From Dysidea avara (taxonomy: Eukaryota > Porifera > Demospongiae > Dictyoceratida > Dysideidae): a stretch of 64,000 nucleotides of DNA. Below, piece by piece: positions 1 through 64,000 of this stretch. The stretch covers positions 60,710,574-60,774,573 of the forward strand of contig NC_089272.1 in NCBI RefSeq assembly GCF_963678975.1. The letters run 5' to 3'. Both the position numbers and the translations under genes were made by a program. Each line of letters opens with the position of its first letter. Position 1 is the first letter of the stretch. The notes under the pieces were generated by a model. That model had not been told where the DNA came from, did not search any database, and saw only the letters and a program-made list of their open reading frames with translations.

Positions 1-594
1 GTTTAATAGGCACTGTTAGTGTAATCTGAAGTAGGCCCTCATACACTTTGGGTGTTAATTATTGTGAGATAAGAGTAAACATAATGTGGGAATTATGCTC
101 CTTATGACATTATTTGTGTTACTTCACTCCTTCAGTAAATTTGCCTTCATATATTTAAACCCACAATCGAAAGTGGTATTTGTTGGTTATGTTATATATA
201 CAAATCCAGTATCTTTAAAAGACAAGGAGGTCATTGCTGGAGAGAATTGTAGTACGTATGTAAGTTATATGGTATTGCACACTTAATGCATTGTACTGAG
301 TCAGCTACAAATCTATGTTTGCTGTATTGTACAGTTCTCACATAGTATTATCCAAGAACTGTGTGGCACAGAGCATTCAGTGAAGTTTTTTTTAAAAGAG
401 GTGTTCTTAAACACCTTATGGGTGTACAGAAACCCCTATGAGTGTAATGGAACACCCCATAAGGGTGTAACTGAACACCTGAGGGCAGAGGCATAGCTAA
501 GGTGGGGACTGGTAGAGCACAGGCCCAACCAATCAGCTTTAGTGCCCTACCAACTCAATTTGCAGAAACTGTTCAAGCGCAATTGAAATACCCT
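1..594. other. Non-coding flank, no gene seen
   Basis: AT-rich sequence with short open frames that lack codon signal or homology. At about 401-490 there is a cluster of short direct and inverted copies of a GGTGT/ACACC motif, which could fold into small hairpins. Nothing else is recognised. Confidence 0.5.
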
Positions 595-924
595 AATCTA
601 ATCCAAAACAGCCAAGCTGTAAAAAAAGAGTGCGGCCCTCAAAAAGGCTATGGTGAAAAAAGATGTGAAATCCAAGGTGGCAGCCAAGAAATGGCTGTGA
701 TGATAGGTTAATGATAAAAATTTTAATAATGACAATTCAGGTGAATTTTTGTGCTGCTTGGTCTTGGCACAAAATTCACCTGAATTGTCGTTATTAAAAT
801 TTTTACCATTAACCTACCATCACAGCCATTTCTTGGCCGCCACCTTGGATTTCACATCTTTTTTCACCATAGCCTTTTTGAGGGCTGCACTCTTTTTTTA
901 CAGCTTGGCTGTTTTGGACTAGAT
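595..924. mobile_element. Foldback element, copy 1
   Basis: A long near-perfect inverted repeat: left arm about 595-754, right arm about 767-924, with only about a dozen bases of loop. The arms carry the sequence AAAACAGCCAAGCTGTAAAA and its complement. A closely related foldback lies at 45,943-46,271. In both places it is followed within a few hundred bases by the same satellite array, so the two parts seem to belong to one larger composite repeat. It has no coding capacity. A transcript would form a long hairpin. Confidence 0.85.
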
Positions 925-1078
925 TTCACTTCTTTTTGTATTTGTATTTCTCAAAGCCAGCCTATGGCTGGCTTTGGTACTTTTTTAACCTATCTTTTTT
1001 TCTTTACCACAGGAAGAAGAAAAGATGAAGCAGATGTACTTTAAATATTTCTGATTTTATCAGTAAATGTGAAAATTA

Positions 1079-1110
1079 TATATATACGTATATATATATA
1101 TATATATTAC
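1079..1110. repeat. (TA)n microsatellite
   Basis: About 30 bases of alternating T and A with one CG interruption, between the foldback element and the satellite array. Confidence 0.85.
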
Positions 1111-1120
1111 ATATATTTAT

Positions 1121-1935
1121 TACAGAACTCTCCATGGTGGTTTCTTTGTAACTGAACACTCTACGAGGTGACTTCTTCTAGCTGCTCCCTCTACAGGGTG
1201 AATTGTGTGTAGCTGAAAGATCTACAAAGTAACTTCTTCTAGCTGATCTCTCTACAGGATGATTTGTTTGTAGCTGAATTCTGTACAGGTGATTTGTTTG
1301 CAGCTGAGCTCTTTACAGAATGGTTTCTTTGTAGCTGAACTCTCTACAAGGTAACTTCTTCTAACTGATCTCTCTAAAGGGAGATTTGTTTGTAGTTGAA
1401 CTCTCTACAGGTGATTTGTTTGCAGCTGAACTCTCTACATGATAGTTTCTTTGTAGCTGAACACTCTACAAGGTAACTTCTTCTAGCTAATGTCTCTACG
1501 GGGTCATTAGTTTGTTGCTGAATTCTCTACATGGTGGTTTCTTTGTAACTGAACTCTCTACAAGGTAACTTCTGCTAGCTGATCTCTCTACAGGGTGATT
1601 TGTTTGTAGCTGAATTCTGTACAGGTGATTTGTTTGCAGCTGAGCTCTTTACAGAATGGTTTCTTTGTAGCTGAACTCTCTACAAGGTAACTTCTTCTAA
1701 CTGATCTCTCTAAAGGGAGATTTGTTTGTAGTTAAACTCTCTACAGGTGATTTGCTTGCAGCTGAACTCTCTACATGATGGTTTCTTTGTAGCTGAACAC
1801 TTTATAAGGTAACTTCTTCTAGCTAATGTCTTTACGGGGTCATTAGTTTGTAGCTGAATTCTCTACATGGTGGTTTCTTTGTAGCTGAACTCTCTACAAG
1901 GTAACTTCTTCTAGCTGATGTCTCTACAAGTTTTA
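1121..1935. repeat. Tandem satellite, GTAGCTGAACTCTCTACA type, array 1
   Basis: Degenerate tandem units of roughly 30-45 bases, each built around GTAGCTGAACTCTCTACA followed by a variable GGTGATTTGTTT-like spacer. A higher-order period of 336 bases is visible: the stretch starting with GAATTCTGTACAGG at 1276 recurs at 1612 with its neighbours in the same order. The same satellite is found at 46,461-47,932. The short open frames inside are repeat artefacts. Confidence 0.9.
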
Positions 1936-2535
1936 ATCTTTGACTTGTCATGTTGATCATGACAAGGAGGGGGAGAATGAATGGAAGATTGTTAAGTATT
2001 AGAGAATCTGGACATAACCATATTTTAGATGTTAGCAGAATCAGCTGTTTATTTCTAAGAACTGTTGACTCATTTCTGGTAATAGCCTATTTGGATATAA
2101 GAATAAGCTGTTTATTGTTGAGGCCTACATGACACATCAGGTGATTGGACTGAGGTCACAACAACAACTTGCTATATAATAAGGGCTAACCGAAAGCAAA
2201 CCTCCTGAGTCTGTAAGGTTATAAACTGGTGGCATTATTGTTAATATTGAATTTATGAGTAGGATCAATAAGAAGTATAGTTAAGAAGAAAACAGTCAAA
2301 GGATTCTACCAGTGCTGGTGAAGAAGATATAGTTTGAGAAGAAGACTAGACTGACATTTAGTGTTAATTTACTATCTATTTTTTTTATTGCTGCTAAATC
2401 ACAAAAATTAGCAATATTTAAAACACATGATTACATGAGTTGTTTATGTAAGGATTAATGATACATAATAACAGTGCATACTATAGTGTAAGGTTTTCAC
2501 CATAATTCAAAGTGGCTTACAAGTGTATGTAGTAT

Positions 2536-2614
2536 CAGCGGCGGAGGAAGTAGTTGATATGAGGGGGGGCTGGGCTGACCCAGACTTATTTCTATAGTTT
2601 GGTAAGGTGAGACC

Positions 2615-2645
<31 letters not shown>

Positions 2646-2883
2646 TCACAACCAACTGACAAGAGCTTTTCGCCTCACTAGCTACCATTTCTAGCTGATA
2701 AACTACATAAAAATCCTTTCATAGCTCGCTACACACTGACTACTTTATTAGAGTGACTGCTCTATTAGAGTATCTCGATCTTTATCACGGTTTTCAGCCC
2801 CACTCCAAGAAAGGTAATTTCGGTGTGATATCATTCCGAGGGGGGGCTTTAGCCCCCTAGCCCCCCCCTTTCCGCCGCCTATG
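2536..2883. mobile_element. hAT-like non-autonomous element with 8-bp target duplication
   Basis: The ends are related inverted sequences (CAGCGGCGGAGG on the left; the right end, read inward, starts CATAGGCGGCGGA). TGTAGTAT flanks both sides (2528-2535 and 2884-2891), an exact 8-bp duplication as hAT transposases make. Inside are G-rich and C-rich near-terminal tracts, a run of about 30 A, and one copy of the dispersed CTCTATTAGAG motif near 2759. No coding sequence. Confidence 0.6.
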
Positions 2884-3629
2884 TGTAGTATAATACCTAT
2901 GCTAGCAGTAAACAGGATGTGTGCAGCTTATTAAGTTACAACATGGCCATATATGTATTAAACTGGTACTATGACTTCCTTACATTTGATAGGTTATTTT
3001 AGTAATTTCCTGTGGTGATGTTTCTCTGTGGTGAAATGCAGTCATGTGACTATTATGGGTATACATAATGATTACATCATGCACATTACGGGACATACCT
3101 GTTTGATGCCAGTGGACCTTCAGCATACACTAGATTTTAAGGACTGTACATATCTTGTATGTATGCTGTAAAGCAAATAATAAATAAATAAAATAAATAA
3201 ATAAAGTGATTGTTAATACAAGGGCTACAATGCTTCAAAATTAGGTGCAGTGGTTTGGGGGACTTGTTACAATGGCTACAGGGACATAAAAATGAATATG
3301 TACATACATTATTAGAATCAAAAATTAGTTTCAAAATGATTCCATAGGTAGTTAGTAAGTTTTTTGCTTGATTGTTGCTATACTAAGATTACAATTGATG
3401 ATGGGTAGTGCATTCCAGATCCGTGGTAATCGATTGAAGTAAAAGTTGCTAGTTAATACATGTGGTGGGGTTTCTATTGCGTTGTAATTTGTTACTTGTA
3501 GCTACCTAGACGTGTAGGATGCAAAACTAATAAAGTTATGAATATTAAAGAATTGTTTGGCAATTTTAAACACTTGTTTAATCAGAAACATAGCCTACGC
3601 AAGAGGACATACCCACGTAACTATACACT

Positions 3630-3720
3630 AAACCTAAGGCTGCAGCACATGTTGCTGCAGACCTTCAGTGCTGGTCACTGTAAAGCATTAATACAATACA
3701 ATACAATACAATAAAATTGT
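3630..3720 (+). repeat. LINE/SINE 3'-tail fragment with (AATAC)n end
   Basis: A CTGCAGACCTTCAGTGCTGG-like stretch is followed by TAAAGCATTAATACAATACAATAC. It resembles tails at 17,505-17,590 (reverse), 54,405-54,490 and 63,965-64,000 (reverse), and is read as the 3' end of a short retroelement with a simple-repeat terminus. Confidence 0.5.
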
Positions 3721-3813
3721 AGTCACATCACACGTGACAGGAGAAGTTTGGCTATGTAGGCTGCACACTTCCTGTTTACCACAATCTACTGCGAAACGGC
3801 TATAAAAGACTGA

Positions 3814-4329
3814 CAGTGTTGGGCAAGTTACTTTGTAAAAGTAACTAGTTACATATTACTTGCAACTGAACTATTTAGTTACAGTTACATATTACTCATA
3901 AAATAAAGTAACTGTAATAATATTACATATTATATTACTTTGTGTCCACAGCCTTAAGCTGTCACGTGTGAAACTACCACCTTATCACGTGACATGATTG
4001 CGTTGTTGGACAATATGCAAATTTTGGTTATAAGTAAGAAGCTGGTGAATAAGCTTCATTCAGTAGGCCTCGTTACTTCGCTGTGGCTAGGCATTACTCA
4101 GAGGATAACTAACGAGATTAGTAACTTCGTTACTTGTAGTAATAATATTACGTAATATTAGACTCGTTACAGTAACCATATTACTTAGGTAATGCGTTAC
4201 ATTTGTAAGTAAAGTAGCTTGCGTTATATTACCTGTTTTTATAGCGTATTTCGTTATATTACTTTGTTACCACAAAAGTAATAATATTATGTAACGCGTT
4301 ACATAAGTAGCGCGTTACTCCCAACACTG
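3814..4329. mobile_element. hAT MITE with perfect 8-bp target duplication
   Basis: Begins CAGTGTTGGGCAAGTTAC and ends GTTACTCCCAACACTG, inverted termini of classic hAT type (CAGTGTTGGG). The 8-mer AAGACTGA is present on both sides (3806-3813 and 4330-4337), an exact target duplication. The interior of about 500 bases is made of GTTAC/GTAAC-rich repeats that can fold back and encodes nothing. It lies about 230 bases upstream of the kinase pseudogene. Confidence 0.85.
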
Positions 4330-4563
4330 AAGACTGAGTAGCAACTGTACGAGACTTAGATTGCTCAAAATTATCTATCAGTTGCTATTGCTTATAGCTG
4401 ATAAGCTGGGGAACCTTTGAAACTGGTTGGCTTTGATTCTGATCACAGATTTTTGAATCCGCTCGTAGGAAACGCCTACTCTCCATCCCTAAATTCTAAC
4501 TTCTAATTGTGATTCTTGAGAACCACTGTAGGCTATTTAACCTCAAATTCAGCAGAGACTCTG

Positions 4564-5614
<1,051 letters not shown>

Positions 5615-8600
5615 GTGCAATTGGTGATCATGCAGGCCTATACAAAAACAAGCACTTTAAATGTGCCTCATTTTTCACATTGTTCACTTCATTTTTTGGG
5701 TGTAGATCAGTTTATCACTTAACTCACAGTAGCTCTTTAATCCTTTATTTTCACTCTGACCAGTACCTTTGTGTTCATTAACCATTGCTCAGTGTTAAGT
5801 CAATGATATTGCTGAGTCCCTAGATCCTACTGAAAAGGCAGGGAACAATGTAATGTTTTGTATGATATGAGATTACTGCACCATACTTAGTGTGGACTAT
5901 TATGATTATTTGAAAGTGTCAATCTACTAATGCTATGAATCAAGACTAAATAATAGAGAATTGTGTGGTGCAATGTCATGTGACACATAATTAAAGCCAG
6001 CAACATGTCATTAACCCACAAAATTTATAATGCTTTCTTCAAACTTCACAATTATTTTTTTTTACTGTGGAGTTGGAGTTTCCCAGAGTAGAATATATGA
6101 CAATGCATTTTCAGTAAAGCACTTTAATTGTGAACAGTAAAGACTTTACATCGTTTGCATTAACCTATTATCGTATGGTCCGAGTATTGTATGCTCTAAG
6201 TCAAATAATTTTCACACAGAATCTCCACCATGCGCTTGTATGCATGTGCACGATACAGCAGTATGAGTAAGATTTGTTTACTTTCTCTCACTTTTGTGTT
6301 CACACACACTGGAACACGTAATTACATGGATGCTAGGTATATAATGCTTGCTTCTGCTTGGTTGCTTACAGTATATACAACCTCAGTGGTTGCCTAGTTT
6401 GTTTCTGCCATGATATTCTCTCACGATATATATTTTGTCGATAAATAATAGATTCACCGAGCTAGTGTTCCCATTTTGATTGTTGTATTGTGTGCATGCT
6501 GCCAGCAACTCGTCCAGGAGAACTGAGCTATTCATTTATATGTTAAGGAGTGTCTGCTGTTGTTTTTGGTGTTTATGCTAAATTGCTTTTCCATGAAATG
6601 AAATTGAACAGTTAATCATTTCAGTTAATGTGGGATTCACACTGCTACAACGTCTGCTAATCATGATTGCACATACTGTACATAAATTCACCATGTACCC
6701 TGTGCTATTACTGCTCATTGTCAAATATATGTAGGTTGTATCGACATAATATATTCCCTTTTGGTCATGTTCAAACTGACATGATAGTATAACATTACAG
6801 TAAGGGTGACAGGAAGCTGAGGAAATTTGGGCAGAATTTGGGCAGATAATGTGGTAACTAATTGTGCATGGCTAAATTAACTAAACTTTACCTTACAGCA
6901 TTAATAGTACAGCTATAACATTACATTGCTATTGAGATACATTGTTGTAATCTGCATGGTACTGCTTATTGATGACCTATTTGCTTCATCATAAACTGTT
7001 TAGTTTAACTATGTATTGTGCCATATACACAATGTAAATTTTACCCAGCTTGTGGAGAAGTTTTTTACACCAACCCTGCCCAATAATTTTCTCAGTTAGG
7101 CCACTCCAAATAAATTTTCTGTTTCCCATTCTCCACTCAGGCTGGATAGTCCATTTCCCCTGGCCATTATATATATGGCTGCATTTCAAGCCAATATTTG
7201 CCTGAGTGTAGCCATAAAAATTGCATTAAAAAAGTATATGTACTAATAAGCTTGTATCTTCGTGTTTTAAGCATCAGGTATAACATTAGCATAAAGTTGT
7301 ACTGAATTGATAGCACACTGACACGTGAGCTGACACTTTACAAAATCATTGTTATGAGGGCTGTACAGTATGCTGCAGAAATAATGGAAGAATATGGAAT
7401 AATGGAATCCTTTAAAATAGATGTAGGTAGTGGATGTGAAAAATAATTATTTGGAGCTACCCTTCCCCAAAGTAATTTGTAAGGAGTGTTTATTCATAAA
7501 GTGCTGTTACTTGCTTTTTTGCATGGCTTTGTGGAAAATATTATGTGGTTAGAATGTTATGTGCTTGGCAGGTAGGTGTGGTGGAAGGGTGATGTGTATA
7601 GCTAGGAAAAGTGTATGCTGTATATTTGTATGTTTGTATACAATAGAAATCCACGCAGGTGCTTGAACCAGCCAGCTGTACAGAGTGTTACTACACCAAT
7701 CAGAATGTTAAGTATTAAGTTGACTGGGTTCAGAAGCAGTAGCTACAACATCAAATTGTTTTCTTTCTTAATCCACATATCCTTATTTTTGCATAAAAAT
7801 TACTGTAAGACACATTAAGTACATAATCCCATCACCAAGAAACATAATATTCTTCAAGGATATAGTCTAACATATAATTATAGTCCAAAAGGTAGTGAGT
7901 TGTAATTGTGTGAACGTAAATCACACCATTTCTTGGCTGCCATATACTTTAAACTTCACAACTTTTTAAACCATAGCTTTTAAAAGCCATACATCTCTAA
8001 CTTTCATGGCTTAATTGCTTTGGCATTGATAATTATATACTTCAGTGGTAGTTTGAATTTGATTTGTCAGTACAGCTGTGCAAATTATTCACGCACAATG
8101 TACGCATGTCTATATATCCTAGATGCTGTGTATATCTGCATCTGATCATGAGCATAAAAATTTCCCTTAAGAATGATTCTGGATTTTTGTATCATAATAG
8201 CATTACCATATTATTTGTTTAATAGTTTGTGTTCATTTCTTATAATTATGATTTAATTTTAACACAGCAATTGCAAATTGTAACAATAAAAATTGATGGA
8301 GGAGATAAGGAACATGTTCTATCCTTAACTGACACAACTGACTTTCCAGATTTGTGACCTACATCAAAAAACAATCTCATCTTTTATCTAACTTACTGTA
8401 TCAATAATAAATAATTTTGTCATGACTTTTTTAATCTCACCTACTGTATATCATATTGCTTATGTGTGTACATGTTTGTATCTATTGTATATGCCTTTCC
8501 AGGGGTCTAGCTATAGCACTAGTAGCCCTGGCTCTATTTTTATGACTTTTATGTAATTGGTGTCATTCTTATTATCCAACTTTTATCGCAAGCATTGAAT

Positions 8601-9250
8601 GTAACAGTTTTCCTTGTTATATACAGTAAGAATATTAATATGGTGTTACAATGCTAATATAAGTATTTACTTCTCCAGGGTTCTGTCCACAACTGGTCAA
8701 CAGTAGTTCAAAGCAACCAATACCTCTAAAAACCCATCAGTACCCTCTGAAATCTGACCAGTACAGTTCTTGCAAATATCACTGATACATGCATGTGCAA
8801 TATACCCTAATATAATACACAGCATATCAGTTTGTGTTATATTTAGGCCATCATTCAGGAATTTCTGTGCAGAACCCTTTTTCTCAATTATGGTGTTGAT
8901 GTAATATTTCACAGAGTTAATTATTGTCAATTACGATGACATGGATTGAACATAATATAGAACCACTGAAACTGTATTGCTATAGCTAATTATAGTTTTG
9001 TTATAACTTAATGAATTTCTTGACATAGAATATTATGTATCTGTCCCATAATTTAGTAAGCACTTAGGATTTATTGCTGCATGCATGTACAACATATTAT
9101 TATAATGGTATTCCAGACAACCTGTATAACTTCTTTGTATAAAACTGTGGAAGACAAATACACATTCTATGTCAAAAAATTAGTTAGAAGTATATGTACA
9201 ACAGAACCTAAATCTAAAACACAAATTCCTTTATTTACAGGTGCATTAGC
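5615..9250. other. Long AT-rich stretch without a recognisable gene
   Basis: Short frames only. A 77-codon minus-strand frame at 8697-8930 is free of stops and has a helical look, but it has a TAA just upstream, no ATG start and no family I recognise, so I do not call it. Two frames near 6989-7189 and 7615-7818 look random. No clear inverted-repeat element is seen. Confidence 0.4.
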
Positions 9251-9362
9251 CTTAAAAATGGTCCTGTATGCTCCACTACCTGGACATTTACCAGAAACGC
9301 TGACTCCTTGTAGTATACATCTTCAAAATGTTTCTTCCATTGCTGACTTGTAGCAAAAATCC
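9251..9362 (-). pseudogene. Relic of a kinase N-terminal exon
   Basis: Read on the minus strand from the ATG at 9340-9338, the sequence gives MEETF, a TGA stop, then RCILQGVSVSGK and a damaged glycine loop (GSGAYR in place of GSGAYG). This aligns base by base with the start of the kinase at 18,835-19,764 (MEETFRRRCTLQGISVSGK). Similarity also continues a little upstream of the ATG in both. The rest of the kinase is missing. It is a dead partial duplicate. Confidence 0.8.
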
Positions 9363-10083
9363 CTTTGAGTGTCTCAGAGAAATTTTCAAGTGTCCCAGTT
9401 GAGTATACAACAGAGTTCTTAGTTATCACAAGTGAACATAATAATACACGTTAAGTGCCACTATAATCATTATAGCAACAAAGTTTCATCAAAGAAATCT
9501 GGGAATACCTGGAATGCATTAACAAGAACTGGAGATAATACTGTCAATTAAAGATTTACTCCCTCCTAGGACTATTATTTTGATATACTACCTCCAATGC
9601 ATTTTGAGCACTAATATATACCATGCAGTTATTGCTTTTGTACACCTTGTGAGAAGTGAAAGTGGTATATATGTCTCTAGCCTATATAACACTATCATTG
9701 TTCAGGAACTAGAAGTTGCATAACCTAATGGTAGACAAGTGTCATGCTTCCCTTTGTAAAACAAATGTGTATGCTTACAAAGCATATTGTTTGTGTATAT
9801 ATAGTTCTCGAGGAGTCCCCATTACTATCAGTAAGTATGCAAATTAAAAGCAGATTAAGCATACAAACAGTGCAAGGTGTGCATGAACAAAAACAGTACA
9901 ATAATATGCATGTACATAGAAATGCAGCTATAGCTACAGTACTTAAATCATAATCAAAAGTACATGCAGTATCATGACGCAACTACAAATACAAAGACCA
10001 TTAAATAATTATCTACAACATGTTAGAGTTTCTATAATGTATAATGTATCAAGTTTTCTGTAATTAAACACATGCACACTAAA
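9363..10083. other. Intergenic, no gene seen
   Basis: Downstream side of the coiled-coil kinase. Two overlapping antisense frames near 9725-9982 show no protein-like composition. No clear AATAAA was found for the kinase transcript in this interval. Confidence 0.4.
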
Positions 10084-11168
10084 TCACTGACTAATGTGGA
10101 GTAACTGATTAATCAAATAGTCCATGTTTGGTCGCTGTCGAACTTCTGTAGCAAGGCAACTCCAAATTAGATTTCTTAGCATATTTTCAGTGGCTCCCCA
10201 TCTTACCTGATGCAGATGTGACTGTTTTGGTGGTGTAGCAGGCAACTCTCTAGAGCACATTTCAAACATAAGAACTCCATAGCTGAACACATCCATTGCA
10301 GTAGAATGTTGGCCTTGGTTGGCTTCAGGTGATGCATAGGTTGGATTACCAGCATTGATGGTACTACTAGCTCGCATGAAATTGGTAGAGCCAAAATCAG
10401 ACAGCTTGGGGTGCCACTGGTTGTTAGGTAAAGGATTGAGGAGCACATTAGCACTACTGACATCACGATGAAGGATTGGATCAGGGGTGGTCTTGTGTAG
10501 GTAGTTTAGTCCATAAGCCACACCCAATAAAATGGGAATAATTTGGTTGCTGTAGAGTTGACGTTGTTCTAAGATCTTTCTAAGACTGGTGTGCATCAAT
10601 TCAGTGACAATAAGGGGAAGTCCCTGATTAGTGGCACCTACAAACTGTATTATGTTTGGATGACGACATCTGGCAGCCATGTTCATCTCCCGACTAAATA
10701 GACCCAAATTGTAGGTCGATATTATCTCATTATGAAGACACTTGGCAGCCACTTTGCAACCATGAAAAGTAGCTTCTCTTACTACCCCCCAACCACCTTT
10801 ACCCAAAATCTTTTCAAGAAGTGTTACGTCAAGTCTTTGTATCACCCAGTCTGATGATTCGGTCTGATTAAGTGACTGTGGCAAACTGCGGTTACTTTGT
10901 TGTAGTTGGTGTATTTGCTGGTCTTTCTCAAATAATTGTTGGTGCATTTGTTGATTCAACTGAAATATTTCTTGATCTTTTCGTTGTATCTGTTGATCTT
11001 TCTGTTGTATTTGTTCATCTTTCTGGTGTATATCTTGAGATTTTTGACGAATTTCTTGAGCACTTTGATGTAGCTCTTGATCTTTTCGATGTAATGCTTG
11101 ATCTTTTTCACGCAATTCATGTATCTTCTGCTGTAAATCTTGAATGTAAAACTGATGATCTTTTCCTG
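10084..11168 (-). CDS. Coiled-coil TKL-like serine/threonine or dual-specificity kinase (last exon, 5' end unresolved)
   Basis: Intracellular protein kinase; substrate unknown. From the first complete codon, residues 21-76 are eight back-to-back heptads (KDQALHR, KDQELHQ, KSQDIHQ, KDQQIQR and variants), a strongly charged Gln/Lys coiled coil likely to drive self-association. The kinase domain has every core motif: GKGGWG (122-127), ATP lysine in VAAKCL (142), HRDVSSAN (catalytic Asp 235), DFG (257-259), SPE (279-281) and the DVFSYG helix. It is predicted active. The domain resembles plant HT1-like and animal TKL kinases rather than receptor kinases. No ATG precedes the coil in this frame. A splice acceptor (CTACAG) ends at 11,169, leaving two bases that need a phase-1 upstream exon, which I could not find. 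The stop is at 10,084-10,086. It is more distant from the kinases at 4.5 and 18.8 kb than those are from each other. Confidence 0.85.
10939..11106 (-). repeat. 21-bp coding minisatellite (heptad repeat)
   Basis: Eight tandem 21-base units inside the kinase exon, each encoding one coiled-coil heptad of the form K-D-Q-x-I/L-H/Q-Q/R. Copy number could change without breaking frame. Confidence 0.85.
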
Positions 11169-11239
11169 CTGTAGGCTATCAATGAAAAAGTACATAATTA
11201 TTGTAATTCATATATTGGTCATAAGTAATCTTATACACA

Positions 11240-11720
11240 ATAATAATGTTACAAAAAAGTAATCCTAAATGTCCACTAGTATATCTGCAGGTGTATGTGA
11301 CCTCCCTTGTCTCCACACTTTTTTCTATCATCCCAAATCGAACTTACAATTCTTAATTTTTCCTTATACTTGTTTGTTTACTTTTTTGTAACATTATTAT
11401 GACTGGTGAACCCACGCATACCGTATTAAAGAAAGAATGGCACCAGAGTTAATGTTTTTGACTGAATGCACGCCCGAACTATCAATAATTAGTAACTCGA
11501 AAATGGCCATTATGCTTAACTTTCAGCTATATCCAGCCCATTATACATCGCTACAAATGAAGAAAAGTAGGAGAAGAGCCTCTGCAATCAATCTCCATCA
11601 CCACAGAAATATGGATAGTGATTCCCATTTACAAACGAAGGGAACATGCATTTACCAAGTGTGTTTCGAGATCCCTTTTATATGCAACATTCAGCAACTA
11701 GCTAGTACGAAATAAAATAA
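11240..11720 (+). mobile_element. Copy of dispersed repeat family A (GGTGAACCCACGCATAC)
   Basis: Carries TGTCCACTAGTATATCTGCA, a TTGTTTGTTTACTTTTT tract and GACTGGTGAACCCACGCATA in the same order as at 17,460-18,080, 42,290-42,780 and (reversed) 56,440-57,130. The 92-codon frame at 11,437-11,715 lies inside this repeat and is not treated as a gene. The family looks like a non-autonomous DNA transposon, often with a (CAGT)n block. Confidence 0.6.
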
Positions 11721-12038
11721 TATAATACTTCAATATACAGTACCACTCAAATACAACTTCATGATGCGTGGTGCAATACACGTGGTACTAAACATGATAC
11801 TCATGTACTTCAAATCTATGCTTGAGAGTGTAAAAACGTGCAATTACTATACCCATGTGTGCAAGACTGCAACTTGCGTGTGCACGTGTGTATGCAAGTT
11901 TGCAACATGGATGTAAACGCATCTAAACTTGAACTGCACTATTAGAGAATCTAACTCTTGTGAAAATGTTTGGTATATTATAGCCTGGCTATTTATTTAA
12001 TTCTAATAGAGCACACATTTTTTCTCAGTACTTCTAAT

Positions 12039-14871
12039 ACTATCAAGAGTATATGATGGGGAGGGAGAGTGTTGAACTATGCTATATGCTGTAAAAAATG
12101 AGCCCATAAAGTCCTATGGCATCGTTCAAACGACTTGGTGATTTGTGTTGATTAGTGACTAATTATAAGCGCAGTGGGCGTACTTTGTACATGTGACTAC
12201 TGAGTGAAAGAAAGGTGTACTTGAGAAAAGTATGGCATATTATGCAGAGGAATTCGCCATACAAAGAGACAGACACAAGCAGCTAACCTGGAAAACAAAC
12301 ATCGAGGTTTCATCATGGTCGAGGCGAGGTCGATATTTCATCATGATGGAGATTTCATCATGGTCACCATCCCATGCCTCACCTTGAAAGTTCTACTAGT
12401 TAAAGTGACACGTCTATATGGAATTTCAGCCATTGTAATTCCATATGGACCACCCGTTAAAACATTTAAGGTGTTAAATCTGAGCACAGATACTATACTT
12501 ACAAAGGATAGGCAACATGTGATCAAAACAATAGTGACATCATATCCAACCTCGTTATGGTCTTTACACGCCCTCTGCCCGGTTACTAGACACACAAGCT
12601 TCTTCCGTAGCACGGGTAGTTCTCTCTATTGATGTACAATCTTCTTCAAATGAGCCCAGCACTACTAGGTGAGTAACTGATAAAGGAAAACAGCATAAAG
12701 CCTCAACCTAGCACGTAAAGAAGTTCCGAAACTCATGGCTATTCACACTTGTGGAGTTTTTACAAAGAAACAAAAACCGTTTTGTTGAACACAATTTATA
12801 AGAGAATACTTGAAACCATTAGTAAAGCGCAGTGCTTTGTTTTATAGAGGCTAAAATTTTTTTCCTAAGTTGTGATTTGAAGCTCATTTTGAAGTCATTT
12901 CATTATGCTGATTTGTGGAGTTTTGTCGTAGTACTGGGAGAAGAAACAGCAAGTTACTATACAGCATAAGAGAACTTAATGCTATGGTAATGCAGTGCAA
13001 ACATGCATGAGCTCAAATTCAGATGTGGCATTAGCCATCAATGCGCGTGATCTAGCAGCTCATTGTATTGCCCTGAAATCACAGTCACTGGTGCATAGCC
13101 GTCCACCACTTGGTTGAGATGATCATTTTATCTAGATGCGGTGAGGGAGACAGTAATGGAAGCAAAAAATGAAGCAGCTAGTAGTGAAGCAAACTATATG
13201 TAAGACATCAACGTAATTTTATATTGGTGCGTACAGTAGTAATTCAAGAGCCTACATGGATATAACAAAACAGTTGGTCAGCTGGATATCAAATTGATGT
13301 ACCCATGTCACACTGAAGGTAGCATCTAAACCTGGAGTTGCCAGTATCAATCATGAACAAAACGTATAAGCACACCATACATTATAGACAAATACAATAA
13401 CTGTTATTCAGTAGCCATGAACCGAAATGAGTTTGCCTGATACTACCTCGGCACATCACGTTCAGTATTGTCCATTGCAGTTCAGACCCTGTATCAGCAC
13501 AAAATAAGCACAGTATACCGAATAGCACAACCATCTTCCAACTATTGTTGAAGCATGTTTCCACCCTTTTGTAGACTGTAAAAATGCTAGAAAAGTGACA
13601 AACAGTAGTTATTGTTGTAACAATAATACAAATTTAAGGTTGTCACTCTGTTACGAAATCTGACATATTATGCAGATCAATATAGCCACATACTCTTAAG
13701 GAACAACCATGAAATGCAGATATGTCACAGATGGTTTTGTTGAATTCCCTCTTAGAATTGATTTCATAGTCACAGAGAAAAATCACTAGTTCGGGAGGGT
13801 AATGAAATTGACACAGCATTTTGATAACAACCGCATCTATCACAGCTTGTGTGATCAGTTGCAACTACTGCCAAGAGGTCAGCAACAAGCTCTAAATCTT
13901 GTATGTCAATTCTTGAAATCTGAAATCTTTCTGGTGCTAATTACTTGGTTGCTGACCCCTCAACCAATGCAGACAAATACTGTAGTTAATGCACTATACC
14001 AGAGCATTACACCATGAAACGCTTATGACAGCCATGCCATCAAAGTTAAATTGCGGATGTAACATGAAAGTCATTTCATGATTTTCATAGGCCATGAAAT
14101 GCATATGCATGTCAGAATTTCATGGCACTAGAGATTTCGTGGGTACAGTACCCATGAAAATGGGAAAACCATGGGATCTTTCACAAGTAGAGGCATGACA
14201 ATTTCATATACTCATCTGATGGTGAAATTACTCAACAGGAAATTGACTGCAGGGAGTAGGAGTATGCAAGAATACCAGTGATACAAACAGATTGATCGAT
14301 TTTTACTCCATACAGGGTGCACTATCATGGTTTATTAGTAGTACATCATCATATTGATATCACATACCAGCAGTACAATTCATTCTTGGACCTTTCAGGT
14401 GAGATTCCAGCTCGGATTACAGTGTTACCTTCCACCGTCACAGCTCAGCTGTAACCGAGTCACTGATCTCTTGTACAAATCCATTGGCGATGACGAAATG
14501 GGCTTGCGGTCGTAACTTGCTACAATAATCTTTTACAAGAGTAGTTCCCCTCTCGTAGATAATGAAGAACAGCACTGGGAAAGGTATAAATTGGCCATTC
14601 TGCTCGCCATTCTGTCATGTCGTCTCAGCCGTATCTATGACAATAGACACGCTCACTTACGAAACAACTCACGTGACCATAACGAGGATTGTCGAATGGT
14701 TGTTATGCACGTTGCCAATCCCTTGTAAGTATAGTATCTGTGATCTGAGCAATCAACAGCGGTCAGGTTTACGAGAAGAAACAAATGTATGCGGGTTACT
14801 TTATGGGCTTATTTTTCACAGCCTATAGCGCAGTTCGATACTCTCCCTCCCCATTATATACTCTTGATACT
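12039..14871. mobile_element. 2.8-kb DNA transposon relic with long terminal inverted repeats
   Basis: Left arm 12,039-12,113 and right arm 14,798-14,871 are inverted copies of about 75 bases with roughly ten differences. They share ATGGGGAGGGAGAG and AGCCCATAAAGT. The interior has only short frames on both strands (for example 12,315-12,632 and 13,643-13,864), none with a transposase motif I recognise. It is therefore either non-autonomous or heavily decayed. Target duplications are not clear. Confidence 0.6.
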
Positions 14872-15292
14872 ATGCACATAGAATGTTCCAAAACATACAA
14901 AGAAAATAAGATGAACTTTGAAGGCACGTATCTCTATATCAACTGGACTGATTTAGCTTAAATTTGGAACGGAAGATGCTTTACCCTGAAGGAATTCACA
15001 CATGGCTATTTCCGTTTAGCCATTACTGAGGTACGAAAGTGTGAAAATAGCCTTTTATGGGTTCCTGTAAAATACACAGTTGCCTGTTGTTTGCCTGAAT
15101 GCATTGGCTTTTCATACATATTGACAGATAAATTTCAATTACAGATTCCAATTAACTTCCAATAAATTCCAATTCCAATAACCATCCAATTAACAGATAA
15201 CCAATGCGGTTTGAGTCTACAAAATGAATGCTCTGAACAAGATGACCAGAAAGCACTTTCAAGGGAATGAAACACAGACACTCACTGTAGGT
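14872..15292. other. Intergenic, no gene seen
   Basis: AT-rich sequence between two transposon relics; nothing recognised. Confidence 0.4.
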
Positions 15293-15435
15293 AGATCTGC
15301 AACCACGGTCAAAGTCTAAGTTATTATAATAAGGGTTAAGGCCACAAAATTTGTGCCAAATTTGTGTCAGAGGTCACGGTGAAAAAATTTTGGTGGGTCA
15401 AGGCTTTGACCGTGGTCGCAGATCTACCTACAGTG
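15293..15435. mobile_element. 143-bp MITE
   Basis: The termini CACTGTAGGTAGATCTGC and GCAGATCTACCTACAGTG are perfect inverted copies. The match runs on, nearly perfectly, through ACCACGGTCAAAG. A second, imperfect inverted pair (AAATTTGTG and relatives) lies inside. No coding capacity; target duplication not certain. Confidence 0.8.
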
Positions 15436-16325
15436 CGAAATTACTGTACGTGAGACTCCCTTGACTATAAACTAATTAAAAGAACTGCCATGCTTGTGTG
15501 CAATATGAAAAAAAAATAGCACTCTGGTGTGGTCTCGAGCCGAATACAGCACTCGGCTTTGCTTCGTGCTGTACATTAGTCTCTTGCCAATGCCCTCATG
15601 TTATTTTTTCCATATTGCACTCACAGCGGTACTTTGGCCTCTATATATGGCAAATAAAGCACTGTTTTTTTGTTTTGATCATCCCACGCAAAGTTCTGAA
15701 CTGACTATAACATTTGCAAGACAAACATACAGTAAGTTAAAATTTAAGTATACCACAAGCAAAAGCTACTCATGGTAACCAGGTTTTAAGTACATTTACT
15801 GCCTAGCTATATACAGTTGAGACAAGTGGCACTCCATTAACACCTTTGTGTGACCACCACCAAACCATCAACACATAACTTAATCAAATGCCAAATACCA
15901 TATGTCTGGCCTCGAGCTTCTCCACATCATTATGCTAAGGAACACTACTATCTTTCACAACTATTGATATAACTCATTGGCTATATCAAATATCACCACC
16001 TTGTTGTATTGATACTATCAATATATCATGGCAAGCACGAATTACATATACAGTAGCCTTTCTACAATGAAACAACATAGTGCTTAACCGCTCAAGTATA
16101 AGCATTATTACTTACTTTGTAGAACAATGCAACAGAGTCCTTTCCATATAGGAGCATAACAGATAGAGAAATAGATTCACAGCTTTGGTGTAGGATAATG
16201 TGCCCTGCATGGAAACAAAGATCTCGAAAATAGCCTTTTAGAGACATGCTTTCCCGCCTGTACCACATTTTGATGCTCTATCACAATTGATTTCGAAGAA
16301 ATTAGCTGAATAGTGACTATTAGTG
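15436..16325. other. Intergenic, no gene seen
   Basis: Two overlapping short frames near 15,498-15,778 show no domain. No inverted-repeat element was recognised. Confidence 0.4.
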
Positions 16326-16755
16326 AGACCGTTTGGTTGGCAAAGACATGCTCCGTATAGCACTGATTTCCAAATGCAATACTTGTGGCATTAGCAATGG
16401 CGTACAGGCCATGCTCCTTTCCTCCCTATTGTTTCTGCACAACTTTCAGAACACAAATGTTGCTTGGCAAGCAATGAAATTGTTTTTAAGCAAACATAAT
16501 GTTTCTTCATCCCACTCAGTATATCCAGAGTCATACACCAACACCTTCTTGCCTTGCCTGGTGTGCCAATGGTAGTAGTACATATCCAGTGATCTCCACC
16601 GTTATGGACGATCTGTACAGCATTGCATGTGGACTCTGTATGAGGTTTGTCTTGCAAGAGTGTGAGATGCAGACCATTGATGTTAAGGAATTTGGCTTTC
16701 AAAATTCTCTGTGCAAGATTAATGTGCTTGTCAGTGAGTTTCTTACCACTGGTAA
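16326..16755 (-). pseudogene. Decayed Ulp1/C48-like cysteine protease relic
   Basis: Read on the minus strand, pieces in three frames line up with the Ulp1-like protease fold often carried by animal transposons. First comes NAVQIVHNGGDHWICTTTIG, with the HW that supplies the catalytic His. After a frameshift follows VLVYDSGYTEW (the Asp position). After a TGA and another shift comes VVQKQ, a TAG stop, then GGKEHGLYAIANATS. The last part matches the usual Q-x-GG-x-D-C-G block, but the nucleophile Cys reads His. With two frameshifts, two stops and no Cys it cannot make an active enzyme. The family call rests on motif order and spacing; which transposon it came from is not clear. Confidence 0.6.
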
Positions 16756-17192
16756 GTATGTTTTTGTCTAAGATATATCCCTAACTTTAACCCACACTTG
16801 AGTCTCGGTACTTTCTAGTGCCTCCTGACTTTCCGCATAGACATCCTCATCAATGGGCTCCGTCTTCACTTTCACTTCATCACAAAATAATATGGGTTAT
16901 GATGTCACAGGACTGCACTGGACTGAAGAATCAGTAACTATAAGAACTTACAGCTGGCAATTACCATTAGGCTGAGTATAGCCTATAGGCAACCTGTCTA
17001 GGCCCTTAGGGCAAAAGAATGCCTCAGACTTTAGGCTCCTTGTTAAAAAATTATTCATACAGTCACATTTTCTTCTACACAGCCAACTAGCTAACCATAA
17101 AATACATGCTTTTCTCCATTTAAGATGGTCCTTAAAATTACGCTTTGCCCAGGGCCAGCCCCTGCTACAATGACAACTGCTATGAACACAAG
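16756..17192. other. Intergenic, no gene seen
   Basis: AT-rich; nothing recognised. Confidence 0.4.
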
Positions 17193-17468
17193 TACACAGA
17201 AAAATTTGGAATTTTCAACTAGAGTAGGGACCATAGCACATCGATAAAAGTACTGAAACAAGTTGGACGATATTAAATCACAGTAAAACAATAAGAAGTG
17301 TTATATCCCTGAGCACAGTAGGTATATAACACTTCTTATTGAGCACAGTAGGTATATAACACTTCTTATTGTTTTACTGTGATTTAATATCATGGACTAC
17401 TCCAACTTGTTTCAGTACTTTTATCGATGTGCCCTACTCTTGTTGAAAATTCCAAATTTTTCTGTGTA
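17193..17468. repeat. Long inverted repeat with duplicated centre
   Basis: Arms of about 115 bases (17,193-17,306 and 17,354-17,468) are near-perfect inverted copies. The spacer holds a direct duplication of a 30-base unit containing GAGCACAGTAGGTATATAAC. It looks like a foldback element or an inverted duplication of a neighbouring repeat. Confidence 0.8.
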
Positions 17469-18080
17469 TTTGTTTGTTAACTTTCTTTGTTAATAATTTT
17501 TTTTTAATTATTATTAAAGCATTATAGCACAAGTGCTGAAGGTCTGTAGGACACCTGGTCCTACAGCCTGCTCAAAGACATTAGATACAAAGACATATTA
17601 TGATTGGTGAACCCACGCATACCACATCTGAAATGGCGCCACACGCCCCAGCTATATCAATTATCGTCTAAAAAGTGAAGTATCCGTTACACTTTGTTGT
17701 CAGCTACTGTATGTTCAACCCATTACACAGCATTTCGGATCAAGAACTGTTCGGAAAGCACCTCTGCAATCAAAATAGCCACTATACAAAAAATACAGAC
17801 AATTTCTGTTACAAAGGGAAGCCATCACGTGCTACCACCAAATCAACACTTTTCTCTGTCAGCAAAGATGAATGGGACACAAAGGAGGATACTGGTAAGT
17901 CCATGAAGAATGCATGTACGTACTGCGGTATGCCAAAAGGCACCAGTCAGGCCAAAGCGACATTGAACAGTGAAAAAATCTAGCCCGTAGCCTTAGCCAT
18001 TATCGAGTTACGTTTGTCTGAAGGCATCAGGCAGTCAGTCAGTCAGTCAGTCAGTCAGTCAATCAGTCAGTAGAAAATTA
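17469..18080. mobile_element. Repeat family A copy, interrupted by a LINE/SINE tail
   Basis: The family A sequence (TTGGTGAACCCACGCATACC at about 17,605) runs to a (CAGT)n block at 18,026-18,072. A reversed retroelement tail (17,505-17,590, GGTCTGTAGGACACCTGGTC) lies at its left side. The 102-codon frame at 17,675-17,983 sits within the repeat and is not treated as a gene. Related copies: 41,640-42,780, 43,500-44,060 and 56,440-57,130. Confidence 0.6.
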
Positions 18081-18746
18081 CATTAAATAAATTATTTTTA
18101 AAATTCCGTAGCAACTTGTTGAGCATTTCAAGTCAATCTGAAAGTTTGTTTGGGCTTAGTTTTACCAACCAATACTGCCTCATCGTTGTCAGGAAAATTT
18201 AGGCTGTTTTGGGGTGACATTATTCCATAGTCCACACCTACTCCTTTGTGGTCCCTACTATACAGTAACTATCATACTGTATGATAAATCAACCTATGTA
18301 TAAATTACCTTGTAGCTCACTAATCCCGTCTTGTTCATCACTTAACAATTTATGGGCCATCTTTGTTACATCATCTGGTCCAGTAAATTAAACTTGTACA
18401 GCAATTCCAGCCCACCTTGTGTCAAACCATGAGAGTACCTTCTTGGTCCGGTCACCATGCTGATATTTGTCTCACCATTCCTCAGAAATCACGTACACAT
18501 GCACGAAATAGTGCACGGGACATGCCCAACAATCGCTGCCCTTCCACAGTGCTACCCAAAGGGGTCTCTCACATTTTTAGATTCCTCTCACATTCCAACT
18601 GGGGAATTCCATATATCCTTATAGACATGGCAGCCATGAATGCAACTAACTAAGGTAAAAGTGCTGGTCATTGTCTATGTCGTACCACTAGCACGTGTAT
18701 ACACATGTCACAAAGAAATGTTACATTCTATGAAAATTTCACAGAT
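18081..18746. other. Intergenic, no gene seen
   Basis: Region downstream of the minus-strand kinase. A short frame at 18,417-18,653 has no recognisable content. Confidence 0.4.
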
Positions 18747-18752
18747 TTTATT
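18747..18752 (-). terminator. Candidate poly(A) signal AATAAA for the 18.8-kb kinase
   Basis: AATAAA on the minus strand about 85 bases past the stop codon, a normal distance for a short 3' UTR. In AT-rich DNA the hexamer also occurs by chance. Confidence 0.35.
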
Positions 18753-18834
18753 TTCAAGGCAGTTCGAAATCCATGAAATTATGTAACATGAAAATTTCCA
18801 CACATACAGTGATACTTTTATAAGCATAAGAGGT

Positions 18835-19764
18835 TTAATGTACTATATGGACATACATAATTTGTGCATATACCTCATCATCCGGATGACGCATTGCATA
18901 ATCTTCTTTTACTTCCCTGATTCTCTCACAGACAGCTGACATGGTTGGCCTCACAGCAGGATTATCGGCAAGACACTCCTCCACTAGTAACCTCAGCACT
19001 GCAGCATCTCCTCTGATTTTATCCAAGTACTTCTGACGTCGCTCAAGTTCAACTCCCTTTGTTCTAGATCTATATGCACCTGGATTATCTGATGGTGTAG
19101 GCCACTCACCAGCTATTGCAAAAAGAGCTACTCCACCAAAACTAAAGATATCCAGTGGTAGGCCATATACTGGATGTGGAGATAACGCTTCAGGGGGCAT
19201 GAAATGTATTGATCCTGGTGCTTGGGTCAAATCTTCTCTACCAGTAATTGCTGGTGGAGCTCTCATTACACCAAAATCGCATATCTTAGCAACCAGCGGA
19301 GAGGTGTTTACAAGAACATTGTTTGGTTGAAGGTCTCGATGCATTAAAGGAGGGTTGTGGCTATGCATATACCACACACCCAGTGATATACCATGTATAA
19401 TAGACAAAACCTTGTGAAATGGGATGCTTTCGCGTTGTATCAGTTCTTTCAGATTGCATTCCATCTCTTCCATTACCATTGTAGGTATTGTTCTTTGAGG
19501 CGGATAGTACAATCCAATAAACTGAACGATATTTGGATGACGACATTCGCTGAGGTGATAGCATTCCTTCATGAAGTCTTCTTTGATCTTCGCGGCTTCT
19601 GCTGGACCAGAAAATTCGAGTAGCATAGAGTGGATTTCTTTAGCAGCAAACAGCATACCACAGTAGTGAGCCTCAAAAACGGTCCCGTATGCTCCACTAC
19701 CTAGACGTTTACCAGAAACGCTGATTCCTTGAAGTGTACATCTTCGCCGAAATGTTTCTTCCAT
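18835..19764 (-). CDS. Compact receptor-interacting/TKL-like protein kinase
   Basis: Single-exon kinase of 309 residues; cytoplasmic, since no signal peptide or membrane helix is seen. Motifs by residue: GSGAYG (22-27), ATP lysine in FAAKEI (42), HRDLQPNN (142-149, catalytic Asp 144), DFG (163-165), MPPE (189-192) and a DIFSFGG helix. All catalytic residues are present, so it is predicted active. I chose the ATG at 19,762-19,764. The frame stays open about 90 bases further upstream but has no other ATG before a TAG, so a short upstream exon cannot be ruled out. Two dead relatives, at 4,564-5,614 and 9,251-9,362, share its start and layout. The HRDLxPxN form and charged N-lobe fit the TKL group better than receptor tyrosine kinases. 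Specificity cannot be read from the sequence alone. Confidence 0.88.
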   Translation of the reverse strand: MEETFRRRCTLQGISVSGKRLGSGAYGTVFEAHYCGMLFAAKEIHSMLLEFSGPAEAAKIKEDFMKECYHLSECRHPNIVQFIGLYYPPQRTIPTMVMEEMECNLKELIQRESIPFHKVLSIIHGISLGVWYMHSHNPPLMHRDLQPNNVLVNTSPLVAKICDFGVMRAPPAITGREDLTQAPGSIHFMPPEALSPHPVYGLPLDIFSFGGVALFAIAGEWPTPSDNPGAYRSRTKGVELERRQKYLDKIRGDAAVLRLLVEECLADNPAVRPTMSAVCERIREVKEDYAMRHPDDEVYAQIMYVHIVH

Positions 19765-19880
19765 AGCCTGCCTACTTGTAGTACAAGGCTCGAGTAAAAC
19801 TTTCCAGTGAGAGTGCTCGGAACGTGCCAAATAAAATGGAAGATTAAAACGCGCTTCTTGAAATTTTAAAGGTATCTACA

Positions 19881-20200
19881 TATTTCGAGGGGGAGGGGGA
19901 ATTTTCGCTGATTTCGCGGTTTTGGGTATTTAGTGTCGCGTAGCCAGACCCTTTTTTTTCTTTTGTGTGGGGGCGTCTTTCCCCGCCCCCACACAAAAGA
20001 AAGACTACGCGAGACTATATAATTATTGAGTATTATCAGCAAAAATTTTACCCTTGAAATATTTAAACCTCCATGATATAGCTATAGCTATATCATGGAG
20101 GTTTAAATATTTCAAGGGTAAAATTTTAGTCTAATACATTTTGGAAGTGTTTACAAATCCGCGAAATTTTTATTTTTAGCAACATCTCAACCTCGAAATA
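19881..20200. mobile_element. MITE with nested inverted repeats
   Basis: Outer ends TATTTCGAGG and CCTCGAAATA are inverted copies, with ATTTCGCGG and its complement further in. Inside are a second foldback (about 19,935-20,011, arms containing CTTTTGTGTGGGGGCG) and a perfect palindrome at 20,042-20,127. It sits within about 120-440 bases upstream of the kinase start, where its promoter should be. Confidence 0.65.
20042..20127. repeat. Perfect 86-bp palindrome
   Basis: Every base from 20,042 to 20,127 pairs with its mirror position; the centre is between 20,084 and 20,085 in ATATAGCTATAGCTATAT. There is no loop or spacer and no mismatch over two 43-base arms. Confidence 0.95.
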
Positions 20201-21515
20201 TTTGCCCCTCCAACCAAACCATCCCATAGGGCACTGATAACACACGAAACAGGGCAGAACATCTAGCCCGGGGACTGAAATTTAAAAAAAAATCATACTT
20301 ACCAATATTCATCAGCTAACTGATCATAGACTAGACTCTATCACTCCCTTCAAGACTTAGGGATCACATCCCAGGTTTTAAACTTCTAATTAATGCCCAT
20401 CGTTTAAACATAGCCAGTTTATGCAGTATTTGTAGTAGCTATAACCTTCCAAGACTACATGAAGAATTTGAGAGGTGATGGTAGTAGTGATAACAAAGGG
20501 CAAATTCCAAGATGAAGAAGCAAAGAGTTGATTAGCTCCTTGGATCAATAATCTCCGGCTAATAGAGCAGTAGCTAAGTGAAATACTCTACTGAATAGAG
20601 TATTCACTGATTAGAATGTTCCAAAAAATGCTACTAGCCTGCCTTGTGAGTTACAGCTAGCATAAAGCTAGCTAAATAAGCTAACCACATAGTAAGAATT
20701 CAGTGACCCAATTACATATTAGTATTGGTTAGCTAACACTAGCTATAGTAGCCTGGCTGTAATTTGTTTTGTAGGTTCAGTGAGTAGCTACGTGGGCAGC
20801 AAATGACTTCCATCGAAGAAGGCTTTAATGAAAAGAAATTTTAAGCATTAAAAAAAAGTCCCATTGTATTTTTTTACCTAGTGTCTTAAGGTAATTCAGT
20901 CCTACAAGATTAACTATAGCTATAAAATAATCTTTTAAACTGAAGCTAATGACTGTGAATGGATTGCATACTTATCACATGTAGCTAGATAGAGTGTAGG
21001 TACTGTAAATGTTGAACTCTTTCAAAGATTCTGGTAAAATTGATAAACTATAGTACTGTAATCAAGACACCATTGTATTTCTGTGTACGTGTGCATTGCA
21101 AAAGTTCCAAGAAATACTCAAAAAAATTATGGCATGATAGTAGTGAGGATCAGTAGACCAAAACAAACCATCAAGTTTTATTAAACTTCAAGCATTATAA
21201 AATTAAAACCTTGCCAGCGTCTGGGGGGCTATACCCCCAGACCCCTGCACCTGAGTCCTACTACCACTAGGAACCCCTTGTTAGGAATCCTAGATCTGCC
21301 TTGTCTAGTGTATCATTCTAGTATTCACACTGGATTGTATCATTGTATGTCAGTTGGCATTCTATAAAGCTGAAAAACTGTCTGTCTGTCAAATGCAAGT
21401 GTGTAGACAAAAATTCACTTGAATTCTTTCTGTAAACTGCATGCAAACCGCAAGAAAACACCTATACCAGTCAACGTAAACTTTATAAGTTGGTTTTTAA
21501 TGCCTTACCTTTAAT
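20201..21515. other. Intergenic, no gene seen
   Basis: AT-rich. At 21,219-21,242 a small hairpin GTCTGGGGG...CCCCCAGAC is followed by CCCTGCA. The same G-run/C-run motif occurs near 28,696-28,725 and, less exactly, in the element at 2,536-2,883, so it is probably part of a dispersed repeat. Confidence 0.4.
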
Positions 21516-21622
21516 GATGGAGGTTTAGCTAAATCATCAGGGCACATGCCAAGAGAAAGGTGCATGCCTTGTAAAGTGCAAGGTGTGGGTTTGATTCCAG
21601 CTGGTGATCTTTTCTTTTCTTT
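21516..21622 (+). ncRNA. tRNA-like sequence, probably a SINE head
   Basis: An A-box-like TTTAGCTAAATCATCAGGGC (from 21,524) and a B-box-like GGGTTTGATTCC (21,588-21,599) stand at tRNA-like spacing. They are followed at 21,611 by T-runs (TTTTCTTTTC) suited to ending RNA polymerase III transcription. The arms do not pair well enough for me to name a working tRNA or an anticodon. A tRNA-derived SINE or tRNA pseudogene is the best reading. Confidence 0.45.
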
Positions 21623-24600
21623 TTTTTTGCATTTAGCGCAACCTTTTTTTCTGTATTATTATATAGAACTTATCATGTAACGTTTTTCTGATTCTGAACC
21701 TTTTTTGTGCAACATTCTTCTCTGAATGTTTGTTTGCCTCTCAATGTAAAATACTTTGACACCAACTTTTAGTATGTTAATAGCTAAGGGTAATTTTGGT
21801 GAGCTACATTGAGCTACATATAGCTGGAAATATGTACATGATATTATACTGTATTTATGTACATGATATTATACTGTATTTAAAGAGTAGATATTGTTTC
21901 AGCATTATAATAAGCTTAGAATGAGTATCCTTGCCATTGTCAGTCATTTGTCACTATGGCAGGCTTAATACACTGATGGATGTAGTACTGCTGGAGTGTA
22001 GGTGTGCTTGTAGTAAATTACACAACTTTGTACAGGTGGAAGTCACAATTTTACTTGAAAATGAAACATACTTAATAGAGAAACTCCTGCACTGTAGGGC
22101 AGGTACAATGCATTACTGTAGGGCAGGTATACTGATGCTATACATTATAATTTCTTTCTGTTGTCAGTTAAATCTCATGTCTACTATTATAAATTACATC
22201 ATCACCTGTGTGGTAATATCACATAGCTCTGCTGTTAAGCTTACCTGCTTGCATCACTGGCAGGATGCAGCTTCATGTTTAATGTGACATCACCATGCAT
22301 ACATAAAGTTTAATGCTTGCATGGTTTTCATTACACTTATTAATAAATATAATAGTTAATGTGGAGATGGTAGCAAAGGGTAATTTTAAGATTAATGTCA
22401 TGTAACTATGCATGCAGGCAAGTCCTGCACTGTAGGGAAGGTACCAATGCTATAGTCATTTCTTTTTGATGCTGGTCAGTGAGTTAAAAGTCATTGAATG
22501 ATGTTACAGGTATCACCTGCATATAGGTACATGTACACACCTGTCTGGTGTGTACACATTACTATAGTTGTCTTTAGCTTAAAAGGCTTAATTGTTAAAG
22601 GGTTCATGCAGTACTACATGCATGGTCACAAAATTTCAGTACAATATATATATTTCAGGCCTAATATATATCACCATAATATGCATGCATGCTGTGTGAA
22701 TACGTGGTGCTGATATTTAACACTTATGACTTTTAGGTAGTGTGGACATGGTCCTGCACGTATAGGGCAGGTACCAATGCTAGTTCTATATAAAGACAGG
22801 TGAATCTCCTTTGGCATGTATTGAACAACAGTGCTACACAGGGTGTAGTGAGTCTAATGTTTGAATATTTAATGTTTATTGGGTAACCTCATCAGTTCTA
22901 TGAACTGTTTCTCAGCAGTGCAAAATGTACAATATTAGCTTAAAAGCAGATTTTAAAAGTGACAAAAAAGAACTCATCAAGATTAGCAGTACTAATGTAG
23001 GGGGTAAATTTTTGTTCGATTGTTTTGTTGATGATAATACTGGAAAATATTGCATGATAAACCTTGGTCACGTGTAACCACAAAGACTGGCTCAAAAAAT
23101 GAAACTACTGTGGGCATGGCAAGGGTGAGAAATACAAAAATATAATATTATATGCTATTAAACTACAAGGTTCTAAGTATAGTACGTAGCCACTCAGCTT
23201 GTGCCATAACTATCTTTTGGGATGCTGTGATGAACATTTTTGAGGCATAGCTATCTAGAATATGCCTCACTGATGCCTTTGATGTTGGTAAGTCCTTAAA
23301 ATGGAGGACATTCCAAGTATTCTTAGTAGAAAATTGTTCATAATGCACCAACACACTAATTTTGAGGGTTTCGTATATAGTCGTCAGGAATTTTCAGGTG
23401 ATTTAGTTATACCACTATTTGCTGGTATATACTCCACCTTACTGCACTTATGAGACTGAGCCTGTGAGAAATGATGTTTAGAATCCAATGGACATGTCAA
23501 CTCAATTAATGTCATACTGAAAGTGATGGTACTATGGATGACTATGTCTGGTCTAAAAGGTGTCACCGGTAGCTACATTCGTTGGAATTGTAGTCAGAGG
23601 TGACTTACTACAGTAACTCGCAGGTTGGGAAAATCAGCAAAGGTATACTTATTGACATAACTTATGGGCATACTTCATTATTTATGGAAGTACAGTTCTG
23701 TCAACGTATTTGTATTTATGCTGACTAGACATTTGCTTAGAAAATGAGCAGTAGTGGAGTGTGAAGAATCATATAAAATACATTTAGTATTGCACTGAAT
23801 ATTCCACTGACACGAATTCATTGCAGTTGGTAATGTGCCAAAAGCTGCCTGTAGAAGAAAGGACAATTGACTTGATGGAGACCAGACAATAACTGCTTCC
23901 AGGTAGATTCTACAAGGTGTCAAGTTCAATAGAGTCTGCAAATTTAGATTGAACAGAAAGCGTTTGGAGATGGTCTTGATGTTTGAGTTTGGCTTCTCTT
24001 GACACATAGCTAAGCAGCAGATGCATGGATAATGAAGGTATCACACTTGAAGCATTTCATGGGAGATTCAGCTATTCTTTCCTGCAATCTAAAGTACAAG
24101 TCGAAAATAGCATCTCTATCCAAAACAGTTGCACCAACCGATATTTATGGCCATTTTTGGTAGTATTGGATTAGCAATGTGTGTCTGGTTTTGGATTCCA
24201 TTCATACACTGATTTTTATGTGCGTTTTTGCATGCGTACATGCTCTTGTGCATGCTTCCATGCAAGCATTTCATTATTCCATGTGAGCTTGGAGAAAGAT
24301 AGAAGAGTAATTGCTATCATATTAATACAGCCTTTATTTCCTATATTAGATGTTTTTAACATACATATGTAGTTTAATAAAAAATGGAAATAGAGATCGC
24401 TGTAAAACCCATGAAGCAAGGAAGAATTTCATAGGTAACAATGTAAACCACTCTGCAAAAACTATAGGTGACTGCTCTATAAGAGTACTTTATCCTGGTC
24501 ACGTGCACTAATCCATCTACCTTGCAACTAAGTTTTCAGCATGAGCCATCAAGAAAACTTTATTATACACATCAGGGCTACTATTTTCTAGTGATGCAAA

Positions 24601-24936
24601 ATTACTACAGTCAGAGCTTTTTCTTCTTGGCAGCCTTCCAATTGAAGAAGCTTCTCTACCTTCATACAAGATGATGTAGTAACAGCCAATTCTTCCTGAT
24701 TATTCCTATTGTACCTAGAAACCAAATTATATTATTATGTTATGACACAGTTCAGATTTTTCCCACAATATTTGCATGTTCTCTTGTCCAAAAGAATTTC
24801 TGATGTATATGTAGTAGGTTTTTAGCATGCTATAAATTTACTAGTGACCTTTCGGCTGAAATGCTAAAATTGGCTAGTGTAAGTTACCATTGAAACACAT
24901 ATTTCTGGTTAATGTAGCTCACTTTACACAATCATA
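21623..24936. other. Intergenic with a short dispersed repeat
   Basis: No gene recognised. A 25-base unit (ATGTACATGATATTATACTG) is tandemly doubled at about 21,832-21,881. A motif like CCTGCACTGTAGGGCAGGTA recurs near 22,086, 22,118, 22,427 and 22,752, spaced irregularly; its first half can pair with its second. The 118-codon frame at 21,931-22,287 overlaps these copies and is not called. Confidence 0.45.
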
Positions 24937-25195
24937 ATATGTGACTGGGCCTGCGATAATAGGGCATGTGGGCACATGATTTTTGCCTACTTTTTCAAAA
25001 TTCCATTGTACATAACTTTTCGTACAAGTATGGTATGGCAATGACATTGTCAGCTCTTAGTAAGCATTTATGTGACATTATGATGCAACTTACAGAATGC
25101 AAATATTCTGTTCCAATACTGAGATATGACCTGTAGAGTGACGAGGTGTAGTTTGTGCCCACATGCCCTATTTTCGCAGGCCCGGTCACATATAT
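24937..25195. mobile_element. 259-bp MITE, ATATGTGACC ends
   Basis: Inverted ends of about 38 bases: both read inward as ATATGTGACTGGGCCTGCGA or ATATGTGACCGGGCCTGCGA, then AATAGGGCATGTGGGCA. A different MITE at 62,148-62,382 shares the terminal ATATGTGACC, suggesting a common transposase. Confidence 0.8.
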
Positions 25196-25891
25196 GCAGT
25201 AATCAGCCTCCATCGACTGATGGTGGTTGTTTTGGTAAGTGTACAGGGTTCCATGCAGAGTTTAATATTTTCTTCAACTTGATTGTATCATTATCGTTCA
25301 TTACATACAGTTAGCATGTACTAAGTCTCTAAGGCTTTGGGGAGCTCTGCAACAAACATGTTGAATGAAATAAAACACAAGAATTTTCACTTTAGTGAAC
25401 TTATAAAATCAGGCAAAGGGATCTTGTACTATCACATGCTCTCCTAGCCTGTCTGGAAGTGGAGGTGTAGGAGTCTAAACTATAGAAGCAATAGTTTGAA
25501 CCTATTAATTATATCACGGGTGGGTTGAGAGGGTTAAGAATACTGTGTGCTAGATTGAGATGCTCTATAGAGTGGTCAATTCAGTATACTCTGATAGAAC
25601 ATGTACAGTCATTTCTGCTCTAATAGAAAAACTTTCAAGTACAGTATTATATACTCTATGCTTTTATGAAGTAATGTTTCTTTTGATGGCTCTATGGGGT
25701 ACAGTACAGTTGATTGTTCTAATAAGACCTACAGTTCAGTCATCTATATAGGGTGCAGCCAGTTTGTGTCAATCTCTTTCAGTTGATTTACAGAGAATTA
25801 TATAGGTGTGCAATTATCTAGATATATTCAATTATTGATATATTGCAACTTGCAAGGCTTATTAAGATAAGGATTTTATTTATGTAGATAT
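25196..25891. other. Intergenic, no gene seen
   Basis: AT-rich sequence between the MITE and the LINE, with one degenerate CTCTATAGAGTGG motif near 25,560. Nothing else recognised. Confidence 0.4.
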
Positions 25892-28143
25892 TGGCATTTA
25901 AATACCGGATATCAGATGGTATTGACAACTCCAACTCTCCCACCACTTGGACATTTGTAAAATTTTCGCTTCATAGTTAACTTTGCTGGTTACATTAACG
26001 CTCCATTTTTCTTACTGATTATTATTCTCCATCTACTCCAATCAATAGTTTATGGGAAGAGTTTAAGAATGTATGTCATAAGTGCCTTAGCACAATTCCA
26101 ACTAAACAAATAACATCTAGTGCCAAGAAACCGTGGATTAATCGTCATATCAGATCTTTATCTCGTCGTAAACATCGATTGTACAAACGTGCTCGCCAAT
26201 CTGGTTTGTCATTAGATTGGTTACAGTATAACCTAATTAAAAAGGAGTCACAACAGCAATGTCGAAGAGCATATAATAATTATATTTATAATCTGGCCGG
26301 ACAAGGAAGATCAGTTTCAAAGAAATTGTGGTCGTTTATCAAATCACAAAGGAATGATCACTGTGGTGTGGCAACTCTACAGGATGATGGAATTGTTTTT
26401 AGTGACCCACAAGGCAAGGCAGATTTAATCAATGAGGCTTTTACCACGGTCTTCACAAGTGAGGACACATCAACGGTGCCTGTTCTAGATGGCACACCAT
26501 ACCCAGAAATGCCTCCCATAGACATCAGTACAGAGGGCATTATTCATCTTTTAGAGAATCTTGATACATCTAAAGCTCCTGGCCCTGATAAGGTTCCAAC
26601 TAGACTTCTAAAGGAACTTGCTTTTGAGTTTGGACCCATCTTATCTGTGATTTACAAGGCATCATTGGAACAAGGTCAATTACCTCATGATTGGAAGAAT
26701 GCAAATGTGGTTCCAATATATAAGAAAGACGATAGGTCTTGCCCATTGAATTATCGGCCGGTTTCCCTAACATGCATATGCTGTAAAGTGTTCGAGCATA
26801 TTATTAGTTCTAACATTTATAAACACCTGGAGGATAATAATATCTTATGCAATAATCAGAGTGGTTTTAGAAAGGGTCACTCTTGTGAAATCCAACTTCT
26901 ATCAACTGTGGATGACTTTCTACAAAATCTGAATTCAGGCTTGCAAACTGATGTGCTGTTACTAGATTTTAAGAAAGCGTTCGATAAAGTTCCACACCAA
27001 CGTCTGTGCCATAAGTTATCACATTATGGGATTCGTAACAATACCCTCAATTGGATTCAGAATTTTCTGACAAATAGAACTCAACAAGTGATTATAAATG
27101 GATATAGCAGTAGCCCTAGTAATGTGATATCTGGAGTCCCTCAGGGGACGGTCTTAGGGCCATTATTATTCCTCTGCTATATCAACGATCTACCCGGTAA
27201 TGTTAAATCATCTGTTAGGCTTTATGCTGATGACGTGTTGCTCTATCGAGCAATACATTCTGCTGCAGATCATGATATTTTACAACAAGACCTGCATTCA
27301 CTAACACAATGGGCAAAAACATGGCAAATGACGTTTAATTTATCCAAATGTGAGCTACTGCGCATTACAAACAAACAAAACCCCTCAAGGTATTGTTATC
27401 ATATGGATGGTGAGGAGGTGAGATCAGTGCCTAATGCAAAGTATTTGGGAGTTATTCTGGATGAGCATTTAACATTTAATGAACATATTAAGAAAATTGT
27501 TAATAAAGCAAACCAAGTTAGGGTTTTTTTACAAAGAAACATTAGTTCTTGCCCAGCTAGGGTGAAAGAAGCCTGCTATATATCTATGGTGAGACCAGTT
27601 GTTGAATATTCTAGTGTTGTGTGGTCACCTTTTACAAATAAAAACATAAACTTAGTTGAGTCGGTGCAGCGTAGAGCCGCAAGATTTGTGATTGGTGATT
27701 ATGGTTTTATGTCTAGTGTCACAGGGATGTTAAACTTTCTTGGATGGACATCTTTGGAGTGTAGGCGAGAAATCTCACGGGTTATCATGCTTTTTAAAAT
27801 ATTACATAATGAAACATCCATTTCCAGTTACCACCTTCCTATGCCAATAACCACATGTACAAGAGGGCACTCTTACAGATTCAGACAGGTATCAGCCCAC
27901 TTAAACATTTATTTGCACTCTTTTTTCCCTGCCACTATCAAAATATGGAACAGCCTCCCAGCTACTGCAATTGAAGCAACCAATGTAGATGACTTTCAGA
28001 AAAGGATTGTAGACTATTTTTGTATTAATCCAGCTATATAGTCTAAAATGTTGTACATTTTGTTTTCTTGCATGTATCTGTGCTTTATACTCCCTAATGG
28101 AGGTCTGCACAGTATTAATAATAAATAAAAAAAAAAAAAAAAA
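25892..28143 (+). mobile_element. 5'-truncated non-LTR retrotransposon (CR1/Jockey-like LINE)
   Basis: The element holds one long reverse-transcriptase frame (25,999-28,041), a short 3' UTR and an A-rich tail (AATAATAAATAAAA from about 28,118). TATGTAGATAT (25,881-25,891) before it and TATGTAAATAT (28,144-28,154) after it form a candidate 11-bp target duplication with one difference. The endonuclease half that should precede the reverse transcriptase is missing, as expected from incomplete reverse transcription. Two stops lie in the short stretch upstream of the open frame. Confidence 0.85.
25999..28041 (+). CDS. Reverse transcriptase of a CR1/Jockey-like LINE (partial ORF2)
   Basis: RNA-directed DNA polymerase that would copy the element's RNA at a nicked chromosomal site. 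The open frame is 680 codons with no internal stop; it begins after a TAA rather than at an ATG, because the 5' part is lost. In order: a PWINRHIR...RKHRLYKRA linker region typical of LINE ORF2, APGPDKVP, NYRPVSLTC, QSGFRKGHSC, LLDFKKAFDKVPH, GVPQGTVLGPLLF and the catalytic YADD. The C-terminal part contains RRAARFV and ends WNSLP...VDDFQKRI. The polymerase residues are all present. The uninterrupted frame suggests a fairly young insertion, but without the endonuclease it cannot move by itself. Confidence 0.9.
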   Translation, partial: RSIFLTDYYSPSTPINSLWEEFKNVCHKCLSTIPTKQITSSAKKPWINRHIRSLSRRKHRLYKRARQSGLSLDWLQYNLIKKESQQQCRRAYNNYIYNLAGQGRSVSKKLWSFIKSQRNDHCGVATLQDDGIVFSDPQGKADLINEAFTTVFTSEDTSTVPVLDGTPYPEMPPIDISTEGIIHLLENLDTSKAPGPDKVPTRLLKELAFEFGPILSVIYKASLEQGQLPHDWKNANVVPIYKKDDRSCPLNYRPVSLTCICCKVFEHIISSNIYKHLEDNNILCNNQSGFRKGHSCEIQLLSTVDDFLQNLNSGLQTDVLLLDFKKAFDKVPHQRLCHKLSHYGIRNNTLNWIQNFLTNRTQQVIINGYSSSPSNVISGVPQGTVLGPLLFLCYINDLPGNVKSSVRLYADDVLLYRAIHSAADHDILQQDLHSLTQWAKTWQMTFNLSKCELLRITNKQNPSRYCYHMDGEEVRSVPNAKYLGVILDEHLTFNEHIKKIVNKANQVRVFLQRNISSCPARVKEACYISMVRPVVEYSSVVWSPFTNKNINLVESVQRRAARFVIGDYGFMSSVTGMLNFLGWTSLECRREISRVIMLFKILHNETSISSYHLPMPITTCTRGHSYRFRQVSAHLNIYLHSFFPATIKIWNSLPATAIEATNVDDFQKRIVDYFCINPAI

Positions 28144-28154
28144 TATGTAAATAT

Positions 28155-28739
28155 CTAGATACAGTATGTTAAGTGTATTCAAAGTAAGATTAATATTAAG
28201 AGCCTTGCTTGTAGACAAGCAGAGCTGTGTTCTTACACAGTGATGCCCTTTGGTATTTGCCAGTGGTTCCCTTCATGGAGTAAATACACAGTGTATCTGT
28301 GGTAAAGAATTCATTATTCTCTGCAGATCATACCTTGAGCCATCCTACTGGAGGCTTATCCCTGTTTTGTGCTGTTGCTCATACCCTACTTTCCCAATGG
28401 TTGCAAAAAAAGTGACAGCATGTTGTTAATACAAGAAATCCTACATCATAACAGCCTCCATCATTACGTGATGGAATCCAACTAATAAAAATGTGTTTTG
28501 CTTCTGTTTGTCAATTTAATCTGACTAGAAAACTGTGAGAAAGCTACACTGTAATAACACAAGCTTGGGAATGCATCTTTAACTGAAATACGTATTGTGA
28601 AATGCAGAATTAAGGAACTTACAGGGAGCCAAGAATTTAATAGCTTGCTTCACCCTAATAGATCTATTAAATTTTGAACCATTTTAATATTGTCATTGAC
28701 TGGGGGGCTGTGCCCTCAGACCCCTGCATTTGTAATCAA
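28155..28739. other. Intergenic, no gene seen
   Basis: Nothing recognised except the dispersed G-run/C-run motif near 28,696-28,725 (GGGGGGCTGTGCCC...CAGACCCCTGCA). Confidence 0.4.
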
Positions 28740-29540
28740 ATCTTGAAAAACCCTGGCTATACTCCTACAGTTGTATGTACCAGCACTCATTGCAAAGCAG
28801 TGATTTGGGATAGGCCTAGGGTAAGCAAAATTTGGAGAGCCTCTAAAGGAAGTAAAGTTACACACCTCTTGATAATTTATAGACATAATGCTTGTACATT
28901 AATAGGGTCAACCTGAAACACAAAAATCTATGGTGTAAACCAACTGGCTTCTGCACACATTAATAAGCTCTACTGATGTGGAATCATTAGAAAGATTGGT
29001 TATGGTGACACCATCTCATGTTAGTACACTATAGTGTCAGATGAAGGATTAACATTGCATCCATGACTGTTAACAAAAATATCCCTCCCCTACTCTCAAG
29101 AGTCGTTAGGCCTTCTACAGGGTAACATACAAATAAATTATACAGTATGTAAATCTTCCTTAGTAATAATTATGCAGAGTGTTGCTGTTGTACATGTATG
29201 TTCTATATACTAGATTATTTGTAATTTAATTGCCTATCAAATACTATATGTAGCCAAATTGGGGTGTCAATTCACTAGCCCATACATCTAACCATTAGCA
29301 CTTGATATCTTCATGGCTAAAAATGGACAAACGTCATTGGCTGAGAATTTGACTGAAGGTAGTTTAGCAGTGTTCCATACCAAGCAACCATACCATGAAA
29401 ATGCTGCATAGCTACCTCAGTAGGTATGCACATTGTATGAAGCATGTATAGATATGATTACTACATATTTTGAAACATTTCCTATTCACCAAAACACTTG
29501 CTCATCTTACTACAAAGGTTACACCTACTACAAAGTTAAG
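28740..29540 (-). pseudogene. Decayed partial duplicate of the GPI-anchored Ig/FN3 gene
   Basis: Three stretches match the neighbouring minus-strand gene in order and orientation. About 28,760-28,870 matches 32,925-33,030 (end of Ig3 exon and its splice acceptor; shared TTTGGGATAGG). About 28,945-29,080 matches 33,135-33,265 (Ig2 exon; shared ATGGTGACACCATCT / ATGGTAACACCATCT). About 29,330-29,540 matches intron sequence at 34,110-34,370 (shared CCATACCAAGCA and CTACAAAG-GTACACC). Intervening parts have been lost. Frames are broken throughout. Because intron sequence is included, the copy arose by DNA duplication and not by retroposition. Confidence 0.75.
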
Positions 29541-30366
29541 ATTGTTGCACTATAGTGTAGGTATGCAGGTCATGCTACCAATCTCCTCGTGGTGGGCCTG
29601 GTAGCATGCCACTCTGGTGGTGTGGTTAATAGTAGCAGCCCTGGACCTGAGTGGAAACCAAGCAGGATCAGGCTGCCTTGGCCTTGCAAGCCCACTGAGC
29701 ACACATTACATTTAAGAAGAGACTCAGGTCCCTGCTATTGTCAGTATAGCCCATCCACTCTCCTTGGTAATCCATTGATTTATCTGGCCTAAATAAATCA
29801 CTTATGGGTGGATGTTTCCCATGGGACCAGATTGAAGAAGAATCTGGGACAGGCAGTCAAGAAGCTATGCAGGTCAATTTCAATATTCAATCTGACCACT
29901 GTCAGCAAGCACGATTTTATACCAGCTGTTTTAATCGTGCAGGATTATAAACCTAAAAGGTTGCACAGCTTCTCAAGCTCACAGAGATACTTAACTTGTG
30001 TAGTATGTATCATTAGAACTATAGTACATATAGCTAACACATTAAAATACTTTACAAACATGTCCAAAGCTCTTTTACATCAGTCTGCAAGTAGATATTT
30101 TAATGTTTATACAACATATATACAACATACAAAAATTAAGTACAAGTATAATACTACTGTAGATTATTACATTACAACTATATAATAATAGTATGTACAA
30201 GCTTTGTATTCATAATACTGTCTTGAGATGGGGAAGTACAAATAACACAGATTCAGAAATAAATATATCATTGACAAGCATTCATAATGTACGTATGTAC
30301 GCAGATGGCTATATTATTACAATTAGTGTAAGTTAAAAAGTTAAATTACAAATAAATGACATTTTC
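29541..30366. other. 3' flank of the GPI-anchored gene, no separate gene seen
   Basis: A somewhat GC-richer block at 29,575-29,800 has a 67-codon frame on the plus strand; its proline/tryptophan-rich translation recalls the start of some LINE ORF1 proteins, but the match is too weak to call. The rest is AT-rich and probably includes the 3' UTR of the minus-strand gene. Confidence 0.35.
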
Positions 30367-30449
30367 TTATAATAGAGTTATGATCGTCAGAAGTGCGATT
30401 AGTCCCAATAATGGAGAAGTGGTGGAGGCCTTTGATTCACTTGACACTT
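30367..30449 (-). CDS. GPI gene exon 8: GPI-anchor signal
   Basis: Encodes VSSESKASTTSPLLGLIALL and a few more hydrophobic residues to the stop (30,367-30,369). Small serine-type residues before a hydrophobic run of about 14 that ends the protein fit GPI transfer; a membrane receptor would continue with charged residues. The acceptor TTTGTACAG suits the phase-1 donor of exon 7 exactly. Confidence 0.8.
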
Positions 30450-31257
30450 CTGTACAAAACAATGCAAACACATGATTATTCACATGAATATAGTACGATA
30501 GGTTATATAGTTTGGTAAAGGATAATATTGTTTATCCACGTTCTAGTAATTTTCCATCATTCTACTGAAGTCTGTTGACACAGCACAGGCAGAAAACACC
30601 AACGCTTATTAATTGTGTATAGTACATTGGTAGATTCTATTATATGGTAATGCTCGTACTGTTATCTTTTGTGCAACATTCTACACACAGCTAGCGTCAG
30701 AAATCATTATGAATTACACTTTTATTTCAGATAAATTTCTGTACAGAATAAAATTCATACAAACCATTAAAGCTAGCTAGTAACACAAGTGTACAGATAG
30801 GCATGTTTCAAAGTGAGACTATAGGGTGGAGGAAGACCTCTACGTTATTCAGACAGTGTGTACTCAAATTGATTTTTAAGCTGCATAATATTACAATATT
30901 TAATTAAAATTTAATAGCACATGCTGTATTCTTTTGTTGCACGGTTTATATTTACATTCCTCGGTAGACTAAATTCAACAGCAGCAACTATAGGATGATA
31001 GAATCGCTACATAATCTGGTTGAAGGGTTTTGCATGGTTATGAGGAGATTAAATGGTGGGAACATTTGTGTCAAGTAAATGGTACCAATTGGCCTACCAA
31101 TCACCTCATAACTAATGAGTGGCTTTGTAAGGAGATAAGGAATACAGGAGAATAGATCACATACTGCATGAAGTGTGTTCTGTTCCTGTGGTTAGGATTA
31201 CAAAATCAATGGTACGTGCCTGACGTCTCAGATCAATTTGTGCACTGAAAATACGTA

Positions 31258-31353
<96 letters not shown>

Positions 31354-34300
31354 GTTGTCATATTACGGGTAAAGTGATTCATATTTGCTCCATGTATTGT
31401 ACTTTACAGTTTTACAGTGTAATGCTATACTCTCTCTCACACACACACACACACACATGCACACGCACACACACATACACGCACACGTGCACACACACAG
31501 ACACACACATGCACACACACATGCACGCACACACATACACAAGCACACACACACACACATACCACAGATCTTAACTTACCATGATGATACTCTGTTGACA
31601 ACTGAGGTGACGACAAGTTTTCTTTATTCATGGCAACAATGGTAATTTGATATCTGCCACCTACAATGTTACTGACTACTACCACACTGTTGCTACCAGG
31701 GACTGTCACTGATGTGTGATTTTGTGGTGAATTGTCATCACCCAATATTGAGTACGCAATCTGTAAAACAGGAGAGATTTTTAATAAGGGAATATTAACA
31801 TAGTCCAGCAAAGAATTGAAAATGTTTGGTGGAGAACTGATCATAAATCTGGGAAAATAGGCCTGCAGTGATGGATTGCTAAATAGTTATAGAGAGTTTC
31901 CATCTAACCAAATGAAACAAACCTTATCCACCATTACTTTTCCCAATGCGTATTATTGTGTATGCATACGATAGTTATAGCACTTACTGTAAATCTAGTA
32001 ATGTCTGCTCCACCAGTGGAATTCACATCCCATGTGATACGAATTGCATTTTCACTTATTTTTTCAGCAATTAAGGATGATAATGTGGGATCTAGTAGAA
32101 AAAAGTTTCCGTTAGTGTATGGGGCAACTTTATAGCATACAATATCATTCCATACATTTCGGCAAGCCTGTTTGCCAATCACCTATAAGTTAAATAATCT
32201 GATAACTGGCAGGTTCAAATAAGATTGCTAAAATTGTATGCTAAGAAAGGGGTTAAATTTGTAGCCATTTTTTTTTCTAAATAAAGCCTTTTACATTATA
32301 CAGTTCATACTATAACAGGCTTGTACATACACAATATAAACTTACATGTTGCTCTCGTTCTGACAGTAATGTTCTCAGCCAAATTTCCATCTCCCAGTTG
32401 GTTACTAGCTCTTACCGATACAGAATACATTGTGCCTGGATAAAGGCTGGTGGCATTAAATGATGTCAAGCTGGTAGGATAGAATTTTGTTGGTCTCATG
32501 TGCCGAGTGACTGCCACAGTGTAGGTAAGGATTGTATCAATACAACCTCCATTGTCCTCAGGTGGAGCCCAGCTGATGTATAGGTGCTTACTTCCTTCCT
32601 CTGTTTGGATGTTTTGAGGAACACCAGGAGTATCTAGTTTGAAGAAACATTATATATGTAGTCAAATCAACACATACAATAAGTGAGGTTTGCGTAGATT
32701 ATGTTATGAACATTTATAAAATTAATTGTTACTCACTTGCAAACTGTAGATAAGCTGTTGACATGGCATCTGGATTCACTCCATTGCTTGCCACACATGT
32801 AATATTTATTGAATCACTCTTAGTACCTCTAACAATAGTAACAGCATTATCAATCACTCCTTGTGATGCATCTCCACCACTTAATTGTAATGACACATCT
32901 GGTGTTGGAGTCCCTGCTACCCTAGACACTTCTGTACAGTTGTATGTTCCATTAGTTCCAACAAGAAAGCAAAGGTTTGGGATAGGGTCAACAAAAATTG
33001 GAGAGTCTGTTATAGGAGGTAAATATACACATAATACTTTATGATGATGACATTGTCCTTACATTTAACCATCAGACTGAAATGAAATTCTACGGTGCTG
33101 ATGTTATTAGAGATTGATAAGGTATAATTTCCAGACTGGCTCCTTCTGACATTGATGAGTTCTATTGATGTTGGGTCACTTGCAGTATTAGTTATGGTAA
33201 CACCATCTTGTTTTAGCACACTGGAATCAGGTGGAGGATTAGCAGTGACATCTACTGACAATGTAAAGTCCATCCCTTCTTCCATTGTGAATGCAGTATC
33301 CATTCCTTCAGCAATCTCTGGACCATCTACAGATACAGTAAAATACAGAGTGAATTTAAAATTCTCCAATACATCATAGTCAATATTAATGCTGTTGTTT
33401 TATATTTAAGCATACTGTATGGGAACTTACAAAATACAGTCACTTTTATAATTCCCATATCTTGCCCGGCAGTGCAAGTGATGGTAGTACCGTTGTCACC
33501 ACGGGTAGTTGCACGATATTGAAATAGCACTTCTTGTCCTCTACTGCCACTCAACCTTGTCACAATTCCAGTAGACACTTGATTATCATTTAGTGTTACA
33601 CTGATCATCTCCAGAGGATCAGCAGAAGGACCACAAGAGAAATTGAATGGATACCCTTCATTGACAAATATCAATTCTGGACTAAAAGGTAAAGCCAATA
33701 TTCCAGGATGGACTAAACAAACAAAAAATGAGAAACAATATAATTTAGTGTCACAGAATTTGATTATGTAAAGATACAGCTAATTAGTGAGTAGCAGCAC
33801 ATAAAACGTAAGGATTTTTACATTGTTAACATGTGCTATTAGATGCTACGTACTTCCACTGAATTGTGCATACACGATTACAAACTAGACCACACATATT
33901 CCAAAACAATTATGTCTTCCTCAATAGCAGTACTGTACTTTGGTATCCATTATGGTACACATGACCACATTCCAGTTTTGAATCTGGGAATCAATTGTAA
34001 TAATATTGGTGGTAGGGATGTATGTATTATACAATACAGTTATCAATTTATTTGCCCATACAATCTAATCATTTTTACTTTAGATGCCTTTGTGAACACA
34101 GGTCGTTGGTTAGAAATTTGAATCAAAAATAGTTTTGCAGTATTCCATACCAAGCAGCCATAGCCACTGTGCAAAATTCTAAAAGTAACCAGACAGGCGT
34201 TACATGCATACACAGCTACCTGAAGCAAGTGTACATGCATGGTGTTCATGTAACGTATGTATTATCCCAGATACCACTATTACTATTATTTTTTACTATG

Positions 34301-35585
34301 ATACACTTTTCATTAAAACACTTATACCCATCTTGCTACAAAGGGTACACCTATATATATCACCTTTAATGTATGATAAAACTGAACTATCAGCAGCATA
34401 CGTAGCTATGCAGTTAGGTTGCCACATTCATACGCATGCATATTGGTGCATTTATACTGAATACAATCTTGAAGATCTTATGAATTGCTAAATATTAGCT
34501 ACAGCACTTGGTTTGTACACACACAAGACTCTCTGGCTGGTCTTATACAGCTACCACTACTGTATAAAGCAAAGCTTACAAAAGACAGTTATTTCATATG
34601 TACATAGAAAGCTGGCTCACAATAGAACTATTTTGGATAAGTGGCACCTATTCTATGGAATGTTAAGAGTAAGCCTTACAGTTGACTAGCATGCTCTATG
34701 TCATAACCGGTACTATTTCATGTAAACCTATACCCCAGGATATCCATTCACTAAGCCTTTCAAAAAGACATTGTAGACAGCTCAAATGTCACAAGGTTAC
34801 AAAGCTTCTTATTCCTCCTGTGGTTTCCTATCAGACAATATCTGGTGTGAATAAAAAAACTTGACATTTGCATGAGATCTTATTACTGTCTGTCATCTAT
34901 CACACACTCAGGATACAGCTTCAATGGACAATGATTAATATTGTCATTGATGAGTAATTGAATTCAACCATGGAAACAAATATGGTTATGAATTCAGCAA
35001 GCATGATATGAATAGATTTTCCTGCTAATAACATATCTATAACTGATTCTAAAAGACAACCCATCATGGACGATATTGATTTTTATGGAGACTCATGGAA
35101 TAAATTTGTTAAAACAGATTTGGCAAGCAATTCATTCTCTAGGTACACTGAATCAATTATCATGGAATGATATACTTCAATCAGTACACCGCACTACCTG
35201 TTGAGTAAATTTAAAACTTTCTACAAGCTAATTGAAAGCCTTGGGATCAGTAAGCATTGAATAAAGATGAAAACCAGACTTCCACAGTAAAATAGTAGTT
35301 AGGAATAATGCTATTTCAACTGATAATTTCCCAACTCGGATCAATCTCCCCCCTTATGATAGAGAGTTCTTAGTTGGAAAAGAAAAGTAAACTAATCATT
35401 GTACTGTACCGTACATCCATGGCAAAAGATCGTTTGTACATGGATGAATAGTTATGAAAACCAGAGGCTTAGTATTTAAATTTTAATGACCACTTCACTA
35501 AAATGCATAAACATACAAGAAATTGTAATGGTTATGACTTACATGTTATTGTTATTAGAATGATCACAATTGAACTCCTCAACAT
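30367..35585 (-). CDS. GPI-anchored Ig/FN3 cell-surface protein (8 coding exons, 504 aa)
   Basis: Predicted adhesion or recognition protein of the outer cell surface, built like a small contactin/NCAM. Order: signal peptide (1-14), Ig1 (15-109), Ig2 (109-197), Ig3 (197-287), FN3-1 (287-383), FN3-2 (383-478), then a Ser/Thr-rich linker and hydrophobic C-terminus with no charged tail, the pattern of a GPI-attachment signal. Exons: 35,543-35,585; 33,431-33,712; 33,063-33,326; 32,737-33,006; 32,346-32,633; 31,988-32,091; 31,580-31,760; 30,367-30,449. All have GT/AG borders; the lengths total 1,515 bases with frame kept at each junction. All introns are phase 1 except the phase-0 one splitting FN3-2. 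A 5' UTR intron (about 35,596-37,371) is possible. It lies head to head with the transmembrane Ig/FN3 gene, and a decayed partial copy lies downstream. Ligand unknown; no one-to-one relative is claimed. Confidence 0.85.
31262..31353. repeat. (CT)n then (CA)n microsatellite
   Basis: About 80 bases of pure CT followed by a short CA run, in the last intron of the GPI gene. Confidence 0.95.
31436..31560. repeat. (CA)n microsatellite beside a splice donor
   Basis: Interrupted CA repeat of about 125 bases. On the transcribed strand it reads (TG)n and begins about 20 bases after the exon 7 donor (GTAAGT at 31,574-31,579). Long TG tracts at such a place can affect donor use. Confidence 0.9.
31580..31760 (-). 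CDS. GPI gene exon 7: second half of FN3-2
   Basis: Starts in phase 0 with IAYSILGDD and carries the later FN3 strands with GGRYQITIVAMN, the usual Y-x-I/V-x-V-x-A pattern. The donor is GTAAGT. One base is left over and completes a Glu codon with exon 8. Confidence 0.85.
31988..32091 (-). CDS. GPI gene exon 6: first half of FN3-2
   Basis: Encodes PTLSSLIAEKISENAIRITW and on to ITRFT, with the conserved FN3 tryptophan. It ends in phase 0, the only phase-0 junction in the gene; FN3 domains are often split in the middle this way. Confidence 0.85.
32346..32633 (-). CDS. GPI gene exon 5: FN3-1
   Basis: A whole FN3 domain in one phase 1-1 exon: TPGVPQNIQTEEGSKHLYIS, then WAPPEDNGG, and PGTMYSVSVRASNQLGDG near the end. 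The Pro-rich start, the Trp and the Y-x-V-x-V-x-A motif are all typical. Confidence 0.9.
32737..33006 (-). CDS. GPI gene exon 4: Ig3
   Basis: Ig-like domain, phase 1-1. Cysteines in GTYNCTEV and INITCVASNG could form the usual bridge, although the first sits early. It contains possible N-glycosylation sites (NGT, NCT, NIT). Confidence 0.75.
33063..33326 (-). CDS. GPI gene exon 3: Ig2 without disulfide cysteines
   Basis: Ig-like domain, phase 1-1: EEGMDFTLSVDVTANPPP...SQSGNYTLSISN. The two positions that normally hold the bridging cysteines read Val and Leu. Strand pattern and the Gly-x-Tyr signature remain. Confidence 0.8.
33431..33712 (-). CDS. GPI gene exon 2: Ig1
   Basis: Ig-like domain, phase 1-1: VNEGYPFNFSCGPSADPL...DNGTTITCTAGQD. 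The two cysteines (FSC and ITC) are spaced as in an Ig bridge. Confidence 0.85.
33713..35542 (-). other. First coding intron of the GPI gene
   Basis: An 1.8-kb intron with no further exon seen. The part around 34,110-34,370 is duplicated in decayed form at 29,330-29,540. Confidence 0.6.
35543..35585 (-). CDS. GPI gene exon 1: start codon and signal peptide
   Basis: ATG at 35,583-35,585 encodes MLRSSIVIILITIT, a short basic start followed by a hydrophobic core, then a GTAAGT donor leaving one base. This joins the phase-1 acceptor of exon 2 to give Phe. The exon is far too short to appear as a long open frame. The choice rests on position, phase and signal-peptide composition. Confidence 0.7.
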
Positions 35586-38200
35586 TTTGACAAATCTATT
35601 AAGAATATCATAAACAAGTCAACAATATGTTCTAACACATCTATGCATTGTATTTTAAAAAACTCATATAAGTATAATATAGATATCTGGGAAGGCTACG
35701 TATAAAGGTAACAACTTAATTGTGTGGATGCCAGCCACTATTACTGCCTATATGGTTTTACAATGAAGTACATGCAGTATAGTTGTTTAACAATTATATG
35801 ATGTACTCAAATGTCTGTAAAGATTCTCATACAATTATAGCTATAACTAGTGTGAATCATATGATATCTCGCTAATTTCACCAGGGCTATGAATTATTAT
35901 CTATCTGTTCTACTAAAGATAATCATTACTTTAGCTGAAACTGGGATGCACATAAGCCATATCAATGTACAAGAGAAGAACATACTGAAAAGAGAGGCCA
36001 TAATTGTAATAGGATGCAGAAACCACTTAACTTGTGTGTTCTCACATTCTCTTAGAGTGTTCAATGTTAGCTTTTATGAAACTATTTACTTGACCAAGCC
36101 TACATAAACTATTTGTAACCATTCCTCTCATATCTGTGTATAACTACCTGCTACACCCTACAAGTACAGTACTTTAATTACACAGCATTGCATTATGTCA
36201 TAGAACTGTAGCCACCAATATATTCATCACCTAATTGATTTAGGAAATAGAACTTTATGTCATTCATGACCACCTCTGATTATACTTATTATAGCTACTA
36301 CTGTATCCCATCATGCTGAGAGTTGAATATGTTTGTACAATACATAACATAAGATACAGCTTTAAATAGCACGCACAGAACACCTACATGCAACATCAAC
36401 TGAGTACAGATGCTAGCTACCTTCCAATAACGGCTTACTCATGTAGGAGGAATAGTATAGCATTTTACATGGTATTAACATGGTCATATCACTCAGGTAG
36501 TTGCCATGTACAACCGGTATAAGATGTCCTTAACTGAATGCATTTACACCAAATGGTGATACCATATAGAATTGCAACCTACAACAGAGGCCATATAAAG
36601 CTAACCAAACTATTAGTTTAATTTAGCTCATGATGAACAAACCTGTTGATAGATGCCTTATATGCACCAATATAACTATATGAGGCAAGTGGGTAACTTT
36701 CTTATGAACCACACTGTGACTAGCCTTCCTTACTAAAGGAAACATGAACAACATCGACAATGTTTTAGGAAATATAGCTATACTGTTGCTACGTAGCTGG
36801 CTATATACAGTAAAGTCAATTAGAAATGCTCGACAAGCTCAGATGTTCATTGCAACAAATTATACAACAGCATACACCAAGACTACCACCGTATATAGGC
36901 AGTAGCTACCTGAGCTACACAGCTAGTTTATGATGCTTTGGACATAGCTACAGTAGATTATCGATAATCTATGCTTTGGAGCTCTGTTTTCTTGGTGACG
37001 TCTTTGCCATAATAATCAAACCACTGCAGCTATGCATCATCCATGATCATATGCAGTGTAACAATGCTGCCATGGATACAGTTTTACGTACATGCTCTCA
37101 CCCCGCTACAATTTGACCATCTTCCAGACCGCAGTGTCCAGTGCATGGCGCTTTAGGGCGCGAAACAAGAAACTGAGCAGTGTTCGAGTTAACAAGCTAG
37201 TAAACCATGCACGGTGCAGTGATAGAGTGTACTAGTGAACAGCAATCGTTAAAGCGGCTAGCTGTTGCATCTGCTGGATCGCTACACTGAAGAACCGAGC
37301 ATGGCGAACGAGCGTGTCTCTCAGTACAACTAACTCAATAGCTAACCTCATACAATTACTGTAAAACTTACTTTGACTTGGATCGGTTTGCAAGTACAGT
37401 GAGTAACAGCTCCAAATTCACGATGTGCTAAGTAAAGTGTTTGCCGCAATAGAACAGTCTGACGTCATTTATAAACATTAACAAGCGCGTAATATAAAAT
37501 TAATTAGGCAAGGGCGTGACAAATTTTATTAAAGTAGCGGCGCCATATCAAAGCTAAAGATAAATAGAACAGCTTTCACCTCTTGATACAAATGAACACT
37601 CTATAGATGTTTCTTGGTATCTTTTCTCGGTCTATTTGGTTTAGAGTATCGGCTGCTGCCTTACATTAATAAGCGCCTTAATTTTTATTTATTTAAAAAT
37701 AGGTGGGGCAGTTACAATGGTATTTTGAAACTGATAAACACCACCCATTATTGTCCGAGCAGATAGGTGAGTTTTAAGTAAGTGCTACATGTGAACTTGT
37801 TTAAGCGCTTGTGTATTAAATTATATTTAATGTAGCGAACACATTGGAAAGCTATTTTGGTGTGAAACCTTAGTTGTGCGTTGAAGCCATGCACTGTAAA
37901 CTAATCCTTCCCACGTACAAAGCCTTATAGAGGCTTACTAAAGAACACGGGCTGCACATCTATAGCACGTGCTCTTCATTTCTTGCCTCTACAGCACATT
38001 TTAGAAAGTGTAAAATTATAATAATACGTCAGGATGATAGTCTGGAAGACTGAAACTACTGTGTACTACTGCTGCCACTGACTGTACAACCCTTATTCCA
38101 GCTAAATGGCTGTACATTACAGTGCACATGGCAATACATCATTTAACATGTTTATGAAGGTGCTAAGTGTGTATCATGAAATTACGTTCCCCACAGGAAG
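35586..38200. promoter_or_regulatory. Shared 5' region between the two divergent Ig/FN3 genes
   Basis: The two start codons point away from each other across 2.6 kb. The part at about 37,080-37,560 is less AT-rich and is the best place for a bidirectional promoter. Candidate untranslated exons can be seen: a minus-strand donor GTAAGT at 37,366-37,371 with an acceptor ending at 35,596, and a plus-strand donor GTGAGT at 37,767 with an acceptor CCCCACAG ending at 38,196. No TATA box is clear. Transcript starts cannot be fixed from sequence. Confidence 0.45.
37152..37165. promoter_or_regulatory. E2F-like site
   Basis: TTTAGGGCGCGAAA; its complement TTTCGCGCCCTAAA fits the E2F consensus TTTSSCGC. 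It lies in the supposed shared promoter. A single match, so only suggestive. Confidence 0.3.
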
Positions 38201-38264
38201 ATGTCCCGATTCATTTCACATCTTATGTTGTCAGTGCTACTGTTTGGCTATCACTTACTCACTG
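38201..38264 (+). CDS. TM receptor exon 1: signal peptide
   Basis: ATG at 38,201 begins MSRFISHLMLSVLLFGYHLL, a clear signal peptide, then a GTAAGA donor leaving one G. An acceptor-like CCCCACAG ends four bases before the ATG, so a 5' UTR intron is likely. Confidence 0.85.
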
Positions 38265-41200
38265 GTAAGAGACACCATCATGAATATCATTAACCATATC
38301 ACTTGTCTGTTGTTGCTTTCACATTGCCAACTGTGTGGTCATAGATATCAGTAAACATTTGTGTTACCTCACCTCTTGTCATCTATGGATGTGTTGTAGA
38401 TATTAAGTGTTGTGTTGGGCTAAACACCAACCATAATGAGCTTGTTCAGTTATAAATTGGTGTATACAGTTACAAGTGTACGTGATCATTATCAGTATAA
38501 TATTCTGAAGGTGGACAGAGTATTTATTTACATGCTGGATTTGTGTATAGATAGTATGTTAATTTTGATCATGCTACTCTGTAGGTGTTAATGGTCAACA
38601 ATTTAGAGACTCCCCACATAATGCTACAAGCTTGTTATCGGACTCTGTCACCCTGACATGTTCTATGCCAGATGACCCACCAGCTAACATAACATGGTAC
38701 ATTAATGGAACTAGTATCACACCATCAGAACGACTAACAATTACATACAATCGTTCAACTGGTGAAAGTCAACTAGTCATCAAAAACCTTCAGTATTATG
38801 ATAATGGAGCATATCATTGTGTAGCAATATATAATGATAGTGCTAACGTTTCTAGTGATGCTGGCTACATCACTACAACTGGTTAGTACCTGGTATCATA
38901 TTATGTGTCTAGTACAGATAAGTGATAGTTGTGTATGTTGTTAATGTGTTATGTAAATTAGTAGATTGTTGATGCCATGTTGGTGTCAACTAGAATGTGT
39001 AGGTAGTCTGCTGTTATATTGAATATGTAATTGTACAGCTTGTGGCACTCCTACACATGTTGATCATCTAATGTTATAACAATGTGTAGTTTTCTGATTA
39101 ACATACCAAACCATAAGTGAACCTAAGCACTTCTTTATTGCCCAGGATATCACTGACATTGCTGGTTGCTATGTTATGGCGTACTTGTTCTGTTTTTGTT
39201 TTTTTGTGCGTTGTGGTCAGTGGCTATGATAACCTATGTTACGATTTTTGGATAGTACTGTATTTCAAGTAACTTTTATCCACAGCTCCTAGGAATGTGT
39301 TTTCAAGTCTGTACTGAAACCACAGTTGGAATCTAACTTCATTATTGCCATATGTTTCTTATATTTAATGCAATGAATAAAAGTAATTACAAACTAATAG
39401 GAAATTAATACCTTGTTAGTGTGTGTAACTTGTTTGCTCCCTCACTCATAAACAAGAGAACTACTGTAGTCTATAGTAGTAGTACCAGGTATGGCAGAAG
39501 TGTTTGGCGGCAAGTTGTAAGTACATAGCTGAATTGCGTTACGTAGCATTTTCCTCAATTCATCATCCTTTGTGAGACTCAAATTTTAATCATTCTATTG
39601 TTGGACTTTCCTGCCAGCTTTTTTTACTTATAGCCAGTTTGTTACTTTGAATTTGGTGTATGTAAGTGAGTGGGATAAATACTTAACTAGCAAAATTAAT
39701 ATCACCTTGTTGGGTACATTCACAGAGTTCCAAGCATGACAGTTACTTGCTATGTATAGCCTGAGGTTCATCCCCACATGTACATTAATATAATTAATAA
39801 GTAACCGCTGATTAAAAGTACTTGTATGCATCATTGAACAAGCTACATAAAGTTGTTGAACTATAATGTGTACCTGTAGGAGCACCTGTGTTTAGAGTAC
39901 CATTACAACCAGTTACTGTTCCCGTTGGAGAAGTGGCCACTTTTCATTGCGATGTATATAGTAACCCAGCACCAACTGATGTCAGCTGGAGACGTAATAA
40001 TATTGCAATCATTACTGGTGGACGATACACAGTGACTGATACCCAGTTGAGAATACAGAATGTACGGGAAGAAGATGATGGGTCATACACTTGTGAAGTT
40101 ACCAATCTCTATGGTGCAACACATTCATCTGCCAGGCTCATAATAGGTATAGCCCATGAATATGATTATACCACACACATGTTGTACATAATTATTATTA
40201 GGTCAATGATTTCGTTTATTAATTTTATTAGTATATATGCAGTTACCAGGAAGAAACCTTGTAGCTATTAGACAAATAACTGTTTAGATAATTGTGTAAT
40301 CTGATGTATACCACAATTAATGAATTATGATACTTTTATTTCACCACAGTAAATCCAGCTAACTTCATGATCACCACTCAACCATCTGGAGTGATTAGTG
40401 TAATTGAGGGTAATTCCTTTACTATCACTTGTACTGTGGATGGTGGTATTCCCTCTACCTTGAACTGGTACAGGGATGGGATGAGACTGAATGAAAGTAA
40501 TGGAATTGGATTGACTCATACTAGTCACACCAGTGTGGTTCTTACAATACGTCAAGTCAATGAGACAGATCGTGGTATATATACTTGTGTTGCTGGTATC
40601 ACAGCTACTACCTCCATCAATAATACCATTAGTGTAAATGTGTTAAGTAAGTTGAACCTCTTTAGTAATATTACTAGTGTACTGCAGTAGTTATAACTGA
40701 CATTCTGTAGCACTTCCTCGGTTCACAACCCATCCTGGTAACATTACAACTCCAAACGATAAAACTTATACATGTAATGCTACAGGAAATCCTCAGCCCA
40801 GTGAAATCAGCTGGCGCTCACCTGAAGGAATTGTACTCCAAACATCGAGAACTAACATTTTAGTTTTAAATTCTAACAGGATTATTAATGCTTCAGTGGG
40901 ACTCCATTCTTGTGTTGCTCTTAATGGTGTTGGAGAATCTGCTGTTTATTTTTATATCGACCTTACAGGTAGAGTATGTGTGAATGTAATTATGTTGACA
41001 TGTGGCACATAATGCATGATATTATATTGCATGTTTAGTAAGCAGGTAGCAGTGTAAATACACTGACCTGCTCACGTGTGCAATAATGTGTGCTTGCACA
41101 TATTGCATAAAATATCTGTGTTCATATTTTATGTTATACATACAGTATGTACCGTTGAGTTCTTCACGCTTAGATATTAGATGTGTGTAGTAGAGTTTAC

Positions 41201-44200
41201 AATTATCAAGTAGAAGAAAAAAATAATTAAGAAGTTTAAGTTTGATTAGGGATCTTAGTCAAAAGTAAGGAAACAAAGAAGGTCACCTTACCTACAGACA
41301 AACTAGTGGACACTTAACCCTTAATTCAGTCTATCTATATAGCCAACCTGCATGACTGAACTAGGGATCTAGTATAAATCTGCAGGTATAGGTGACCTCC
41401 CTTTACTTTTTATTTCCATCTATGATTCTTACGGTAGTACTGTATATTAGGGATCATGCAGTTTTGGGCTTTCTTGTCCAAACATATCACCCTAAAACCA
41501 GCCTCAAATTTCCTTCATAACAGCTTGGCAGTATTGGTTAGGCATAGCCAAGCCCAAAAATTCCTTCAGAGTGACCCCAAACCCTTCCACAACAAGTTTC
41601 TATGGAATTTTAAAAATTTTCTATTATAACAGAATTTTATTCTGACTAACTAACTGGTGTCTTCAGCCATAATAACTCAACAATGGGTAAGGCTATGGGC
41701 TGTTTGATGTCGCTGCGTCCCGAGATGTGCCTTTTCACCAACCGCAGTATGTACAATGCACGTATAATGGACTTACCTTTGCCCTCCTTTGTGTTCCAGT
41801 TCTTTTCACTGACAACGCAAGGTGTCGATTTGCGATAGCATGATACGGCTTCCCTGTGGCTGTGTCATGCTTTTCACCCACATTTCCATAGCGACTAGAT
41901 TCATAGCAAAGAAGTTTCTTGTACTGTTCTTTGTTTGTAACACTGTGTAACGCCGGAGCATACTGTCATTTATATCAGTGTTCAAATCCTGCACCAGCAT
42001 GTGTGACTGCGTAGTGTTGAGTGTAAGGGAATATTTATCTCACTAACCACAGTTAACCTGGCATGGTTATGCCATCACACTTACCTGTGGTTAGCATGAA
42101 GTTAGTATGATCAATATCCACTACTCTTGACAATACACAATCAAGCAGGCCATCAAACACTGATGCAAACGACAGTAGCTACAAACAAAGCATAATGGCC
42201 ACCTCACTTTTTAGTGCGTAGTTGATTATTGAGGTACACGTTTAGACACAAAATTATTTTATGGAATGCCTGGTGCCATTCTTTCTTTTAATGTGGTACA
42301 TGTGGATTCAGTAGTCATATTGTGTTATTAAAAAGTAAACAAACAAGTAGAAAGGAAAATTTAGAATTTTAAACTGGATTAGGGATCAAAGAAGAAAAAA
42401 GCAGGGAAACAAGGGAACAGCTGAAAATTGTGAAACAAGGGAAATTGCCTATGCCTGAAGATATACTTGTGGACATGTAATCCCTAATTCAGTCATGGTT
42501 ATAGACTGAAGAGTAGGGATTAGATGTCCACTAGTATACCTGCAGGTATAGGCAACCTCCCATTTTCACAACAGCCGTGACTGAATTAGGGATTACATGT
42601 CCACAAGTATATCTGCAGGTATAGGCAATCTCCCTTGTTTCACAACTTTCAATTGTTCTCTTATTTCCCTGCTTTTTCTTCTTTGATCCCTAATTTTTCC
42701 TTCCACCTGTTGAACTTAAATTTCCTTTTACTTGTTTATTTTTATAACATGTTTGTGACTGGTGAACCCACACATACTGCTTCAAAAGCAGGGGCGTAGC
42801 CAGGAAATTTTGGAAGGGGGTTCAAATTTGGAAGTGGAATATCTAGGAAATTCCCAGGGTATTCCCCTACAGCCAGTTTCCACATGAAACGTATGCATAC
42901 ACCAAATCCATCCTTTGCCAGTAACATTAAAATTAGCTGTATGTGCATCTAACAGGCTGAAACCTACACTGCTGTTTATATACGTAGCTCGTGAACACTA
43001 TAACCCTACTGTATTTAATATTAATATAACTAGCTAATCTTCACATGTGGTTAGCATACTGATTCCCAACTTTGATCTTCTAGCACTCTGCCCTTCTCTG
43101 GGATTCACTCCTGAGCTCCTTTTGTTAGCAAAGCATTATACGAGTACAAACTTTAACGTCATTTTTGGCTCTTCTCTTAATATTTCACTAGACTGGCTTG
43201 TACTCCAATACATTCGAGACATTACATGCTCGCCTCACGACACTAAACATAGCACTAAACAGACATTCAATGTAAATATATCATATATACTAATCTGACA
43301 TGTGTATATCACTATTACTGCAGCTGCTGCCCTTCAACTAGTCTCCACCATTTTCACAATCAGATCTCTGCCATTTCCACCAGGTATCATGTGCACAATT
43401 GCTCAAGTGATATCCTATAGAATCGCTTTGTTTCATCGTTAATGATTCACCTTTAGTACGATTTGGGGCCACAAAGTGTGCATATACCTACTGGAGAGTT
43501 CCAACGCTGAAAATTTTTGAATGTGATTATTTATTTCTTATTAAATGTGGGTTCACCCAAACCATCCGAACCACCTGCCTACACCCCTGAAAAGTGAGCA
43601 CCAGACTAAGTATTTTTGTCTAAATGTATTCCACAACTATCAATTAGTGAACAGTGGATTGCTAATTTTACTTTGTTTCCAGCTATACTCAGTGAGTTAC
43701 ATGGTGTTTAAACAAAGAATAGTAGGAGACAGCCCTTCTGCAATCACCATGGAAAATATGGACAATTCACTGGGAAACCATGTGCTCTACCGTGAATCAA
43801 CACCTTACACTGTAACTCACTGAGAAACAGGACAGGGTGGACAAAGGTAAGTCAGCCCATGATGCATGCATTGATTGTACTGTGGTATGCAAAAAGGCAC
43901 CGGTCTGGCTGAAGCAACTTCTATCAGTGAAAAAAATCAAGCTTGTAGCCTTAGTCATCATTGAGTTACACTTTTCTGATGACATTAGTTAGTCAGTCAG
44001 TAAGGCAGTCAGTCAGCAGATATTCCACTGAATATTTTTTTACATTCCCTTCATTCCATAGCAACCTAACTGAAGTATTTTTTGGCCATTCTGGAGACAC
44101 TTTTGTCTTGATTCTACCTAACTAATACTGCCAAAGCACCATAAAGTTGCAAGGCTGATTTTTGGTCATGTGATTTGTGAAAAGGTGCTACTCTCCATGA

Positions 44201-47200
44201 TCCCTAGTATATGACATTGACAATAATTGCAAAATCTACACAGTAAAAAATACATTTGCTTTTATGCACTACCCTATCACAGGTGAAGTACAAAACATCT
44301 TTTTTGCTACACATTTGTGCACTGTTCTGAAGTTGCAAACATGTATGTGCTACTGGAGGAAACGTGTTGAAATACCATTTCTATCATATGTGATCATGAT
44401 GTGCTGTAGTCACAAACTTGACCTATTTTATATATTTCTGCAAACACATATGTTGTAAATTTATGCATGTACTAAGCATACCGTTGGGTATGCAAATCCA
44501 AGTTTTTTCGCAACGCTGCAAGTATACATAGATACATAATTTGGTACTTGACTATTTTACAGGTCAGCCAGTAGTAATGGCATTGTCACCAGTTGACGTT
44601 GGATTTGGTAATGATGTGATCATACCATGTGTTGTGGAGGGTAGCCCTGATCCAACTGTGCAATGGACTTATAATGGCAGTGAGACACTTCCTACCAATG
44701 TTTACACATTCAATAAGGACCTATACATAACTGCTGCTGTGTTTAGCAATGAAGGAATGTACAATTGTATTGCTAGCAATACCCATGGTTTTGACTCCTC
44801 TGGAACTGCTGTTAGAGTTCATGGTATGAAGAAAGACATGCATATGTAGTATCTGCTTTAATTGTTACTAGTAGCACTGCTATGAGGCTGTATGGTACAA
44901 AGACACAAGTAGACAACTACTATCATTTTGAATAGATCATAACCAATGTGCTTGTAGTGGTTTTGTTTTAAGGCACTTATCTTGTAGGTTTAACTACAGC
45001 AACATTAATTGAATTTTGGCCAACTATTGTGTTATTTTCCAACAGAATGTACAGAAATTTTACAGAGCTTGATGCTTTGATCATCTCTTGTGAAACACTT
45101 TATACTATGTACATGTGTACAATGTTGTGTGTTTCATTTAAACCTGTGTGGTTTATTATAATTATTTGAATGTGTCGTTGTACAGCACCTCCAGTGATTG
45201 TTAGAGCCCCTGAGCATACTACTGCTATTACTGGTAGTACAGTTACACTGGATTGTTGCTTCAATAGTACCTTACCAGTCAACGTTACATGGACCACACC
45301 AACAGGATCAGAGAAACTCAAAGTTCTATCTACTCCCACCAGTGGCATTACATATGATGGAAATCTAACTATACCAGATGTTACCAGTGATGATTCTGGT
45401 CCTTATATTTGTACTGGAGTGACTATTGCTGGTAGAGCAATTGCTGCAGCTGAAGTCACCATAGGAAGTGAGTTGTGTAGCACATTGTAATTATTGGAGT
45501 CTAGTAGAGCTATGCAATAATTAAGATAATAAGATTATCAAGATAGGTATCAATGCAATTATCGTTATCGTGGCAGTTTTCATTATCGTGATAATAGTAA
45601 ACTTCTGCATAAAATAGGAAACCAATCTACAATGTATAAACAGCAGTCATTTTATCACTCTTTTTTTGTAACCATTCCCTGGTAATTTTTTGATGCAGGT
45701 TTTCCATTGTGATTAGTACTGGCTTAGAGTAAATTTTTACAAAGACTAAACCATTTGTAATGGTATTTGTGGTTTATACCACTATCGTGATAATCGTGAT
45801 AATGAGTAGCATTATCGAGGTACCAAAAATTTTATTATTGCACAGCCCTAAGTATTTACTGATTTAGATACACACACACATATATATTATATACATATAA
45901 GATATGTTGGTACATTTAGGGGGAAGCAGATATGTAAGTATTATCTAAACCAAAACAGCCAAGCTGTAAAAAAAGAGTGCAGCCCCAAAAAGGCCAAGGT
46001 GAAATAAGATGTGAAATCCAAGGTGGTGGCCAAGAAATGGCTGTGATGGTAGGTTAAAATTTTAATTACGACAATTCAGGTGAACTTGCATTGCCTTCTC
46101 CACTAGGATTCGGCACTAAATTCACCTGAATTGTCGTAATTAAAATTTTTGCCATTAACCTACCATCACAGCCATTTCTTGGCCGCCACCTTGGATTTCA
46201 CATCTTTCTTCACCATGGCCTTTTGGGGGACTGCACTCTTTTTTTACAGCTAGGCTGTTTTGGTTTAGATATCACTTCTTTTTGTATTGCAAGCAACAAA
46301 GCTGGCCATAAACTGGATCTAGTGCTTCCTTTTAACTTGTTTTTTTTTTTTTTTTTTTTCATTACTATAGGAATTGTGGAACAAAGGAAGTAATTGTGTG
46401 CATAGCTTTTGTTTGATTAAATATTTGTATATTTAACATTGAATGATGATTATCACATACTGTAGTTGATAAGGTGACTTCTTACATAACTGAACTGTAG
46501 CTGAAACTCTTGTTGTTTGTAGCTGAATTCTTTTCATTTTGATTTGTTTCTAGCTGAGCTCTCTACAGGATGATTTCTTTGTAGCTGAACTCTTTACAGG
46601 GTGATTTGTTTGGAGCTGAACTCTCTACATGGTGGTTTCTTTGTAGCTGAACTCTCTACAAGGTGACTTGTTCTAGCTGAACTCTCTACAGGGTGGCTGA
46701 GCTCTCTACAGGGTGATTTGTTTGCAACTGAACTCTCTACAAGATGATTTGTTTCTAGCTGATCTCTCTGTAGTGTAACTTGATTGTAGCTGAACTCTCT
46801 AGAGGATGGTTTCTTTGTAGCTGATCTCTCTACAGGGTGACTTGTTTCTATCTACAGGGTGACTTATTTCTAGCTGATCTCTGGATGACTTGTTTCTAGC
46901 TGATATCTCTACACAGTGACTTGTTTCTAGCTGAACTCTCTATAGGGTTATCTGTTTGTAATCGAACTCTCTATAGGATGGTTTCTTTGTAGCTAATCTC
47001 TTTACAGGGTGACTTGTTTCTAGCTGATCTCTCTACAGGGTGAACTTGTTTCTGGCTGAACTTTCTACAGATGATTTGTTTCTAGCTGAACTCTCTACAT
47101 GGGGGTTTCTTTGTAGCTGAACTCTGACTTCTTCTAGCTGATCTCTCTACAGGGTCAATAATTTTTCTAGCTCATCTCTCTACAGGGTGAATTGTTTCTA

Positions 47201-50200
47201 GTTGAACTCTCTACAGGGTGGTTTCTTTGCAACTGAATTTTCTATAAGATGATGTTTTCTAGCTGATTTCTCTACTGGATGGCTTGTTTCTAGCTGATCT
47301 CTCTATGGCTATAACTTTCTCCATAGAGTTATAACTTGTTTGTATAACTAAACGCTTTACAGGGTGGTTTTTTGATTAGTTGCTGAACTCTCCAGCTACA
47401 TAGTGACTTTTTTGTACTACAGAGTGACTTGTTTGTAGCTGAACTCTCTACAGAGTTACTTACTTGTAGCCGAACTCTCCAGCTACACGGTGACTTGTTT
47501 GTACTACAAAGTGACTTGTCTGTTGCTGAACTCTCTACAGAGTGACTTACTTGTAGCTGAACATTATAATATTATACAGTAACTTGTTTGGAGCTGATCT
47601 AGATGAACTCTCTACTGGATAGCTTGTTTGTAGCTGAACTCTCTACACAGTGACTTGTTTGTAGCTGAATTCTCTACAGAGTGACTTGTTGTAGCTGAGC
47701 TCTCTACAGGTTGACTTGTTTATAACTGAACTCTCTTCAGTGTGACTTATAATGTTCTGAATCTCTACAGCGACATATTTGTGACTGAACTCTCTACGGG
47801 TGACTTGCTTGTAGCTGAATTGTCTACAAGATTAACTGTTTGTAGCCGAGCTCCCTACAGAATAACTTGCAATATACTATAATGGAGTAAGTTATAAATG
47901 TAGCTGAATTCTCTATTAGGGTGACTGTTCTATTAGAGTATCTCAATCTCGCATATGCTACACGTAGTTGGCTTTGGAATCATAACTCAGTATTTTGTAC
48001 TCCGATTCTTCTGTACCACTGCAAGGTCTTTCTATGATAATTATTCCAGCTACACACCAATTTTCAGCTTATTGCTGTAAGTGGTTTGCCTAGTAGGCGT
48101 GAAAACGTGTGTTTTTTTTCATAAAAATTTATCGCGTAATTGTGACACAGGTTGGGTTTTGTGCCATATTTTGATGGCCTTTAACTGGATTCCTTTCAAA
48201 CCACAAAAAGGCACTCCTACAATAGATACTCCATCAACATAGCAATTTTCAGCTCATTCAAGGGATTTACCCTGTGGGCATGACAGACCTTCAACCTTAT
48301 TTTATGCAAATAATTGGTCATAACCCCATGAATATTCATCGGATTCCTACCAAACTTGGTACAGAGATTCGCCTTAATGATTCCTTTAAGTGTGCCAAAT
48401 GTCAATCCGATTGGAGGATGCATTCGTGTTTTATGGTGGATTTTGCAAAGTGTGCGAAAAGTAGTAGAGGAAAAAAAACCAAGAAGAAAAACCTAAACTT
48501 TGGCTGCTCATATCTCAGAAACGGCTGGAGCGAATTTCTTCTAATTTGGAATGTGGACTCCCCTACCTAGTCACCACTTCTGTAGCAAAGGTAGTGTCAA
48601 TCGGATAAGGGATCACGGAGCTACAAACGTGCGTTTTCTTCCTGTTAGTATACTCATGGTGTGGCGTGCCGGCTTCTTGGGCCGCACGACACACTACTGT
48701 GTGTCTTCATGGTAAACTGAATTCTTTAATAGTGTGCAATTTTTTTAAGTTTGATGCATGTGACATGTTTGGCAATTATACTATACAAAGAATATTATAA
48801 AGTACTGCAATGCATTCATTTAAATTTGTGCTGTGGAAATACTGTAGTTACACCTACCTTCACTACCACTCCACAAAATGCTGATCTTGGTGTTGGTGGT
48901 GATGTAACTCTGACATGTTCAGCAACTGGTGTTCCGGCACCTCAAATAATGTGGGAACGGACTAATCAGACAGGGGGAAGAATGTTGGTGCCAGGAAGTG
49001 ACATTAATGCTCTCAGAAGTGGGGACCTTCCCTTGACCAACCTACAACAAGGTGATACAGGAGTATACCACTGTGTGGCTGATAACCAGGTGGATAGAAT
49101 TGAATCATCAGCAATGATCCGTATAGGAGGTTAGATTGGGGAAATCATATGTATATTTTACAAAGTAAATGTACTAGACAATTATGAATACTGTTATATA
49201 TGTACATTTGTGTTGTATCACATAAGCTAGGAATAAATATTAGATTTCAGCTTCCTGTAATAATATTGCAACACAAACATGAGGGCTTTGCCAGGTATGC
49301 CCAACAGCCCAAGGCCACAGGCCCAATGGTATAAATATCAGGCAAAAACCTGAATGTCCTGAGTTACAGCTACTCCAATTCGTAGCAGGCTAATAGCCTG
49401 TGCTGGACAGTCAATCACCCAAGCCAATAAGAGTGCAACCAGTGGATATATTATTCGCATACACATTCCTGAAAGATTTGATTATGGGTCAGCAGCTGGT
49501 ACGTTCTGGCTATGTTTGGCTATGAGAAATGGAAAAAATGGTAGAGATGTCATACTTTGGTTACATGAGTTTAAAGTTTTAATCAGTATTGATGAATCTT
49601 TTTATAGCATAATCACCGAATTTACTAAAGACAGCTTGCTTGTAGAATGGTTATTTCATGTAGAGTGGTAATTTCATGTTATCAGTAATGTAATTGTGAC
49701 CCGTATTCGAAAATGTGTGGAAACACTTTGTATAGTACTAGTTCTCACCTTAGCCCAACAGTTTTCAACTCATAGGATAGGGAAGATAGCAAAACACTTT
49801 CCTTCTAAATGGTTTTCATGGCTAAATCCAAGTCATGCATGTATACAAAATTTATCGATCCCCACAATCGATGTTGACCTTAATGTCTATGTAATCACTA
49901 CACACGTAGCCCAGGTTATATTTAGATGTAGCCCAGGTTATATTTAGATGTAGCCCAGGCAAATACGCCATCCAGGCTACAGTGTGATGTTTCCCGGGTG
50001 ATTCCTATGATCTAAGATGTGAAAATGATGCATGTAACTTAGCTGTAAATACTCAAATTATTGAATAAAAATGTGGTCTCTAAATTCCATGAAGCATTGG
50101 GAGGCTCTAAACATGTAAATATACTTTTAAGTCATATATAGCAGCATAGTTAGTGCCTGTATCATTAGCAATGTGCAAAGTGTTAATTTTTGGTGGGTAA

Positions 50201-53200
50201 AGCAGCAGGCCTTTTTCACAATAATTATTATATAACAACAATATGTAACTGTAAAAGAAGTAGGCCTGTACCAATTATTCCAGCATAATTTGGGCCTATT
50301 AGGTAGCCAAAAGCATTAAGCATAATGCCAGCATAATAGGTACAATTTTTGTGTATTGGTTATCAGAGAAGCTAAAACTCTGCCTACTTTGCATGATGCA
50401 GAATGGGATAATGCAAAGTAGGCAGAGTTTTAGCTTGCAGAGTAGGCAGAGTTTTTACTCAGCTCCTGTGCCAACATGGTAAAATTAGATTTACAGTTAT
50501 GTTGTGAAGAAAAGATTAGTTGAAGATTGATATACTCTAATAGAACAGTCGAGACACAATTTTATTTTTGGAGCATAGTGGGACACGATTGGGCATAACA
50601 GGAGCATAATGGGATAATTTTGGAGCATTGCTCAAAAGCATGATAAACAATTTCAAAAGCATAATAAGCTCAGGTCTAAAAGGAAGAAGTCAAATGGACA
50701 TGCACTTCTGCTTCACCCAGGTACCCCGCACAATGTGAAGTATTAGTATACTAGTAGACCACTAGATTTTTGCTACAGTATTTCACTATAATTTATTATT
50801 AAAACTATGAAATGTTATTACTTTTACTACAGTACGTCATGTAGATACAGTATCACTGTGTTTGCAATAAATATGTGGCATAAAATTCAATACTATTATC
50901 TGATCACATTTAGGTCCCCCACTGGTACAGTCAATCACTCCTACTATTGTGATAGCTGGCAGAGATCACATACTGAATTGTAATTTGATATATGATTTTC
51001 CGACACCTTTAATCACTTGGAGTAGAAGTGATGGCAGCTCTATTTCTGTTGGAAGGTACAGATATTACATGTGTCAGTTGTTAAATACATATTTATATTC
51101 ATGCATATATAAGTACTAGCATTAGTAGGTCTGAGTCAAATATGCTCAAACTTTTGCCCAAAATGCTTTCAGGAATTTCCCTAAATTTTCACCTATTATG
51201 CTCTTCAGTTGTTCCCATTATGTTTGTTTTATGCTCCTAGGTTAGGAACATTTCTTACAATTATCTCGGAACATTTTAATCTGTGAATGCTTTTATTTCA
51301 CTACAAAGTGACTATTCTATTAGAGGGTATCGATCTAAGGAGCTATGTACAATGCATCCGAGTGCTCTATTGCAGTTTCTACTGACTGCTCTATTAGGGA
51401 GTATCAATACATTTTTCATGGAAATAAGCTCCATAGTTTGAATTATCCACCTAACATGCTAGCTTTATGCTGGCATAGCACTCCAACCTATTATACTTTT
51501 TATTATGCTGGCATATTTGAAGTAGGCCTAAGCATTAGCATTTATGTAAAACTCTGTAGTCTTGGCAGTAGTGGATTTAGAGAGGTTTCTAGGTTTCCAC
51601 TAAAACCCTCATTGGAAATTGCTTCTCATAAAATTTTGCCGCATGTATCTTACATTAACAGTATCCGTGCTCACTTTTTCAGGCACTCCATGAATAGACA
51701 AGACACATATGAAGCCATTGTTGTGTAATTCATACACAATGATGAATACCCTAAAAATGCGAGGGGCAAATACCAATTCTCTTGTAAGTGGCCAGTATCC
51801 ATGTGGCTAGACAAGTGTTATATTTCAATTACTTCTAGGATGCCTCGCCTCTATCCTCTGATCTGAATTTTGACCACACTAATAGCTACATAACTTTATC
51901 CAATTGCAAATGTAAACTGTCCACTGGAAAAGTTAAAGCAATTCCTTTATCTGTTATTCCTTGTTACAATTCTACGCAGTTGTTCTTAATCAGTAGTATC
52001 ACATTTGCAAGAAGTCAAGTTATCAGTTTCCAAGTTCATTCAATTTGAAAGCATATAAGCCCCAGTCACCTAAAGCAACAAATTCAGACACATCACACAT
52101 GTACGTACTGTATATCCACCACAATGCTCATGCCAAATGTAAACCAAACAAATTATTTTCTTTTGTGTGGTATTCATATTGAGTTTCATTGTTACTATTT
52201 GAGTGAAAACCTGCCATTTTGATTTTGCTATACAAAATAGTGTGTGGTTGCACTGGATTAAAGTATGCATATGCTACATAATAATTATGCATGTTATGTG
52301 CTTGGTTTGCAAGGCTTAAATGAATGAAACCTATAGTCCTATATACCACCAGATTCTCCTGTCCATGGAATATTTAAAACATCTTTGTTTTGTGCTCATA
52401 TACACTAAAGAGGGCTCTTGAATCACAGATGTTTGTTTATGATACACTAGAAATAATGCTTGCCGTTTACATCTCTTTATTGAAATTTCCTCCTTCTTTG
52501 CGCATATGGTGGAGGAACATAGGGGGAAGTGTTATACATTGATGGATTTTCCTGTTCAGACTGATTCTCATAGTTTGTTTCAGTCATGAGTTGTGATCGA
52601 AACTAGCCAATATAGTTGCCGTATGAATCAAATTCTTACTGCTCTAACTGTCTAGTACTATAACTCCAAATGACTGAAACTTTGTCAGTCCACTCCTTTG
52701 TTACTACAACAGAAAAGTAATAAAATGGTTTTTCAAGGAATGTTTGAACATGGCAGGTTTGCACTCAGACAGTCATCAATGCTGTGTACGTACAGTACCC
52801 ATGTACACAGTGCTGTTACCATGTAGGATGTCAGCATTACGGAATGGCTCATTGTTAATTTCTCCTGTTATCGTCAATGATTCAATGACATTCACTTGTA
52901 GAGCTTCTAATACATTTGGAGGTTCTTCTATTAGCACACCAATTACAGTTCACTGTAAGTTAATGTGTCTGTGATGTATGCATAGACTTATACAGACTTG
53001 GTGATTAAAAGATGTCTAAATTTAGCAAAATTGGTATTGAATACTATAAAAAAGGGACATACCCGTATATTCATTACTGCAAATGATATGTTTTTTTAAC
53101 CTTAAAACCATTATATTTTCACAAATGCACTTCTTTCCCATTCACGTTGTTGTACATACACTGTACTGTACATATGGCAAAGTTTTAGCTCAACTACGTA

Positions 53201-56200
53201 TTTAACTGAATTGTGCATTATATACGTATATGTTGGCATTGAACTGTTGGGAGAAAGCAATGGAAATAGCATTATACTTAGTAGCCCCTTTTTTTTCATG
53301 GTACAGAGCTTCCCACATTCTTTTAGTCTCTACAGAATATGTAGATCACTCTACAGTAGCTTCTTTGGATTTTAATAAAGTTACGTCTATTAAATGTTTG
53401 AGTGGCACCACTGGGCATCAAAGTGTTTTCTAATCAGAATTAATTTTCACAAGACATGAAATCATGTGTAAAAGCCATAACATCACCTGCAAAATAAACT
53501 ATTTTACAGCTAAGAATAGCTACGAATTAGGCCTACATTTGTATGTCCATAGTTCATGAGTTGTACAAAACATACATAGTCTATATGGTATGAATGTAAA
53601 AGTATATTATGTACGTAGATGACTTTATGATAGACTATAATAAAACAAAAGAAGTAATGTATAATATGTACATATTTGTAGTTCAACCAACAATAAATCT
53701 TGAGGTGACAGAATACAGTCATGTCATTGACGAAATTGCAACACTTCCATGCCCCACCAGCAGTGATCCTCCTGCCTCATACTGGTGGAGTGTGGGAACC
53801 AATAGGATACCGCTACATGCTGACAACAAATATCAAATGGATAATGTCACTGGTACACTTAACATTGCTCAGCTGGAAATAGGGGACAGTGATGTCTACT
53901 ACTGCACAGCTACCAACTATGTTGGTGATGACACTGCTAGTACCATGTTGATTGTGGAAGGTAATTTATGAATTTGATAAGAGAAGCACATAAATTTGTT
54001 TATGAGAAGTCATTGTTGCTTATATACGATTTAGCTGAATACTGGCAGTATATTCCAGATATCAGGTGTTATGGCTGCTCTTGCAAGTGTCTAATAACTG
54101 GAGGATCTAGGACTGAAACTTCTTTATATTAATTGTCCTAGCCTCCCCACAAGTCAATAGTCTGATGGTACCTATAATGATACCTACAGTGGAACCTTTG
54201 GCTTTCAATCTGACCTTACTTGAATGTTTTATTAGAGTAGTGAATGTTCTGTTTGAGTAGTCAAAATTTTCATTTAAATATTAAACTTTTGTTTTTTGTG
54301 TTAAATATGTACCTTGATTTCAGAGTAATGGACTTTTCAGTTATCTGAACACTATGTGGTCCCCAGGGGTTTGGATAACTACTGAGATTCAACCTTACTT
54401 CTTTAAACAGGCTGTAGGACCAGATGTCTTATAGACACCTTAAGCATTTCACTTGTGTTGTAAAGCCTCAGTAAATAATAATAAAAACTACAGTGGAACC
54501 TCAGTTATCCGGACCCCACTTATCCGGATTTTCGGTTAACCGAACCATGGAAATAACTGCTCTATTAGAGTAGTGACTGTTCTATTATTACAGTAGTTAA
54601 AAATATTGATATTTTAAAATTTTTCTTCATGCTATTTTAAGGTTATTTATACACAGTTTCAGAGTTACGGACTTTTCAGACTTATGGACCACCCCTGGTC
54701 CCAAGGGGTTCGAATAACTGAGGTTCCACTGACACCAATGAATAGATGTTAATTGTTAATAATAGACCCACCAGAAAAGGAGAATCTTTCAGATTTTGTT
54801 ATACCATTATTGCAATTAGGTGGTATAAATGGTATAAGGTTCACTCAGGATTTTAATAGGATGTAAGTGACGAATGAATTGCTGCATATTTTCTGTCATG
54901 CTGCAACTGGTCTAGTCATAATTGGATCCCTGGACTTTTTTTATTGTTACAGCTGATGGCTAGGACTGGGTGGTATTGAAATTTAGTGTCATGGAAAATG
55001 TCATGATATCACTAAATGTGTGCAATTCAATTAAATGTAGCTGAGTAATGCTTGACGTTTTTTCATTGGAGTGTTTGAATGCTCTATTAGAGTATCTCAA
55101 TCTTCACAATTTCAAGTGACATATCTACAACCCTGCTGTTCAATGGCATCGTGTAATATGGTCCGTTCTAGACTAGAACAACATCACATAACATTCTAAA
55201 GCAAAAAGAGCTACTGTAGCATTCTGTTAATCTTTAGTGTTTAATACGTATGTGCAGTACCACGGTACTTGTAATATTAACCACAATAAAAATGTTTCAC
55301 CTAATGTGTGAAAACGTTCAATGAATTACTTTGGGTACTAAGACTGATGAATGAATAGTAGACCACCAGTCACAACTAACTGTAGCACTTCAAATATGAT
55401 TAAGATTTATAATTTTGGATTCACACAGGATTTGGCAACTTTAAGCAGGGAACCATATACAACATGGCAGCCCATAATCAATTGAAAATAATTTCTATGA
55501 AAAGTCTAAACTCTGCTTATCTTTACACCAAAGCTATTTCCATAAAATTCGGCTGATTCTGCTAGCATTAGCTAATAGCATGGAGGAAATCTCATGCAAG
55601 CATTAGTAACAATACAAATGATATTTGAAGCTATCTTTCAGTTTCCTGACATTCATAATTTAACAGTACACCTGGAAGCCAAACACAGCAACAAGAATTC
55701 TATTCCAAATGTGTAAACATGGCTATTGTGTATCGTGTTATTCATCCAGGGCCTCCACCAGAAAACATAACTGTCAACACATCAGACTCAACATCATTGT
55801 TAGTAGAATGGACTGAACCATCATCTACCATTAACTTAGTATTGTACCAGATCATAGTCACAGAAGAGAGGTCACTTAGTAACACTACCACACTTAATCA
55901 TACCACGCTGAATAGCAGGTAAATAATGGTACACCATAATACTGTAAATAAACACAGTCATAATGCAATGTCTATATATCACTCTGTGTATTTTACATCC
56001 GTTGATGTATGTCACATATATAATATTTCCATACCATTACTGTTCAGTAAACAGAAATTTAATCTGCGTCTACTTTGCCAGAATGGTTATGGGAATAATA
56101 CATAGGTTGTGGAAACAAATAGATATTGTATGAATTATTGGATAATTGAATACATTATACGTAGGAATATTGAGGTCAATGAAAAGCCATGCTAATTCTT

Positions 56201-59200
56201 TCATAGTTGACACAAAATTTGAGAATTGAACAACTTTATTTCTAGAAATTATCAGAACATATGCAGTAAATACGTACACACAGCCTTAAACATGTCATAC
56301 AGTACAATAGTAATGTATAACAGGGATCACAGAAGTTTGCACCTTTCGCAAAAAAAATAATATTGATCAGAAACCACCCTCACAACACCTTCATGGCAGA
56401 ATTGGTTAGGTAACCAAGCCAAAGATGCCTTTAGTATGAGGTTGCTGCAAGATTTTTTTAAAAATCAATCAAGTGGAATTTTCTACTTACTGACTGACTG
56501 GCCGACCGACTGACAGACCGACCTACCAACCGACCAACTGCCTGAGAGACTGACTGATGCCTTAACTTGATAACGCTATATGCTACAGTTGTTGATTTAT
56601 TGACATTGCTTCAACCCGACAGGTGCTGTTTGGCATATGCAGTAATACAATGCATACTTCATGGACTTACTTTTGTGTCCCATTGATCTTGACAGTGCAA
56701 GGTGTCAGTTAGTGGCAGTGCAGCATAATGGCTTCCCTACATTTGTAAAGGGAACCGTCTGAGTGTTAGATTGTGACTAGATTGATTGCAGAGGTCCTTC
56801 TTCATTTGTAATGCTGTGCAACAGGCTAAACATAGCTAGAAATGAAGTGTAACACATTCAGATGAAAACAATAGGCCATTCTTCCTTTTATTATGCGGTA
56901 TACAAAGATTCACCAGTCATACAAATGTTAATTAAGTAAAGAAACAAATATAAAAATTTCAAGTTCGCTAAGGAACAAAGAAATAAAAAGCAGTGAAATA
57001 AGAGACACATGAAGATATACTTGTGGACTTGTTAATATTTAGTCATGGGTATAGACTGAAGTAGGGATTAAATGTACTCTAGTATATATATATATATATC
57101 TTCAGGTGTAGGTGGCCTCCCTTAATTTTCTCACTACTTTGCAATTCTCTGATCCCTTATTCTTGTTTTTATACTGTAGGTCAATGAGATTGCCAGGGTT
57201 GAACGAGTTCACAGAATACAGGATCATAGTGAGAGGAGTGTATAGAATCACATCTGATAGTGATGTATTCTCCTTTGGCCTCAATACAACTATTACTGCT
57301 ACTACTGCTGAAGCCTGTGAGTTGTTATTGACATTAGGGAACCTCAGTGATCTTTAACTCTTGGAAACTACCTGAGTTTATTAACAACATAATGTGTTGC
57401 CTTATATCATTAAAATACTCTAATAAGGCAATCATCATTCAACAAGTAATATGGTAACTGGGGTTTCATTGGGGTGTTATTAATCACTGGATTAAACTGA
57501 ACTACTGAACTGTCATATTTTTGGTTTTTACCCATGATATGGTTGATAATATGGTAGGATGACATGCTAAGTAAATGCCTTCAGAGAACATTTAGACCAC
57601 TACTGAAATGCTAAGTGCAAGCAGTGGAAGGAGCAATAACCATTTTCTAAGGATTTCACTACTACTCTAAAATACATATACACTATGTACTTACCCTTGT
57701 ATATACATAGTAGGCATGACTGTAATCATAACATGTGTAAAAACCAACTATAATAACTGTATAGTGCAAAGTTTAAACAGGGGGATAATTTTATTGCATT
57801 GTAATTTTTCTTCTTAAAAGTTTGCTTTTCTTGCATTCTCATATACAATATTGAAACATTTCATCAAAATTCTACTTGTTGAAATGCTCGATCATCCAAT
57901 TCATCAAAATTTTCTCTTGTCAAATATTCGCTCTATACAGTATGTCAATCCAGTAGTCCAGTCTGTTGCTCCATGCCAGTGATTACTAACCTATTTTACT
58001 GTACCTGTAGTACTTCTGTCATGTATATATGAAGTACGTAATGTGTGAGGGGTCACCAACTGCTTCGAAATCTCGTACACCTTCAGTAAAATCCTGCCTG
58101 AAATACGAAATCTTATGTTGTTATCGTGATTCTGATTCTATACTCGTTCTGGTACCGTAGCTTACACTCAACTGCTCCTGCACAAAAGTAAGAATGAAAT
58201 CCGATGTTCCGCTCTGCTTCGGATTTGTATAATCAAGTTGTGGAAGCCACACAAAACCAGGAGCTGTGGAAAGAAGCCGCACAAAACCAGGAGAGAATGA
58301 AATCCGATGTTCCGCTCCGATTCGGATTTATATTAAGGGAATTGTGGAAGCCAAACAAAACCAGGAGTTATGGGAAAGAAGCCACACAAACCAGGAGAGA
58401 ATCCATGCAAACTGTTCAAAAGTAAAAATAAAAGCCGATGTTCCGCTCCGTTTCGGATTTATATTAAGCGAGTTGTGGAAGCCAAACAAAACCAGGAGCT
58501 GTGGGAAAGAAGCCAGGGAATCCATGCAAACTGCTCCTGCACAAAAGTGAGAATGAAATCCAATGTTCCGCTCCGCTTCGGATTTACTTAACAAACTACA
58601 AACTTAGCAACACAAACTTAGCAAAACTTCATAAACTTAGTAACATACCAACTACAAAAGCAACTTAAGCATACACTGAGATGCTCCTGGTTTTGTGGGG
58701 TTTCACACCAGATAGAGCTTTGACAGTTGCTCCTGGTTTTGAGGGGTTTTCGTACAGGATTTCACCTGAATGATTGGTCTTGTTTCCTGGTTTATAGGGC
58801 TTCAGCTGCGAGTTGCTCCTGGTTTTGTAGGGTTTCATTTAATAGTTATGCCTAGGCTTTACTCCTGGTTTTATATGACTTCGCAATTCCTCTCAATTTC
58901 GTGAGGCTTTGCTCTTACATGCCTGCTGAACTTCTGTTTCTTTCTCCCACTATTTTTTGGTGATTTCAGAACTTATCACTCTACACTTTAAAATCAGATT
59001 TTGCAGCTCTCGTTGATTTTGTGAAATCTTTTGAAATCCGTGAAATCTTGAGAAATTTGTTCAATATTTTGAAATTCGTGCCGCTTTTTCATGAGTTGGT
59101 GACCCCTCGGTAATGTGTGACCTAATTTGGAAGAAAAAAACATTGATCTATGCACAGCAATAGATTGTGAGATATGCAATTTTAAATATTTCAATGTTGG

Positions 59201-62200
59201 GAAGGTCAAAAGGTACGAGTTTGAAATTTTCACCATGAATGCAGCCAACCATAATGTTTATTAAGAAGCTTGCTATTGATATAATTATATGATTTTGAGC
59301 ACCTTTTTTCACAACAGTATCTGTAACACAAGCACGTCACCATGAGTGGTGGTGGGGATGGTGGGTGAGTGATTGATATATGAACAGAAAATGCATGGTG
59401 CCTCCAGCCTTAATATATATTGGGCTCTCAAGACCAGCGTTGAAACCGGGTCGGGTCATCCGGGTCAACCGGGTCACATTTTCTCCGGGTCATCCGGGTC
59501 TGACCCGGTTTACAAATTATCCGGGTCTGACCCGGATTGGATCACGTGAGAAACTAAATTGATCGTTTAACGACGTGGAACCTATAAACGCTAGTCGCGT
59601 AGCTCTTTCGTGAGCCACGCCCACTTATCGCGTTACAAACATACGCTCAGCCACGCCCATTTATTAGTAAGTGCAGTCTGTAGCATGTAACTGTGTCCGT
59701 TGCTGTGTGCAAGCTTATGTGGAGCCACGCCCACTAATCGATTATTGTATGAGTTGTATATAGTCTAGGTCTAGTCTTGCAGCAGGATAAGTACTTTGTG
59801 AGCCACACCCATTTTATTATATTGGGAAAATGCAATACTAAGTATGTACGAAGCCACACCCAATTGCTGTCTGTAAACTCACAGTAACTACGTGGAACCA
59901 AACCCACTGACTGATTTTAAATTATAAACTTACCGGCGTAATTATCACATAACTACTCGTTTACTCAACATGAATCGAACGCTAAAAACGTAGTCTCGCT
60001 CGCTCAAGAATACCCGAAACATACCTCTTATCGCGCGCCTCTGCTTAATTTAATCCGGGTCACATCCGGGTCAAATCCGGGTCAAATCCGGGTCTGACCC
60101 GGATTGCTATCCGGGTCTGACCCGGATTGCTATCCGGGTCAGTGGGTCATCCGGGTCAGCAGTAGTGACCCGGTTTCAACGCTGCTCAAGACCACCTGTG
60201 CCACTAAAAATATGTAGAAAATATCTGGGCAACTGTCCAAGGCTCTAGTCTCGTATTTCAGCTGGCCAGAGGCATTACAAGGTGCCAGAGTGTTCCAGTG
60301 GCTGGCACACGTCTCTGGAAATCTACTCATGAAAAGCAGCCTGATCAAATCAGAGGCATGGCTGTGGTACAAATATGTAGAGCATTGGTGTGGCTATTCA
60401 TTCATGGTGAAAGTGAATTTCACTGGTGTGTGTGCAGATCAATGATTATCAAAAATTTGGCCACATATAGATATGTAATAATCATGTTACACATTAAACT
60501 TTGTCATATGTTTTATTCAGTGCCGACTGGTATCCCTCAGAACATTAGGACGGACAGTGATGTGGAGAAAGTGGACATCAGATTTGAGGTGGGTAACCAA
60601 GAGAGTATGGCATTAAATTTTCATTGCTTGCTGCCATGCAATTGAATCTAACATGGGGAATAATATTTTTCTAAGTGTATAATAATGTAACTGACAAATT
60701 GCTTAAACAGTGTTCTATTAAAAACATTTGCTAGCTAGGCTATGGGAATTTTGTTTTGTATATAGTCTCCATTGTTCCTCATTATTGTACTGTACTGTGT
60801 GCATCTTACATATGTGTAAATATATTTTGGTACTGTATCAGGCTCCCTCAGAAGATGATCGTAATGGGATCATACTAGGCTACAACATATACTACAGGCC
60901 CAGTCCACCTGGCAACTTCACTAATGCTTCAGCTGGTGTCTATCTTCAAAATGGTTCTAACATCACAGTGGCAAACTACAGTTTAGCAGTGTACAGACCA
61001 AGAAACATTAATGTGACTACAGAGCTGTATACATTACGTGGACTTGATGATGACACCTCCTATGATTTCTTTATGGAGGCATTTAACTCAGTTGGTGTGG
61101 GACCCAACACCACTCTCTACACTGTAACAACTGACAAAGGTGAATAATATGTATTTAAAGCTGCTATATATGTACAATAATTAACTAAAATAAAACATAT
61201 GGTTGGAAAGAGGGAGGCCATGGTGCTGAAGTCCCCTTGAGTAGCTGAGATCTAGCACCTCTCCAAAATTTGATAAAATGTGGCTGGAATTCTATTTCAA
61301 GAATATGAGCTTAAACACTGTTAATAGGATGATTTAACACTCTAATAAAACAATTATAGCATTTTATAAGAATTAACAAAATGAAAAATCTATTTCTGTA
61401 AGTCAGGATTGAAGGGGCTTTGTTCCCTGACTTTCTGCTCCCACCCTGGTCAGTCTTCTCATGCCAACAACTTCTTCCAACCTTATATTAATAATATGAT
61501 TATATAATTTGTGGCAAGTATACAAAATAACATAATTGTTGCTTAATGATTAGGAACAAGCCACACAGTATTCTCATGACCAGTGCCTAATGCATAGATG
61601 CAAACGAGCATACATGCACAAAGCATTAATAACATCATCATTCATAGAATACTATTTCTACCTATAGCCTTTCCAACAACTCTTGTGGTTGTCATCTCTT
61701 CAACTGTTGGAGGTCTCATCATCATAACACTAGTAGTGTTGTTGATTGTATTCTGCTGCTTTTACTGTAGAAGAAAAAAGAAGACATCTGAAGGTATAGC
61801 ATCATGTTGCATATTTGTGCATACTTAGCACAGCAGAGAATCATTTACCCAGACATCAATTAGCGAAACGTCAATACAAAAAAAAAAGATTGATTCAGCA
61901 TTTTGTATGGTCTATTAGAGTAGTGTGTATATAAAATTTTAGAGACAGGGTATTTGATTTTACATGCTTATATTTATATTACAAACATTCTTCCTCCATT
62001 CAGAAAATCAATGTTTCTACTTTACTATGTATCTTATACTAAATAAATCAATTAGCATGTAATTATTCTGTGTAATGATACTTTTGGCAAATATTTATTT
62101 GATCTGATTTGGTGTTGTATGTACAGCATATAGTAAAGATATAATTATATGTGACCAAAACAAGGCTTCCACACACATCCGATTTTCTGACTTTAACCAG

Positions 62201-63731
62201 CTGTAACGTGACTACTCAGCAACCTATAGGTCTAAAAATTTCACAAGGTCTATCCATAGCATAGTACAATACCAGGTCAAACTTTGAAACTAATGGCATA
62301 CTCCTACATTCAGTTATGGTACTTCAAAGTCATAAAAGTGGATGTGTGTGGAAGCCTTGTTTTGTCAAATTCGGTCACATATTCAGTTTGTTATCATACA
62401 CCATAGCCAAAGCCAATAAAAGAACTGCCAGAAATGTCAAGAAGTTGATGTAAGTCTATAACACCACTGTTGATATATGTTATGCACAAACATATATTAT
62501 CTATGCTATTATAGAGATGCCACAATTATGCCAGCATAATTTTTGGGATACTGTATTTACTTGGTTAAATGCTGCACCTTCAATAAATAGTAGCTGCACT
62601 TGAGTGGTGCAATGATTAATTATGAATATAAGGGCTTCAACAATATTTTTGAGCATCAAAATTAATGGTTGCCAAATTCAAATAGTTGTTGCATTGATTT
62701 TTAGATCTAGGGTAATAAATACCTCAGTGTTTAATACGGTAATAGAATTATACTGGTATTTTGAAGCAAGTATAAAGTTTAAAAGGTAAGAAAATCTGTA
62801 ATTTGCACAATTTCAATTTCATTTAAAAGATATGTATACTCTAATAGAGCAGTCAAATTCTAATAGAACAATAACACAATCCAATTTAGCAGTCACATAA
62901 ATCAATTATGAAATGAAATACTCTAGTATATAGCAGAAAATTATTAATTTTGAAGCTGAAATATATCAATGTAAATGGTCTTATACAGCTATAAACTGAC
63001 AGTATTGGCTAAAAATGGAGGCATAATTTATTGTGAGAATAAGGGGCAATCCTCATAAACACAATAGGTGATTTTTTGAACACTGCTTAAAAGCATAATG
63101 CATCTTTTTGAGCACAATAGCTGGTATATTATACTGCAAGTAAATGTATCCATGTGCATGATAGGTACAGTGTTATCTGTTACTAGATGTATATATGCTT
63201 TGTTTTGTTTGTAGCATCAGTGAGCCAGCTACTGATATTCCACCCGACACTGTCACCTCTGGAAAGTTCAGTGCAGAGAACATAGATGGTGAGGTGATTC
63301 CCCTCAACCCTAAAGTGATCAAACCTGAAGATCGTGCCCCTACTCCTGAACCTGGAGAAACTGCTGTTCCTGTGAAGCACATCTCCTTCAGTGATGATGA
63401 ACAAGCCCCACGGCCTTCGTCAGGTCTTTACAGTGAACCAGCTGATAGTGTAAGAAGGTACCAAAGTCAAAGTGGAAAGACGACAGAAGATGAAATTGTT
63501 GATGAAGCATTTAAGGAGATTACAAATACAGACACTGAACCATTGTATGCTTCTGTGCCAGAGAGTCACAAACAGGAAAAGAGAGTCAAGAAGAAAAACA
63601 AAAACAACAAGAAAGGCAAGAAAATTGTATCTGTCACAAGTAATACTACCCTTGAGGGTTTAGACACATCTACTAAGGAAGGACAAGAGCTCCATCGAAT
63701 GTTAGATGCTGCTTCTGCTGGAATGTTTTAA
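38201..63731 (+). CDS. Transmembrane receptor with nine Ig and two FN3 domains (18 coding exons, 1,304 aa)
   Basis: Predicted single-pass cell-surface adhesion or recognition receptor. Order by residue: signal peptide (1-21), Ig1-Ig7 (22-670, one exon each), Ig8 (670-760, two exons), Ig9 (760-853), FN3-1 (853-955), FN3-2 (955-1077), membrane helix (about 1082-1108), cytoplasmic tail (1111-1304). Exons: 38,201-38,264; 38,585-38,881; 39,880-40,146; 40,350-40,646; 40,711-40,968; 44,563-44,823; 45,186-45,467; 48,848-49,129; 50,914-51,055; 52,827-52,954; 53,682-53,960; 55,750-55,918; 57,180-57,316; 60,521-60,588; 60,842-61,139; 61,668-61,793; 62,407-62,449; 63,215-63,731. All have GT/AG borders, phases agree at every junction, and the total is 3,915 bases with a single stop. 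Layout recalls NCAM, Dscam and protogenin types, but no orthologue is claimed. An additional exon in a large intron cannot be fully excluded. Confidence 0.85.
38585..38881 (+). CDS. TM receptor exon 2: Ig1
   Basis: Phase 1-1 exon: SVTLTCSMPDDPPANITWYI, later DNGAYHCVAIYND. Both cysteines, the Trp and the D-x-G-x-Y-x-C motif are present. Confidence 0.93.
38882..39879 (+). other. Intron 2 of the TM receptor
   Basis: About 1 kb; no exon or repeat element recognised. An antisense frame at 39,628-39,885 is not protein-like. Confidence 0.6.
39880..40146 (+). CDS. TM receptor exon 3: Ig2
   Basis: Phase 1-1: VGEVATFHCDVYSNPAPTDV then SWRRN, and EEDDGSYTCEVTNLYG. Typical I-set Ig domain. Confidence 0.93.
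40350..40646 (+). CDS. TM receptor exon 4: Ig3
   Basis: Phase 1-1: IEGNSFTITCTVDGGIPSTL, then NWYRDG, and ETDRGIYTCVAG. Typical Ig domain with several N-x-S/T sites. Confidence 0.93.
40711..40968 (+). CDS. TM receptor exon 5: Ig4 (no internal ATG)
   Basis: Phase 1-1: LPRFTTHPGNITTPNDKTYT, then CNATGNPQPSEISWRSPEG, and ASVGLHSCVALNGVGES. Cysteines and Trp are in place. The exon has no ATG, so ORF-based methods overlook it. It is separated from exon 4 by a 64-base intron and its borders keep frame. Confidence 0.88.
41640..42780. mobile_element. Repeat family A, reversed copy followed by a foldback
   Basis: 41,640-42,290 is a reversed family A body (CTGACTAACTAACTGG, then a sequence parallel to 56,500-56,850). 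It is followed by an inverted pair: left arm about 42,292-42,502, right arm about 42,567-42,780, both with TGTGGACATGTAATCCCTAA or TGTCCACAAGTATAT-type sequence and ending near GGTGAACCCACACATAC. The 64-codon frame at 41,806-42,000 is inside the repeat. Confidence 0.65.
43500..44060 (+). mobile_element. Repeat family A copy with (CAGT)n end
   Basis: Shares CCTTCTGCAATCACCATGG-like and GTATGCAAAAAGGCACCGGT sequence, plus a short CAGTCAGT block (43,990-44,020), with the copy at 17,600-18,080. The 92-codon frame at 43,545-43,823 is repeat-internal. Confidence 0.6.
44563..44823 (+). CDS. TM receptor exon 6: Ig5
   Basis: Phase 1-1: GNDVIIPCVVEGSPDPTVQW and SNEGMYNCIASNTHG. Typical I-set Ig domain. 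Confidence 0.93.
45186..45467 (+). CDS. TM receptor exon 7: Ig6
   Basis: Phase 1-1: GSTVTLDCCFNSTLPVNVTW and DDSGPYICTGV. It has two adjacent cysteines (CC) in strand B. The donor is GTGAGT at 45,468; an upstream AGG/AAG border would not give a GT. Confidence 0.92.
45510..45849. mobile_element. Probable hAT-like MITE
   Basis: Ends TAGAGCTATGCAATAATTA and, inverted, TAGGGCTGTGCAATAATAA, with repeated TTATCGTGATAA motifs between. Ends of the form YAGGGCTGTGCAA are common in hAT elements. No exact target duplication was found. Confidence 0.5.
45943..46271. mobile_element. Foldback element, copy 2
   Basis: Left arm 45,943-46,085, right arm 46,113-46,271, the same sequence family as 595-924, with a different loop of about 27 bases. 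Again followed by the GTAGCTGAACTCTCTACA satellite. Confidence 0.85.
46461..47932. repeat. Tandem satellite, GTAGCTGAACTCTCTACA type, array 2
   Basis: About 1.5 kb of the same 30-45-base units as at 1121-1935, here more diverged and with many GTGACTTGTTT spacers. Higher-order order is not as clear as in array 1. Confidence 0.9.
47933..48715. repeat. Right part of the composite repeat, with terminal hairpins
   Basis: Begins with the dispersed CTATTAGAGTATCTCAATC motif and continues into sequence of more even base composition. Near the right edge are two small hairpins: CGTGCCGG...CCGCACG (about 48,665-48,690) and GACACAC...GTGTGTC (about 48,690-48,707). TCATGGT occurs on both sides of them. 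Adjacent hairpins at one end recall Helitron-like or satellite-carrying elements, but no CTRR end is evident. The 98-codon frame at 48,274-48,570 is not treated as a gene. Confidence 0.4.
48848..49129 (+). CDS. TM receptor exon 8: Ig7
   Basis: Phase 1-1: GGDVTLTCSATGVPAPQIMW and GDTGVYHCVADNQVD. Typical I-set Ig domain. Confidence 0.93.
49130..50913 (+). other. Intron 8 of the TM receptor
   Basis: 1.8 kb. It contains a 22-base unit (GTAGCCCAGGTTATATTTAG type) repeated about 2.5 times at 49,905-49,955, a 24-base perfect inverted repeat (50,371-50,434), and AGCATAATGG-type repeat sequence at 50,270-50,690. No exon seen. Confidence 0.6.
50371..50434. repeat. Perfect 24-bp inverted repeat
   Basis: GCTAAAACTCTGCCTACTTT plus GCAT and its exact complement, separated by 16 bases. 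A third partial copy follows at once. Confidence 0.9.
50914..51055 (+). CDS. TM receptor exon 9: first half of Ig8
   Basis: Phase 1 start, phase 2 end: AGRDHILNCNLIYDFPTPLI, then TWSRSDGSSISVG. Strand B Cys and the Trp are here; no internal ATG. Confidence 0.88.
51056..52826 (+). other. Intron 9 of the TM receptor
   Basis: 1.8 kb splitting Ig8. It includes reversed GCATAATAGG-type repeat sequence (about 51,120-51,540) and two copies of the dispersed CTATTAGAG motif (51,308 and 51,385). The 127-codon frame at 51,345-51,728 lies in this material and has no domain. Confidence 0.6.
52827..52954 (+). CDS. TM receptor exon 10: second half of Ig8
   Basis: Phase 2 start completes Arg with exon 9: MSALRNGSLLISPVIVNDSM, then TFTCRASNTFGGSS. 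It supplies the strand F cysteine. The usual Y before x-C reads Phe. Confidence 0.88.
53682..53960 (+). CDS. TM receptor exon 11: Ig9
   Basis: Phase 1-1: VIDEIATLPCPTSSDPPASY, then WWSVGTN, and GDSDVYYCTATNYVG. Typical Ig domain. Confidence 0.93.
54187..54392. mobile_element. Degenerate pogo/Tigger-like MITE
   Basis: Starts CAGTGGAACCTTTGGCTTTC and ends in a worn inverted copy (GGATAACTACTGAGATTCAA). Interior parallels the better kept element at 54,491-54,731. Confidence 0.55.
54405..54490 (+). repeat. LINE/SINE 3'-tail fragment
   Basis: GGCTGTAGGACCAGATGTCT...CAGTAAATAATAATAAAAAC; same family as the tails at 17,505-17,590 and 63,965-64,000 (both reversed). Confidence 0.6.
54491..54731. mobile_element. 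Pogo/Tigger-like MITE
   Basis: Ends CAGTGGAACCTCAGTTATCC and GAATAACTGAGGTTCCACTG are inverted copies of the CAGT-GG-ACCTC type known from Tc1/mariner-pogo (Tigger) elements. 241 bases, no coding capacity. Carries a CTCTATTAGAGTAGTGACTG motif. Confidence 0.75.
55750..55918 (+). CDS. TM receptor exon 12: first half of FN3-1
   Basis: Phase 1 start, phase 2 end: PPPENITVNTSDSTSLLVEW, then TEPSSTINLVLYQIIV. Proline-rich start and the FN3 Trp are present. Confidence 0.9.
55919..57179 (+). other. Intron 12 of the TM receptor
   Basis: 1.3 kb. Most of its right part (56,440-57,130) is a reversed repeat family A copy with a diverged CTGACTGACTGGCCGACCGA block. No exon seen. Confidence 0.6.
57180..57316 (+). 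CDS. TM receptor exon 13: second half of FN3-1
   Basis: Phase 2 start, phase 1 end: MRLPGLNEFTEYRIIVRGVY, then RITSDSDVFSFGLNTTITA. It has the L-x-E/P-x-T-x-Y-x-I-x-V pattern of FN3 strand F. Confidence 0.9.
58047..59109. mobile_element. Mutator-like element with tandem repeats and 9-bp flanking repeat
   Basis: Inverted ends GAGGGGTCACCAACT and AGTTGGTGACCCCTC, flanked by GTAATGTGT on both sides (58,038-58,046 and 59,110-59,118), the size of a Mutator target duplication. One extra G at the right end breaks exact symmetry. The left half (58,168-58,590) is about four tandem units of some 120-125 bases, each with GATGTTCCGCTCC and AAACAAAACCAGGAG. The right half has several inverted CTCCTGGTTTTGTGGGGTTT motifs. 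The overlapping frames of 73-94 codons here follow the repeat period and are not genes. Confidence 0.65.
59435..60184. mobile_element. hAT-like element built of CCGGGTC palindromes, perfect 8-bp target duplication
   Basis: Ends CAGCGTTGAAACCGGGTC and GACCCGGTTTCAACGCTG are exact inverted copies of 18 bases. CTCAAGAC flanks both sides (59,427-59,434 and 60,185-60,192). Next to both ends are many units such as ATCCGGGTCTGACCCGGATT, themselves palindromic. The centre repeats GAGCCACGCCCA-type sequence. No coding capacity. The 60-codon frame at 59,380-59,562 crosses the left end. Confidence 0.88.
60521..60588 (+). CDS. TM receptor exon 14: start of FN3-2
   Basis: Phase 1 start, phase 0 end: PTGIPQNIRTDSDVEKVDIR, then FE. 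The donor GTGGGT gives a clean join to the next exon (FE then APSEDDRNG). An alternative donor four bases on (GTAACC) would break frame. Confidence 0.82.
60842..61139 (+). CDS. TM receptor exon 15: rest of FN3-2
   Basis: Phase 0 start, phase 1 end: APSEDDRNGIILGYNIYYRP...LDDDTSYDFFMEAFNSVGVG. Typical FN3 B-C to G strands. The conserved Trp just before this exon is Phe (IRFEAP). Confidence 0.9.
61140..61667 (+). other. Intron 15 of the TM receptor
   Basis: 528 bases; nothing recognised. Confidence 0.6.
61668..61793 (+). CDS. TM receptor exon 16: transmembrane helix
   Basis: Phase 1-1: LVVVISSTVGGLIIITLVVL then LIVFCCFYC, an uncharged stretch of about 28 residues ended by RRKKK, which sets the inside. 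Several cysteines at the inner edge could be palmitoylated. Confidence 0.92.
61794..62406 (+). other. Intron 16 of the TM receptor
   Basis: 613 bases, including the MITE at 62,148-62,382, which ends only about 25 bases before the next exon. Confidence 0.6.
62148..62382. mobile_element. MITE, ATATGTGACC ends
   Basis: Inverted ends: ATATGTGACC then AAAACAAGGCTTCCACACAC on the left, and the complement of the same on the right with nine extra bases after GTGACC. It shares ATATGTGACC with the element at 24,937-25,195. Confidence 0.75.
62407..62449 (+). CDS. TM receptor exon 17: basic membrane-near micro-exon
   Basis: 43 bases, phase 1 start and phase 2 end, encoding KANKRTARNVKKL. Without it the phase-1 end of exon 16 cannot join the phase-2 start of exon 18, so frame requires such an exon. 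CATAG acceptor and GTAAGT donor. Very basic, just inside the membrane. Confidence 0.75.
62450..63214 (+). other. Intron 17 of the TM receptor
   Basis: 765 bases. It holds GCATAATTTTTGGGA and AGCATAATGC repeat sequence like that at 50,270-50,690, and reversed CTAATAGAGCAGTC motifs near 62,840. No exon seen. Confidence 0.6.
63215..63731 (+). CDS. TM receptor exon 18: cytoplasmic tail and stop
   Basis: Encodes the final 171 residues. In order: an acidic, proline-rich part (KPEDRAPTPEPGE), GLYSEPADS and EPLYASVPES (tyrosine motifs of Y-x-E-P and Y-x-x-V form), a lysine-rich block (RVKKKNKNNKKGKK), and a C-terminus ending LDAASAGMF. It has no enzyme domain; signalling would need recruited partners. 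The stop TAA is at 63,729-63,731. Confidence 0.9.
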
Positions 63732-64000
63732 TACATTACAATGCGAAATGCATAAACACTTTGATAATAGCTAGTTTATGCACAATGGACTGGATGACAA
63801 TTGTTTGCTTGTCACAGTTATTTTAATTTATAGCATATGTGCATATACATTATACACATACCACTGTTTGTACTAAAAAGTAGCTATATGATGGTCCTTG
63901 GATGTGCTACTATACCTTGTTAGCTGGAATGCAATGTGACTGCATCATTATTTTATTTATTTTTAAAATTATATTTATTAAGGCTTTGCAGCACAAGTGC
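63732..64000 (+). other. 3' flank of the TM receptor with reversed retroelement tail
   Basis: Probable 3' UTR start. No AATAAA on the plus strand before the window ends. From about 63,965 the sequence is a reversed copy of the TTAATAA...GCACTTGTGC retroelement tail, cut by the window edge. Confidence 0.5.

Follow-up and report, generated by a model that had tools for sequence, protein, structure and literature searches.

The closest known counterparts of the locus reported here are gene pairs in which two IgSF genes lie side by side. NPHS1 and NEPH3 are described as head-to-head IgSF genes with a bidirectional promoter and methylation-dependent co-regulation (PMC6448927). Nephrin and the NEPH proteins (IRM) comprise a long class with 8-9 Ig domains and one FN3 domain, and a short class with five Ig domains; the adjacent Drosophila genes rst and kirre run in opposite directions and there is evidence that they are co-regulated, and the expression of these paralogues is reported to be compensatory, not parallel (PMC3152562). 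GPI-anchored IgSF proteins, for their part, are reported to signal via transmembrane partners in cis, e.g. contactins with L1-family proteins or CASPR (PMC5715320).

The present locus, from the sponge Dysidea avara, lies in a 550.8-Mb genome of 108 contigs and was analysed within a window of 64,000 nucleotides (C1:60710574-60774573, to which all positions without a contig name refer), in which spliced Ig/FN3 genes, kinases and retroelements are present. Sponges sort cells and distinguish self from non-self, and to our knowledge few sponge IgSF receptors have a proposed partner. Going by titles and the opening lines of abstracts, none of the papers listed on sponge Ig allorecognition, sponge genomes and GPI, Dysidea immunoglobulin and sponge bidirectional promoters describes a pair of the kind presented below.

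Structure and arrangement of the two genes

Two genes stand head to head, on opposite strands and with adjacent 5' ends, which is the order of a bidirectional gene pair; their ATGs, at 35585 (-) and 38201 (+), lie at a distance of 2,616 bp (Table 1). The initial annotation had described such a pair with 2.6 kb between the genes, and both this arrangement and its gene ends agree with the models obtained here (stops at 30367 and 63731). Set from frame, splice-site scores and phase, these models are unbroken frames of 8 and 18 exons in which all introns are GT-AG and all exon phases match. The spliced translations of 504 aa (-) and 1304 aa (+) have no internal stops, carry 12 and 33 N-glycosylation sequons, and begin with N-termini that resemble signal peptides when read by eye rather than by a predictor. 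An examination of protein-coding content between the ATGs revealed neither a long ORF nor an Ig/FN3 exon.

Table 1. Positions of the divergent gene pair, its exons and the elements between the two genes, within the 64-kb window.
Feature	Position	Strand	Basis or remark
Decayed tandem remnant of GPI-type gene (Ig2, Ig3, FN1, intron-1 pieces)	28445..29527	-	stops
GPI-type gene, 8 exons, 504 aa	30367..35585	-	closed phases; Pfam Ig_3, I-set, fn3
Exon 8, GPI-type attachment signal	30367..30449	-	stop at 30367
Exon 7, FN3 2 second part	31580..31760	-	Pfam fn3
Exon 6, FN3 2 first part	31988..32091	-	phase-0 intron; Pfam fn3
Exon 5, FN3 1	32346..32633	-	Pfam fn3
Exon 4, Ig-like 3	32737..33006	-	3 Cys, without Trp; PDB matches span Ig2-Ig3
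Exon 3, Ig-like 2	33063..33326	-	without Cys; Pfam Ig_3/I-set
Exon 2, Ig-like 1	33431..33712	-	Cys pair, without Trp; no Pfam call
Exon 1, ATG and signal peptide	35543..35585	-	ATG 10 nt past acceptor-like AG
Intergenic region between ATGs, 2,615 bp	35586..38200	.	no second genome copy found
CpG-retaining peak, candidate bidirectional promoter	37027..37926	.	o/e 1.04-1.06
Possible 5'UTR donor, GPI-type gene (AAA/GTAAGT)	37372	-	last exon base, score 5.4
TGACGTCATTTATAAACAT, holds the window's only TGACGTCA	37460..37478	.	adjoins TATAAA in both directions
Possible 5'UTR donor, transmembrane gene (TAG/GTGAGT)	37766	+	last exon base, score 7.6
Transmembrane gene, 18 exons, 1304 aa	38201..63731	+	closed phases; Pfam
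Exon 1, ATG and signal peptide	38201..38264	+	ATG 4 nt past acceptor-like AG
Nine Ig domains, 10 exons	38585..53960	+	Pfam, Cys-Trp-Cys
Ig exons 1-5	38585-38881, 39880-40146, 40350-40646, 40711-40968, 44563-44823	+	
Ig exons 6-7 and 10	45186-45467, 48848-49129, 53682-53960	+	
Two-exon Ig domain	50914-51055 with 52827-52954	+	
Two FN3 domains, 4 exons (55750-55918, 57180-57316, 60521-60588, 60842-61139)	55750..61139	+	Pfam
Transmembrane exon	61668..61793	+	hydropathy
43-bp basic juxtamembrane exon, bridges phase 1 to 2	62407..62449	+	exon scan; least certain exon
Cytoplasmic tail exon	63215..63731	+	stop at 63731

In the product of the minus-strand gene, the signal peptide is followed by three Ig-like domains, each encoded by one exon, then by a pair of FN3 domains and lastly by a GPI-type C-terminus. 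Pfam marks one Ig_3 and two fn3 stretches in the protein, with the Ig matches confined to Ig2; Ig1 was assigned from exon size, phase and Cys spacing. The core Trp is found in none of the three Ig-like domains, and two of the three have at least two Cys, Ig2 having none. Judged by these residues and by the single Pfam call, the Ig domains are degenerate. The diverged set (32737-33712, -) nevertheless keeps an intact reading frame. Titin and receptor phosphatase F are the best PDB sequence matches, over the FN3 part, and titin and neurofascin chains match across Ig2-Ig3 too; single-sequence structure prediction for Ig1 and Ig3 (mean pLDDT 37 each) is uninformative. At the C-terminus (..SSESKASTTSPLLGLIALLTIITLL-stop), a hydrophobic run of 15 residues comes after SSESKASTTS and reaches the very end of the protein, where a basic tail is absent; we take this ending to be a typical GPI signal. 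Read from the sequence, the protein is a candidate GPI-anchored IgSF CAM, with a signal peptide, Ig-like domains and a C-terminal signal without cytosolic residues, although Pfam calls one of the three Ig domains.

The plus-strand gene encodes a signal peptide, nine Ig domains, two FN3 domains, a transmembrane segment and a tail of ~190 aa. Pfam calls nine Ig_3 and two fn3 stretches, and Cys-Trp-Cys is kept in nine of nine Ig domains; the strongest hydrophobic segment of 19 residues, with a mean hydropathy of 3.1, begins at residue 1090, and the 43-bp juxtamembrane exon has the top score among the four listed single-exon candidates. Among the best 60 of 118 PDB matches of the ectodomain, DSCAM comes first (E 9.5e-49), followed by titin, ROBO2 and Contactin-2; the presence of titin so near the top shows that these matches are of a generic I-set kind. 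A scan of the introns for single phase-1 exons of at least 60 bp found no convincing additional Ig/FN3 exon. Dscam-like alternative exons were rejected because the Ig profile, which reports intact exons, found no spare Ig exons inside the gene. One intron of the gene contains a satellite-like array of ~31-bp units (GCTGAACTCTCTACAGGGTGA..; 46513-47870); another such array lies at 1128-1930, and relatives occur past the window, at 97.5-98.8 and 109.0-109.6 kb on the scale of the window.

The initial annotation had given the two products the same two domain types, opposite anchoring modes and, for the longer one, a signalling-type tail. Opposite anchoring is real by sequence, with a GPI-type C-terminus on one protein and a transmembrane segment on the other. 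Pfam does call FN3 and Ig in both proteins, with the qualification that the Ig domains of the minus-strand product are degenerate. The description of the tail needs a qualification as well: YSEP and YASV contain two of its three Tyr, and a pattern search found no ITIM, no ITAM and no PDZ-binding end. Identity as an ITIM/ITAM receptor was rejected, as YSEP and YASV are the only such sites and neither matches the pattern.

Copies, remnants and relatives

Whole-genome protein searches found each gene once, with one decayed remnant apiece, and no second haplotype copy of either gene. The remnant of the GPI-type gene lies just 3' of that gene and is a DNA-level duplicate, because intron-1 sequence is present in it; a 680-aa reverse-transcriptase ORF (RVT_1; 25999-28041, +) adjoins it. 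The remnant of the transmembrane gene (C1:60820721-60823124) lies 46-49 kb 3' of the window end and consists of the first half of FN3 and part of the tail exon, the longer pieces being 70-82% identical with internal deletions. The other genome matches of both proteins show 26-39% identity (for the plus-strand query, 36 of 1,365 candidates were scored). Outside the locus, the nearest relative of the minus-strand protein is encoded at C1:50.451-50.456 Mb, by a gene with four Ig exons, several FN3 and a transmembrane segment, the last recognized by eye; no Ig exon was found in the ~5 kb read upstream of it. In the viral_contigs collection there were pattern matches and no confirmed relative of the minus-strand protein, and in the genome_contigs collection no confirmed relative of the plus-strand ectodomain (649 residues queried).

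The best BLASTP alignment between the two proteins has an E of 0.001 (29% over 65 aa), and the transmembrane gene is absent from the genome matches of the minus-strand protein at E 0.01, the nearest of which, beyond its own remnant, is the gene at C1:50.45 Mb. By sequence comparison the two proteins are not closely related to each other; they may have a common origin, which would be old. An old inverted duplication, by which one Ig/FN3 gene was copied head to head and its copies diverged in length and anchor while their adhesion roles still overlap, would explain the like domain order (Ig then FN3), the predominance of phase-1 exons in both genes and the PQNIxT start common to mFN1 of the minus-strand protein and pFN2 of the plus-strand protein (36% over 47 aa, E 0.015); the decayed duplicates of both genes nearby also imply that duplication has been active here. 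Such an origin is nonetheless unlikely in view of the low similarity between the proteins, the FN3 introns, whose positions by eye differ from one gene to the other, and the fact that, outside the locus, the minus-strand gene has its nearest relative elsewhere.

A profile built from the 12 Ig exons was run over the 303 kb around the pair, where it detected no further intact Ig exon. This profile recovered the four Ig exons of the gene at C1:50.45 Mb, which was outside its training set, and failed to detect the eroded Ig remnant of the GPI-type gene at 28.7-29.0 kb, which tblastn does show, so that its result applies to intact exons. An FN3 profile matched the two genes and the remnant of the transmembrane gene (another row, with E 1.1e+04, is a meaningless second alignment). 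Since neither profile finds other intact exons nearby, the pair is isolated and lies outside any Ig cluster.

This isolation bears on the self/non-self recognition unit raised in the initial annotation, i.e. a polymorphic ligand and its receptor kept as linked genes. The architecture alone speaks for such a unit here, together with the precedent of Hydractinia, in which linked Ig allorecognition genes are reported as a 41-gene family (PMC11999971). Each gene of the sponge pair was found once with a decayed remnant, however, and the searches described above detected no Ig cluster, no spare Ig exons and no second haplotype copy. As a weaker point, the main text of a sponge graft transcriptome study contains no mention of immunoglobulin, Ig domain or fibronectin (PMC5450542). 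Nothing measured supports self/non-self recognition, and we consider it very improbable for this pair.

The intergenic region and its candidate promoter

A search of the 551-Mb genome that omits very common words found no second copy of the 2,615-bp stretch that separates the ATGs. CpG o/e is 0.35 for the window as against 1.04-1.06 at the intergenic peak; no other CpG peak reaches the cut-off used in the region 20.3-59.1 kb. A CpG peak alone is weak evidence, because of 602 placements of a 2.6-kb stretch over the 303 kb 103 contain one, as do 24 of 124 placements within the window (17-19%), counts in which placements overlap and the true intergenic one is included. The window also holds three kinase-domain genes or pieces, at 4513-5611 (+), 10087-11175 (-) and 18838-19875 (-), the last with a very similar copy ~30 kb upstream (C1:60699-60703 kb, by eye); a CpG peak covers the 5' end of two of the three (3827-4626 and 19427-20326), and 10087-11175 is without one. 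Inside the intergenic peak, the CRE-like TGACGTCA at 37460 occurs once in 64 kb, as a motif picked after the region had been inspected.

The two possible donors listed in Table 1 face outward and stand 394 bp apart. Donors scoring at least 4 comprise that at 37766 and one at 37777 (5.4) on the plus strand from 36900 to 38196, and that at 37372 alone on the minus strand from 38190 to 35600; the chance rate at a score of at least 5 is ~0.4 per kb and strand, or ~1 per strand in 2.6 kb. Acceptor-like AGs, which were not scored, precede both ATGs (by 4 nt on the plus strand and 10 nt on the minus strand), and because of the AG before exon 1 of the GPI-type gene a 5'UTR exon upstream of it is possible. 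Together, the outward donors and the acceptor-like AGs hint that the first exons are non-coding and that the start sites are no more than a few hundred bases apart. Bidirectional pairs have been defined as those whose transcription starts at sites up to 1 kb apart; 11,379 genes of Amphimedon (45%) are reported to have head-to-head start sites within that distance, and CpG increases at the start sites of this sponge (PMC4773876). These data support the promoter reading, yet they make the arrangement less remarkable. One bidirectional promoter would fit the CpG peak, the donors and the AGs without being proven by them, and the peak could be due to chance. The common 5' region of the initial annotation thus gains support from these elements, while its use by both genes, and with it a single promoter and co-expression of the pair, is something that we infer.

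The two genes could also be chance neighbours, i.e. unrelated members of an IgSF-rich genome with their own promoters and separate functions. Ig/FN3 exons are very numerous, with 2,884 I-set and 1,285 fn3 candidates at first look; head-to-head order is common in sponges, going by the Amphimedon figures (PMC4773876); the two proteins show no close relationship; and CpG peaks are frequent, with 37 in the 303 kb. Against this, no intact Ig gene besides these two turned up in those 303 kb, and one CpG peak sits between the two genes. Consecutive Ig/FN3 pairs within 60 kb were, moreover, on the same strand in 175 cases, divergent in two (38 and 50 kb) and convergent in one, as counted from the best 150 of 152 I-set rows and 150 fn3 rows, a list that lacks the minus-strand gene of the pair, leans to recent arrays, gives no 5' distances and would miss pairs like the present one. 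Chance neighbourhood is a serious possibility, if a minority one. Large Ig/FN3 arrays lie at C5:38.5-41.5 Mb, C1:18.9-19.05 Mb, C7:0.78-0.87 Mb and C4:29-31.3 Mb; C5 holds 85 of the 150 I-set rows, in long same-strand blocks with a strand switch near 39.55-39.58 Mb.

The reading that we favour, with our confidence evenly divided between its being right and wrong, is that of two single-copy IgSF genes transcribed outward from one promoter, with co-expressed products of adhesion type. One CpG-retaining promoter near 37.0-37.9 kb would drive both genes, and each transcript would start with a non-coding first exon. The plus-strand product, with its nine Ig and two FN3 domains and two Tyr motifs in the tail, would be a long adhesion receptor of the type-I transmembrane kind, and the minus-strand product, with three degenerate Ig and two FN3 domains, a short GPI-type surface protein. 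With a common promoter, both proteins would be displayed by the same cells; the GPI-type one would then most likely partner the receptor in cis, or else serve as an adhesion molecule in its own right that is co-expressed with it.

Putative partnership and comparison with known systems

A cis partnership of the contactin-L1 type is a fair idea by analogy, and physical contact between these two particular proteins is speculative. A bolder proposal, which we hold to be improbable, is a cis-encoded recognition module in which one promoter yields both the GPI-type protein and a transmembrane receptor that binds it on the same cell. Such a module would be a sponge counterpart of contactin-L1 and nephrin-NEPH, wired as a divergent gene pair, and might serve to sort cells as they reaggregate. 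If the pair is co-expressed and its products interact, an early-branching animal would offer a receptor and its partner that are encoded by just two genes and open to direct tests, and divergent IgSF pairs with a common promoter, described in mammals and flies, would be shown to arise in sponges too; if not, the locus is an ordinary neighbourhood within an IgSF-rich genome.

Among known systems, the Alr complex of Hydractinia likewise consists of linked Ig surface genes and is reported to be a 41-gene family in one complex (PMC11999971), in contrast to the isolated sponge pair. The cluster of an allorecognition complex is lacking here, as the profile detected no other intact Ig exon in the 303 kb and the GPI-type gene is accompanied by a decayed remnant only. 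The ectodomains of DSCAM, ROBO and contactin are the best PDB sequence matches of the plus-strand ectodomain and differ from it in domain counts. DSCAM has 10 Ig and 6 FN3 domains in a fixed order, as against 9 Ig and 2 FN3 in the sponge protein. Contactins, with 6 Ig and 4 FN3 domains, resemble the minus-strand protein, a predicted GPI-anchored Ig/FN3 protein, in anchor and domain types and differ from it in that it has 3 degenerate Ig and 2 FN3 domains; its partnership is putative. The rst-kirre pair is like the sponge pair in arrangement, but the sponge proteins are dissimilar and differently anchored, whereas the products of roughest and kirre are both transmembrane. The products of NPHS1 and NEPH3 are both transmembrane as well; no nephrin/NEPH chain occurs among the best 60 of 118 PDB matches of the plus-strand protein, and the domain counts of that family differ from those of the sponge pair (9 Ig with 2 FN3, and 3 Ig-like with 2 FN3 and a GPI-type end). 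In arrangement, NPHS1 (nephrin) and NEPH3 (KIRREL2) of mammals are like the sponge pair: divergent IgSF genes, one long and one short.
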